Below are positions 1 through 47,958 of a stretch of DNA of 47,958 nt, in pieces. Below the pieces are notes generated by a model, which had not been told where the DNA came from, ran no database searches, and saw only the letters and a list, made by a program, of their open reading frames with translations. The translations under genes were made by a program, and so were the position numbers. This DNA comes from Cryomorphaceae bacterium. Its GTDB lineage: Bacteria > Bacteroidota > Bacteroidia > Flavobacteriales_D > Crocinitomicaceae. The DNA is taken from NCBI GenBank assembly GCA_021300505.1, contig JAJTDQ010000014.1, forward strand, positions 1 through 47,958. Direction: 5' to 3'. Position 1 is the stretch's first letter; each line of letters begins with the position of its first letter.

Positions 1-373
1 GCGATTCAGAAGCAAAATGCTCTATGGCCGTGGCAAAAAAGTGAAAATTGGAAACCGCGCGAGGAATATCCACATGAGCCGCCAAGGAAACAGGTTTTCC
101 ATTATCACGCGATTCAGCAGCCACAAACTCAGCCATTCGCGCTTCAATTCCTTTTGATATACGCATCATCACAGCTCCACGTTCCTCAATCGACATGGAT
201 GACCACGCAGGAAATGCAGCCTCAGCAGCTTTAACCGCCAGCTCCACATCCCTGTCATCCGAATTGGGGATCAAGCAATACACTTGACCGGTTGCTGGTT
301 CGAAATTATCGATGTATTGGTCATTCGCAGGAGAACAATAAGCCCCATTGATGAAATTCTGTATCTTTTCCAT
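1..373 (-). CDS. Aldehyde dehydrogenase, 5' part (2-aminomuconate semialdehyde type)
   Basis: This is the first 124 codons of an NAD(P)-dependent aldehyde dehydrogenase; the rest, including the catalytic Cys and Glu, lies beyond the left edge. It starts at the ATG whose complement is at 371-373 (MEKIQNFINGAY). The N-terminal ALDH pattern is clear: NFINGAY, then FEPATG, AVKAAEAAFPAWSSMS, and the helix ending ESRDNGKPVSLA. The sequence style is that of 2-hydroxymuconate/2-aminomuconate semialdehyde dehydrogenases, which oxidise the semialdehyde in the kynurenine or meta-cleavage route. The broken S9 peptidase ends 62 bases upstream on the same strand. A weak -7-like box (TAAATTCG on the minus strand, 390-397) could give it its own promoter. 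Family membership is firm. The substrate is inferred from N-terminal similarity and from a matching RidA deaminase and glutaryl-CoA dehydrogenase elsewhere in the window. Confidence 0.85.
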   Translation of the reverse strand, partial: MEKIQNFINGAYCSPANDQYIDNFEPATGQVYCLIPNSDDRDVELAVKAAEAAFPAWSSMSIEERGAVMMRISKGIEARMAEFVAAESRDNGKPVSLAAHVDIPRAVSNFHFFATAIEHFASES

Positions 374-435
374 GTGGTAAAATCTATGGCGAATTTACAT
401 TGAAAATTTGATGTTTTGTTGGTGACGTTTATCCA

Positions 436-1602
436 TCAATACCCCATGATTTTACCTTTATCCACCGCGGGGATTCCATCCGTCAACCAAATAGGCGCTG
501 GCGCTCCTTGTAAATAATGGTCAAAAAACTGTCGCATACGGATGCTTAAATCCATGCGATTCGCATTTTCCATGAGGTTATGGTCATCGCCATTGTAGTT
601 CAGCAACCAGCACGGTTTTCCTAGGCGGCGCATGCCTGTAAACAATTCAATCCCTTGGTACCATGGCACCGCGCCATCCTTGTCATTGGCCATGATTAAC
701 AATGGCGTATGCACATTTGGCAAATGGAACAAAGGCGAATTTTCTCGGTACAGTTCAGGTGCTTCCCAGATCGTTTTTCCAATGCGGCTTTGAGTGCGTT
801 CGTACTGAAACTGGCGATTGACACCACTTCCCCAACGGATCCCGCCATAGGCTGAGAACATATTCGACACAGGCGCTCCGGCCATTGCCGCGCGGTAACG
901 TGTTGTCATCGTGATCAACTGCGCCGTTTGGTAACCTCCCCAACTTTGTCCTTGCAAGCCCATGCGTGTTGAATCGATAGCTGGAACCAACTTAAGCACA
1001 TAATCGGTACCACTCATGATACAGTCAAATGCAGATTGCGCAGGGTGTCCTACTTTATAGCGAATATCTGGAATAAACACCACGTATCCCGCAGAAGCAT
1101 ATTCCGTTGGATAAATAATCGACGCTGTAGGTTTCGGGACCGAATGGTTGAAGAGCTCATCGGAATTCAACTCATAATAATAAATCATCAATGGGTATTT
1201 CTTAGTTGGATCGAAATTCTCCGGTTTGTAGAGAAGCCCTTCGAGGGGAATGCCACTGTAACTTTTCCAATTCACCAATTCAACCCTTGCCCAATTGTAT
1301 TCAGACTGTTGAGCATTCGTTACTGAAACTTGACGCTCGCTGCTAAAATTATCCGCTGTCAGTCGCACATCTGGATACATGCTGATGGACATCTTTCGGA
1401 AGATGATGGATTCACCATTTTTCGAACGCGCCAAGAAATTGATTTTGTGATCGGTGTAATACATTTCTTTCACATCCAAATGATCTTGGTGATCAACCAA
1501 CTCATAGAGATGGGCACCCTTCGTTTTTTCATCAAACCCGGAGATATAGACATTTTTTGCATCGATATACACACTGTCCATATCCCAGAGATTCCACTCC
1601 AT
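436..1602 (-). pseudogene. S9 family peptidase, C-terminal catalytic part (out of frame with its N-terminus)
   Basis: This 388-codon reading frame carries the alpha/beta-hydrolase catalytic domain of a prolyl-oligopeptidase-family (S9) serine peptidase. The nucleophile motif GQSWGG has Ser220. The charge-relay Asp is in NDKDGAVPW (about Asp309) and the His in NGDDHNLM (His341). The frame contains the typical YISGFDEKTKGAHLYEL stretch that leads from the propeller into the hydrolase. The propeller and signal peptide are encoded in another frame at 1532-3094, so as the sequence stands the enzyme is split. An ATG exists at 1602, but a product starting there would lack the signal peptide and propeller and is unlikely to be an active secreted peptidase. 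The break coincides with a stretch that looks deleted, around 1575-1605. The intact gene would encode a secreted or periplasmic dipeptidyl- or acyl-peptidase of roughly 930-960 residues. Confidence 0.85.
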
Positions 1603-3094
1603 AAGGTTCTGGTGTTAATGGCATCCCATTCGCATCCGTTTGCCAATTGACATTTTTCACTGAGCAGGTCATGCAATTTTCTTTAGTGCTGCTCAAATTC
1701 TTGCTATAAAACTGACCATTTGTGCCATCAAACCATGAATACAAATTTCCTGATGGCGAAAGTGAACCATTGAATTCCACGCCTTCTTGAATGAGCTCAA
1801 CAGAACCATCAACGAGAGAAATGCGGTAATGGTCCTCACGACCGGGCACTTCCCACTGCTTCTCAAGAGCATAGCGTTCATCAGATGCCGCAAAAAGATA
1901 GGAGCCCTTCAAATTCTCGGTCAAACGTACATTCAAGGTGTCATCCGCTAGTTTCACGATGTTGTCATCCGACATGCGATATCTGAATAATGTACTGCGT
2001 TTTTCATCCCGTTTCAATTCAACCAACTGCTGCGACTGTAAACGCTTGTCTGCATAATGCCAAATGTCAACTTCTACCTTCTCCTTATCCAGAAGCGTAT
2101 CCTTCTTCGTCACCTCAGGACGTTCATCCACCCCGAAGAAAAGGTAATTTCCATCTTTCGTAAAGAGCAAATCAAAATTTTCAGTCACTGAATTTCCATC
2201 GCCAATGCGTACATCCGAGGTGTCAACCGAACGTGTCGTTTTCATTTCAAGCGAATAAATATAAAGCCCATACGCTTTGGCATCAGTCGTGTCATTACTC
2301 GCCAAGTAGGCAATATTTTTTCCAGAATGGTCAAACGTCAATGAAGTGATGGACGTATATTTTTTCGATATCGGACTCAAATCCATCGATGGAAATTGTC
2401 TCAAAAACAATTGATTGGAATCTATCTTCTCTTTTTGATGTCGGATGAAACAAAGATTTTCCCCCTTCCTTGAAATTGTGTAATCCGTCACATTGATAAA
2501 CTGGTCCTTTCTTAAAGCAAGTGGATCAAGCACCGTTAGTAATTTACCATCCGATTTGATTGGCGTAGCTTTTTTCTCTTTTTTAGCTAAAAAACACTTC
2601 TTTTTGGCCTTTTTTGCTGTGTTTTCATCATTTTTGATCACATTTTCATCAACAATGTAGGAGAGAAGATTGTGGTCTTCACCAACAGAAAACGACTTTA
2701 GTAAGGGAACTTTAATGAGTGAATCGCTTGCCAAAAGGTAAATTCCCAGACTGTCTTTCGGCCATTTTTTCTTATCGACCTTATTCAACTCACAATTGCG
2801 AAGGGTATCAAATCCCGGAAGTATGCGAAACGCGATGTAGTCACTATTCATTGAAAACTGCGCACCTTTTCCTCGCGGAATGGAATCCATTTTTCCAGAA
2901 TCGACGCGATAAATGTATAAGTAGCCATCGCCACGGTGCGGATTGATTTCGAAAGACACATACTTACCATTTGACGAAACCAATTGATTTTCATTTTTTT
3001 TCCATCCGTTGTAAGCGGTGTGATCAATGATTTTTTTTTGTCCAAACAGCAGTCCTGTAAAGAGTAAGCTCAACAAAAGAAGAGAATAACGCAT
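1532..3094 (-). pseudogene. S9 family peptidase, N-terminal signal peptide and beta-propeller part
   Basis: This is the 5' part of the broken S9 peptidase. It begins with a Sec signal peptide (MRYSLLLLSLLFTGLLFGQ). A long beta-propeller region follows, with family landmarks such as DIWHYADKRLQSQQLVELKRD, an LSPSGNLYSW blade, and NVNWQTDANGMPLTPEPYG. After PEPYG the frame runs into about 21 unrelated residues and a stop. Related S9 enzymes continue after the PEPYG-type motif with a blade containing a Trp-Thr plus YDxYDIW segment and a NLTNG-type turn. That segment is found in no frame here, so roughly 60-70 residues seem to be missing as well as the frame being lost. Residues 180-210 are very Lys-rich. 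The start ATG at 3092-3094 is supported by the signal peptide. Both halves are listed as one damaged gene. Confidence 0.85.
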
Positions 3095-3142
3095 GCGCAG
3101 TTGATTTTAGGGGATAAAAATACGAAAACGAAGGAAAGCAGA

Positions 3143-4264
3143 CTACACGAAGAGTTCGGATGCAATGTAATCCGCCATGAGACGGCCTTCACGCGTAAGA
3201 ATTAAGTGAGTATCCGTTTTTACCAACCATTTCTTTTCTTGGAAGTGCTTCAGTTTTGCGTCAAAATCCTTTGTTGGTGATGCGATTTGATGTAAATCGT
3301 GCAAATTTACTCCCCACGATGTCCGCAATCCTGTCATCAGTAATTCATTCCATCGCTCCTTTGAAGTCAGAACTTCACATTCAAACCATGTTTCATTCAG
3401 CCCGAAATCATTCATGTACTTGGCATTATTGGCAATATTCCATCGACGTTCAATGCCATTGTAAGAATGCGCAGAAGGACCAATACCGAGGTAGTTCACT
3501 CCTCTCCAATAATTGCTGTTGTGTTTAGCCTCCAAATCTGGCAGTCCGAAATTGGAAATCTCGTAGTGGTGAAATCCATGATTTGTCAATCGATCAATTA
3601 AGTGCAAAAACTGCTCGCTCTGTGCTTCTTCTCCACCAGGAGTAAGCTGACCTGAACTGACCAATTTATACAACGCCGTTTTTTTCTCTACAGTTAGGCA
3701 ATAGGCCGAAATGTGTTGAATTTTCATGTCAAAAACACGTTCGATGTGCGCATCCCACTCTTCGAGAGACAAATCTGGCAATCCGTAAATAAGGTCAACA
3801 CTGATGTTTATAAACCCTGCCGCTTGCGCAATCGACACACATTGCTCCGCTTCCAAGGCCGAATGCGATCGGTTCATCCATGAGAGATCATTTTCCCGAA
3901 AGGACTGCAACCCAATGGATAAACGGTTGATTCCAAGTGAATGCCAAGCCGTACAATTGGCTTCAGTGATATCATCTGGATTGGCCTCAAGGGTAATCTC
4001 TGCTGTAGTGGACACCTCGAAATTGGTGTTAATCAGAGTCAAAAAAGATGCGATTTCGCTGGGCACAAGCAAACTTGGTGTTCCTCCGCCAAAATAGATG
4101 CTCTCAATCACATGACCGGCAAGCTCAGCCTTTCTCGAAAGCAACTCAGACTGCATCGTCTCCAACATTCGTTCACGGTAAGTGGAAAAAGTTGTGCTAA
4201 AGTGAAAATCACAATAGGAGCACTTTTTTTTACAGAACGGAACATGGATATAAATGCCTGCCAT
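3143..4264 (-). CDS. hemW: Radical SAM heme chaperone HemW
   Basis: This 373-residue radical SAM protein has the cluster motif CKKKCSYCDF at Cys11, Cys15 and Cys18. The Phe at position 20 is the HemW signature; true coproporphyrinogen dehydrogenase HemN has Cys there. Further motifs are IYFGGGTPSLL, LEANPDD, LSIGLQSF, ISVDLIYGLP and HYEISNF, and the C-terminal HemN_C-like winged region is present. HemW binds heme and is thought to deliver it to respiratory proteins. I start it at ATG 4264 because the protein then opens with MAGIYIHVPFC. A longer frame to 4369 exists, but a perfect -7 promoter box (4269-4276) lies just upstream of 4264, so those bases are not translated. Transcription would begin almost at the start codon. 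It is divergent from the helicase gene at 4374. Confidence 0.93.
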   Translation of the reverse strand: MAGIYIHVPFCKKKCSYCDFHFSTTFSTYRERMLETMQSELLSRKAELAGHVIESIYFGGGTPSLLVPSEIASFLTLINTNFEVSTTAEITLEANPDDITEANCTAWHSLGINRLSIGLQSFRENDLSWMNRSHSALEAEQCVSIAQAAGFINISVDLIYGLPDLSLEEWDAHIERVFDMKIQHISAYCLTVEKKTALYKLVSSGQLTPGGEEAQSEQFLHLIDRLTNHGFHHYEISNFGLPDLEAKHNSNYWRGVNYLGIGPSAHSYNGIERRWNIANNAKYMNDFGLNETWFECEVLTSKERWNELLMTGLRTSWGVNLHDLHQIASPTKDFDAKLKHFQEKKWLVKTDTHLILTREGRLMADYIASELFV

Positions 4265-4268
4265 GGCG

Positions 4269-4276
4269 CAAAGATA
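4269..4276 (-). promoter_or_regulatory. Bacteroidota -7 promoter box for hemW
   Basis: The minus strand reads TATCTTTG, a perfect match to the Bacteroidota -7 consensus TAnnTTTG, ending 4 bases before the hemW ATG (4264). This predicts a leaderless or nearly leaderless mRNA and excludes the upstream alternative starts. I see no clear -33 TTTG at the expected distance. Confidence 0.6.
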
Positions 4277-4373
4277 CGTCATGTTGCCATGTGAGGTGAT
4301 GAAATCGTTGTTCGCGCGTATTTTCTTTGAACAATCATTTTGCCCTACCGCTTTTTTTAGTATCTTCAATGTA

Positions 4374-6668
4374 ATGAAATCAACCTACACCACGTCAAAT
4401 CCTGCGGAGTTTACTGAGCGCTTTATCAACCAAACCAACCAATCTGTTTTTTTAACTGGGAAGGCTGGAACGGGTAAAACCACACTTCTTCGAAAAATCA
4501 TTCAATCCACACATAAAAACGCTGTCATTGTTGCGCCTACGGGCATCGCAGCCCTGAATGCTGGCGGGGTTACCATCCATTCCTTCTTTCAATTGCCTTT
4601 TGGCGCGTTCATTCCGGAGTTCATGAAGCCGCCAGAAACACCTACGGTAAAATTTGAGACCAAAGAAACCTTGTCGAGGCATTTCACCATGAACAAACAA
4701 CGTCGAGCAATGATGCAAAATCTTGAGTTGTTGATTATCGATGAAGTCAGCATGCTACGTGCAGATCTGCTCGATGCAATGGATTGGACCTTGCGAAATG
4801 TTCGTCGTGTGTCACAACCATTTGGCGGTGTACAAGTGCTTTACATAGGTGATTTGCTGCAATTGCCACCCGTAGTAAAACCTGACGAATGGAACGTGTT
4901 GCGCAACCACTATTCGGGAATGTTCTTTTTCAATTCAAAAGCAATCCAAGAACAGCCTGCATTATATATTGAGCTTTCAACGATTTTTCGTCAGCAAGAC
5001 ACGGATTTTATTGATGTCCTCAACCACCTTCGTGACAACCGCATTACTGAATCGGACATTTCACTTTTAAACCGCTACGTCAACCCTACATTTGACGCAC
5101 TCAAAACAGAGGGATACATTACCTTAACCACCCACAATGCAAAGGCAGATACCATGAATGCGAAAGCATTGGCGACGTTGAACGGGAAGAGTTTTCACTA
5201 TTCAGCAGAAATTACGGGTGAATTCCCACTGCATATGTATCCCATTGATCCAGAGATGGAGCTGAAAGTTGGCGCTCAAGTGATGTTCATTAAGAATGAT
5301 ATTGCGCTGGACAAGCAATTCTACAATGGAAAGATGGGGAAAATTGAGTCCTTGTCGAAGGATGAGATCTGTGTGCATTTTCCTGAAGAAAACAAAACAA
5401 TTACCGTCGATCATTACGAGTGGAACAACATTCGGTATGCCATGGACGAACGAACAGGAGAAATCAAAGAAGAGGTTTTGGGCACCTTTGTTCATTATCC
5501 TTTAAAACTCGCCTGGGCCATCACCGTTCACAAAAGTCAAGGGCTCACCTTCGACAAAGCAGTGCTTGATGTTACCGACGTATTTGCTCCTGGCCAAGCG
5601 TATGTTGCCCTTTCGCGACTGCGCTCATTGGATGGACTGGTACTCTTGAGTCCTATGCGGATGAATGGATTGTCAAGCGATCAATCAGTGGTATCCTTTG
5701 CACAGCACAAAGCCGACAATTCAACACTTGAAACCCACCTAACACAAGCCACCAAGAAATACCTGTACGAAACTATTCACTCGGCGTTTGATTGGTACGG
5801 ACTCGTTTCTGCGTGGCACATTCACGAAGCGAGCTACCGCAACGCCGGATCAAAAACGGAAAAAGGGAAAAACAAACCCTGGCTTGCTGCGCAACTTCAA
5901 GCGTTAAATAGCGCCAATGACGCTGCTAAGAAATTCCAAAACCAAATTGAGCGAATTTTCACAGCACAACACATAGACCTTGCGTTTCTTCATGAACGAA
6001 CAGATGCCGCGTACACTTATTTCTTTAAGATTTTAGACGGCATTCTACTCAGCAATTTGAAAAAGATGGTCGAGCTCGGAAGAGTGCGAAAGACAAAAAC
6101 CTATGCTGAAGAACTCGGTGAACTTGATGAACTGCTGACTTCTACGATTTTACGCATCAAAAAAGTTCGCCTACTGACTGAAGCGCTTCACGCTGGAAAG
6201 GACATCACCAAAGAAGTTGTTTGGAACGATGAAATTCGCAACTATAAAACGAATAAGCTTGCAATTGTCAAGCAGGAAGCACAAAACAACAGATCGCTTT
6301 TGGACACAGACGATGATCTTGCTGACGATTTCATTAAGCCAGTTAAAACGAGAAAAGCCAGCGAAAAGAAAGAGAAGAAAAGCACCTACGAGCAGACATT
6401 GGAATTGCTGCATGAAGGGCTTGACCCAGAAGAAGTAGCCAAGGAGCGAAGCCTATCTGTCAAAACAATTCTTGGTCATTGCGCCGTATTGATTAAAGAG
6501 GACAAATTGTCGATCGATGAAGTGCTACCACAGGATCGAATTACTGAACTCGATGAGCTCATCGGCGATTATACAGGTACCTCATTGACACCGTTGAAAG
6601 AACAGCTAGGGGATAACGTTAGTTATGAAGAACTCCGACTATGGCAGGCTTCAAAAATGCGCGATTGA
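4374..6668 (+). CDS. PIF1/RecD-like superfamily 1 DNA helicase with C-terminal HTH domain
   Basis: This 764-residue SF1B helicase has Walker A GKAGTGKTTL (about residues 29-37), a following VAPTGIAALNAGG motif, Walker B IIDEVSML (about 120), QLPPV, the TVHKSQG motif V and AYVALSRLRS motif VI. The second half (about 450-650) is a largely helical linker. The C-terminal 110 residues (YEQTLELLHEGL, then EEVAKERSLSVKTILGHC) look like the HTH_40/YpbB-type helix-turn-helix that accompanies some RecQ and PIF1-like helicases. A role in unwinding structured or damaged DNA is known for the family; its cellular job here is inferred. An upstream in-frame start at 4254 would overlap hemW and its promoter, so I prefer the ATG at 4374, which gives the family-like start MKSTYTTSNPAEFTERFIN. 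Confidence 0.9.
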   Translation: MKSTYTTSNPAEFTERFINQTNQSVFLTGKAGTGKTTLLRKIIQSTHKNAVIVAPTGIAALNAGGVTIHSFFQLPFGAFIPEFMKPPETPTVKFETKETLSRHFTMNKQRRAMMQNLELLIIDEVSMLRADLLDAMDWTLRNVRRVSQPFGGVQVLYIGDLLQLPPVVKPDEWNVLRNHYSGMFFFNSKAIQEQPALYIELSTIFRQQDTDFIDVLNHLRDNRITESDISLLNRYVNPTFDALKTEGYITLTTHNAKADTMNAKALATLNGKSFHYSAEITGEFPLHMYPIDPEMELKVGAQVMFIKNDIALDKQFYNGKMGKIESLSKDEICVHFPEENKTITVDHYEWNNIRYAMDERTGEIKEEVLGTFVHYPLKLAWAITVHKSQGLTFDKAVLDVTDVFAPGQAYVALSRLRSLDGLVLLSPMRMNGLSSDQSVVSFAQHKADNSTLETHLTQATKKYLYETIHSAFDWYGLVSAWHIHEASYRNAGSKTEKGKNKPWLAAQLQALNSANDAAKKFQNQIERIFTAQHIDLAFLHERTDAAYTYFFKILDGILLSNLKKMVELGRVRKTKTYAEELGELDELLTSTILRIKKVRLLTEALHAGKDITKEVVWNDEIRNYKTNKLAIVKQEAQNNRSLLDTDDDLADDFIKPVKTRKASEKKEKKSTYEQTLELLHEGLDPEEVAKERSLSVKTILGHCAVLIKEDKLSIDEVLPQDRITELDELIGDYTGTSLTPLKEQLGDNVSYEELRLWQASKMRD

Positions 6669-6673
6669 ATAGC

Positions 6674-6681
6674 TAATTTTG
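6674..6681 (+). promoter_or_regulatory. -7 promoter box upstream of the AIM24-family gene
   Basis: TAATTTTG matches TAnnTTTG exactly. It lies 25 bases before the ATG at 6707 and just after the helicase stop codon. No TTTG is seen at the -33 distance, which would fall inside the end of the helicase gene. Confidence 0.5.
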
Positions 6682-6706
6682 CACGAAAAAATTAAACACA
6701 AGAAAT

Positions 6707-7504
6707 ATGAGAACAAATCACGAAATCGATTACTTCATTCACGGTGAAGAAATGCAAATGGTTGAAATCGAACTAGACCCGCAAGAAACGGCCATTGCCG
6801 AGTCGGGATCTTTCATGTATATGGACGAGGGTATTGCGATGGAAACTATCTTTGGAGATGGATCACAGCAGCAACAAAGCACTGGATTCATGGGCAAATT
6901 GTGGGGCGCTGGAAAACGTTTATTGACAGGTGAAAGCTTGTTCATGACGGCATTTACGCACAATGGCACAGGCAAAGCACGCGTAGCTTTTGCATCTCCT
7001 TACCCTGGAAAAATTATTCCTATTGACCTATCTCAGTACAATGGAAAACTCATCTGCCAGAAAGATTCATTCTTGTGTGCAGCGAAAGGTGTAGCGATTG
7101 GCATTGAATTTCAGCGCAAACTTGGAACTGGTTTATTCGGAGGTGAAGGATTCATCATGCAAAAATTGGAGGGCGACGGAATGGCTTTTTGTCACGCAGG
7201 TGGACATATCATGAAACGCACCCTAAAACCTGGTGAAGTATTGCGTGTAGACACCGGATGTATCGTCGCCTACACCCAAGAAATCGACTACGATATTCAA
7301 TTCGTTGGAGGAATCAAGAACACCATTTTTGGAGGTGAAGGATTGTTTTTCGCCACCTTACGTGGACCCGGAGAAGTGTGGTTGCAGACCTTGCCTATTT
7401 CACGATTGGCTTCACGGATTTTGTCGTACGGCACTGGACCTCGAAAAGAAGAAGGAAGCATCCTCGGCGGGCTGGGTAACTTGCTTGATGGTGATGGAAG
7501 GTAG
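6707..7504 (+). CDS. TIGR00266/AIM24 family protein
   Basis: This 265-residue protein belongs to the AIM24/TIGR00266 family, which adopts a beta-rich tryptophan RNA-binding attenuator-like fold. Recognisable parts are [16 protein letters not shown] at the N-terminus, [51 protein letters not shown], and the Gly-rich [22 protein letters not shown]. It ends with [12 protein letters not shown] and a Gly-rich tail. There is no signal peptide or membrane segment, so it is probably cytoplasmic. The molecular function of the bacterial family is not established. It has its own -7 box and starts 38 bases after the helicase. Length and motifs look complete. Confidence 0.9.
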
Positions 7505-7510
7505 TAAAAG

Positions 7511-7556
7511 AGACAAAAGACCCTTCCGCAAATGCGGAATTAAAGACAAAAGACCC
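7511..7556 (+). repeat. 13-bp direct repeat flanking a GC hairpin
   Basis: AGACAAAAGACCC occurs at 7511-7523 and again at 7544-7556. Between the copies is a perfect hairpin, TTCCGC-AAAT-GCGGAA (7524-7539). No T-run follows, so it is a poor intrinsic terminator. Nothing coding is seen in this spacer (7505-7675). Confidence 0.75.
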
Positions 7557-7613
7557 GCTGCGCTGTAAGACTTGATCATACTTCGTTAGCTAATACTTAA
7601 ATCACCAAATTTT

Positions 7614-7661
7614 TAATTCGTAATTCGTAATTCGTAATTCGTAATTCGTAATTCGTAATTC
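7614..7661 (+). repeat. Heptanucleotide tandem repeat (TAATTCG)n
   Basis: There are six perfect head-to-tail copies of TAATTCG and a seventh lacking its last base, ending 14 bases before the recJ ATG. It is noncoding on both strands. The unit length (7) differs from a codon multiple, so copy-number slippage would change spacing in the recJ leader rather than a protein. Confidence 0.95.
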
Positions 7662-7675
7662 TTTACAAATATCTC

Positions 7676-7801
7676 ATGAATAAGCGTTGGCTCATAAAAC
7701 CTCTCCCTGCACCAAATCCTGCATTCAAAACAGATTGCGTGGTGTCTAAGCTATTGATGCAACGTGGGATTCAGAGTCCTGTGGAGGCCCAATACGGTTG
7801 A
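7676..7801 (+). pseudogene. recJ: Detached 5' end of recJ
   Basis: ATG 7676 opens 41 codons (MNKRWLIKPLP, then SKLLMQRGIQSPVEAQYG) that match the normal RecJ N-terminus: W-I-(K/R)-P-L-P followed by xLLxQRGIxSxxEAxxF. The frame then hits TGA at 7799-7801. The rest of RecJ is in another frame beginning with a GTG at 7764. The conserved stretch that should follow EAQY (a short Phe-rich piece and a DPFxMKDM-type motif of about 25 residues) is missing. Confidence 0.85.
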
Positions 7802-9329
7802 CCGTGTGAATCGAGCGATGGAAAAGGGCGAGAAAATTTTACTCTTCGGGGATTACGATGTGGACGGCACTACAGCCGTAGCATTGATGCATACCATGCT
7901 CAAAAAACACTACGACAAGGTCGACTTTTACATACCTGACCGCTATGCCGAGGGATATGGTGTGAGTTTTATCGGAATTGACTTTGCTGCAGAAAATGGA
8001 TTCACTCTAATCATCTCTTTGGACTGTGGTATTCGTTCAATTGACCATGTCGCTCATGCACGAGAAAAAGGTGTTGATTTCATTGTATGCGATCACCACC
8101 AGCCAGGCGATGAGCTTCCCAACTGCCTTGTTCTCGATCCAAAGCGTTCAGATTGTCCTTATCCCTACAAAGAGCTTTCGGGCTGTGGCGTAGGATTTAA
8201 GTTGCTTCAAGGTTTGTCGATCCGAAACGATTGGTCGATGAACGATTTATTCGAAAACCTTGATTTATTGGCCATCAGTATTGGAGCCGACATTGTAGCG
8301 ATCACAGGTGAGAATCGCATTTTATGTGCACACGGATTAAAACAGCTCAATACACGTCCACGAATGGCCTTTCGCGAATTGCTTGCCGTAGCGAAAAAAG
8401 AATTCCCTCTTACACTAACAGATGTGGTTTTCGTGATTGCACCACGCATCAATGCGGCAGGTCGACTTAGAAGTGGGCGCATCGCGGTTGAACTCATGAT
8501 CTCTGAAAATATCGCTGCGATTCAATCTTTGGCCAGAGAAATTGATCAAGACAATCAAAATCGCAAGGCACTCGACAAAGCGATTACTACCCAAGCGATT
8601 GACATGATGGAAGAAGACCCGGCGTATGACGTGAAAAAATCAACGGTTGTGTTTCGGCCTGATTGGCACAAAGGTGTGGTCGGTATTGTAGCCTCCCGAC
8701 TTATTGAAAAGCGGTTCAGACCGACCATCGTTTTGACGGAATCAAACGGGAAGGCAACAGGTTCAGCACGCACAGTGAATGACTTTGACCTTTATGGCGC
8801 CTTGTGCGAATGCGCAGAACACCTCGAACAATTTGGTGGTCACCGACATGCAGCAGGGATGACCATGCCCTTGGAAAACGTTAAACCATTCATGGAAAAG
8901 TTTGAATCTGTAGTTCAAGAAACCATTTCATCTGAAGACGAATTTCCTACTGTGAAAATTGACTTGGAGGTGGAATTCAATCAAATTTTCTCCAAAACAG
9001 AAAACAGAACGATGGTTCCTCAGCTAAAACGCGATTTAGCCGGATTTGAGCCGCATGGCCCAGGAAATATGACGCCTGTGTTTATGGCGCGAAATGTATA
9101 CTCACGTGATTTTCGAATTCTAAAAGACGCACACCTTAAACTCCTAGTAACTCAGCCTCAATACGACATTGCCATCGATGCCATTGCCTTCAACATGGCC
9201 GATAAAGTTGACCTCATCACACATGGGATTCCATATGATATCGCGTTTACCTTGGAAATTAATGCCTGGAATGGAAAGGAAACATTGCAGTTGAACATTA
9301 AAGATATTCGTGAAGCGGAACAATCCTAA
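7764..9329 (+). CDS. recJ: Single-stranded-DNA exonuclease RecJ, N-terminally damaged
   Basis: This is the body of RecJ, the 5'-3' single-strand-specific exonuclease of RecF-pathway and mismatch repair. The DHH catalytic motifs are all present in the 521-codon frame: FGDYDVDGTTA (motif I, about residues 29-38), ISLDCG, IVCDHHQPGDELP (Asp110-His-His112) and the AISIGADIVA motif. The DHHA1 part has VGIVASRLIE and FGGHRHAAGMTM. A C-terminal OB-like domain follows, ending near LNIKDIREAEQS. Real homology begins at TVDRVNRAMEKGEK; the first ten residues from GTG 7764 are out-of-frame sequence. ATG 7818 is the first internal ATG that keeps motif I. The genuine N-terminus is in another frame (7676-7801). 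The gene is either inactive or relies on internal initiation. Its stop overlaps the convergent Kelch gene by 4 bases. Confidence 0.85.
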   Translation: MGFRVLWRPNTVDRVNRAMEKGEKILLFGDYDVDGTTAVALMHTMLKKHYDKVDFYIPDRYAEGYGVSFIGIDFAAENGFTLIISLDCGIRSIDHVAHAREKGVDFIVCDHHQPGDELPNCLVLDPKRSDCPYPYKELSGCGVGFKLLQGLSIRNDWSMNDLFENLDLLAISIGADIVAITGENRILCAHGLKQLNTRPRMAFRELLAVAKKEFPLTLTDVVFVIAPRINAAGRLRSGRIAVELMISENIAAIQSLAREIDQDNQNRKALDKAITTQAIDMMEEDPAYDVKKSTVVFRPDWHKGVVGIVASRLIEKRFRPTIVLTESNGKATGSARTVNDFDLYGALCECAEHLEQFGGHRHAAGMTMPLENVKPFMEKFESVVQETISSEDEFPTVKIDLEVEFNQIFSKTENRTMVPQLKRDLAGFEPHGPGNMTPVFMARNVYSRDFRILKDAHLKLLVTQPQYDIAIDAIAFNMADKVDLITHGIPYDIAFTLEINAWNGKETLQLNIKDIREAEQS

Positions 9330-10501
9330 TGGTGGATTTGGATGGATTGATGACGATCTTCCATCTTGAGTATGTATGTTCCGTTAACAAGGGTTGACAC
9401 ATCTATTGTTGTGTTTTCAACTTCCGCAATGGATGAAAATACAAGTTTACCAGAAAGATCGTGAAGTGTAATGACAGCTCCTATGTCAGTGCTAATTGTC
9501 AAGAAATCAGTACATGGGTTTGGAAAAGCAATCCATTGAATAGATTCAGTTGGCACATTCAACACATTGGAAATTCGCCATGTTTCCTTGAAACGTTCAC
9601 TGTTCGAGATTCCTGTCGTGAAATAAAAGTCAGGGCCAAAGGCAAAGGACATTATACCTTTTCTAGAGGTGGAAACGAAAGAAGTCGATCCAGTTAGCAC
9701 CCAAGTATTGACATCTAGAACTTGAAAATCATTCAAAACCACATTCGACGCATCCAACCCACCAAAAAAGGAGACAAGATTGTTCACGCGTGCAGTACCG
9801 GTATAACTTCTTGGTGAAAGACCTGGATTGGGGAGTGATGTCCATTGCTGAGATGCCGGATTATACTGATGAAACTCCGTGTTCAATTCCGTTTGGCTGT
9901 TCAAGTTGTTTCGTCCTAATCCAACAAAACCAAGATTGTTGTACTCGAAAGAAGTGCCTCTCCAGATGCCATTGCCTGGAAGCGCTGTTTTTTGAGACCA
10001 ATGGTTGTTACTGATGTCGTAGCCCCACACATCCGTTAATATTCCTTGTTGATTTTTTCCTCCCACGATGTACAACGTATCGTTCAATACGAAGTGAACA
10101 GATCCACTTCTGCCATCTGCTGGCAATGGGGCGAGCACGGACCAACTGTTCAAAAGCGGGTTGTATTGCCACAAATCATTGCAAAACGTACCATCACATT
10201 TTACGCCACCAAAAATATAGCCGCTTCCATTGTTGGATGTACCCACGGCGTATTGTCTTTCTTCACCTAAGGGCAAATCAGCACAATCAGACCATGTCAT
10301 TGTCAGTCCATTGAATCTGTAAAAATCGCGCATGCAACTGAAACCACTATCTCGCCCCAAGCCTGTATAAACGAACGAATCGATGACAAAGCAACTGCCG
10401 TCATCTCGAGGTGTACCTGGGAAATCTTCCAATTGTTGCCAGATCTGTCCAAAGGCAGTGCAAGATAAACAGGCGATAGAAAGAAATAGAATTTTGATCA
10501 T
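9326..10501 (-). CDS. Secreted Kelch-repeat protein with T9SS type A sorting domain
   Basis: This 391-residue protein starts with a Sec signal peptide (MIKILFLSIACLSCTAFG). Kelch-type beta-propeller blades repeat between about residues 25 and 310: examples are GYIFGGVKCDGTFCNDLWQY, TLYIVGGKNQQGILTDVWGY, and similar NNLVSFFGG repeats with W-x-x-L/P turns. The last about 75 residues are a T9SS sorting domain: IAFPNPCTDFLTI, ITLHDLSGKLVF, and STLVNGTYILKME. It should be exported through the SprA translocon and released or surface-anchored. Ligand unknown. It converges on recJ with a 4-base overlap and lies downstream of the glutaryl-CoA dehydrogenase gene, whose terminator separates them. Confidence 0.9.
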   Translation of the reverse strand: MIKILFLSIACLSCTAFGQIWQQLEDFPGTPRDDGSCFVIDSFVYTGLGRDSGFSCMRDFYRFNGLTMTWSDCADLPLGEERQYAVGTSNNGSGYIFGGVKCDGTFCNDLWQYNPLLNSWSVLAPLPADGRSGSVHFVLNDTLYIVGGKNQQGILTDVWGYDISNNHWSQKTALPGNGIWRGTSFEYNNLGFVGLGRNNLNSQTELNTEFHQYNPASQQWTSLPNPGLSPRSYTGTARVNNLVSFFGGLDASNVVLNDFQVLDVNTWVLTGSTSFVSTSRKGIMSFAFGPDFYFTTGISNSERFKETWRISNVLNVPTESIQWIAFPNPCTDFLTISTDIGAVITLHDLSGKLVFSSIAEVENTTIDVSTLVNGTYILKMEDRHQSIQIHH

Positions 10502-10536
10502 ACAGGCTAAACGTGCTTTGTGAAGGTGTATTGCAT

Positions 10537-10562
10537 AAAAAAACCACCCCGAGAGGTGGTTT
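10537..10562 (-). terminator. Rho-independent terminator of the glutaryl-CoA dehydrogenase gene
   Basis: AAACCACC (10541-10548) pairs with GGTGGTTT (10555-10562) around a six-base loop. The A-run at 10537-10543 becomes the U-run on the minus strand. It sits 20 bases after the stop of the minus-strand gene at 10582. Confidence 0.85.
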
Positions 10563-10581
10563 CATTTTATGGTAAAGTGAT

Positions 10582-11781
10582 TTATTTCAAATCAGGCATT
10601 TCACGCGTAAAGGCTGGAATACCTGTTACATCCATACCCGTAATCAACAAGTGAATGTCATGTGTTCCTTCATAAGTCACTACAGACTCAAGGTTCGCCA
10701 TGTGGCGCATGATTGAATACTCACTTGTAATACCCATACCACCATGAATCTGACGCGCTTCGCGTGCAATGTTCAATGCAATTTCAACATTATTTCGTTT
10801 CGCCATAGAAATTTGAGCCGATGTCGCACGACCTTCGTTTCTTAATTGTCCTACACGTAACGTTAGCAATTGAGCCTTTGTGATTTCAGTAATCATTTCA
10901 GCCAACTTCTTTTGAATCAATTGGAAAGAACCAATTGGAACACCAAATTGAGTACGTTCTTTCGAGTAGCGTAAAGCTTGATCGTAACAATCCATAGCTG
11001 CACCAAGTGCACCCCAAGCAATTCCGAATCGTGCTGAATCCAAGCAGCTCAAAGGAGCGCCAAGACCTGAACGGCCAGGTAAGATGTTTGCCTTTGGCAC
11101 CTTAACGTCAACAAAAATCAATTCTCCAGTTGAGGATGCGCGCAACGACAACTTTCCATGCATTTCAGGAGTTGAAAATCCTTCCATACCGCGCTCAACG
11201 ATTACACCGTAAATGCGCCCAGTCTCGTCCTTAGCCCACACAACCGCGATATCCGCGAAAGGAGCATTAGAAATCCACATTTTGGCACCGTTCAAGATGA
11301 CATGGTCACCCGCATCTTTGAAATTGGTAATCATTCCACCTGGGTTCGACCCATGATCAGGCTCGGTCAACCCGAAGCAACCCATCATTTCACCCGTTGC
11401 CAATTTTGGCAAATATTTTTGACGTTGTTCCTCAGAACCATACTTCCAAATTGGATACATCACCAATGAAGATTGTACAGATGCCGTTGAACGAAGTCCT
11501 GAATCGCAGCGCTCCAGTTCTTGCATGATCAATCCATAGGAGATTTGATCCAATCCTGGCCCGCCATACTCTTCGGGGATATAAGGTCCAAAAGCACCGA
11601 TTTCTCCAAGACCCTTCAACAAGTGATTTGGAAAAGTCGCGTTCTCATAATGCTCATCGATAATGGGCGAAACCTCTTTTTTAACCCAAGCTCTTGCTGC
11701 GTCCCGCACTAGTTTCTGTTCATCTGTCAACAAGTCATCCATGTTGTAGTAGTCTGGGTGGACATACAGGTCTGTTCTCAT
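10582..11781 (-). CDS. gcdH: Glutaryl-CoA dehydrogenase (acyl-CoA dehydrogenase family)
   Basis: This 399-residue FAD flavoprotein oxidatively decarboxylates glutaryl-CoA to crotonyl-CoA in lysine and tryptophan breakdown. The acyl-CoA dehydrogenase order is intact: an N-terminal helical domain (EVSPIIDEHYENATFP, PEEYGGPGLD), a middle beta domain (GCFGLTEPDHGSNPGGM, KMWISNAPFADI), then the C-terminal helices (ERTQFGVPIGSFQLIQKKLAEM, QIHGGMGITSEY). The diagnostic feature is TYEGTHDIH with catalytic Glu371, followed by GMDVTGIPAF as in known GCDHs. I start at ATG 11781 (MRTDLYVHPDYY). A TTG eight codons upstream lies within the -7 box and is not used. A terminator follows. It is divergent from the DUF4271-hemD pair. 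Confidence 0.93.
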   Translation of the reverse strand: MRTDLYVHPDYYNMDDLLTDEQKLVRDAARAWVKKEVSPIIDEHYENATFPNHLLKGLGEIGAFGPYIPEEYGGPGLDQISYGLIMQELERCDSGLRSTASVQSSLVMYPIWKYGSEEQRQKYLPKLATGEMMGCFGLTEPDHGSNPGGMITNFKDAGDHVILNGAKMWISNAPFADIAVVWAKDETGRIYGVIVERGMEGFSTPEMHGKLSLRASSTGELIFVDVKVPKANILPGRSGLGAPLSCLDSARFGIAWGALGAAMDCYDQALRYSKERTQFGVPIGSFQLIQKKLAEMITEITKAQLLTLRVGQLRNEGRATSAQISMAKRNNVEIALNIAREARQIHGGMGITSEYSIMRHMANLESVVTYEGTHDIHLLITGMDVTGIPAFTREMPDLK

Positions 11782-11804
11782 TTGGCTATTTTTTCGTTTG
11801 AGCA

Positions 11805-11812
11805 CAAATTTA
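11805..11812 (-). promoter_or_regulatory. -7 promoter box for glutaryl-CoA dehydrogenase
   Basis: The minus strand reads TAAATTTG, a perfect TAnnTTTG, 23 bases before the ATG at 11781. It contains the upstream TTG codon that could otherwise be taken as the start. Confidence 0.6.
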
Positions 11813-11854
11813 ATTATAATTCAGCTTAAGGTGCAGAAACTATCTTCGTGTTCT

Positions 11855-11862
11855 TAACTTTG
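11855..11862 (+). promoter_or_regulatory. -7 promoter box for DUF4271-hemD
   Basis: TAACTTTG matches TAnnTTTG exactly and lies 17 bases before ATG 11880. A GTG at 11862 overlaps its last base, so the GTG cannot be the start of a transcript made from this promoter. Confidence 0.6.
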
Positions 11863-11879
11863 TGTCATTCATTGAAAAG

Positions 11880-12590
11880 ATGTTCAACCTACTGATTCTT
11901 TTAAACGATAGCGGAACTATTCCTGACACATTGGTGCCAAGGGCTGAAAATCGCACGTTTTTTTTGACGGGATTGTTTGCCATTTCCTTGGTTCTCATCG
12001 CCATTGCGCGTATTTCAAATTACAAGGCACTAGGAACCGTAATCAACGCTTTTTTCTCTGGTGGTCCTATTCAACAGCTGTTAAAAGAAAATATGCGCAT
12101 CGGATCACTAAGTTCGATTCTTCTTATTATCAACTATTTAATAGTGACATTTATTTGTGTTTACCTCATGCTAAACCGAACATTTGGCTTAACGGCAAAC
12201 ACATCTTTACTTTTTGCCAGTATTGTTCCTGTTGGATTTACCATTTTCGAAATAATGGGTATGGCGATGGCCAGTTTCATTACAGGGGAAGGAAAAACCA
12301 TGGAGCCCGCATTTCAAACCTCGTGGGTTGGTTTCGAATTCATAGGACTTCCCTTGTCCGTTCTTGCTCTCATTTGGATCATGAACCCTTCTTTAAATGC
12401 TCTATGTCTCGTCGTATTTTCTATCCTCATCGGAACGCGAGTCCTACAACGCATTACCAAAAGCAGCATTCTCATATTGAATAAAGGTGTGGCTTGGTAT
12501 TATATATTTTTATATCTTTGCACGCTCGAAATTCTTCCGTTGATTGTGGCTTACTACTGCGTTCAAATGAGTTTTCGGCCATTGATTTGA
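11880..12590 (+). CDS. DUF4271 domain-containing membrane protein
   Basis: This 236-residue integral membrane protein of the Bacteroidota family DUF4271 has about six or seven hydrophobic helices: TGLFAISLVLIAIARI, SSILLIINYLIVTFICVYLML, SLLFASIVPVGFTIFEIMGMAMA, a helix near GLPLSVLALIWI, LCLVVFSILIGTRVLQ, and a final helix ending PLIVAYYCV. Its function is unknown. As I recall, such genes commonly sit directly before hemD in this phylum, as here (21-base gap). The start is ATG 11880, not the in-frame GTG at 11862 that overlaps the promoter. The C-terminus (SFRPLI) is short and cytoplasmic or periplasmic; topology cannot be settled by eye. Confidence 0.85.
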   Translation: MFNLLILLNDSGTIPDTLVPRAENRTFFLTGLFAISLVLIAIARISNYKALGTVINAFFSGGPIQQLLKENMRIGSLSSILLIINYLIVTFICVYLMLNRTFGLTANTSLLFASIVPVGFTIFEIMGMAMASFITGEGKTMEPAFQTSWVGFEFIGLPLSVLALIWIMNPSLNALCLVVFSILIGTRVLQRITKSSILILNKGVAWYYIFLYLCTLEILPLIVAYYCVQMSFRPLI

Positions 12591-12611
12591 GTCTAACTAA
12601 GTTGTTGAAAA

Positions 12612-13361
12612 TTGGCGATTAAGACGATACTCGTTTCTCAACCCAAACCTGAAGGAGATAAGTCACCTTATTTCGATTTGGCGGAGAAATATAAGTTAAA
12701 AATAGACTTCCGACCATTCATTCGTGTGGAAGGAATTGGTGCGCAGGAATTTCGTCAGCAAAAAGTAAATATTGCTGAACATACTGCCATTATCCTTACC
12801 TCGAAAAATGCCATCGATCACTTTTTCAGAATTGCTGAAGAAGTTCGCTTTGAGGTTCCAGATACCATGAAATATTTCTGTATTTCTGAAGCAGTAGCCC
12901 TCTATCTTCAAAAATATGTGACCTACCGCAAACGCAAAATCTTCTTTGGAAAACAAACCATTGAAGAGTTAGTGGATGTGATGAAAAAACATAAGGGTGA
13001 AAAGTTCTTGTTGCCTTGCACCGACATCCTTCGCGACACAATTCCGGTAACTTTGGAGGCACACAAGATGAATTTCTCGAAAGCCATTCTTTACCGAACG
13101 GTGGCCTCCGATTTGTCCGACTTGGAAGATGTGTATTATGACATGCTTGTTTTCTTTAGTCCTGGAGGAATAGAATCGCTTTTCAAGAATTTCCCGGATT
13201 TCAAGCAAAACGACACGAAAATTGCTGCTTTTGGTCCAACCACAGCAAGTGCGGTAGCTAAGCATAACTTGCGTTTGGATGTGCATGCGCCAATGCCAAA
13301 TGCACCATCCATGACGGCAGCATTGGAGCTTTTCGTTAAGGAGCAGCTCAAGAAAAAATAA
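12612..13361 (+). CDS. hemD: Uroporphyrinogen-III synthase
   Basis: This 249-residue cytoplasmic enzyme closes hydroxymethylbilane to uroporphyrinogen III with inversion of ring D, the branch step to heme. HemD sequences are divergent, but the two-domain pattern is recognisable: ILVSQPKPEGDKSPYFDLA at the start, IILTSKNAIDHFF, KYFCISEAVALYLQKY, then KFLLPCTDILRDTIPVTL, a hinge, and DMLVFFSPGGIESLF followed by IAAFGPTTASAVAKHNLRLDVHAP. The frame opens after a TGA at 12606-12608, and the first usable start is TTG at 12612 (MAIKTILVSQP). No in-frame ATG gives a complete protein. It follows DUF4271 and is convergent with the sirtuin gene, 4 bases apart. Confidence 0.88.
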   Translation: MAIKTILVSQPKPEGDKSPYFDLAEKYKLKIDFRPFIRVEGIGAQEFRQQKVNIAEHTAIILTSKNAIDHFFRIAEEVRFEVPDTMKYFCISEAVALYLQKYVTYRKRKIFFGKQTIEELVDVMKKHKGEKFLLPCTDILRDTIPVTLEAHKMNFSKAILYRTVASDLSDLEDVYYDMLVFFSPGGIESLFKNFPDFKQNDTKIAAFGPTTASAVAKHNLRLDVHAPMPNAPSMTAALELFVKEQLKKK

Positions 13362-13365
13362 GGCT

Positions 13366-14052
13366 CTAACCCAGTTCTTGTAGTAATTCTGTCATCCCTT
13401 CCACGGCATTTTTTGCTATTACTCGAAATGATGACGGCACATTCAGCTCTTCGGCGTTGGGATCAATCAAATAGCGGGTCTCTGCATTAATTGCATAGTT
13501 AATTAATCCAGCTGCAGGATAAACCTGGAGGGAGGTCCCAATGACGATAAGAATATCTGCTTCGGCTATTTGCTGCATCGCAACTTCGTACATGGGCACC
13601 TCCTCCTCAAACCACACGACATGTGGCCGAAGTACATAACCATCAGGGCACAAATCTGTCATTTGCAACTCCCAACCATCGATTGGATAGTAAGCCTTTT
13701 CTTTATTTGGACCAGAACTTTTTGATTGACGAATATTTCCATGGAGATGAAGCACATTGGTCGAGCCCGCGCGCTCGTGCAGATCATCAATGTTCTGCGT
13801 AATTACCGTTACCTCGTAATTCGACTCCAATTGAGCAATCAAGATATGTGCATTATTCGGTTCACATTCCATAATTTGTTTTCGCCGCAAATTGTAAAAT
13901 TCTTGCACCATAGCGGGGTTATTCTTCCATGCTCTTGGTGTTGCAACATCTTCGATTCGGTATTGTTCCCAAAGGCCTCCACTATCACGAAAGGTGCTTA
14001 TTCCACTCTCCGCGCTTATGCCAGAGCCACTAAATATGATTAACTTTTTCAT
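13366..14052 (-). CDS. NAD-dependent protein deacylase, class III sirtuin (CobB/SIRT5-like)
   Basis: This 228-residue Sir2 protein removes acyl groups from lysines using NAD. The motifs are GSGISAESGISTFRD (NAD site), TQNIDDLHERAG (residues 85-96), the catalytic His104 in LHLHGN, VIGTSLQVYPAAG, and YLIDPN. Tyr53 and Arg56 in FYNLRRKQ correspond to the Tyr-x-x-Arg pair of SIRT5/CobB enzymes that recognises succinyl and other negatively charged lysine modifications. The small zinc-binding module carries one Cys only, so the usual four-Cys zinc site is absent. A frame to 14151 exists, but the ATG at 14052 gives the canonical start MKKLIIFSGSG. It is divergent from the thioredoxin-fold secreted protein. 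Confidence 0.92.
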   Translation of the reverse strand: MKKLIIFSGSGISAESGISTFRDSGGLWEQYRIEDVATPRAWKNNPAMVQEFYNLRRKQIMECEPNNAHILIAQLESNYEVTVITQNIDDLHERAGSTNVLHLHGNIRQSKSSGPNKEKAYYPIDGWELQMTDLCPDGYVLRPHVVWFEEEVPMYEVAMQQIAEADILIVIGTSLQVYPAAGLINYAINAETRYLIDPNAEELNVPSSFRVIAKNAVEGMTELLQELG

Positions 14053-14177
14053 TTTGTTTTTATGCTGTTTAGATAAATAATGTCTCCAAAAAATGGTTAG
14101 AATAAAAAATTGACGTAAATTCGAACGCGTTAGCTTACCAAAGTTAACCATTGTCTAAACCAAAAAATTTTCAAAGA

Positions 14178-15674
14178 ATGAAAAAACTATTACTTTCTGC
14201 CCTTGCGCTGTCAAGCATTGTGGCAATCAACACTTCAACTGCTCAAATTGCGGATGGTTCTGTTGCGCCTAATTTCACAGGAGTTGATTTGAATGGAAAT
14301 TCTCACACACTTCAAGATTATCTTAATGCTGGTAAAACAGTGATCTTAGATATTTCTGCTACGTGGTGTGGTCCTTGTTGGAATTATCATAACACTCATG
14401 CTTTAGGTGATATTTATAACGCCTATGGTCCAGAAGGCTCGGATGAGGTAATGGTTTTCTACATTGAAGGAGACAACGCTACTACGGTTGCGGATTTAAA
14501 TGGAACAGGTGGAAATACTCAAGGTGATTGGGTAACAGGAACACCATATCCAATTATCAATAGTGGTTCAATTGCGGATTTGTATGAGATAACCTACTTT
14601 CCAACCGTTTACCGCATATGCCCAGATGGTTTTGTTTATGAAATCGGAGCACTCTCTGCAAGTAATTTGAAATCAAATATCAACGCGAATTGTGGAGCAT
14701 CAAACCAGTTAAATGGAATTACAAATCATGCTGAACTTAAAGGTGATGAAATTGCTTTGTGTTCAACTTCAGGTCAAGCAACTGCTGAGATTAAGAATTT
14801 TGGAACAAATAACATTACCAGTGCAACAGTTGTTCTTAAAGAAAACGGCTCACAAGTGAGTTCAGCTCCATTTTCTGGTAACTTGGCGCAATTTGCAACC
14901 GGATCAGTCACTTTCCCATCTTACGCGTTCAATTTAGCGGCAAATTATTCTATCCAATTAACAAACGTTAACAGTGCTGCTCCTGCAAGCGCAGCATTAA
15001 CTTCGGATAATGTTGGTGTGGTATCTGCAAATATGTCTGGATTAAATATTACTGTTAAAGTATACACAGATAATTATCCAGCAGAAACAACTTGGGAAAT
15101 CCGTAATTCCGCAACGAATGCTTTGGTAGCTTCTGGTGGACCATATGTTGGCGCAGCGGGTACCGCGGCGGGAGGGCCTGATGCACTTCAAACAAAAACG
15201 CAAAATGTAACTCTTCCGGCTGGAAACAATTGTTACAAAATAATAATGAATGATTCATATGGGGATGGATTCGGATATGGTACTAATCCTGCTGGTCAAT
15301 ATGGAATCGAAGTTATTTCAAATGGTAGCAGCGTGATTAACTTAGATCTTGGTAACTTTGGAAACACTTTAACAAGAGACGCTGCACTTAAAACGGATGG
15401 AAGCTCGATTTTAGATGAGTTAGCTTTAGGAGATATTAGTGTATTCCCTAACCCTGCATCTGATGAGTTGAACGTTTCTTTCGAAGCTACAAACGCTGAT
15501 TACCAAGTTTCTATCCTTGACCTTCAAGGACGTGTAATCACTGCAAAAACTCTTCAATCAATCAACGGAACTTCTACGGTTACTTTCCCAGTTGCTGACA
15601 TGGCAAAAGGAAGCTACATCGTAACTGTTGTTTCTAACGGAATCACAACGACTAAAAATGTGGTGATCAAATAA
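14178..15674 (+). CDS. Secreted thioredoxin-fold protein with T9SS type A sorting domain
   Basis: This 498-residue protein has a signal peptide (MKKLLLSALALSSIVAINTSTAQ). A thioredoxin/TlpA-like domain (about 30-175) follows, with APNFTGVDLNG and the redox site TWCGPCWNYH, then TYFPTVYRICPDG. The middle contains a CARDB-like or Ig-like region (about 185-300). Next is a domain ending NCYKIIMNDSYGDGFGYG (about 300-410), whose acidic DSYGDGF loop is common in extracellular Flavobacteriales proteins and may bind calcium. The last about 75 residues are the T9SS sorting domain (ISVFPNPASDELNVSF, ILDLQGRVI, MAKGSYIVTV). The ATG at 14178 gives the signal peptide; a TTG at 14151 is rejected. An intrinsic terminator follows at 15694. 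It probably acts outside the cell on disulfides; the substrate is unknown. Confidence 0.9.
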   Translation: MKKLLLSALALSSIVAINTSTAQIADGSVAPNFTGVDLNGNSHTLQDYLNAGKTVILDISATWCGPCWNYHNTHALGDIYNAYGPEGSDEVMVFYIEGDNATTVADLNGTGGNTQGDWVTGTPYPIINSGSIADLYEITYFPTVYRICPDGFVYEIGALSASNLKSNINANCGASNQLNGITNHAELKGDEIALCSTSGQATAEIKNFGTNNITSATVVLKENGSQVSSAPFSGNLAQFATGSVTFPSYAFNLAANYSIQLTNVNSAAPASAALTSDNVGVVSANMSGLNITVKVYTDNYPAETTWEIRNSATNALVASGGPYVGAAGTAAGGPDALQTKTQNVTLPAGNNCYKIIMNDSYGDGFGYGTNPAGQYGIEVISNGSSVINLDLGNFGNTLTRDAALKTDGSSILDELALGDISVFPNPASDELNVSFEATNADYQVSILDLQGRVITAKTLQSINGTSTVTFPVADMAKGSYIVTVVSNGITTTKNVVIK

Positions 15675-15693
15675 TTGAAATTCATTTTTCATG

Positions 15694-15721
15694 AAACCCG
15701 GGCTGATGTCCGGGTTTTTTT
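15694..15721 (+). terminator. Rho-independent terminator after the thioredoxin-fold cargo gene
   Basis: AAACCCGG (15694-15701) pairs with CCGGGTTT (15710-15717) around an eight-base loop and runs into a T-tract to 15721. It begins 20 bases after the stop codon at 15674. Confidence 0.9.
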
Positions 15722-15785
15722 ATGCCCTCAAGTTCGATTTCTTATTCGAAGCATTTTCTTATCTTTACCCCCCTAAGAAACATTC

Positions 15786-17999
15786 ATGGCGAAAATACGC
15801 AAACAGGAAGCACTCGACTATCATTCATCGGGGAAACCGGGGAAGATTGAAGTAATTCCTACCAAACCATATTCATCTCAACGAGACTTGTCTCTCGCCT
15901 ATTCACCAGGTGTTGCTGAGCCATGTCTGAAAATTGCTGAAAATAAAGAGGACGTCTACAAATATACCAGTAAAGGGAATCTTGTCGCTGTAATTTCCAA
16001 CGGAACGGCGGTGCTCGGACTTGGAGATATTGGTCCTGAAGCATCAAAGCCAGTGATGGAAGGAAAAGGATTGCTTTTCAAGATTTTTGCAGACATAGAT
16101 GTGTTTGATATTGAAGTAGATGCGAGCGACCCTGAATTGTTCATTCAAACAGTAAAAGCCATCGCGCCGACTTTTGGAGGAATCAATTTGGAAGATATCA
16201 AGGCTCCCGAAGCCTTTGAAATTGAGCGACGCCTCAAAGAAGAACTCGATATACCGATCATGCATGATGACCAACACGGAACGGCGATTATTTCGTCAGC
16301 TGCCTTGTTGAATGCGCTTGAATTGGCGAAAAAGAAAATTGAAAACGTTAAAATCGTTGTTTCTGGTGCAGGGGCTTCAGCGCTTTCGTGCGCGAAGTTA
16401 TACCATGCCTTAGGAGCAAAGTTGGAAAACATATTTATGTTCGACTCCAAAGGACTTATATGTCAAGAGCGAACAGACCTAGATCAAACTAAAGTATTGT
16501 TTTCATCACATAAAAAATCCATTGATCTCATCACTGCATTCAATAAGGCAGATGTATTTCTTGGACTTTCACGAGGAGGACTGGTGAGCAAGGACATGAT
16601 CAAAGCCATGGCGAAGGATCCCATTGTTTTTGCACTAGCGAATCCTGAGCCGGAGATTTCCTACAAAGAAGCGACATCTGTTCGTAAGGACATTATCATG
16701 GCGACTGGTCGCTCTGACCATCCTAACCAGGTGAACAATGTGCTTGGATTCCCTTTTATTTTCCGTGGCGCATTAGATGTGCGTGCAACAACCATCAACG
16801 AGGAGATGAAATTGGCAGCAGTGAAGGCCATTGCTTCTTTGGCAAAAGAAACAATACCTGAGGAGGTGATTGAAGCCTATGGCGAAAAGAACATCATGTT
16901 CGGTCGCGAACAAATCATCCCGAAACCTTTAGATCCTCGTCTGATTTACTACGTTGCGCCAGCTGTAGCTAAAGCAGCAATGGACTCCGGAGTTGCAAGA
17001 AATCCAATCGCCGATTGGGATGCTTACGAAATGCAGTTGAAAAACCGCTTAGGTCTTGACAATAAGCTAGTTCGTAACATCACGGCAAAAGCGCAAGAGA
17101 ATCCAAAACGTGTTGTCTTTGCTGAAGCAGACAACATTAAAATCCTTAAGGCTGCTCAAACAGCTATGGAGGAAGGTGTTGCCTTCCCTATTCTACTCGG
17201 TAAACGGAGCAAAATTGAGTCACTTATTGAGGAGTATGCGATTGAGATGCCAGATGTGCTGATCATCGATCCAAAAGCAGAAGAGGAAGACGATCGTCGC
17301 GCAGCCTATGGTAAAGCATTTTTTGAAAAACGGAAACGTAAAGGATTCACTGAGTTTGAATCCGTTCAAATCATGCGTGAACGTAACCACTTTGGCGCAA
17401 TGATGGTCGAAATGGGTGATGCAGATGCCATGATTTCCGGTTTGACTCGTAGCTATAGAAATAGTGTTCGACCAGTTCTTCAAACCATTGGACTTGAAAA
17501 AGATGTCAATACTGTTGCTGGATTGTACATTCTGAATACAAAGCGTGGTCCTTTGTTTTTGGCAGACACGACCATTAACTTGAATCCAACGGCTGAACAA
17601 ATCGCTGAGATTACAGCCAATGTGGCGAAGACGATTCGTAAATTCAAAGTCACTCCACGCATTGCTCTATTGAGCTACAGCAACTTCGGATCATCTATTG
17701 GTCCTGATGCCGAAAAAATGTCTAAGGCCGTAGAAATCTTGCACGACAAATACCCAAGCTTAGTGGTTGATGGTGAAATTCAAGCAAACTTTGCGCTGAA
17801 TAATGATCTTCTGATGGAGAAATTTGCCTTTTCACACTTGGCGAATAAGCAGGTAAACACATTGATTTTCCCTAATCTTTCCTCAGGAAACATCACCTAC
17901 AAGGTTTTACAAGAGATGATCGACCTCCAATTGGGATCAAGTGTTCGAGAAATCATTAACATGGTGAAAGTAGCCGTTGTTGACGCTCAAAACAAATAA
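15786..17999 (+). CDS. maeB: NADP-dependent malic enzyme with C-terminal phosphotransacetylase-like domain
   Basis: This 737-residue fused enzyme converts malate to pyruvate and CO2. The malic half (1 to about 420) has [46 protein letters not shown], the metal and substrate site [11 protein letters not shown], the nucleotide site [14 protein letters not shown], and [10 protein letters not shown]. The PTA-like half (about 430-737), regulatory in homologs, has [33 protein letters not shown] and [21 protein letters not shown]. Homologs then have about 18 more residues with an IGPxLxGxxKPVHxLQ motif. Here the sequence jumps from QEM straight to the [14 protein letters not shown] end, so a short in-frame deletion is suspected near 17911-17930. 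A weak -7-like TATCTTTA lies at 15760-15767. ruvA starts 2 bases downstream. Confidence 0.93.
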
Positions 18000-18001
18000 G
18001 T

Positions 18002-18577
18002 ATGATTGGACAGCTAAGCGGACGACTGATAGAGAAAAATCCTACCGATCTTTTGATTGATTGTGGAGGTGTTGGTTATGAAGTAAAAATCTCACTCAAT
18101 ACCTTCACTAATTTAGGATCAGATGAAGCCATTCGGGTATTTACCAAGCTGATTGTGCGTGAAGATGCGCATATTTTATACGGTTTTGCCACGAAAGAAG
18201 AACGCGAGATGTTCAACCACCTTATTTCTGTTTCAGGCATTGGTCCAAATACAGCGATGATCATGCTCTCCTCTATGGTTCCAGACGAAATTGCGCATGC
18301 CATTCAATCAGAAGATGTGCGTACCATTCAAGGCATCAAAGGTATCGGAGCAAAAACTGCACAACGAGTGATTATTGATCTCAAGGATAAAATGTTAAAA
18401 ATGACATTTTCTTCTGAAAATATATTTAGTCAAAGCAATACAAACCGATTTGATGCGTTAACTGCCCTTGTTTCTTTGGGTTTTGACAAAAAAGCTGCAG
18501 ATAAAGTACTCGATAAAATTTCGACAGGACAGGAATCTGTGGAAGAACTCATCAAAGAAGCGCTGAAATTATTATAA
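18002..18577 (+). CDS. ruvA: Holliday junction branch migration protein RuvA
   Basis: This 191-residue DNA-binding subunit of the RuvAB motor forms a tetramer on Holliday junctions and loads the RuvB ATPase. Domain I is an OB fold (MIGQLSGRLIEKNP, CGGVGYEVKIS, REDAHILYGF). Domain II has the two helix-hairpin-helix motifs (LISVSGIGPNTAMIML and IQGIKGIGAKTAQRVIIDLKDK). Domain III is the short RuvB-contacting helical bundle (FDALTALVSLGFDKKAADKVLDKI). Length and all domains are normal. The ATG lies 2 bases after the maeB stop, and sprA begins 1 base after the ruvA stop, so the three are likely cotranscribed. This order (malic enzyme, ruvA, sprA) is, as I recall, common in Flavobacteriia. Confidence 0.97.
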   Translation: MIGQLSGRLIEKNPTDLLIDCGGVGYEVKISLNTFTNLGSDEAIRVFTKLIVREDAHILYGFATKEEREMFNHLISVSGIGPNTAMIMLSSMVPDEIAHAIQSEDVRTIQGIKGIGAKTAQRVIIDLKDKMLKMTFSSENIFSQSNTNRFDALTALVSLGFDKKAADKVLDKISTGQESVEELIKEALKLL

Positions 18578-18578
18578 A

Positions 18579-21500
18579 TTGAAAAGGAGTCAAAACATAT
18601 TGTTTAAACACCTCACTACTACATTCTTCACCTTCGTAGTATTTGTGTTATTTACCTCTATGGGGCAACTGTTTGCGCAGGACACTCTGCCATTTCCTAT
18701 TCAAAATAATATCGATCCAACGCAGACTACACCACAAAGTTTTGATCTTGGAGACCCCAGTTCTGTAAAGCAAACGATAGTGTATGACCCAATTACGGGA
18801 AGGTACATTTTTAAAGAAACAATTGGCAATGAACTAAATTTCAGAAATCCATCCATGATGACACTGGAGGAATACTTGGAATATGAGCGCCAGAAAGCAC
18901 TTCGTGAAAATTGGAAGGATAAAATTGAGCAGCAGACCGCTAAGGGCCAACCAATGGAATTTCCAATAAAGATTGGAAGTAAGGCATTTGAAAACTTCTT
19001 TGGTTCGGACCAAATCACAATCCGTCCTCAAGGAAGTGTTGAATTGTCCTTTGGTGTAAACTCGTCGCGCTACGATAATCCAATCTTGCCGGTGAAACAA
19101 CGACAGATTACGCGTTTCGACTTTCAACAACAGATCCAGCTCAACCTCGTAGGTCAAATTGGAACGAAACTTAAAATAGGAACAAGCTACAATACCCAAG
19201 CAGCCTTCGATTTCGACAATGTTTCGAAGTTAGAATATACAGGAGACGAGGACCAAATCATGCAAAAAATTGAGTTGGGGAATGTGGCCATGCAGTTGCC
19301 AACTTCCTTGATTCAAGGGTCACAAACACTTTTTGGGGCGAAAACAAAATTAAAGTTCGGTCGATCAACATTTGACATCATTGCAGCTTCGTCGAAAGGT
19401 AAACGTCAAGAGATCAATATCACTGGCAAGGCCCAAGTTCAGCGATTTGAACTTGGTGCTGATAATTACGAAGCGAATCGTCACTATTTTGTGAACTTAT
19501 ATCACCACGATCATTACGACGAAGCAATGTCGACATTGCCCATCGTGAATTCAACCATGGCCATCACCCGAATCGAGGTTTGGTTGACCAACCGAACAAA
19601 CAACACTGAAAATACCCGAAATGTTATTGCATTTTCCGATTTAGGTGAAGGAAAACAAAGCAACTGTGAAGGAAACCCTGGCGGTTTTGGTCCAAGTGAC
19701 ATTCCCGACAACGAGGCCAATGGACTTTACGCATGGGCATCAAACCAATCCACTGTTCGTGGGTTTTCCAATGCCGTACCTGCACTAACATCTCAAATCA
19801 CAACACCTGGACCTTTCCAGCAAGCGGTGCATTTTGAAAAGGTAGAAAACGCTAGAAAACTTACTGAGCAAGAGTTTTCCTATAATGCGCTTCTAGGATA
19901 TATCTCATTAAATCTTCCCTTAAACAACGACGAGGTATTGGCTGTGGCCTATGAATATACCTACCGTGGAGAAACCTATCAAGTTGGTGAATTCTCAACA
20001 GACGGTGTCGCTGGTCAACAAGCGCTAATCCTGAAGTTATTGAAGCCAACCATCACAAATCCAAAAAATAAAGTGTGGGATTTGATGATGAAGAACGTTT
20101 ACTCAATCGGTGCTTATCAGGTGGATCAAACAGGATTCAGAATAGACCTTTTGTACAACAATCCAGAAACATCTGTGCTTGTTCCCTTCTTCCCATTAGA
20201 GGGTGTCGATGACGAACAGCTTGTTACGTTATTGGAAATGGATAAGCTGAATCAAAATCAGCAACCTTTCGCGGATGGGGTTTTCGATTACGTTCCAATC
20301 AATTTTACTGGGAATAGAGCCGATAATGGTGGAACTATAAACACCCGAAATGGGCGCGTTTACTTCTCGACAATTGAACCATTCGGCGCCACACTAAAGG
20401 CAAAACTAGAGGCAGAGAATATACCTCAGGTTATCGTGGATAAGGTTTCCTTCACGGAATTGTACGACTCCACAAAAACTGCGGCTCAGCAAATCCCGAG
20501 TAAAAATCGTTTTACCTTTAAAGGAGAATACCAATCCTCCGTAAGTTCAGATATTCCGTTAAATACGCTCAATGTACCACAAGGTGCAGTAACTGTAACT
20601 GCAGGAGGAATTAAACTTACTGAAGGCGTAGATTATACAGTGGATTACAACCTTGGTAGAGTTAAAATCCTTAACAGCGGAATTCTAGAGTCAAACACAC
20701 CTATCAAAATTTCCATTGAAAGCAATTCCGTCTTTGGCTTTCAAGCCAGGTCGATGATTGGAATGCACTATAATTATCGATTTAACGAAAACTTCAATAT
20801 AGGTGCGACATGGATGCGGATGATGGAACGACCTGTTACACAAAAAGTCGATATCGGAAGTGAACCTTTCAAAAACAACATTATAGGTATTGACTTAGCC
20901 GTCAAAACAGAATTACCATTCATTACAAAGCTTGTTGACCTTTTGCCGGTTATTTCAACAACCCAAAAATCAACACTCTCTTTTACAGGTGAATTTGCAC
21001 ATTTGATTCCCGGTCAACCTAGAGCCATTAATAAAGATGGAACTTCCTATGTTGATGATTTCGAAGGTTCCCAAAGCGCTATTGATTTACGTGCATCAAC
21101 TGCGTGGAGGCTTGCTTCAACACCACAAGGCCAACCCGATCTATTCCCTGAAGGTCAAAGTAAAAATCTTTCTGCAGGGTACAAGCGTGCACAAACATCA
21201 TGGTACTTGATTGACCCCTTATTTTATCAAAACAACTCACTGACACCACAGCATATCAAGAATGATCCGACAATGCTTTCGGATAGTCGTATGCGCCTTG
21301 TTAATCAAAGGGATATCTTCCCCAACCTTCAACAGCAATACGGTTCAATTACAAATATTCCTATCCTTGAGCTTGCCTACTATCCAAAGGAGCGTGGGAT
21401 GTATAACTACGATACCACAAATGCGATTTTACCTGATGGCTCTTTCTCCAATCCAGAAAATCGATGGGGTGGAATTATGCGTGCATTATCTACAAATGAC

Positions 21501-24500
21501 TTCGAGTTAACCAATGTAGAATTCATACAATTCTGGGTGCTCGATCCATTCAATGAAGATGCTGATCCAGATGGGAATCATGCAGGTGGTGACCTTTACT
21601 TTAATCTGGGGAACATCTCAGAAGACGTGCTTACCGACTCAAGAAAAAGCTTCGAAAATGGTCTGCCTGCAACCGGTGTTTCGGTAAATGACAATATCGA
21701 TACAACCGTATGGGCGCGCGTGTCGACGCAACAGGTTGTCGTAAACGCCTTTGATACAGACCCGAACAGTCGTTTGAATCAAGATGTTGGACTAGATGGT
21801 TGGAACAACGTACAAGAGCGTACAGCGTTTCAAAACTACGTCAATTGGGTACAGAACAATCCTAACTTAGATCCTGCAACGAAATCACGCATGATCAATG
21901 ACCCTTCGGGTGATGATTACAACTTTTACCGTGACGACAACTACGATGCTGACACCTTGAACATCCTTGAAAGGTATAAGAAATATAATGGAATGGAGGG
22001 TAACTCTCCGACCACAGAAATGTCAGATACTGCGAATGTCGATGGCTATCCAACACAGGGAACTAATATACCCGACTTGGAAGATATCAACCAAGATAAC
22101 AACCTCGCTGAGTCGGAAAGCTATTTCCAATACCGCGTAAGTCTGCGTCACAGTGACTTGCAAGTAGGAAAAAATTTCATCACAAATGTTCAGGTATACC
22201 AAAATGGAAACAAGGAAGAACGTTGGTATCAGTTTAAAATTCCTATTCGTGACTTCGAACGAAAAGTGAATGGCATTACTGACTTCCGATCTATTCGATT
22301 CATGCGCATGTTCCTGAAAGACTTCGATGAAGAGGTGGTTTTGCGTTTTGCTCGGCTTGAATTGATTCGTGGAGAATGGAGAAGATACCTTGATGATTTG
22401 ACAACACCAGGAGAAAGTGTACAAGTCGACCCTAACCTTACATCCTTTAACATCGGTGCCGTTAACGTAGAAGAAAACGATCAACGAAGCCCAGTTAAAT
22501 ACGAGATTCCTCCAGGTATTCAGCGTGAAATCGACCCTTCTCAAACGTTTCAACGTCAGCTTAATGAACAATCATTGGTACTTGATATCTGTAATCTTCA
22601 GGATGGAGATGCACGTGCCGCTTACCGCAATGTTCAGTTTGATGTGCGAACGTACAAGAAATTGAAAATGTTTGTACATGCGGAGGAAGTGAAATCTTCT
22701 TTACCATTGAATGACAAAGATTTGACGGTATTCGTTCGTTTAGGAACGGACTTTAGCGACAACTATTACGAATATGAGATTCCTCTCTATGAAACTCAGT
22801 GGGGAGCAACCTTACCAGAAGATATTTGGCCAGACTTGAACAACATAGAAATTGTCTTTGATGATTTGTTAAACCTCAAGAAGAAACGAAACAATCTCAT
22901 TGATGGAGGAAACTCCTCCGTGTCGTATGTCATTGAATATGCTGATTTCGTGCCTGGAAGTACGAGCCAGCGTATCAAAGTAAAAGGTAGCCCTAACTTA
23001 CAAGGTCTTCGCACGATAATGGTCGGGGTTCGAAATCCTTCTAAGTCATCAAACGTTTTTTCAACAGATAATGGAGAAGCGGAATGCGCAATCATTTGGA
23101 TCAATGAGCTGAGATTGACAGACTTCGTTAGTGAAGGAGGATCTGCTGCTGTTGCCCAAATGCAACTTCAAATGGCGGATTTTGCGAACATCTCTATGTC
23201 TGGTAACTACTCGGGAATTAACTGGGGAAGCGTAGAAAGCCGCGTTCAAGATCGCCAACGTAATGAGCGCATGGGCATTGACATGAATGCCAATGTTCAA
23301 TTAGGACAATTCTTCGGTCGCAAGGCACGCGTTTCGTTGCCATTCTTCTATGGTTATTCTGTTGGAGTAATTAACCCTGAGTACGATCCGTTCAATCCCG
23401 ATATTAAACTATCTTCCTATGAGGCAGCTGAGCGTCGCGAGAGGGCAAAACTAGGTCAAGATTTTACCGAACGCAAGTCCTACAACTTTACGAATGTTCG
23501 CAAGGAGTTGCAAGCTGGTGCAAAACCACAATTCTGGATAATTTCTAACTGGTCTGCATCATACGCTTTTTCGGAGAATTTACACAGGGATTTCAACACC
23601 AACTATGACAGAACGAAAACGTGGAATACAGGATTGAATTACAATTATTCATTCACAGCTAAGCCCTTCGAGCCATTTAAAAAAGTGCCATTCCTGCAAA
23701 AATCAAAATGGTTATCCTTAGTAAAAGACTTTAATCTTTTCCTCACTCCAAAAAATCTATCCTTTAGCAATGATTTGCTGCGCACTTACAACGAGCGTCA
23801 AATTCGAAACAACCTCGTTCCTGACTACGAATTTGCCCCTGTTTATGTGAAACGTTTCAACTGGAACCGAACGTATGCCCTCGGCTATGATATTACAAAG
23901 AACTTGAAATTCACATTTAACGCTGCCAACAGAGCCATCTTCGAAGAAGGTAATGAACGTGTTGACCGCAAAGAGGATCCACTTGCTTATCAAGCATTCC
24001 AAGATACCATTCGTTCACAAATGAATACATTGGGTAAAACCATGGATTACTCGCACAACTACGCCATCAACTACACGATTCCATTGGATAAATTCCCTGC
24101 AACGGATTGGATGAGTGCAAGCTTTAAATACTCTGGAACATATAATTGGCAACGCGCACCTCTCGGACAAAGTGCATTCGGAAATATAATCCAAAACAAC
24201 CGCAGCATTAACATGACTGGGCAGTTGAATTTCATGAATCTTTATAACAAGGTTCCTTACCTGAAAAAAGTGCTTCAAGACGGTAAAGGTGGACGAGGAA
24301 CAGCGACATCTAAAGAAGTAGGTGGAAGAAATACGGGTGCTGAAGGTGGTACTAAAGGCCAAACAGACAAGGCAACAGATAAAGATAAAGAACCAGAAAA
24401 ACCTGAGTCAGAAATGACCGAGAAGGAAAAAGAAAAGGCCAAGAAGAAAAAAGAACGTGAAGACAAACGCAAGGAGCGTGAGAAAAAACGTGGAGGAAAG

Positions 24501-25904
24501 GTCCACCCCGTAGCCGGATTTTTTGCACGTGCCCTCATGACTGTGCGCAACGTGTCTGCTACCTACGCTTTAAATGACGGTACTTTACTTCCAGGTTACA
24601 ACCAAGAAAGTAGAATATTAGGATTTAATCCATCCTTCAGTGCACCACTCGGTGGTTTTGTTTTCGGCCAACAACGCTATGATATTTGGGGTCGCGAAAC
24701 AGGATACAACATCGCACAAACAGCTGCAGACAATGGATGGTTGGTTCAAAATCAAGACCTGAACAAGCAATATACAATGACCCACTCGAAGAACTTGACC
24801 ATGCGTGCCTCACTGGAGCCATTGAAAGATCTGACCATCGAGCTTTCCTTGAACCGCACATTTGGGAATAACTCGAACGAATTCTACCGTTGGAATGAAT
24901 CAACACAACAGTACGAAGGACAAAGTCGAGTTGAAACAGGGACACTCACGTATTCTACAATCGGAGTCGGATCAGCTTTCGCATTGATTGGCAAAGAATT
25001 CTCTTCTTCAGTTTTCGATAATCTATTGACAAACCGTCCTTTGGTATCTCAAGTTCTTGGAGCGAACAATGCCAATTCTTCTGCCTTGACATCCGGATAC
25101 TACAGCGGATACAACGGTACACAGCAAGAAGTAATTATCGGTGCGTTCTTGACGTCTTACACGGACCGCACGGTAAACGCGAAGAACATTAACCCATTGA
25201 AGAATATGCCATTGCCAAACTGGTCAATTAACTACAATGGTCTTACGAAATTTGATTTCGCAAAGAAATATGTGAAGAACTTCGTGATCCGTCACGCATA
25301 TAGCTCCACAGTGAGTGTTACTGGTTTGCAAACAAACTTGAATGCTGAATTCGATGTTGCTGGTAATGCTTCAGCCTTGGATATCAACAACAACTTCCTT
25401 GCAGGTCGTCAAATTCAAAACTTGACGTTGACACAACGCTTCTCCCCACTAATCGGATTTGATGCAACATGGAATATAAAAGGTCAGTCATTACTTACGA
25501 AGTTCGAATACAAAAAAGACCGCTCGGCTACACTTTCTATGAACAACAATCAAGTGACTGAAATCATCGGTGATGAGTGGGTTATTGGTGCAGGATATAA
25601 ATTCGCCAAGGTGAAGTTGCCATTTGAGAAAATTCCAGCTTCCGATTTGAACATCCGTTTCGACTTCTCCTTTAGAGATAACTTGACAGTGATTCGTAAG
25701 ATCGTTGAGAACACGAATCAAGCAACAGCTGGACAACGTGTCATATCAATCAAAACGTCTGCTGACTATAACTTGACACAAAACCTTACTATTCAGTTGT
25801 ACTACGATCAGGTTATCAATACACCTAAGATCGCGACTGCCTTCCCAACAGGAAATATGAGCACAGGTATTCGCTTACGTTTCAACCTCGCTGGCGTTCA
25901 ATAA
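18579..25904 (+). CDS. sprA: T9SS outer-membrane translocon protein SprA
   Basis: SprA is the giant 36-strand outer-membrane barrel through which T9SS cargo leaves the cell; in gliding species it is also needed for motility. This copy is 2441 residues, the family's usual size. A signal peptide (TTFFTFVVFVLFTSMGQLFAQ) is followed by family stretches such as LRENWKDKIEQQTAKG, FGSDQITIRPQGSVELSFGVN, EGVDYTVDYNLGRVKILN, GTSYVDDFEGSQS, LAYYPKERGMYNYD, FIQFWVLDPFNEDA and GGDLYFNLGNISEDVL, and a barrel-ending STGIRLRFNLAGVQ. Between about residues 1900 and 1975 is a hydrophilic Gly-, Lys- and Glu-rich linker. The start is uncertain: TTG 18579 precedes an AAAAGGAG, and TTG 18600 lies 10 bases after that purine run; both keep the signal peptide. 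A GNAT gene follows after 2 bases. Confidence 0.95.
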   Translation: MKRSQNILFKHLTTTFFTFVVFVLFTSMGQLFAQDTLPFPIQNNIDPTQTTPQSFDLGDPSSVKQTIVYDPITGRYIFKETIGNELNFRNPSMMTLEEYLEYERQKALRENWKDKIEQQTAKGQPMEFPIKIGSKAFENFFGSDQITIRPQGSVELSFGVNSSRYDNPILPVKQRQITRFDFQQQIQLNLVGQIGTKLKIGTSYNTQAAFDFDNVSKLEYTGDEDQIMQKIELGNVAMQLPTSLIQGSQTLFGAKTKLKFGRSTFDIIAASSKGKRQEINITGKAQVQRFELGADNYEANRHYFVNLYHHDHYDEAMSTLPIVNSTMAITRIEVWLTNRTNNTENTRNVIAFSDLGEGKQSNCEGNPGGFGPSDIPDNEANGLYAWASNQSTVRGFSNAVPALTSQITTPGPFQQAVHFEKVENARKLTEQEFSYNALLGYISLNLPLNNDEVLAVAYEYTYRGETYQVGEFSTDGVAGQQALILKLLKPTITNPKNKVWDLMMKNVYSIGAYQVDQTGFRIDLLYNNPETSVLVPFFPLEGVDDEQLVTLLEMDKLNQNQQPFADGVFDYVPINFTGNRADNGGTINTRNGRVYFSTIEPFGATLKAKLEAENIPQVIVDKVSFTELYDSTKTAAQQIPSKNRFTFKGEYQSSVSSDIPLNTLNVPQGAVTVTAGGIKLTEGVDYTVDYNLGRVKILNSGILESNTPIKISIESNSVFGFQARSMIGMHYNYRFNENFNIGATWMRMMERPVTQKVDIGSEPFKNNIIGIDLAVKTELPFITKLVDLLPVISTTQKSTLSFTGEFAHLIPGQPRAINKDGTSYVDDFEGSQSAIDLRASTAWRLASTPQGQPDLFPEGQSKNLSAGYKRAQTSWYLIDPLFYQNNSLTPQHIKNDPTMLSDSRMRLVNQRDIFPNLQQQYGSITNIPILELAYYPKERGMYNYDTTNAILPDGSFSNPENRWGGIMRALSTNDFELTNVEFIQFWVLDPFNEDADPDGNHAGGDLYFNLGNISEDVLTDSRKSFENGLPATGVSVNDNIDTTVWARVSTQQVVVNAFDTDPNSRLNQDVGLDGWNNVQERTAFQNYVNWVQNNPNLDPATKSRMINDPSGDDYNFYRDDNYDADTLNILERYKKYNGMEGNSPTTEMSDTANVDGYPTQGTNIPDLEDINQDNNLAESESYFQYRVSLRHSDLQVGKNFITNVQVYQNGNKEERWYQFKIPIRDFERKVNGITDFRSIRFMRMFLKDFDEEVVLRFARLELIRGEWRRYLDDLTTPGESVQVDPNLTSFNIGAVNVEENDQRSPVKYEIPPGIQREIDPSQTFQRQLNEQSLVLDICNLQDGDARAAYRNVQFDVRTYKKLKMFVHAEEVKSSLPLNDKDLTVFVRLGTDFSDNYYEYEIPLYETQWGATLPEDIWPDLNNIEIVFDDLLNLKKKRNNLIDGGNSSVSYVIEYADFVPGSTSQRIKVKGSPNLQGLRTIMVGVRNPSKSSNVFSTDNGEAECAIIWINELRLTDFVSEGGSAAVAQMQLQMADFANISMSGNYSGINWGSVESRVQDRQRNERMGIDMNANVQLGQFFGRKARVSLPFFYGYSVGVINPEYDPFNPDIKLSSYEAAERRERAKLGQDFTERKSYNFTNVRKELQAGAKPQFWIISNWSASYAFSENLHRDFNTNYDRTKTWNTGLNYNYSFTAKPFEPFKKVPFLQKSKWLSLVKDFNLFLTPKNLSFSNDLLRTYNERQIRNNLVPDYEFAPVYVKRFNWNRTYALGYDITKNLKFTFNAANRAIFEEGNERVDRKEDPLAYQAFQDTIRSQMNTLGKTMDYSHNYAINYTIPLDKFPATDWMSASFKYSGTYNWQRAPLGQSAFGNIIQNNRSINMTGQLNFMNLYNKVPYLKKVLQDGKGGRGTATSKEVGGRNTGAEGGTKGQTDKATDKDKEPEKPESEMTEKEKEKAKKKKEREDKRKEREKKRGGKVHPVAGFFARALMTVRNVSATYALNDGTLLPGYNQESRILGFNPSFSAPLGGFVFGQQRYDIWGRETGYNIAQTAADNGWLVQNQDLNKQYTMTHSKNLTMRASLEPLKDLTIELSLNRTFGNNSNEFYRWNESTQQYEGQSRVETGTLTYSTIGVGSAFALIGKEFSSSVFDNLLTNRPLVSQVLGANNANSSALTSGYYSGYNGTQQEVIIGAFLTSYTDRTVNAKNINPLKNMPLPNWSINYNGLTKFDFAKKYVKNFVIRHAYSSTVSVTGLQTNLNAEFDVAGNASALDINNNFLAGRQIQNLTLTQRFSPLIGFDATWNIKGQSLLTKFEYKKDRSATLSMNNNQVTEIIGDEWVIGAGYKFAKVKLPFEKIPASDLNIRFDFSFRDNLTVIRKIVENTNQATAGQRVISIKTSADYNLTQNLTIQLYYDQVINTPKIATAFPTGNMSTGIRLRFNLAGVQ

Positions 25905-25906
25905 GC

Positions 25907-26353
25907 ATGACAATCAGAACAGCAACTCCCGGGGATGAACATGCGATTATGTCGCTCATTCATGCCTTGGCCCTGTACGAAAAGGCACCAGAACAAGTTA
26001 AAAATACAGCAAGTGACTTAGCCATTCATCTTTTTGAAGAGAAAATTTGTAATGCACTTGTTGTTGAGAGAAATGAGGTAATCATTGGCTTTGCCCTATT
26101 TTACACCAACTATTCAACTTGGAAAGGGAAATGCCTTTACTTGGAAGACTTCTTTATACTTCCTGAGTACCGTCGCGATGGCATCGGTTCACAGCTTTTT
26201 GATCGCGTCGTAGAAATTGCCAAAACACGAAAAGTTCGCCGCATGGATTGGCAAGTATTGGAATGGAATGAGCCCGCACTTTCCTTTTATTCGAAAAAGA
26301 AGGCAACGCTCGATCCTGAGTGGATCAATGGACGTTTGTTTTTTGATGAATAA
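25907..26353 (+). CDS. GNAT family N-acetyltransferase (diamine/SSAT-like)
   Basis: This 148-residue acetyl-CoA-dependent N-acetyltransferase has the GNAT core: IRTATPGDEHAIMSLI at the N-terminus, YLEDFFILPEYRRDGIGSQLFDRVVEIA (acetyl-CoA-binding motif A, R-x-x-G-I-G), and WQVLEWNEPALSFYSKKKATLDPEW (motif B). The ALYEKAPEQV and WNEPALSFY signatures resemble the spermidine/diamine acetyltransferase subgroup, so a polyamine or small amine is a plausible substrate, though that is inference. No signal peptide. It begins 2 bases after the sprA stop and may be the last gene of that transcript; a functional link to secretion is not implied by the sequence. Confidence 0.9.
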   Translation: MTIRTATPGDEHAIMSLIHALALYEKAPEQVKNTASDLAIHLFEEKICNALVVERNEVIIGFALFYTNYSTWKGKCLYLEDFFILPEYRRDGIGSQLFDRVVEIAKTRKVRRMDWQVLEWNEPALSFYSKKKATLDPEWINGRLFFDE

Positions 26354-26387
26354 AACAACCTTTTCCTCTTGAACGTGTTTAACAATT

Positions 26388-27311
26388 ATGGCAGAGTCAA
26401 AGAAAATACTAATCGCTGGTGGAACTGGCTTTATAGGTAAAACACTTGTTCACGAATTGCGCAACGCTGGTCATGAAGTGCGAATCCTATCAAGAAAATC
26501 AGATTCAGCGAATGTCTATATCTGGAATCCAGCGAAGAAAGAAATGGATATTACCGCATTCGAAGGCGTTCAAGTTCTTATCAACCTTTGTGGTTCCGGC
26601 ATTGCAGATCAACGTTGGACATCAGAACGAAAAAAAGACTTACACGAATCACGCGTCGGGACGAATGCACTCTTGTTCAGCATGATTGAGTACATGCCTA
26701 CCCTTGAACAATTTATTTGTGCCTCAGGAATCAATGCTTATGGATTCGATATTGATGATGTACAACATCCAGAAACTGATCCGTTTGGTACCGATTTCCT
26801 TTCAGATTTGGTGAAAGAATGGGAAAAGAGTGCAGATGTATTCGCTGTGAAATGTCCAGTGGTTAAAGTGCGGACTGCTGTGGTTCTGGGTCGCAAAGGT
26901 GGCGCGCTAACACGCATGCTCCCAGCGATTAAATTAGGCATTGGCTCACCACTTGGGAAGGGGACTCAAATCATGCCTTGGATCCATGTCGAAGATTTGG
27001 TTGGAATCATCATTCACGCCATGAACCATCATCTAGAAGGTGCATACAATGCTGTAGCACAATGCGATTCCAACAAGACTTTTATGCGAACACTCGCTAA
27101 ACAACTCAAGAAACCTTTCTTCTTTCCTGCCGTCCCAGCCTTTGTCATGCGCATACTTTTCGGAGAAATGGCCGATGTATTATTGCAGGGGACAAGTGCG
27201 TCGAATCAGAAAATAATTCAGTCGGGATTTGTGTTTAGATATCACACTTTAGATGCTGCCTTAAACAATGTATTCACCTCCTTCACTACAAAAGATCATT
27301 CGCCAAGTTAG
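26388..27311 (+). CDS. TIGR01777 family NAD(P)-dependent epimerase-like protein
   Basis: This 307-residue extended short-chain dehydrogenase-like protein of the TIGR01777 (YfcH/SulA) family has Rossmann motif AGGTGFIGKTLVHELRNAGHEV at the N-terminus. Further signatures are VLINLCGSGIADQRWTSERKKDLHESRVGT, ICASGINAYGFD and KVRTAVVLGRKGGALTRMLPAIKLGIG. The C-terminal DUF1731 region has PWIHVEDLVGII, GAYNAVA and FFPAVPAFVMRILFGEMADVLLQG. The reaction in bacteria is unknown. It lies 34 bases after the GNAT gene. Its last 26 bases overlap the 3' end of the convergent PhoH gene. Confidence 0.92.
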   Translation: MAESKKILIAGGTGFIGKTLVHELRNAGHEVRILSRKSDSANVYIWNPAKKEMDITAFEGVQVLINLCGSGIADQRWTSERKKDLHESRVGTNALLFSMIEYMPTLEQFICASGINAYGFDIDDVQHPETDPFGTDFLSDLVKEWEKSADVFAVKCPVVKVRTAVVLGRKGGALTRMLPAIKLGIGSPLGKGTQIMPWIHVEDLVGIIIHAMNHHLEGAYNAVAQCDSNKTFMRTLAKQLKKPFFFPAVPAFVMRILFGEMADVLLQGTSASNQKIIQSGFVFRYHTLDAALNNVFTSFTTKDHSPS

Positions 27312-28605
27312 CCAATTCAGATCTCTCCCCTTTTTCCAGAACAACATCCGCAAATAACTTCTGTCCTTTCAAACGATCAATCAAATAGGCCAAGCCATTT
27401 GAATATTCGTCCAAATAAGGGGTGTCTATCTGATTTACATCGCCTGTGAATACAATTTTTGTGTTCTCCCCAGCCCTTGTAATAATTGTTTTCACTTCGT
27501 GAGGTGTAAGATTTTGTGCTTCATCAATAATAAACATGATGTTAGATAAACTTCGCCCACGAATGAATGCCAAAGGTGTAATTACTATGCGACCAGAGTT
27601 TTCCATTTCGAGGATTGCCCTAAATTTCTTTTCATTTTCACTGAATTGAGACTTGATGAATTTTAGATTATCCCAAAGAGGTTCCATGTATGGTCCGATT
27701 TTATCGTTCGCATCACCGGGTAAGAATCCAATTTCCTTATTCGATAGCGGAACAATTGGCCGTGCCAAGATTATCTGATGAAAATTTTTACTTTGTTCAA
27801 GCGCCGATGCCAAGGCAAGCAACGTTTTACCAGTTCCAGCCACACCCTGTAAGGCAACAAGCTTAATGTGCGGATTCATTAGCGCATGAAGTGCAAAAGC
27901 CTGCTCGGCATTTTTTGGTTTTATCCCATAAACATATTCTTTTTCAATGCGCTCTAATTGGTCCGTAAAGTGATCGTAAAAAGCAAGGGAGGAGGACTTT
28001 CCGTTCTTGAGGATATAATATCCGTTAGCCATTTTCTTTTTGCCTAAGATGCCATTCTCATCCACTTTACCCGCATGAAAAATATGTCGAATAACCTCAG
28101 AATCTACATGGTCAATGGTATTGGTCGTTCCTTCCTCTTTGATTTCAACTTTACCCGTTTCATAGTCTTCAGCATGAATACCTAATGCCTTTGCTTTAAT
28201 CCGAAGGTTAATGTCCTTGGTCACGAGAACAACTTCCATTTTATGTTCAGTTTCCTTTAAAAACAAAGCTGAATTGATGATTTTATGATCATTCTTTCCC
28301 GCCGAATACACATACTCAGCATTGATTTCCTTAGGATTATTTTCTAAAACAACTCGAAAGCTTCCCAACTCTTTACCCAAACTAATCCATTCTTGAAGGC
28401 TGCCATGCGTAGAAAGTTTATCAATCTGACGTATCACTTCTCGCGCCGAGAAATTCTTTGTGTCGTTACCAATTTTAAACTTGTCTAGTTCCTCCAAAAC
28501 AGTAATCGGTATGGCAACAAAGTTCTTTTTAAAATTTGTAATTGCGTGATGGTCGTGCAACAATACAGAAGTATCTAAGACGAAGATTTTTTGCTTTTTT
28601 GCCAT
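27286..28605 (-). CDS. PhoH family ATPase with N-terminal PIN domain
   Basis: This 439-residue protein is of the PhoH2 type. The PIN nuclease domain (1 to about 150) has FVLDTSVLLHD, the acidic VLEELDKFK, NDHKIINSA and VVLVTKDINLRIKA with the expected metal-binding Asp and Glu residues. The PhoH ATPase domain (about 230-439) has Walker A GVAGTGKTLLALA (254-266), ILARPIVPLSNKEIGFLPGD and Walker B MFIIDEAQNLTPHE (Asp361-Glu362), then TGDVNQIDTPYLD. PhoH2 proteins are described as RNA helicase/RNase hybrids; the role here is inferred. The ATG at 28605 is the natural start. The 3' end overlaps the convergent TIGR01777 gene by 26 bases, and the gene is divergent from the NUMOD4 gene. Confidence 0.95.
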   Translation of the reverse strand: MAKKQKIFVLDTSVLLHDHHAITNFKKNFVAIPITVLEELDKFKIGNDTKNFSAREVIRQIDKLSTHGSLQEWISLGKELGSFRVVLENNPKEINAEYVYSAGKNDHKIINSALFLKETEHKMEVVLVTKDINLRIKAKALGIHAEDYETGKVEIKEEGTTNTIDHVDSEVIRHIFHAGKVDENGILGKKKMANGYYILKNGKSSSLAFYDHFTDQLERIEKEYVYGIKPKNAEQAFALHALMNPHIKLVALQGVAGTGKTLLALASALEQSKNFHQIILARPIVPLSNKEIGFLPGDANDKIGPYMEPLWDNLKFIKSQFSENEKKFRAILEMENSGRIVITPLAFIRGRSLSNIMFIIDEAQNLTPHEVKTIITRAGENTKIVFTGDVNQIDTPYLDEYSNGLAYLIDRLKGQKLFADVVLEKGERSELANLANDLL

Positions 28606-28756
28606 ACTCGTTTTTATTTAAAGGTAGCGAGGCGGTGAAGCAAAGTCTTTTTCCCCAATCAATAGTTATTTACAGCTGAATGTTAGATATGCAGGAAGTT
28701 CAATGAATACAGCGAACAAAATCGAAACTGTCTTGTTTATTTAACAAAGGCTTAAA

Positions 28757-29344
28757 ATGGAAGAGTGGAAAGTTGTTCCCGGTTTTTCGAATTATGAGGT
28801 ATCTAACATGGGTAACATACGTTCTATTGAGCGTGTTACGATCATGAGCAACGGACGTGTAGTTCACCTGGAAGGGCGCACAAAGACCATTCGTGTTCAT
28901 CCCAAGAACGGATTCCTACTCACTGATCTTGTTGACGACAAGGGAAAGCGACGCACGGTATACCCTCATAAAGTAGTTGCCTTGGCCTTCATAACGAACC
29001 CTCAACCCAGAAAAAACAAAGTTGTTGTTCATTTAGATGGTAACCTAAAGAACAATTCTATTGAAAACCTTGCCTGGACAAGTTTTAGCGCATCCATTAA
29101 AAAGGGATTCGAGTCAGGTAAACGCGACAATTCGCAATTATGGTTGAAGCGCCGCCTTAAGTACGGTCCTAAAGGTGGCAACACCTCGAATGGACGACCT
29201 GATCCATTGGACTATGCCCAGAAAAAGCGAATACACTACCTAAGAACAGAAAAAGGTATGACTTTAAAGGAACTTTCCGACAAGTACAATTGTAGCATTT
29301 CGCACATTCACAAAACGTTGCTACGTTTTGGTAAGGAAGAGTAA
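28757..29344 (+). CDS. NUMOD4/HNH-like protein with C-terminal helix-turn-helix
   Basis: This 195-residue protein begins with a NUMOD4 DNA-binding motif (EEWKVVPGFSNYEVSNMGNIRSIE, about 2-25). An HNH-like region follows (about 72-110: YPHKVVALAFITNP, then VVHLDGNLKNNSIENLAW). A basic linker leads to a C-terminal helix-turn-helix (about 155-192: KKRIHYLRTEKGMTLKELSDKYNCSISHIHKTLLRFG), similar to the HTH of resolvases or NUMOD-type domains. Such architectures occur in free-standing homing endonucleases, often from phages. There is no intron, intein, integrase or phage gene beside it. It could be a domesticated DNA-binding protein or an active endonuclease; the core His and Asn are retained. Its stop lies 1 base from the convergent neighbour at 29346. 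Confidence 0.85.
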   Translation: MEEWKVVPGFSNYEVSNMGNIRSIERVTIMSNGRVVHLEGRTKTIRVHPKNGFLLTDLVDDKGKRRTVYPHKVVALAFITNPQPRKNKVVVHLDGNLKNNSIENLAWTSFSASIKKGFESGKRDNSQLWLKRRLKYGPKGGNTSNGRPDPLDYAQKKRIHYLRTEKGMTLKELSDKYNCSISHIHKTLLRFGKEE

Positions 29345-29345
29345 A

Positions 29346-30674
29346 TTATAAGAATTTATTTCTTCGAATAATACGATCTACAGGGATATAGATTGTTCCA
29401 AAAGCCTCGTTGCGGCTCAACGAATCCAAACTAAATTGCAAACGCGTTCCTCGCTCTGTCCAAACGCCATTGTTTCGTCGATGTTCCTCAAGAGCAGGTG
29501 TACTCGCACCGGAGTGGAAGATGAAATAATTATCCTTCTTTTTGAAACGCAAGGCTGGTGAAAATAAGAATCGGAATTTGTCTTCTTCTTGCGTAATTAT
29601 TCCCTTGGTCATCAATCGATTGAATAGTGACTGACCTTTCTCATTCATCGAAAGTATTAACGAAAATCCGGGAACTGAGACATTTCTCTTCTTCTCAACC
29701 TCTGTCACATTAAAATCTTCGTCAAGAACTGATTCAATATACGTTTCCTGAACCGTTTGTAATCCGCCTTGTCGAAAAGATAAATCCCCATCCCATGCAT
29801 TCAGAAATTCTGCTGTTGGAAACCCAATCTTGCGTCCCAATTTTACCAGCCACATATAAATTGGATCTGTCGGATTTGTTCTCAACTTGGTAATATCGAG
29901 GTGAATATTGAGCATTTTACTTGCAAATTCGCCCTCCTTAAAGCTCAGTCCAGGAGATTTCATTGAGATATTCAATGGTTTAGAATTGCGCACATACGCC
30001 AACAAACTAAAACTAACAGAGTCACTATCGTGCGCGAAAATCGCTGTTTTAATTCCATTTTCCTTGAGCTTCTTCCAATTCGAGTAGATGACTAATTTCT
30101 CCTTTCGGAAGTGCTTTTCACGTAAAAATGCTTTCCAGCATGGTTCAAGTGCATAGCGCTTCGCTTCACTAACCCGTTTTAAAATCGGCTCGAAGTTCTT
30201 GCCTTTGTAGACCAACAAATAATTTTTTCCGTAAGACAAATACCCATTCTCAGCTGGATACGAATACGCCTTTTGTTCATTGATCAAGGTGTCACGAATA
30301 TCTACGAATTTCCGCAAGCGTTCGATCCCTTGAAATATTTTGCTACTATCGCTCACATGAATCAACGCACCCCATTGGCCTGTTTCATAAGCAAAGAAGT
30401 AAACTGGGTCTTGCAGATTGAGTCCATACAATTTGCCTTGACCGAGCAAAAACTCGTACGAGAAGAAATCACGGTAAGGAATTTTATGGTAAAACAACAT
30501 ACCACTGGTCTCGCGAGCTACATCAAGTAAATAGGCTCGTCCTAGGAAATCGGCTTCGGGCAAACGATCTTCAATTCTAGGCAGATCTACTTTTCCAAAT
30601 AAAATTGGCCTTAAATAAAGGAACACACCTAATGCAACAGAAAGAATTAAAATAAGGACAACCTTCTTAAACAT
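29346..30674 (-). CDS. Membrane-anchored envelope protein of unknown function
   Basis: I do not recognise a characterised family in this 442-residue protein. It has one N-terminal membrane anchor (VVLILILSVALGVFLYLRPILFG, about residues 5-27) and a long, presumably periplasmic, domain rich in beta-strand and aromatic residues. Conserved-looking pieces are EADFLGRAYLLDVARETSG, FFSYEFLLGQGKLYG and LNIHLDITKLRTNPTDPIYMWL. The way it opens (a YEFL helix, then 'short residues-L-D/Q-DPVYFFA') resembles the neighbouring 30684-32549 protein, so the two may be distant paralogues with repeated DUF4836/DUF3352-like modules; that is inference. It follows the upstream gene by 9 bases and is probably the last gene of a three-gene operon. 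Confidence 0.75.
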   Translation of the reverse strand: MFKKVVLILILSVALGVFLYLRPILFGKVDLPRIEDRLPEADFLGRAYLLDVARETSGMLFYHKIPYRDFFSYEFLLGQGKLYGLNLQDPVYFFAYETGQWGALIHVSDSSKIFQGIERLRKFVDIRDTLINEQKAYSYPAENGYLSYGKNYLLVYKGKNFEPILKRVSEAKRYALEPCWKAFLREKHFRKEKLVIYSNWKKLKENGIKTAIFAHDSDSVSFSLLAYVRNSKPLNISMKSPGLSFKEGEFASKMLNIHLDITKLRTNPTDPIYMWLVKLGRKIGFPTAEFLNAWDGDLSFRQGGLQTVQETYIESVLDEDFNVTEVEKKRNVSVPGFSLILSMNEKGQSLFNRLMTKGIITQEEDKFRFLFSPALRFKKKDNYFIFHSGASTPALEEHRRNNGVWTERGTRLQFSLDSLSRNEAFGTIYIPVDRIIRRNKFL

Positions 30675-30683
30675 GAAGTTGAA

Positions 30684-32549
30684 TTATTTCGAAATGACAT
30701 AGATACTGTTCAACAAATCGAGAAGATATTTCCCTGAATTGTCATAAACACCCTGATAATTATACTCCAAAGTAAGGTTTGTTTTCTCCTTGCTGGTTTT
30801 TGACGATGTCAGCTCCATGGTTCCCGTTTTACCGCGCATGGCCTCAATAATTTCATTTTCTCGCTCACTGAAGAAGTCACGAGGGAATCGTTCAATCGCC
30901 CTAGCCCAGTCTATGTGAGCATACATGAAACCGCTCTTCTTTGCGCGCTTGGCCTCTTTTTTAGACAAGGCTTCCTTACCGAATCCGGCAGAATGTCGCA
31001 TCGCTAAGTCTGCGTCATTGGTAAAAATGAATAAGCCATTTTGATTAATCATGTATAAATCTGCAGCGTCTAGGATGGCACGTTCATATACCCAGTATGT
31101 ACCCATATTTTTAAATCGAGAGGTCAAACGCGACAAGTGCTTCAACACTTTATCGGGAATATCTGCGCGCTCTGTCGAAAACCCAATGGTAAAGATTGGC
31201 ATATCCTCCTCGGCTTCAACTTCACGCTCACTATATTCAAAGGTTTCTTCGTCGTAGCTGAATTCAATTTTTGTTGTTTTAATCTTTTGAATACCGTTGA
31301 AAGTACCAAACATACTTCCCTTATATGTCCCAAATAAAGCGTCCTTGTTGATGAACTCATTTAGCAATTCTATGGTCAATACATTTGAGCTCATGCGGGC
31401 ATTTTTCTCCGAAGATAAAATCGGCATGATCACCTTGTAAGCTTGTTCGTATGCTTCACGCAAATTCACATTGTAGGTGAAAAATGCTGTGTTGTCCTGA
31501 TGGATATATTTTAAGACATCTTTATCGAACTTTGAATCGTTCATTTTTTCATAAATGGATCCGAGTTCTTCACCATAGCGCACTTCCATCTTAAACTCTA
31601 CAGACGCTTGATTTAGGATAAGATCACCAAGAATCACATTTCCTGTGTACAGCTCCTTCATGTCCTCAAACAACGATGGAAACATTGTTTGCATGTACCA
31701 CATACCTTGAGCTTTTTGAAGGTTCCGTGAATTGTCAAGGTAGAAAACACCTTCCGAGGTATGTGTCAACTGCTCCGCAAAACGAGTGTCTGAATTGACG
31801 AGATTGATCTGTCCTACAAACAATTCCTCACACAGGGCAGAAAGGTATTCCATTTCCAACATCACTTGTACACTATCGCGCAATTCGTAATAGTTTTTCT
31901 CGAGTAAATTCTCTTCCTCTAAAATCCCTTCAATTCCCTCCTCTTCAAGCAACTCCTCATCAGACTCCTCAGCCGGTGCATCATTTTCGTCGAACTCAAA
32001 CTCACCTTCCATCAACTCACCATCGCCATCAAACTCCTCATAACCCTCTATATAGTAAGGATTTTCATTCCCGCGAGAGTACCAAATCGAATCCGTGACT
32101 TCATCGATTTTTTCCATGTTTGGTTCAACACGTACGAGTAAGGCTGCATCGCCTTTGATGATTAAATGGTTGAAATAAGAGCTGTAAAATTCAACACCTG
32201 GATAGAGGTCTTCTTCTTTTTCAAAATCATCAAAAACGACAAATAAATCTTGTTTGTCCTTGATGCCTAAAGTAAACCCAGACACCTCATAATTTTGACC
32301 TTTGCCGTAAAAGACATTCAACTTTTGATCGAAGTCAATTCCTGAGTCTTTCAATGTTTTTCCAGTAGTAGAACCATCGAATAATTCTTGCTGGACCTCT
32401 TCCATGAATTCATAGCGCACAAGGTCGTCCAATGAGATTTTCTGTAAAAGGCTGATGTTGTTCAAACTGAACACTGTCACGGCATCTTTTGGGATGAGTG
32501 CTTCTGATTTTGTAGTGGCGGGAAGATCGGTCATGCTTTGACCTGTCAC
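30684..32549 (-). CDS. Acidic DUF4836-like envelope protein, probably missing its signal peptide
   Basis: This 621-codon frame resembles DUF4836-type proteins of Bacteroidota (IPKDAVTVFSLNNISLLQKISLDDL near the start); function unknown. Residues 164-217 form an extremely acidic stretch (runs of Glu/Asp). The rest alternates beta strands and helices, with a Lys/Glu-rich segment near FGKEALSKKEAKRAKK. The only starts are GTG 32549 and ATG 32534. Neither gives a signal peptide, yet the same frame read upstream of the GTG encodes ILSSALGVTGQS, which looks like the tail of one, before a stop with no start codon. The neighbour ending at 32564 also looks truncated. I infer a deletion that joined the 3' end of one gene to the body of the other. 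It is followed after 9 bases by 29346-30674. Confidence 0.75.
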   Translation of the reverse strand: MTGQSMTDLPATTKSEALIPKDAVTVFSLNNISLLQKISLDDLVRYEFMEEVQQELFDGSTTGKTLKDSGIDFDQKLNVFYGKGQNYEVSGFTLGIKDKQDLFVVFDDFEKEEDLYPGVEFYSSYFNHLIIKGDAALLVRVEPNMEKIDEVTDSIWYSRGNENPYYIEGYEEFDGDGELMEGEFEFDENDAPAEESDEELLEEEGIEGILEEENLLEKNYYELRDSVQVMLEMEYLSALCEELFVGQINLVNSDTRFAEQLTHTSEGVFYLDNSRNLQKAQGMWYMQTMFPSLFEDMKELYTGNVILGDLILNQASVEFKMEVRYGEELGSIYEKMNDSKFDKDVLKYIHQDNTAFFTYNVNLREAYEQAYKVIMPILSSEKNARMSSNVLTIELLNEFINKDALFGTYKGSMFGTFNGIQKIKTTKIEFSYDEETFEYSEREVEAEEDMPIFTIGFSTERADIPDKVLKHLSRLTSRFKNMGTYWVYERAILDAADLYMINQNGLFIFTNDADLAMRHSAGFGKEALSKKEAKRAKKSGFMYAHIDWARAIERFPRDFFSERENEIIEAMRGKTGTMELTSSKTSKEKTNLTLEYNYQGVYDNSGKYLLDLLNSIYVISK

Positions 32550-32563
32550 ACCTAGAGCGCTAC

Positions 32564-33100
32564 TTAAGATCGAGTGATTGAAGTGTAAGTTCCTTGTTTG
32601 AGTAGGGCAATGTCTTCTTGTTGAAATTCGGTTGTTTTTTTAACAGAGATTTCTGGGATTGATCGTACCAATTTTTGACCATCCCAGTTCAACCAAATGG
32701 CGTCCAATTCTGGGACATTTTTGTCGCGCAGTTCATCACGCACCACTTCTTTAATCGCCGTTTGCAGTGCTGTTACACTGGTAAAATCGCAGCGAAGTTT
32801 GAAAACAAAATTTTCAAAATCAGACTCTACGGTAACATTTGAGATACCCGACTTGGCATCCAATTTTTTCTGAAATTCTGAAATTCTATTGTTCAACTCA
32901 GAAATTGACGGTACTCGTATTCCATTTATACTGTCCAAAGCAAGGATGGATGTAACTTTTACCTTGCTTGAGCTTAAATTGATGGTGTATTTTAATGTTC
33001 CACTGCCGTCATTGTTGATTTTAATATCATCCACCAATTCAATGCATGAATTGAGAAAAGCCGTGCAGAACAAAAGCAATGAAAACGTCCAAAATTTCAT
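32564..33100 (-). CDS. Lipoprotein of unknown function, probably truncated at the 3' end
   Basis: This 178-residue predicted lipoprotein has signal peptide MKFWTFSLLLFCTAFLNSC with a lipobox (LNSC, lipidated Cys19). The mature part starts with IELVDDIKINNDGSGTLKYTINLS. The 'NNDGSGT' strand pattern is seen in a common family of Bacteroidota lipoproteins of unknown role. A helical segment follows (SISELNNRISEFQKKLDAKSG), then paired strands and a QQEDIALLKQGTYTSITRS end. Relatives, as I recall them, run on for a few dozen residues after the GxYxxxxR strand, so the early stop at 32564 suggests loss of the C-terminus at the same point where the next gene lost its N-terminus. It is probably the first gene of the three-gene envelope cluster. 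Confidence 0.78.
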   Translation of the reverse strand: MKFWTFSLLLFCTAFLNSCIELVDDIKINNDGSGTLKYTINLSSSKVKVTSILALDSINGIRVPSISELNNRISEFQKKLDAKSGISNVTVESDFENFVFKLRCDFTSVTALQTAIKEVVRDELRDKNVPELDAIWLNWDGQKLVRSIPEISVKKTTEFQQEDIALLKQGTYTSITRS

Positions 33101-33237
33101 GGTACAAATTTAAACATTTCCGCGCTTGGCAAAAAGCAAGCCACAAGTGGAAGTGTAGAATTTTATGAAAAACGATCAAACGGGGCTATTTTTCTTCGTC
33201 AACACCCAAACAAGGCTTCTGTTTTCTTTGAATTCCC

Positions 33238-33245
33238 TATATTTG
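33238..33245 (+). promoter_or_regulatory. -7 promoter box upstream of the RidA gene
   Basis: TATATTTG matches TAnnTTTG exactly, 15 bases before ATG 33261. The upstream in-frame start at 33165 would lie before the box and is therefore rejected. Confidence 0.55.
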
Positions 33246-33260
33246 CAACAAATTCATCAC

Positions 33261-33695
33261 ATGACGGATCCTTCACGAATTTCTACTGCGAAAGCACCAA
33301 AACCAGTTGGATTGTACCCACATGCCCGTAAGGTTGGGAATTTACTTTTTCTTTCTGGTGTTGGTCCGCGCGTTGCGGGTTCCGATGCGACAGATTCTGC
33401 CGTACCAGGCCTAGTACTTGACAAAAATGGAAATTTCATTGAATTTGATTTCGAGTCACAGTGCCGTAGCGTTTTCGACAACGTACGCATCATCCTTGAA
33501 GAATCGGGTTCTAGCTGGGATCAGCTTGTGGATGTAACGGTGTTTTTGGTAAATATGAAACGTGACTTTCACACCTACAATCGGGTATATGCCGAGTATT
33601 TCAAAGACAACTTACCATGCCGCACAACAGTGGAAATCAACTCGCTTCCTACACCTATTGCGATTGAATTAAAATGTATAGCAACAATTAATTAA
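33261..33695 (+). CDS. RidA family protein, 2-aminomuconate deaminase type
   Basis: This 144-residue protein has the YjgF/RidA/chorismate-mutase-like trimeric fold. It reads ISTAKAPKPVGLYPHARKVGNLLFLSGVGPR, then FESQCRSVFDNVRIILEESGSSWDQLVDVTVFLVNM and PCRTTVEINSLPTPIAIELKCIA. The Arg in PCRTTVEI is the conserved carboxylate-binding residue. The GVGPR form and the longer loop resemble 2-aminomuconate deaminases rather than the housekeeping enamine deaminase RidA. That enzyme converts 2-aminomuconate to 4-oxalocrotonate-type products in the kynurenine route. The substrate is inferred from sequence style and from the matching dehydrogenase at 1-373. It starts at ATG 33261 and is followed after 3 bases by a membrane-protein gene. 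Confidence 0.9.
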   Translation: MTDPSRISTAKAPKPVGLYPHARKVGNLLFLSGVGPRVAGSDATDSAVPGLVLDKNGNFIEFDFESQCRSVFDNVRIILEESGSSWDQLVDVTVFLVNMKRDFHTYNRVYAEYFKDNLPCRTTVEINSLPTPIAIELKCIATIN

Positions 33696-33698
33696 ACC

Positions 33699-34280
33699 AT
33701 GACAGGATTCATTCTTCGCTGCCTTATTGCTGCAGCATCACTCTTTTTTACCGTATGGCTTTTTGCTACTGGCCATTGGGGTTGGGGAATTACCATGATT
33801 TTACCCGTAGGACTTGTGATTTTATCATTCTTCCGCAATGAAAACATGATTCTTGCGCTCAACCAAATGCGTTTGGGAGATACAGATAAAGCAAAGAAAT
33901 ACATCAACCGCATCTCTGCTCCTCACCTCTTGCCACGCAAGCAACATGCCTATGTTTTGTTTCTTCAAGCGGTGATGAATACCCAAGAATTTGGTTTTGC
34001 CAAAAGTGAACACTACTTGCGTAAAGCGATTGGACTTGGACTGCGTACAGGTCAAGACAACGCTGTTGCGCGCATGCATTTAGCTGGAATCTGTTTGCAG
34101 ACGAACCGCAAAGCTGAAGCTGAAAAACTATTGGCTGAAGCAAAAAAAATGGACAACTCGGGGATGCTCAAAGAGCAAATCGTAATGATGCAAAATCAAA
34201 TGAAGGGTGCGCCATCTAAGAACCAAATGCGCATGGCGCAGATGATGGGTGGCCGCAAGAAAATGCCGCGCATGCGCTGA
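33699..34280 (+). CDS. Membrane protein with TPR-like helical domain, unknown function
   Basis: This 193-residue protein starts with two membrane helices (ILRCLIAAASLFFTVWLFAT and GITMILPVGLVILSFF, residues about 5-45). A cytoplasmic helical region (about 50-165) then looks like two or three TPR-type repeats: ALNQMRLGDTDKAKKYINRI, QEFGFAKSEHYLRKAIGLGL and MHLAGICLQTNRKAEAEKLLAEAKKMD. The C-terminal tail is strongly basic and Met-rich (NQMRMAQMMGG, RKKMPRMR), which could contact nucleic acid or the membrane. No characterised family is recognised. It sits between RidA (3-base gap) and the rRNA methyltransferase (start overlapping its stop codon), so it is cotranscribed with both. Confidence 0.82.
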   Translation: MTGFILRCLIAAASLFFTVWLFATGHWGWGITMILPVGLVILSFFRNENMILALNQMRLGDTDKAKKYINRISAPHLLPRKQHAYVLFLQAVMNTQEFGFAKSEHYLRKAIGLGLRTGQDNAVARMHLAGICLQTNRKAEAEKLLAEAKKMDNSGMLKEQIVMMQNQMKGAPSKNQMRMAQMMGGRKKMPRMR

Positions 34281-35155
34281 TGGATAAAGAAATTTCAAAT
34301 CGCATCGTTTCTCAGCCGTGGGCCGATTACGAACTCATCGACGCTGGAGGCGGAAAAAAATTAGAGCGCTGGGGAAATGTTGTCACCATTCGTCCAGAGA
34401 TTCAAGCCTACTTTAAGTCAGAAATCCCCTTCACCGAATGGGAGAAAATGGCCAACTGGGAATTTCGTGCTAAAGTTGGAAACAGCGGTACTTGGCGCGC
34501 TTTGAAACAAAACTCTCCAAAACAATGGAGCATCACTTACCGCCAATTGCATTTTCAACTCGAACTGACCAAATTCAAACATGTCGGTTTGTTTCCTGAG
34601 CAACGCAGTAACTGGGACCTCATCCGTAAGCAACTCCATTCTGACGATAAATTTCTGAATCTCTTTGCCTATACCGGCGCAGCTTCATGTGTAGCGCGAA
34701 ATGCAGGAGCCGAAACCTATCATGTTGATTCCGTCAAGCAACTCATTACGTGGGCGCGATCAAACATGGAAGAAAGCCGATTACTCAACATTAAGTGGGT
34801 ATTGGAAGATGCCTTAAAATTTGCCAATCGCGAAGTAAAGCGCGGGAATAAATACAAAGGCATTATTATGGATCCGCCAGCGTGGGGCATTGGCGCCAAA
34901 GGGGAAAAATGGAAGTTGGAAGAAAAAATCGACGATCTTTTAGCAAGCGCTGAATCCCTCCTCGACGAAGATGGATTCCTGATTGTGAATACCTATTCAC
35001 CTACCTTCGACTTGAGTATGTTGCAAGGATTGGCTGAACTTTATTTCGGAAACAGACCTTTTGAAGTAAAAGAGTTGTGGATGAAAACCACTACCGGAAA
35101 GGACCTATATTTCGGTAATATTTTGCGCGTAGGATTCTCTGAACTAGAGGATTAA
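34280..35155 (+). CDS. Class I SAM-dependent methyltransferase (RlmI/RlmL-K-like rRNA methyltransferase)
   Basis: This 291-residue protein is the catalytic part of the RlmI-type 23S rRNA methyltransferases without a PUA domain. The N-terminal third is beta-rich (WADYELIDAGGGKKLERWG). The Rossmann core starts at KFLNLFAYTGAASCVARNAGAETYHVD (SAM motif I), continues with a SVKQLITWARSNMEESRL helix, and contains the catalytic IIMDPPAWGIG motif (DPP motif IV, about residues 196-206), then EDGFLIVNTYSPTFDLSML. Its base target is inferred from the family. The ATG overlaps the TGA of the preceding gene (ATGA-type coupling). No signal peptide. Confidence 0.87.
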   Translation: MDKEISNRIVSQPWADYELIDAGGGKKLERWGNVVTIRPEIQAYFKSEIPFTEWEKMANWEFRAKVGNSGTWRALKQNSPKQWSITYRQLHFQLELTKFKHVGLFPEQRSNWDLIRKQLHSDDKFLNLFAYTGAASCVARNAGAETYHVDSVKQLITWARSNMEESRLLNIKWVLEDALKFANREVKRGNKYKGIIMDPPAWGIGAKGEKWKLEEKIDDLLASAESLLDEDGFLIVNTYSPTFDLSMLQGLAELYFGNRPFEVKELWMKTTTGKDLYFGNILRVGFSELED

Positions 35156-35223
35156 TCGTTCAATTTTAATTCATTCACCTTCATCCTAAACGGATGGTCG
35201 CACGGCACTCTCGAAAAAAAAGC

Positions 35224-35231
35224 TAAATTTG
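35224..35231 (+). promoter_or_regulatory. -7 promoter box for gpsA
   Basis: TAAATTTG matches TAnnTTTG exactly, 15 bases before the GTG start at 35247. It contains the TTG at 35229 that could be mistaken for an earlier start. Confidence 0.55.
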
Positions 35232-35246
35232 TTCGCAGCATTACTT

Positions 35247-36245
35247 GTGGAAGCAGAAAAGAAAATAGCAGTTATTGGAGGTGGAAGCTGGGCAACCGCA
35301 CTTGTAAAGATATTGTGCAATAACCTCAATTCTGTGAATTGGTGGATGCGAAGCGAAACCGCTGTTGCGCACATTCTAAAGTACAAGCATAATCCAAACT
35401 ACCTTCAGTCGGTAGAATTTGACCTCAACAAAATCAATGTTTCGACAGATTTAGAGGAAATTATTCGTCCCGCAGACATTGTGATTATCGCAACCCCATC
35501 CGCATTCCTTGTCTCCATTTTTGAAAATTTTCCCACGGAAATCATGAAGGACAAGATTGTTTTTTCTGCGGTAAAAGGGATTATTCCTGAATACAATGCC
35601 ATTCCAGCGCGATTCATTCACAAAACATTTGGAACGCCTTACGACAATATCGGGATTATTTGTGGTCCTTGTCATGCGGAAGAGGTGGCACTGGAGCGCC
35701 TTTCCTATTTGACCATCGCCGCACAGGATGATGAAATTGCAGAGGAAGTCGCTGAATTACTCGCTTGCCGTTACATTAAAACGACAATTTCGGACGACCT
35801 CTTTGGTACCGAACTTTCTGCCGTGCTGAAAAATGTTTACGCCCTAGCTTCAGGAATTTGTTCTGGCTTGGGTTACGGGGATAATTTCCAATCGGTATTG
35901 ATTGCCAATGCCATTCAAGAGATTGAAAACTTTATTGATGAAGTGAGTCCGATTCACCGCGATGTGAAGTCAAGTGCTTACCTGGGAGACTTACTCGTAA
36001 CGGCCTATTCGAAATTTTCACGCAACCGGACATTTGGATTCATGATCGGAAAAGGCTATTCCGTGAAAACAGCTCAATTGGAGATGGACATGATCGCGGA
36101 AGGATACTACGCGACGAAATGTGTGATGGAAATCAACAAGAAGTTCCAGGTGGAAATACCCATTGTGGAAGCCGTTTACAACATCTTGTACGAACGGATC
36201 TCTCCAGCTGTTGAAATGCGTCTATTGTCGGATAAGTTATCTTAA
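35247..36245 (+). CDS. gpsA: NAD(P)H-dependent glycerol-3-phosphate dehydrogenase
   Basis: This 332-residue enzyme makes sn-glycerol 3-phosphate from dihydroxyacetone phosphate for phospholipid synthesis. The Rossmann motif is KKIAVIGGGSWATALVKIL. Substrate and catalytic motifs include VIIATPSAFLVSI, FSAVKGIIPEYN, IICGPCHAEEVALE, and LSAVLKNVYALASGICSGLGYGDN with the catalytic Lys. The C-terminal all-helical domain has SSAYLGDLLVTAYSKFSRNRTFGFMIGKGYSVKTAQLEM. Start: the frame opens at TTG 35229, but that codon is inside the -7 promoter box, so GTG 35247 (MEAEKKIAVIGGG) is preferred and fits the family length. It is followed after 4 bases by the GH92 gene. Confidence 0.95.
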   Translation: MEAEKKIAVIGGGSWATALVKILCNNLNSVNWWMRSETAVAHILKYKHNPNYLQSVEFDLNKINVSTDLEEIIRPADIVIIATPSAFLVSIFENFPTEIMKDKIVFSAVKGIIPEYNAIPARFIHKTFGTPYDNIGIICGPCHAEEVALERLSYLTIAAQDDEIAEEVAELLACRYIKTTISDDLFGTELSAVLKNVYALASGICSGLGYGDNFQSVLIANAIQEIENFIDEVSPIHRDVKSSAYLGDLLVTAYSKFSRNRTFGFMIGKGYSVKTAQLEMDMIAEGYYATKCVMEINKKFQVEIPIVEAVYNILYERISPAVEMRLLSDKLS

Positions 36246-36249
36246 GCTC

Positions 36250-38634
36250 ATGCTAGGTCATTTTTTTCTTTCGCATCGATTCATTTTGAATGCCTCTTCT
36301 TTGCGTATCCTTCAGCTTTCATTTTTAATCCTCCATTTTTCATTGTTAACCACCCACTTTTCATTTGGCCAGCGGCTAATTGATCATGTGAACCCGTTTA
36401 TCGGCACCATGAATGCAGGACACACCTATCCTGGTGCGAGCATGCCTTTTGGATCGGTGCAATTGAGTCCTGACACGGATACCATTCCTTTTTCAGTCAA
36501 TGGAAAATACACAGGTGATGTCTACAAATACTGCGCGGGATACCAGTACGACGATCCCACCATTGTTGGATTTACCCATACCCATTTCAGTGGCACTGGT
36601 CACTCCGACTTGGGGGATATTCTCCTTATGCCTGGCACTGGGAAAGTTCAAATGAATCCTGGAACGGAAGATCAGCCCGACAAAGGGTACCGTTCTCGCT
36701 TTTCCCATTCCACAGAAAAAGCAGCACCTAACTATTACAGCGTCTATCTTGAAGACCCAAAAGTGAAGGCGGAAATGACGACTACCACACGTGTTGGGAT
36801 TCATCGCTACACCTTTGATCAGCGAGAAAATGCGCACCTCATCTTGGATTTGATCCATGGTATTTACAATTACGACGGAAAAAATGCGTGGACCTTCCTT
36901 CGGGTTGAGAACGACACCTTGATTACAGGCTACCGTCAAACAAATGGATGGGCTCGTACACGGACTGTATATTTTGCGATTTCCTTTTCTCAACCCATCA
37001 GCACCTATGGATTTGAAAACAACCGTCCATCGGGATACAATGGCTTTTGGGGAAAATTCAACCAATCCAAAGATTTTCCTGAGATGGCTGGTGAAGGCAT
37101 TCGCGGTCACATCCATTTTGATTTGAAAGCCAATCCAGTCTTGATGGTCAAAGTTGCGCTCTCACCCGTAAGCACGGAAGGTGCCATTGCGAATATGCGC
37201 GCTGAAGCACCACTGTGGGACTTTGAATCGATAAAAAGCCAAGGTCAAGCAGCGTGGGAAAGTGAATTATCGAAGGTCAAGATTGAAGCAATTACACCAG
37301 AAGAATACACGAACTTTTACACTGCCCTTTACCATTGTTACCTCGGAACAACCGTCTACATGGACAAGGACAACAGATACAAAGGACTTGATCAGAACAT
37401 TCATACGGCAGAGGGATTTATCAATTACACCACCTTCTCCTTGTGGGATACCTACCGCGCCTTGCATCCTTTGTACAATATCCTGCAGCCCAAGCGCAAC
37501 AGTGACATGATCAATTCCATGCTCGCGCATTACGACCAAAGTGTACATAAGATGTTGCCTGTTTGGTCGCATTATGCCAATGACAATTGGTGCATGATTG
37601 GGTACCACTCTGTTTCCGTTTTAGCTGATGCCATGGTAAAAGGTGTAACAGGCTTCGACCACATGCGTGCTTTGGAGGCAAGTATTCAAACATCGAACAA
37701 TGAATGGTTTGACGGCTTAAAATCCTACATGTCAAATTCGTTTTATGTAGCGGAAGACCAAAGTGGGAATTCCGTGTCAAAAACCTTAGAATTTGCCTAC
37801 GACGATTGGACTATTGCGCAAATGTTGGCGCTGCATCCAGAATTATCTCAAGGGGCAGAAATTGATTTGAAAGACTATTATCTGATGCGTGCGGATTCCT
37901 ACACTGAGGTATTTGATTCGACCATCGGATTCATGCGACCGCGATTAGCCAATGGCAACTTCAAATCACCGTTTGATCCTTTGGACACGCATGGACAAGG
38001 ATTTATTGAAGGTAATGCGTGGAATTATAGCCTCTATGTTCCACACAACCCGAAAGCCTTGATTTCATTGATGGGTGGTGACAAACATTTTGTCGAACAC
38101 CTTGATTCCCTGTTCACCATGCCTTTGGCGGACAAGTACATTGAGCATACGGAAGACATCATGCGCGCTGGAATCATCGGTAACTATGTGCATGGAAATG
38201 AACCGTCCCACCATGTACCTTTTCTTTATAACTGGACCTCACAACCTTGGAAAACACAGGCACAAACACGCGCCATTCTTCCATCACAATACAAAGCAAC
38301 TGCAGATGGCTTGGGCGGCAATGACGACTGTGGACAGATGAGTGCTTGGATGGTGTTTGCGTCACTTGGCTTTTATCCTGTGGCACCCGGCTCAACCGAA
38401 TATGCCTTGACAAGTCCAAGTGTGAAATCGGCGGAACTGCAGTTGGAAAACGGTAAGACCTTCACAGTGAAAGTCAGTCATCAAGCACCGAAAAACGTGT
38501 ATATTCAAGCTGTATATCTCAATGGCAAGCCTTTAAATCGCTTATTCATCACCCATGCCGATCTTGTGAATGGTGGAACATTGGAATTTAACCTCGGTTC
38601 ACGGCCAAATACACGATTAGGAATCAACCGCTAA
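36250..38634 (+). CDS. Secreted GH92 family alpha-mannosidase
   Basis: This 794-residue glycoside hydrolase of family 92 removes alpha-linked mannose (often alpha-1,2) from N-glycans or mannans by a calcium-dependent inverting mechanism. The N-terminal beta-sandwich begins DHVNPFIGTMNAGHTYPGASMPFGSVQLSPDT. The catalytic (alpha/alpha)6 barrel has YTTFSLWDTYRALHPL, SKTLEFAYDDWTIAQM, NEPSHHVPFLYNW (about residue 650) and GGNDDCGQMSAWMVFASLGFYPVAPGS (about 689). Both family signatures carrying the acid/base residues are intact. An N-terminal signal peptide ends at HFSFGQ. The ATG at 36250 gives an unusually long lead of about 20 residues before the hydrophobic core. It follows gpsA by 4 bases. 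Location: periplasm or cell surface. Confidence 0.93.
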   Translation: MLGHFFLSHRFILNASSLRILQLSFLILHFSLLTTHFSFGQRLIDHVNPFIGTMNAGHTYPGASMPFGSVQLSPDTDTIPFSVNGKYTGDVYKYCAGYQYDDPTIVGFTHTHFSGTGHSDLGDILLMPGTGKVQMNPGTEDQPDKGYRSRFSHSTEKAAPNYYSVYLEDPKVKAEMTTTTRVGIHRYTFDQRENAHLILDLIHGIYNYDGKNAWTFLRVENDTLITGYRQTNGWARTRTVYFAISFSQPISTYGFENNRPSGYNGFWGKFNQSKDFPEMAGEGIRGHIHFDLKANPVLMVKVALSPVSTEGAIANMRAEAPLWDFESIKSQGQAAWESELSKVKIEAITPEEYTNFYTALYHCYLGTTVYMDKDNRYKGLDQNIHTAEGFINYTTFSLWDTYRALHPLYNILQPKRNSDMINSMLAHYDQSVHKMLPVWSHYANDNWCMIGYHSVSVLADAMVKGVTGFDHMRALEASIQTSNNEWFDGLKSYMSNSFYVAEDQSGNSVSKTLEFAYDDWTIAQMLALHPELSQGAEIDLKDYYLMRADSYTEVFDSTIGFMRPRLANGNFKSPFDPLDTHGQGFIEGNAWNYSLYVPHNPKALISLMGGDKHFVEHLDSLFTMPLADKYIEHTEDIMRAGIIGNYVHGNEPSHHVPFLYNWTSQPWKTQAQTRAILPSQYKATADGLGGNDDCGQMSAWMVFASLGFYPVAPGSTEYALTSPSVKSAELQLENGKTFTVKVSHQAPKNVYIQAVYLNGKPLNRLFITHADLVNGGTLEFNLGSRPNTRLGINR

Positions 38635-38696
38635 TACCTTGTAGAATTGTGGCAACGATTCCAAGCTTGAAGCACGATTAACTCCTCTCTTTTTAG

Positions 38697-38704
38697 TAGT
38701 TTTG
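38697..38704 (+). promoter_or_regulatory. -7 promoter box for the aspartate kinase gene
   Basis: TAGTTTTG matches TAnnTTTG exactly and ends only 5 bases before ATG 38710, so the mRNA would be leaderless or nearly so. No convincing -33 element is seen. Confidence 0.55.
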
Positions 38705-38709
38705 GACCT

Positions 38710-39987
38710 ATGAAAGTGTTCAAATTTGGCGGCGCATCAGTCAAAGATTCATCGGCGGTGCGCAATGTTTCCGGCATTCTATCCCTTTTTCGAGGTGAGA
38801 AAATCACCGTTGTCGTTTCTGCTATGGGGAAAACCACCAACAAGTTGGAAGAAATCGTTGCAGCTGAACAGCGACACGATAAAAAAGCATTTGATGCCTT
38901 GGTGGATGATCTCTATGCCTTTCATCTCGACATCATGGCCGAGCTGTTTCAAGAGCGGCATTATGCGGCTCACAATGCTATTGAGGACATCTTCGAACGT
39001 CTACGTGTACGCTTTCATCAACCTTTTCCCGAGAATTTTGATTATGCGTACGATCAGGTTGTTTCTTTGGGTGAGCTGTTGTCCACACAAATTATTTCTG
39101 CCTTCCTCAATGAGCAAGGTCATGCTACACGATGGGCAGATTCACGCCAATTGATACGTACCGACAATCGCTACCGTGAAGGGAACGTAGATTGGAAAAA
39201 AACAGAAGATCTCATACGCGAACGTTTGATCCCTGCCTTTGAGCAAAATGATATTCTGATTACCCAAGGCTTTATTGGTGCCACGGCTGAAGGATTTACC
39301 ACAACTTTAGGTCGTGAAGGCTCTGATTATACCGCAGGAATCTTAGCATACTGCACCGATGCCGAGAGCGTTACCATTTGGAAAGATGTTCCAGGGATGC
39401 TCAATGCCGATCCAAAATACTTCGAAAACACAGTGAAACTCGATCAGATTTCATTCCGCGAAGCCATTGAATTGTCGTATTATGGAGCTTCTGTGATCCA
39501 TCCGAAAACAGTGAAGCCACTTCAAAACAAAGGCATTCCACTTTTTGTAAAGTCGTTTCTTGAGCCTGAAGCAGAAGGTACAGTTATTCAAGCTTCAACG
39601 GCCAACGACCATTTGATTCCATCATTCATTGTGATGAGAAATCAAGTGTTGTTTTCCTTCAACCGACGCGATTTTTCTTTCATTGTTGAGGAGCATCTGA
39701 GCGATATCTTCAACCGTTTGGCTACCATTGGGGTGAAAATCAATTTGATGCAAAATTCCGCGTTGAATTTTTCTATTCTTGCCGACCGCAGTAAAACAGA
39801 TCCGGAGAAAGTCATTGAGCTGTTCACAGACAACTACGAAGTTCGCTACAATGAAGGACTTGAACTCGTGACCATTCGCCATTACGATGCTAAAACTTTA
39901 GCGATGCTAAGCGAAGGAAAAGAAACCTTGGTTGAACAACGTACGCGCCAAACTGCAAGGCTTGTATTGAAGGAAAAAATAGCATAA
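38710..39987 (+). CDS. Aspartate kinase
   Basis: This 425-residue monofunctional aspartokinase phosphorylates aspartate at the start of the lysine, threonine and methionine pathway. The kinase domain has the FKFGGASVKDSSAV motif, VVVSAMGKTTNKLEE, the VVSLGELLS segment, GFIGATAEGFTTTLGREGSDYTAG, and TIWKDVPGMLNADPK. The C-terminal region (about 300-425) carries ACT-type allosteric domains (FSFIVEEHLSDIFNRLATIGVKINLMQNSALNFSI). There is no homoserine dehydrogenase fusion. The ATG at 38710 directly follows a -7 box. An inverted repeat starts right after its stop codon and lies in front of feoA, which is the start of a separate iron-uptake unit. Confidence 0.95.
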   Translation: MKVFKFGGASVKDSSAVRNVSGILSLFRGEKITVVVSAMGKTTNKLEEIVAAEQRHDKKAFDALVDDLYAFHLDIMAELFQERHYAAHNAIEDIFERLRVRFHQPFPENFDYAYDQVVSLGELLSTQIISAFLNEQGHATRWADSRQLIRTDNRYREGNVDWKKTEDLIRERLIPAFEQNDILITQGFIGATAEGFTTTLGREGSDYTAGILAYCTDAESVTIWKDVPGMLNADPKYFENTVKLDQISFREAIELSYYGASVIHPKTVKPLQNKGIPLFVKSFLEPEAEGTVIQASTANDHLIPSFIVMRNQVLFSFNRRDFSFIVEEHLSDIFNRLATIGVKINLMQNSALNFSILADRSKTDPEKVIELFTDNYEVRYNEGLELVTIRHYDAKTLAMLSEGKETLVEQRTRQTARLVLKEKIA

Positions 39988-40007
39988 AATACCTCGAATA
40001 AGGTATT
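39988..40007. promoter_or_regulatory. Perfect inverted repeat upstream of feoA, candidate operator
   Basis: AATACCT (39988-39994) and AGGTATT (40001-40007) are perfect 7-base arms around a 6-base spacer. The right arm ends 20 bases before the -7 box of feoA (40028-40035), i.e. at the expected -33 position. No T-run follows, so it is a poor terminator for the aspartate kinase gene. An iron-responsive repressor site is a reasonable inference. Confidence 0.5.
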
Positions 40008-40027
40008 CAAAAACCCTTGTTAAGCGT

Positions 40028-40035
40028 TATTTTTG
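40028..40035 (+). promoter_or_regulatory. -7 promoter box of the feoAB operon
   Basis: TATTTTTG fits TAnnTTTG exactly, 16 bases before the feoA ATG at 40052. The palindrome at 39988-40007 overlaps the -33 position. Confidence 0.55.
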
Positions 40036-40051
40036 TAGTTAATAGGTCTAC

Positions 40052-40294
40052 ATGTCAGCAAAACTCTCGGATATAAAAAATGGCAATTGCGCAACAGTCA
40101 CTTCCATCGAGGATTCGTCCATTCGGTTGAAGCTGATGGAAATGGGTCTTTTGCCAGGCCGTGAGGTAACCGTTTTGTTTCGCGCACCGCTCGGTGATCC
40201 AATGGCGATTGATGTCGATGGGTACACTTTGTCGTTGCGACTTGATGAGGCTTCGATGATTCAAGTGGAGGAACACACCTTTGCTTTTGCGTAA
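40052..40294 (+). CDS. feoA: Ferrous iron transport protein FeoA
   Basis: This 80-residue cytoplasmic SH3-like protein assists FeoB. The family pattern is clear: LSDIKNGNCATVTSIEDSSIRLKLMEMGLLPGREVTVLFRAPLGDP, with the conserved LMEMGLLPG turn, followed by AIDVDGYTLSLRLDEASMIQVE. Length is normal for FeoA. It starts the feoA-feoB-small peptide operon, with a -7 box and a palindrome just upstream. The feoB start is 10 bases after its stop. Confidence 0.97.
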   Translation: MSAKLSDIKNGNCATVTSIEDSSIRLKLMEMGLLPGREVTVLFRAPLGDPMAIDVDGYTLSLRLDEASMIQVEEHTFAFA

Positions 40295-40304
40295 GGCTAA
40301 TACC

Positions 40305-42254
40305 ATGAAGATTGCACTACTTGGAAATCCAAATACAGGTAAAAGTTCTGTTTTCAACCTCGTTACTGGACTGCGTCAACAAGTAGGAAATTTCCCGGGT
40401 ATTACAGTCGAAAAGAAGACTGGGACGTTGCAAATTGAAGGCAATACACATACGCTAATTGATTTTCCCGGGACCTACAGCTTGTATCCAAGATCCAAAG
40501 ACGAGCAGGTTGTGTATTCCGTGCTTTCAGATAACCAAGCGGAGGATTACCCTGATCTTGTTATTGTTGTTGTGGATCAGTCCAACCTCGAACGAAACTT
40601 ATTCCTGTTTTCTCAGATTTATGATTTAGGTCTTCCTACACTAATGGTTTTGAACATGACCGACCTGGCTATACGCAATGGAATAGCCGTAGATGTCGAG
40701 CAACTTCATACATTCTTTCCTGCCGCACAAATCGTATCCACGAATGCAAGAGTAGGCATGGGTAAAGAGCGATTAATGACGGCAATAGCTGAAATAGCGA
40801 AAGCTAACCCAGAAAAAAGGAACCCAATTCCACTTTGTCAAGTTGATGACGTGTCCTGCCAAGAGCAAGAAGCAGAGGTGCGTTATACCTTCATCAAGCA
40901 AATCATCGCTTTATCACTTTCGAAAATAGAAAAAGAAAAAAAAGCTTCGGTCAGCAAACTCGATCGCGTTTTCGTTCATCCTGTTTTCGGGTATATCATC
41001 TTTGCTGCAATACTTTTTATCGTTTTCCAATTCATCTTTGCCTTTGCCGCAATCCCTATGGATTTCATTGATACCGGCTTTGCTGAATTTGGAAATTGGC
41101 TCTCTTATTCCTTACCTACAGGCGTGTTTTCCGATTTAATTTGTCAAGGAATTATTCCTGGAATTGGCGGTGTTTTGGTCTTTGTACCACAAATAGCGCT
41201 CTTGTTTTTCTTCATTTCCATATTGGAAGAAACAGGGTATTTGTCCCGTGTGGTATTTATCATGGACCGACTCATGCGACCTTTAGGGTTGAATGGGAAA
41301 AGTGTTGTGCCATTGATGTCGAGTGTTGCTTGTGCAATTCCTGGCGTCATGGCTACACGGACTATTGCGGATTGGAAAGAGCGAATGATCACGAGCCTTG
41401 TTGCTCCGCTGATGAGTTGTAGCGCGCGGATTCCCGTTTATACCCTACTCATTGCTTTAGTAATTCCAAAGACCACAATTCTCGGAGTTTTTAACATGCA
41501 GGGACTTGTACTCTTTGGACTGTATTCACTAGGATTAGTGTCAGCTTTGCTTGTAGCGGCAATTCTTAAACTAATTTTAACATCGCGAGATAAGGGCTTT
41601 TTAATGCTTGAGCTTCCAAGCTTCAAATCACCACGTTGGGGAAATGTAGGTATAACCGTTTGGGAAAAAGTAAAGGTGTTTATTCTTGATGCAGGTAAAG
41701 TCATTTTGGCGATCTCCATTCTTCTTTGGGCATTAGCGACCTATGGCCCAAGCGAAACAATGCGAAACAACATTGCCAAGGCGAAGAAGGAATCGAAAGA
41801 ATTATGTCTTTCTGAAGAAGAAACCAACCAAAGTATAGCCTCCGCAAAAATGGAGAGTTCTTACATAGGTCACCTTGGTCATTTTATTGAGCCTGCCATT
41901 CGACCTCTTGGATACGATTGGAAGATTGGAATCTCACTCATTACTTCATTCGCCGCGCGCGAGGTATTCGTTGGTTCACTTTCTACGATTTATGCCGTGA
42001 ATGAAACCGATGATGTCAACAAGCGACTCATCGATAAAATGCGTGCAGAGCGAAGAGCCGACGGTACCAAAGTGTATACGCTTGCTGCTGGCGCTTCTCT
42101 CATGGTGTTTTATGTCTTCGCAATGCAGTGCATGGCGACACTGGCAGTAGTAAAACGAGAAACCAACAGCTGGAAATGGCCTTTGATCCAAATAGGATTT
42201 ATGGGTGCCTTGGCTTACTTTGGTGCAATGATTACATTTTATACGCTCTCCTGA
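40305..42254 (+). CDS. feoB: Ferrous iron transporter FeoB
   Basis: This 649-residue inner-membrane Fe(II) transporter has an N-terminal G domain: G1 LLGNPNTGKSSVFN, switch I GNFPGITVEKKTG, G3 LIDFPGTYSL, G4 LNMTDL and G5 STNA. Two Gate domains and a nucleoside-recognition core follow: GGVLVFVPQIALLFFFISILEETGY, VPLMSSVACAIPGVMATRTI, APLMSCSARIPVYTLLIA (with the conserved Cys), then LITSFAAREVFVGSLSTIYAV and a C-terminal helix pair. It is at the short end of the family but no motif is missing. A TTG at 40281 in the same frame lies inside feoA and is rejected for ATG 40305 (MKIALLGNPNTGKSS). The stop overlaps the start of the 43-residue gene downstream. Confidence 0.97.
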   Translation: MKIALLGNPNTGKSSVFNLVTGLRQQVGNFPGITVEKKTGTLQIEGNTHTLIDFPGTYSLYPRSKDEQVVYSVLSDNQAEDYPDLVIVVVDQSNLERNLFLFSQIYDLGLPTLMVLNMTDLAIRNGIAVDVEQLHTFFPAAQIVSTNARVGMGKERLMTAIAEIAKANPEKRNPIPLCQVDDVSCQEQEAEVRYTFIKQIIALSLSKIEKEKKASVSKLDRVFVHPVFGYIIFAAILFIVFQFIFAFAAIPMDFIDTGFAEFGNWLSYSLPTGVFSDLICQGIIPGIGGVLVFVPQIALLFFFISILEETGYLSRVVFIMDRLMRPLGLNGKSVVPLMSSVACAIPGVMATRTIADWKERMITSLVAPLMSCSARIPVYTLLIALVIPKTTILGVFNMQGLVLFGLYSLGLVSALLVAAILKLILTSRDKGFLMLELPSFKSPRWGNVGITVWEKVKVFILDAGKVILAISILLWALATYGPSETMRNNIAKAKKESKELCLSEEETNQSIASAKMESSYIGHLGHFIEPAIRPLGYDWKIGISLITSFAAREVFVGSLSTIYAVNETDDVNKRLIDKMRAERRADGTKVYTLAAGASLMVFYVFAMQCMATLAVVKRETNSWKWPLIQIGFMGALAYFGAMITFYTLS

Positions 42255-42385
42255 TGCAAGAAATTCTAGTCATCCTCGCCGTATCTGCTGCATGTATCTT
42301 TCTTGCGCTACAATTCTACACGAAGTTCGTGCGTAAGGATTCGAAATGTGAAGGATGTGCGGTTGGGAAAATTCAGGAGAAGTAG
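42254..42385 (+). CDS. FeoB-associated Cys-rich small membrane protein
   Basis: This 43-residue peptide is encoded directly after feoB; its ATG shares a base with the feoB TGA (42252-42254), so it is translationally coupled. It has one membrane helix (ILVILAVSAACIFLALQFY) followed by a basic turn and a CEGCAVG motif near the C-terminus. That helix-plus-CxxC layout is the one seen in small FeoB-associated proteins in other bacteria. It may help assemble FeoB or handle Fe(II) at the cytoplasmic face, but its exact function is not shown. Its stop codon overlaps the left inverted-repeat end of the neighbouring transposase unit. Confidence 0.85.
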   Translation: MQEILVILAVSAACIFLALQFYTKFVRKDSKCEGCAVGKIQEK

Positions 42386-42402
42386 GTCGTTTTTATTCTA
42401 CT

Positions 42403-42999
42403 CTAATCTTCACTCTTTAAATTCAATTTTTTCTTCTTTTTCTTCTTCCAATTCCTTGGATTATCGATAATGTATTTTTCGATTCGATGATAATCTCTCT
42501 GATTTCTAATGATATGCTCGTAATAATTTCTCTGAAAGATTTTATTTGGAGCGAAGGGGGCGGCTGGAGCGGCTGGGGCGAATGGCAATTCGCCCGATCT
42601 AGAATTTAAAAAAAGATTTATCTTTTTTGTGCTGGCGCCTTTAAATCCGCGGATTATTGCGCCAATGGTATGTGAAGGGCTTTTTGGATTCGAATGGATC
42701 CATTCTTCGTTTTCTTTTTTTTCGATTTGAGTGATAATGGTTACGATCATATGCATGTGGTCAGGCATAATGATAAATTCTCCCAAAACGACATTAGGTC
42801 GCAATTGAATAGTATTCATCCATTCGTCTTCGACGATTTTTCCAACGGAACTTAGGATCATTTTTCCGTCTTCAATTTTGCCAAATAAATGTTTTCGATT
42901 TTGAGTAACGATGGTAATAAAATAACTCCCCTTTTGAGAATAGTCATAGTTCTTTAGACGAATAGAGCGCCTATTCGGTAGATTTGAATTCGTTGACAT
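42403..42999 (-). CDS. REP-associated tyrosine transposase-like protein (Y1_Tnp)
   Basis: This 198-residue protein is of the TnpA_REP/RAYT group. It has NRRSIRLKNYDYSQKGSYFITIVTQNRKHLFG at the N-terminus, the HUH-type metal motif PDHMHMIV (His81-x-His83), GAIIRGFKGASTKKIN, and the catalytic-helix region FQRNYYEHIIRNQRDYHRIEKYII (Tyr159/Tyr160 candidates). A Pro/Ala-rich insert (LPFAPAAPAAPFAP, about 138-151) and an Lys-rich tail (KKKKKKK) are unusual low-complexity additions. It is minus strand between the feo operon and the MFS transporter. RAYTs act on REP palindromes in many genomes. No clear REP is identified here; one 8-bp A/T hairpin lies upstream. Confidence 0.9.
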   Translation of the reverse strand: MSTNSNLPNRRSIRLKNYDYSQKGSYFITIVTQNRKHLFGKIEDGKMILSSVGKIVEDEWMNTIQLRPNVVLGEFIIMPDHMHMIVTIITQIEKKENEEWIHSNPKSPSHTIGAIIRGFKGASTKKINLFLNSRSGELPFAPAAPAAPFAPNKIFQRNYYEHIIRNQRDYHRIEKYIIDNPRNWKKKKKKKLNLKSED

Positions 43000-43003
43000 T
43001 TGG

Positions 43004-43031
43004 ATTTTTTCATAAGAAGTTACGAAAAAAT
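43004..43031. repeat. A/T-rich inverted repeat upstream of the RAYT gene
   Basis: ATTTTTTC (43004-43011) pairs with GAAAAAAT (43024-43031) around a 12-base loop. It lies between the RAYT start and the end of the MFS gene. It could be a RAYT-associated hairpin or a weak terminator for the MFS gene. Confidence 0.4.
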
Positions 43032-43051
43032 GTTCGACCTAAATGATCTTT

Positions 43052-44677
43052 TTAATGCCCCCCTCCTTCTGTAGCGTCAAACGAAATACCTCTCTTCTTT
43101 AGGATTGATCCAACGTAATAGGCAAAGAACGCAAGGTATGCGAAACATACCACTCCAACCCAATACGAATGTTGAATTCCGAGTAGTTTTTCCGATGAAA
43201 GCGCACCTTGTATAAGGGAAATCACACCACCACCCATGATCATCATAATCAACAAGCTCGAAGCCGTATTCGTTTTTTCACCCAATCCAGCGATTCCCAA
43301 AGTAAAGATACATGGCCATAATGTGCTGCAGAACAATCCGACAGAAATGAACGCAAACACACTTGTCATTCCGCTGGAGAAGATACCAATCATCAACGCG
43401 GCGATACCTAGGGTCGAATAAATCAGAATTTGTCGTGCCGGTTTTCCTTCACTCACAGCATCAGCCACAGCAAGGATCACCACAATCAACAAATACGGAT
43501 AAAGAGATTGAATGGAATGACCACCAATGACATTTGCAAAAGCAAACACACCGAAAGCAGCAAAAGGAAGTAGAAGGCTCAACTTCAGTTTCGTTGATTC
43601 CTTGAGGTCGAATGCACCAGCAGCAGAAGTCCAACGACCAATCATCAAACTTGCCCAAAACAAAGAGACATAAGGCGCAACAGCACTTTCTGGAGTACCC
43701 AATTTTTGCTTCATGAATTCAGGGAGATTACTCGCTGTTGAAACTTCTACTCCAACATACACAAAAATGGCAATCATTCCTAGTACTACTTGTGGAATAT
43801 CTTTTTTAGGAACATTTTTTCTAACTATGCCTATTATTACCAGACTCAACCCTATCCCAGCAATTATCATTCGAATCACATCTCCTTCACCTAGCCAAAA
43901 AAGTATCTTAAAATCTAACCCAACATTTCTTAAAAATATTGATCCAATTCCAAACAAAATAAAATAAAAGCCAAGCTTTTGAATGAAATTTGAACTACTT
44001 GACTCTGAAACCGTATCACTTGTATTGGATTTTTCGATTTCACCACCAATACGGTCTGGAACAGACGAGAATTTAAAGAATACCGCAGCCAATAAGAACG
44101 CAGCACCTAGCACGAGGTAAGGAATTTGTACCGCTTCAAGGTTTAATCCTGCATCAGGGTTAGAGATACCTCCAAAAATAGCAAACGATACGATTACTGG
44201 ACCGATAGTCGTTCCAACATTATTGATGCCTCCAGCGAGCGACAAGCGCATGTTACCTTTCGAAGGGTCACCCATTTGAATAGCAAGTGGGTTTGCGGCG
44301 ATTTGTTGAAGTGAGAACCCAAGTCCAACAGTAAACAAACCACTAATCAAAAGTGGAAAAGATGCGTTGTTTGAGGCTGGAATAAACAAAAGAGTTCCCA
44401 CTGCAGAGATGATCAAACCTAAAGCTAGGCCATTGCGGTAGCCGATTAAGTTTAAGATATCGCGCTTCAGCAAACCTGAAATGACAAAGTATAAAATGGA
44501 TCCTACTGTATAAGCAACGTAAAACGCAAACGAAATCATCTGCGACTGCAGTTGACTTAGATCCAATGCCTTTTTGAAGACCGGAATTAAGATGTCATTG
44601 CTCGCAGCAACGAAGCCCCAAAAGAAAAAGATAACGATGAGCGTAACGAGTGCGCTACTTTTAGTAGAAACGGACAT
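43052..44677 (-). CDS. FucP-like MFS sugar transporter
   Basis: This 541-residue inner-membrane major facilitator is of the sugar:proton symporter FucP group. It begins LVTLIVIFFFWGFVAASNDILIPVFKKALDLS, a FucP-type first helix followed by the motif LQSQMISFAFYVAYTVGSILYF. It then has GLGFSLQQIAANPLAIQMGDPSKGNMRLSLAGGINNVGTTIGP, the conserved Gln/Asn-rich helix 4. The usual FucP length is about 430-450. Here the centre (about 205-310) has a hydrophilic Ser-rich linker (NTSDTVSESSSSN) and two or three extra hydrophobic segments. A hexose or similar sugar is the likely substrate, by family. It lies 39 bases downstream of dxs on the same strand and may share its transcript. Confidence 0.88.
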   Translation of the reverse strand: MSVSTKSSALVTLIVIFFFWGFVAASNDILIPVFKKALDLSQLQSQMISFAFYVAYTVGSILYFVISGLLKRDILNLIGYRNGLALGLIISAVGTLLFIPASNNASFPLLISGLFTVGLGFSLQQIAANPLAIQMGDPSKGNMRLSLAGGINNVGTTIGPVIVSFAIFGGISNPDAGLNLEAVQIPYLVLGAAFLLAAVFFKFSSVPDRIGGEIEKSNTSDTVSESSSSNFIQKLGFYFILFGIGSIFLRNVGLDFKILFWLGEGDVIRMIIAGIGLSLVIIGIVRKNVPKKDIPQVVLGMIAIFVYVGVEVSTASNLPEFMKQKLGTPESAVAPYVSLFWASLMIGRWTSAAGAFDLKESTKLKLSLLLPFAAFGVFAFANVIGGHSIQSLYPYLLIVVILAVADAVSEGKPARQILIYSTLGIAALMIGIFSSGMTSVFAFISVGLFCSTLWPCIFTLGIAGLGEKTNTASSLLIMMIMGGGVISLIQGALSSEKLLGIQHSYWVGVVCFAYLAFFAYYVGSILKKRGISFDATEGGGH

Positions 44678-44716
44678 AAGTAGTAAATTTGTACCAAGAT
44701 AGCAGTATTTCTGCGC

Positions 44717-46672
44717 TTAACTCACAGATTGACTCAAATTGCTAAAATTTTCTTCGTAAGCAATGAGTTTTTTCGTTGCGCCAATGATACCATTTACGTC
44801 AAAACCACAGTCTGCCCAAAGTTCTTCTTGCGTTCCATGGTGCACATAACGGTCAGGAATACCCAATCGAACAACTTCAGCAGAGTACTTTTGATCGACC
44901 ATAAATTCGATGACAGCAGAACCAAATCCACCCATCAAACAGCCGTCTTCAATGGTAATCACTTTGGAGAACTTCGAAAACACCTCGTGCAACATCACCT
45001 CATCAATAGGCTTCACGAAGCGCATGTCGTAATGAGCGGCACTCACGCCAAGTTCTTTCAATTCAGCGATGGCCTTTTGTGCAAAATTCCCAGGGTGACC
45101 AACCGTAAGAATGGCTACATCTTCACCATTGGTTAATTTACGTCCTGTTCCAACTTGGATTGCTTTCATTGGTGTTTTCCATTCCAACATGACACCATTA
45201 CCACGTGGGTAGCGGATGGAGAAAGGACCCATGTTTTCTTGTTGCGCAGTAAACATGAGGTTACGCAATTCGGCTTCATCCATCGGCGCAGAAACCACCA
45301 TGTTCGGGATGTGGCGCATGTAGGACAAGTCGTACGCACCATGATGCGTTGCACCATCAGCTCCTACAAGTCCTCCACGGTCTAGGCAGAAAACAACATT
45401 TAAATTTTGAAGCGCTACATCGTGCAATACTTGATCATAAGCACGTTGCATGAACGACGAATAGATGTTACAGAAAGGGACCAAGCCTTGTGTTGCTAAC
45501 CCAGCAGAGAAAGTAACCGCATGTTGCTCAGCAATACCCACATCGAAAGCGCGATCAGGCATGGCAGTCATCATGATATTCAATGAGCAACCTGAAGGCA
45601 TCGCTGGAGTTACCCCCATTACCTTCTCATTCTTTTCCGCCAACTCAACGATGGTATGACCAAACACATCTTGGTATTTCGGGGGTTGAGGTGATTTAGG
45701 CACAACCTTAACGATTTCACCTGTTTCTTTGTTGAAAACCCCTGGCGCATGCCATTTTGTTGGATTTCCTTCTTCAGAGTATTTGTATCCTGCGCCTTTA
45801 CGTGTGATGCAATGCAAAATTTTCGGGCCAGGGATATCTTTTAAGTCTTCTAGGACCTTTGCCAATCCAACGACATCATGACCATCAACTGGACCGAAAT
45901 AGCGGAAATTCAAGGATTCAAATAAGTTACTTTGCTTCAATAAAGATCCTTTCAACGCATGCGTCACTTTGGAAGCAATCGTTTGTGCATCAGGACCAAA
46001 CTTTGAGATTTTACCCAACATGTGCCACACCTCATCCTTGATCTTGTTGTAGGTATGCGATGTGGTAATGTCTGTGAGGTATTCTTTCAAGGCACCGACA
46101 TTCGGGTCAATCGACATGCAATTGTCATTCAAGACCACCAATAAGTTGGCATCCTTTTCAAATCCTGCATGGTTCATTCCTTCGAAGGCTAAACCAGCCG
46201 TCATGGCGCCATCACCAATCACAGCGATGTGTTGACGTTGCTTTTCACCTTTGTATTTACTTGCAACAGCCATTCCGAGTGCAGCAGAAATAGAGGTAGA
46301 TGAGTGACCTACACCAAAGGTGTCGTATTCACTTTCAGAGCGTTTTGGAAAGCCAGAAATCCCACCTTTCAAACGATTTGTATGAAAACGCTCACGGCGA
46401 CCGGTCAAGATTTTATGTCCATATGCTTGGTGGCCTACGTCCCAAACGAGTTGATCATCAGGTGTATTAAACACATAATGTAGGGCTACGGTAAGTTCCA
46501 CCACACCAAGGCTAGCGCCGAAATGGCTATTCCCTATCTCCGAAATAACGTCAACAATGTATTGACGTACCTCATCAGAAACTTGCGGCAAGTCATCCAC
46601 TTTAAATTTTTCCCGAAGGTCCGACGGAATTTGGATTTGCTCCAAAAATGGTCCTGCTGTGTATTCTCCCAT
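44717..46672 (-). CDS. dxs: 1-deoxy-D-xylulose-5-phosphate synthase
   Basis: This 651-residue thiamine diphosphate enzyme condenses pyruvate and glyceraldehyde 3-phosphate in the MEP route to isoprenoids. Motifs run in order: GNSHFGASLGVVELTVALHYVF, LVWDVGHQAYGHKILTGRR, VGHSSTSISAALGMA, IGDGAMTAGLAFEGMNHAG (ThDP motif GDGAMTAG plus VVLNDN), YFGPVDGHD, AEQHAVTFSAGLA (catalytic Glu of the ThDP activation), CLDRGGLVGADGATHHGAYDLSY, and MGGFGSAV near the end. The start is ATG 46672 (MGEYTAGPF) because an AAAGGAG lies 8 bases upstream; a GTG at 46699 in frame is rejected. Upstream 46673-46762 holds only this leader. Confidence 0.97.
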   Translation of the reverse strand: MGEYTAGPFLEQIQIPSDLREKFKVDDLPQVSDEVRQYIVDVISEIGNSHFGASLGVVELTVALHYVFNTPDDQLVWDVGHQAYGHKILTGRRERFHTNRLKGGISGFPKRSESEYDTFGVGHSSTSISAALGMAVASKYKGEKQRQHIAVIGDGAMTAGLAFEGMNHAGFEKDANLLVVLNDNCMSIDPNVGALKEYLTDITTSHTYNKIKDEVWHMLGKISKFGPDAQTIASKVTHALKGSLLKQSNLFESLNFRYFGPVDGHDVVGLAKVLEDLKDIPGPKILHCITRKGAGYKYSEEGNPTKWHAPGVFNKETGEIVKVVPKSPQPPKYQDVFGHTIVELAEKNEKVMGVTPAMPSGCSLNIMMTAMPDRAFDVGIAEQHAVTFSAGLATQGLVPFCNIYSSFMQRAYDQVLHDVALQNLNVVFCLDRGGLVGADGATHHGAYDLSYMRHIPNMVVSAPMDEAELRNLMFTAQQENMGPFSIRYPRGNGVMLEWKTPMKAIQVGTGRKLTNGEDVAILTVGHPGNFAQKAIAELKELGVSAAHYDMRFVKPIDEVMLHEVFSKFSKVITIEDGCLMGGFGSAVIEFMVDQKYSAEVVRLGIPDRYVHHGTQEELWADCGFDVNGIIGATKKLIAYEENFSNLSQSVS

Positions 46673-46680
46673 AGTTTTTA

Positions 46681-46687
46681 CTCCTTT
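46681..46687 (-). promoter_or_regulatory. dxs: Shine-Dalgarno site of dxs
   Basis: The minus strand reads AAAGGAG, 8 bases before the ATG at 46672. This is one of the few strong Shine-Dalgarno matches in the window and decides the dxs start over the upstream GTG. Confidence 0.7.
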
Positions 46688-46762
46688 GTTTAGCGTCACG
46701 CGTCAATAACTAACAAACAAGACATTTATTTTGTTCGTTGGATCAACGTTAACGATTATTCT

Positions 46763-47958
46763 TTATGCTTTTACAAGCTCCACACGCGTGTCAGCTTCTG
46801 CTTCCAGATCAGTGATCAAGGCATTGTTGCTTGTTGAGCTAAATACAATTTCTGTCGCCAATACTTCCGCTTGAACATACGCCGCATTTGCAGCAATGGC
46901 CTCACGAATGGCATCTGATGTTTCTACTGTGATGCGGATCTTATCCGTTACCTCCAAACCTGAATCCTTGCGCAGATTTTGCACTCGATTCACCAATTCT
47001 CGAGCAATACCCTCTGATTTCAATTCGTCAGAAATGGTAATGTCCAAAGCAACGGTCAAGCCACCTTCTGAGGCCACCAACCACCCTGGAATATCCTGTG
47101 CTGCAATGTCAAAGTCTGCCAAGTCAAGTTCGATGGCCTCACCTTCGATTGTTCCACTCCAACCCCCTGTAGACTCAATGGATGAAATATCATCAGCAGA
47201 CATTTTAGCCACAAGAGCTGCAATGGCTTTCATTTGCTTGCCATATTTTGGACCGATCGTTTTAAAATTTGGTTTGATGCTTTTCACCAAAACGCCACTT
47301 CCCTCCTCAAGCAATTCAAGTTCTTTGATATTTACTTCCGATAGAATCAAGTCTTGTACGTGGCGTAAATTATCCGCAAACGACTGGCTCAACACGGGCA
47401 CCATGATTTTTTGGAGTGGTTGACGCACTCGGATTTTTTCCTTTTTCCGCAAGGCCAACACCAGCGATGAGATGCGTTGCGCGATATCCATTTGATCCTC
47501 CAAATCCGCATTGATGAGAGATGTATTCACTTGAGGAAAATCTGCCAAGTGAACCGATGACGCCGAATGACGATTTGAGACACTGTTTAAGTCAGAGAAT
47601 AATTGATCCATGAAGAAAGGCGCAATAGGAGAACCCAAAATCGAAACCGTTTCTAGGCAGGTATAAAGCGTTTGGTAAGCCGATAATTTATCTCTTGAAT
47701 CGTCGCTCTTCCAAAAACGACGACGGCAAAGGCGCACGTACCAATTCGACAGTTGATCATTCACAAAATCTTGGATCAAACGTCCCGCCTTGGTTGGCTC
47801 AAACTCCGCAAAAGCAGCATCCACTTCCGTCACCAAAGAATTCAATCGCGATAAAATCCATCGGTCAATTTCTGGTCGTTCGGTATGTGGCACATCTGCT
47901 TCCGAGTAATCGAACCCATCGATATTTGCGTAGAGCGAGAAGAACGAATACGTATTGT
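46763..47958 (-). CDS. ileS: Isoleucyl-tRNA synthetase, C-terminal part
   Basis: This is the last 398 codons of a class I isoleucyl-tRNA synthetase; the 5' part, including the HIGH and KMSKS motifs and editing domain, lies beyond the right edge. The frame is open to the edge and starts NTYSFFSLYANIDGFDYSEAD followed by RPEIDRWILSRLNSL, the usual junction into the anticodon-binding helical domain (FVNDQLSNWYVRLCRRRFWK, LGSPIAPFFMDQLFSDLN). The DUF5915-type C-terminal region follows (RVRQPLQKIMVPVL, IKPNFKTIGPKYGKQMKAIAALV, ISDELKSEGIARELVNRVQNLRKDSGLEVTDKI), as in the long, eukaryote-like IleRS form; no C-terminal zinc finger. dxs follows after 90 bases. Confidence 0.95.
   Translation of the reverse strand, partial: NTYSFFSLYANIDGFDYSEADVPHTERPEIDRWILSRLNSLVTEVDAAFAEFEPTKAGRLIQDFVNDQLSNWYVRLCRRRFWKSDDSRDKLSAYQTLYTCLETVSILGSPIAPFFMDQLFSDLNSVSNRHSASSVHLADFPQVNTSLINADLEDQMDIAQRISSLVLALRKKEKIRVRQPLQKIMVPVLSQSFADNLRHVQDLILSEVNIKELELLEEGSGVLVKSIKPNFKTIGPKYGKQMKAIAALVAKMSADDISSIESTGGWSGTIEGEAIELDLADFDIAAQDIPGWLVASEGGLTVALDITISDELKSEGIARELVNRVQNLRKDSGLEVTDKIRITVETSDAIREAIAANAAYVQAEVLATEIVFSSTSNNALITDLEAEADTRVELVKA

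Follow-up and report, generated by a model that had tools for sequence, protein, structure and literature searches.

Recurrent short sequence losses across a Crocinitomicaceae draft genome very probably correspond to assembly gaps closed without gap letters

Introduction

Local assembly errors and misplaced N letters have been recorded for metagenome assemblies, including the placing of N between overlapping flanks, an error documented for assemblies made with IDBA-UD and CLC (Chen et al., 2020; PMC7111523). The draft genome considered here, termed G000, resembles the MAGs described in that study in showing short unsupported joins that damage protein-coding genes in otherwise correct scaffolds, with a run of 48 N in G000 recalling the N placed between overlapping flanks. 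It differs in that the passages of the same report dealing with such errors do not describe gaps that were bluntly closed without N, as is proposed for G000. Spurious pseudogenes created in the course of assembly offer a second point of reference (Cooley and Wright, 2024; PMC11017572). Like these, the genes affected in G000 appear broken in a single assembly but not in its close relatives, and internal stops are seen in both. Yet, the portion of that work relied upon here concerns frameshifts and internal stops, whereas losses of 40–265 bp are the striking class in G000.

Chimeras arising during whole-genome amplification (MDA) also join non-adjacent sequence across a genome, as seen in G000. 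In the published description, however, 85% of such chimeras are inverted, and at least 2 bp are shared at 90.9% of direct joins between sites less than 10 kb apart (PMC1855051). Such predominant inversion and priming homology were not seen in G000. Finally, in the relevant part of a study on gene loss in endosymbionts, deletions were counted in genes and not in bases (PMC1544356), and that study was not used for comparison.

Materials and Methods

The window, namely, the whole stretch of DNA analyzed (47,958 nucleotides), corresponds to contig C143 of G000. This draft, from an uncultured member of the Crocinitomicaceae group, totals 2,408,460 bases over 174 contigs. The closest named relatives of the window DNA are metagenome bins labeled Flavobacteriales, Flavobacteriia or Crocinitomicaceae. 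Several public bins closely matching the S9 peptidase gene addressed below carry implausible names, i.e., Chitinophaga pinensis, Chryseobacterium gleum, Candidatus Kuenenia stuttgartiensis and Actinomyces viscosus (loci L144, L145, L156, L165, L190 and others), apparently placeholder or mistaken labels.

Comparison involved four congeneric sister genomes, G008, G024, G011 and G004, which are collinear with the window at ~81–91% identity, depending on the block; ~42.7 of the 48.0 kb of the window were open to such comparison. For the draft-wide comparison, 559 kb of G000 (38 contigs, some partial), corresponding to about one quarter of the draft, were set against 1.22 Mb of G008, yielding 277 kb of aligned sequence. 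Divergence from G008 is 18% for G000 and 10% for G024. Losses were counted as clean length differences of at least 40 bp. Alignments shorter than 100 bp or of no more than 72% identity were excluded beforehand, as were contig pairs for which aligned sequence totaled less than 1500 bp, pieces out of collinear order, and any gap where more than 30 bases on the shorter side failed to align.

To assess damage to genes, 851 G008 genes were considered, of which 631 falling outside the G000 sample and 28 cut by contig ends were set aside; in-frame losses bridged by the aligner were scored as intact. Small indels were counted at the protein level, with nucleotide counts being rejected as evidence, as gaps of 1–2 bases were balanced (107 deletions and 109 insertions in G000) and mostly resembled alignment noise. 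The labels of genes for which no family hit is cited (e.g., hemW, gpsA, lysC and feoB in the d12/d3 set) are those we presume from their translations.

Results

The initial annotation had drawn attention to four joins in the window as sites of short deletions. Alignment to the sisters revealed each to be a real discontinuity in the given sequence, with 134, 62, 51 and 242 bp (about 45, 21, 17 and 81 codons), respectively, having been lost. Of these lengths, only 51 is divisible by three, such that three of the four joins break frames, as had been proposed.

At the first join (1590–1605), base-level alignment to the sisters placed a loss of 134 bp at position 1593, within a gene encoding an S9-family peptidase, with bases 1594–1602 being alignable to both flanks. 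As a result of the broken frame, the gene reads as two fragments on the reverse strand, namely, a C-terminal fragment containing the Peptidase_S9 domain (436–1602; residues 543–930 of the G008 protein) and an N-terminal fragment (1532–3094; residues 1–503). The missing segment is present at equal length in all four sisters covering the site (G008, G024, G011 and G004), and the frame is open for at least 850 codons at 73 of 80 public loci; at the remaining seven, it extends past the beginning of the stored sequence. A search of the bin for this segment using a 171-base sister probe, conducted with no positive control, did not find it elsewhere. At the second join (7785–7796, at 7789), 62 bp are gone from near the start of recJ (7652–9329, forward strand), which now comprises two frames corresponding to residues 1–38 and 61–571 of the G008 protein. 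The segment appears at equal length in the three sisters that cover the site (G008, G024 and G011), the G004 contig beginning later. In agreement, the RecJ profile match starts at position 43 in G000, as compared to positions 2–4 in 21 of the 24 genus genomes with a match; the other exceptions are G004, where the gene is cut by the contig end, and G023, where only a partial match exists.

The third join (17920–17926, at 17923) reflects the in-frame loss of 51 bp (17 codons) from the phosphotransacetylase-like (PTA_PTB) domain of maeB (15786–17999, forward strand; malic, Malic_M and PTA_PTB domains), such that the predicted protein comprises 737 residues, rather than the 754 of its G008 counterpart. 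All four sisters contain the segment at equal length. At the fourth join (32543–32571, at ~32563–32566), 242 bp are missing over the boundary of two reverse-strand genes. One, encoding an acidic protein with a DUF4836 match (30684–32549), has lost its start, while the other, encoding a lipoprotein-like protein (32564–33100; residues 1–177 of the 225 found in G008), has lost its end. Up to 27 bases at this junction are poorly alignable to either flank. The segment is found at equal length in both G008 and G004, the two sisters compared here, and is also present in G024.

Additional length differences were noted in the window. A 51-bp piece with a GC content of 0.69, absent at position 42600 (42598–42602) and present only in G008, is one of the 32 losses counted below; it may be a gain in G008, the sole sister covering the site. 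A small protein encoded at 42403–42999 on the reverse strand matched Y1_Tnp (IS200-like transposase) below threshold, at 19.7 bits relative to a cut-off of 23. Conceivably, this protein is a transposase of the REP-associated type, with a link to the dispersed repeats. One dispersed intergenic repeat, at 7508–7661, gave 63 alignments, overlapping ones included, in 1.22 Mb of G008 and 13 in 559 kb of G000, while a second (~18633–18757 of locus L036) matched dozens of places in each sister. Intergenic differences of 259 bp relative to G024 and of 85 bp relative to G011 occur at 7523–7619. Elsewhere, 894 bp of the window (9591–10484) are absent from G024, and G004 contains 965 bp more at 27276 in the window alignment. 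The gene for a secreted redoxin-like protein bearing a Por_Secre_tail sorting domain (14151–15674, forward strand) shows many smaller in-frame indels, in both directions, between sisters.

Across the 277 kb aligned, G000 was the shorter sequence at 32 clean differences of at least 40 bp and G008 at 3 (sign test, p 4e-7). The G000 losses consist of 31 of 40–265 bp and one of 5181 bp, or roughly one short loss every 9 kb. This rate is typical of the sampled draft and as such, the clustering of joins in the window assumed earlier was not borne out. One of the three instances where G008 was shorter corresponds to the 48-N run in G000; no duplicated flanks were found at the other two. Between sisters, the same count gave 4:0 in 167 kb for G024 and G008, 0:0 in 43 kb for G004 and G008, and 0:0 in 22 kb for G011 and G008, with three further sister pairs yielding 0:0, 0:1 and 0:0 (20–42 kb each, largely from the region of the window itself). 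When G000 was compared to G024, it was shorter eight times and longer once. Relative to G008, 31 short losses were counted in 277 kb of G000 and two in 167 kb of G024 (p 5e-5), with G000 also being the more diverged. Some excess of indels in G000 is natural given this greater divergence, but a natural excess would not be one-sided.

A further seven joins, lying beyond the window, were checked manually in the other sisters. These correspond to losses of 75 and 96 bp (C139), 71 and 129 bp (C89), 147 bp (in clpP; C1), and 174 and 233 bp (C17). In each case, the segment was present in every covering sister (three or four), with lengths agreeing within about 1 bp. It is on these seven joins and the four in the window that agreement in length across several sisters rests. 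The differences at L030:7000, L115:10189 and window position 42600 look natural to us, yet were kept among the 31 short losses.

The single large loss lies at position 12212 of C139 (L022), where 5.2 kb found in G008 and G024 are absent from G000 across a clean join. The missing segment is what we take, by resemblance, to be an efflux-type operon. When sought elsewhere in G000, only distant matches (66–73%) on C108 were detected. This gap represents either a true difference in gene content or a large misjoin. The preceding 12-kb block of the same contig (L022:1–12211), which holds rpoC, is ~91% identical to both G008 and G004, with the remainder of the contig being ~80% identical. On C89, 1.1 kb (L036:18703–19800) is 98% identical to contig C89 of G011, with neighboring DNA being ~80–90% identical, reflecting either a recent exchange or a piece that is shared or has been misplaced. 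A plasmid search returned no match.

The initial annotation had called for broken conserved genes to be counted. Such counting scored 25 of 192 testable G008 genes as broken in G000, as opposed to 3 of 126 in G024, 0 of 25 in G004 and 1 of 14 in G011, i.e., 4 of 165 in the three sisters pooled (Fisher p 2e-4). Sixteen of the 25 contain one of the 32 gaps; the other nine contain none of these, their disruption being due to stops, small changes or less clear-cut differences. Considered by position, 25 of the 32 losses fall entirely inside an open frame of G008 (one such frame, of 105 residues, being doubtful), six do so in part, and one not at all; 11 of the 25 falling entirely inside a frame are multiples of three. 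The genes hit include lpxB, clpP, paaZ and that encoding dTDP-glucose 4,6-dehydratase. Of the 24 genomes of the genus in which ClpP was matched, 22 contain a copy starting at profile position 2–5, while that of G000 starts at 54 and that of G018 is only a fragment at a contig start. AlaS is complete in G000.

Small frameshifts were rare at the protein level, with two in 85,312 residues of G000 and two in 51,095 residues of G024. By contrast, 17 raw in-frame stops were counted in the same G000 residues, as compared to one in G024. Several of the 17 are found at alignment edges or beside gaps, while some are mid-gene, as in rpoC, the single G000 copy of which contains an in-frame TAG near codon 130 (L022:7390, on C139) where G008 has a sense codon. 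The rpoC match in G011 also shows one stop, indicating that G000 is not alone in containing base errors.

At the 31 short joins, flank overlap showed a median of 0, the same as in 4000 simulated random cuts (KS p 0.50). Hence, microhomology, as in the 9-bp repeat at the first join, was rejected as a common signature, although an excess persists, with overlaps of at least 9 bp at 5 of the 31 joins, as opposed to an expected 1.7% (p 2e-4). Some of these five may be real slippage events or overlap-based joins. The exact run shared by the flanks averaged 1.1 bases, compared to 0.6 in 3000 simulated cuts (Mann–Whitney p 0.08), and 13 of the 31 loss lengths are multiples of three (p 0.20 relative to one third).

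The lost pieces were similar to their flanks in terms of both GC content (0.43 vs. 0.42, p 0.47) and conservation between sisters (mean of 0.881 inside and 0.888 outside; 14 comparisons at eight joins). As such, neither composition nor conservation of the lost pieces was retained as the cause of their loss. Runs of N, of uncertain origin, are found three times in the 559 kb of G000 (38, 48 and 81 N) and not once in the 1.22 Mb of G008. In G024, two contigs appear as N over their full length. The 81-N run corresponds to 113 bp in G008. The two sides of the 48-N run (on L118) have 6 bases in common and, at the 38-N run, the aligned G008 span is 48 bases shorter than that of G000, pointing to little or nothing being missing.

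Discussion

The four joins are very probably assembly errors, with contig ends having been butted over short gaps, the letters for which were lost or never written. According to this proposal, built on sequence comparison, the data would have left holes of about 40–265 bp, a size expected to be typical of sequencing gaps, at many places in the draft. These presumably correspond to random gaps in thin read coverage, and the resemblance of the lost pieces to their flanks in both GC content and conservation fits such holes. The flanking contigs would have been correctly ordered and oriented, presumably via read pairs, and their ends butted without gap letters, with the apparent loss of N meaning that each hole would now read as a clean deletion. 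The persistence of three N runs in G000 shows that gap letters were not lost everywhere. Moreover, two of these runs are found where the sisters show no missing sequence, which is the reverse of what is seen at the joins and is unexplained by the butting of contig ends.

That the assembly graph was broken by closely related strains present together, such that the joins are chimeric or bubble-type errors, is unlikely. Strain mixture is among the causes of fragmented and chimeric metagenome bins recorded in the pertinent passages of PMC7111523, and would account for stray stops as well, the one in rpoC among them. Still, the lost pieces are not more conserved between sisters than are their flanks, although this is a weak test. 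Chimeras introduced by whole-genome amplification would likewise join non-adjacent sequence genome-wide in a single sample, but are extremely unlikely here. Exact runs of at least 2 bp are shared at only 7 of the 31 joins, the sister used in this measurement being diverged. Of 28 contig pairs, none has alignments of at least 300 bp on both strands and, at that scale, no inverted joins were seen.

It is very unlikely that the losses reflect genome decay, namely, that a lineage recently released from selection on many genes has been accumulating deletions of 40–265 bp in conserved genes. The elevated share of broken genes, the raised count of raw in-frame stops, and the five joins with short repeats, as slippage would leave, all speak for decay. 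Against it stands the constraint on broken genes, which is the same as that on intact genes, d12/d3 in the window being 0.104 for six segments of five broken genes and 0.116 for 16 intact genes, a test that is blind to very recent loss. Moreover, one of the only two small frameshifts in G000 lies beside a large gap, and the size of G000 is about that expected of an 85%-complete draft of the genus. As to the stops, their raised number fits either base errors or decay. Loss of RNA polymerase should be lethal and as such, interruption of the only rpoC gene favors base errors. A living lineage, perhaps a transient hypermutable population, that undergoes frequent, mostly blunt, end-joining-like deletions of 40–265 bp and was under purifying selection until very recently is scarcely credible.

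Of the readings offered in the initial annotation, i.e., an assembly artefact, an amplification artefact or real gene decay, it is thus the assembly artefact that is strongly supported, given how the losses are one-sided, widespread, mostly blunt and not significantly frame-preserving, together with the stop in the only rpoC. Amplification was not supported, since junction homology and orientation are unlike those of published MDA chimeras, nor was decay, as constraint is kept and small frameshifts are rare, even if raw in-frame stops are raised.

These findings serve mainly as a warning. Completeness and contamination scores (85.16 and 1.99, respectively, in G000) are blind to gaps lacking N letters, while one-sided gap counts relative to near relatives offer a cheap test for assemblies containing such gaps. 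The caution voiced earlier with respect to novel truncated proteins from this contig was well placed, as losses are found draft-wide; truncated or fused proteins of the G000 draft are unsafe to interpret, and those that are truncated should not be called novel. While the biological interest of the losses is small, their recurrence across the sampled draft and their rarity in close relatives mean that they are almost certainly not a real biological feature of this bacterium, but instead reflect errors of assembly, rather than evolution.
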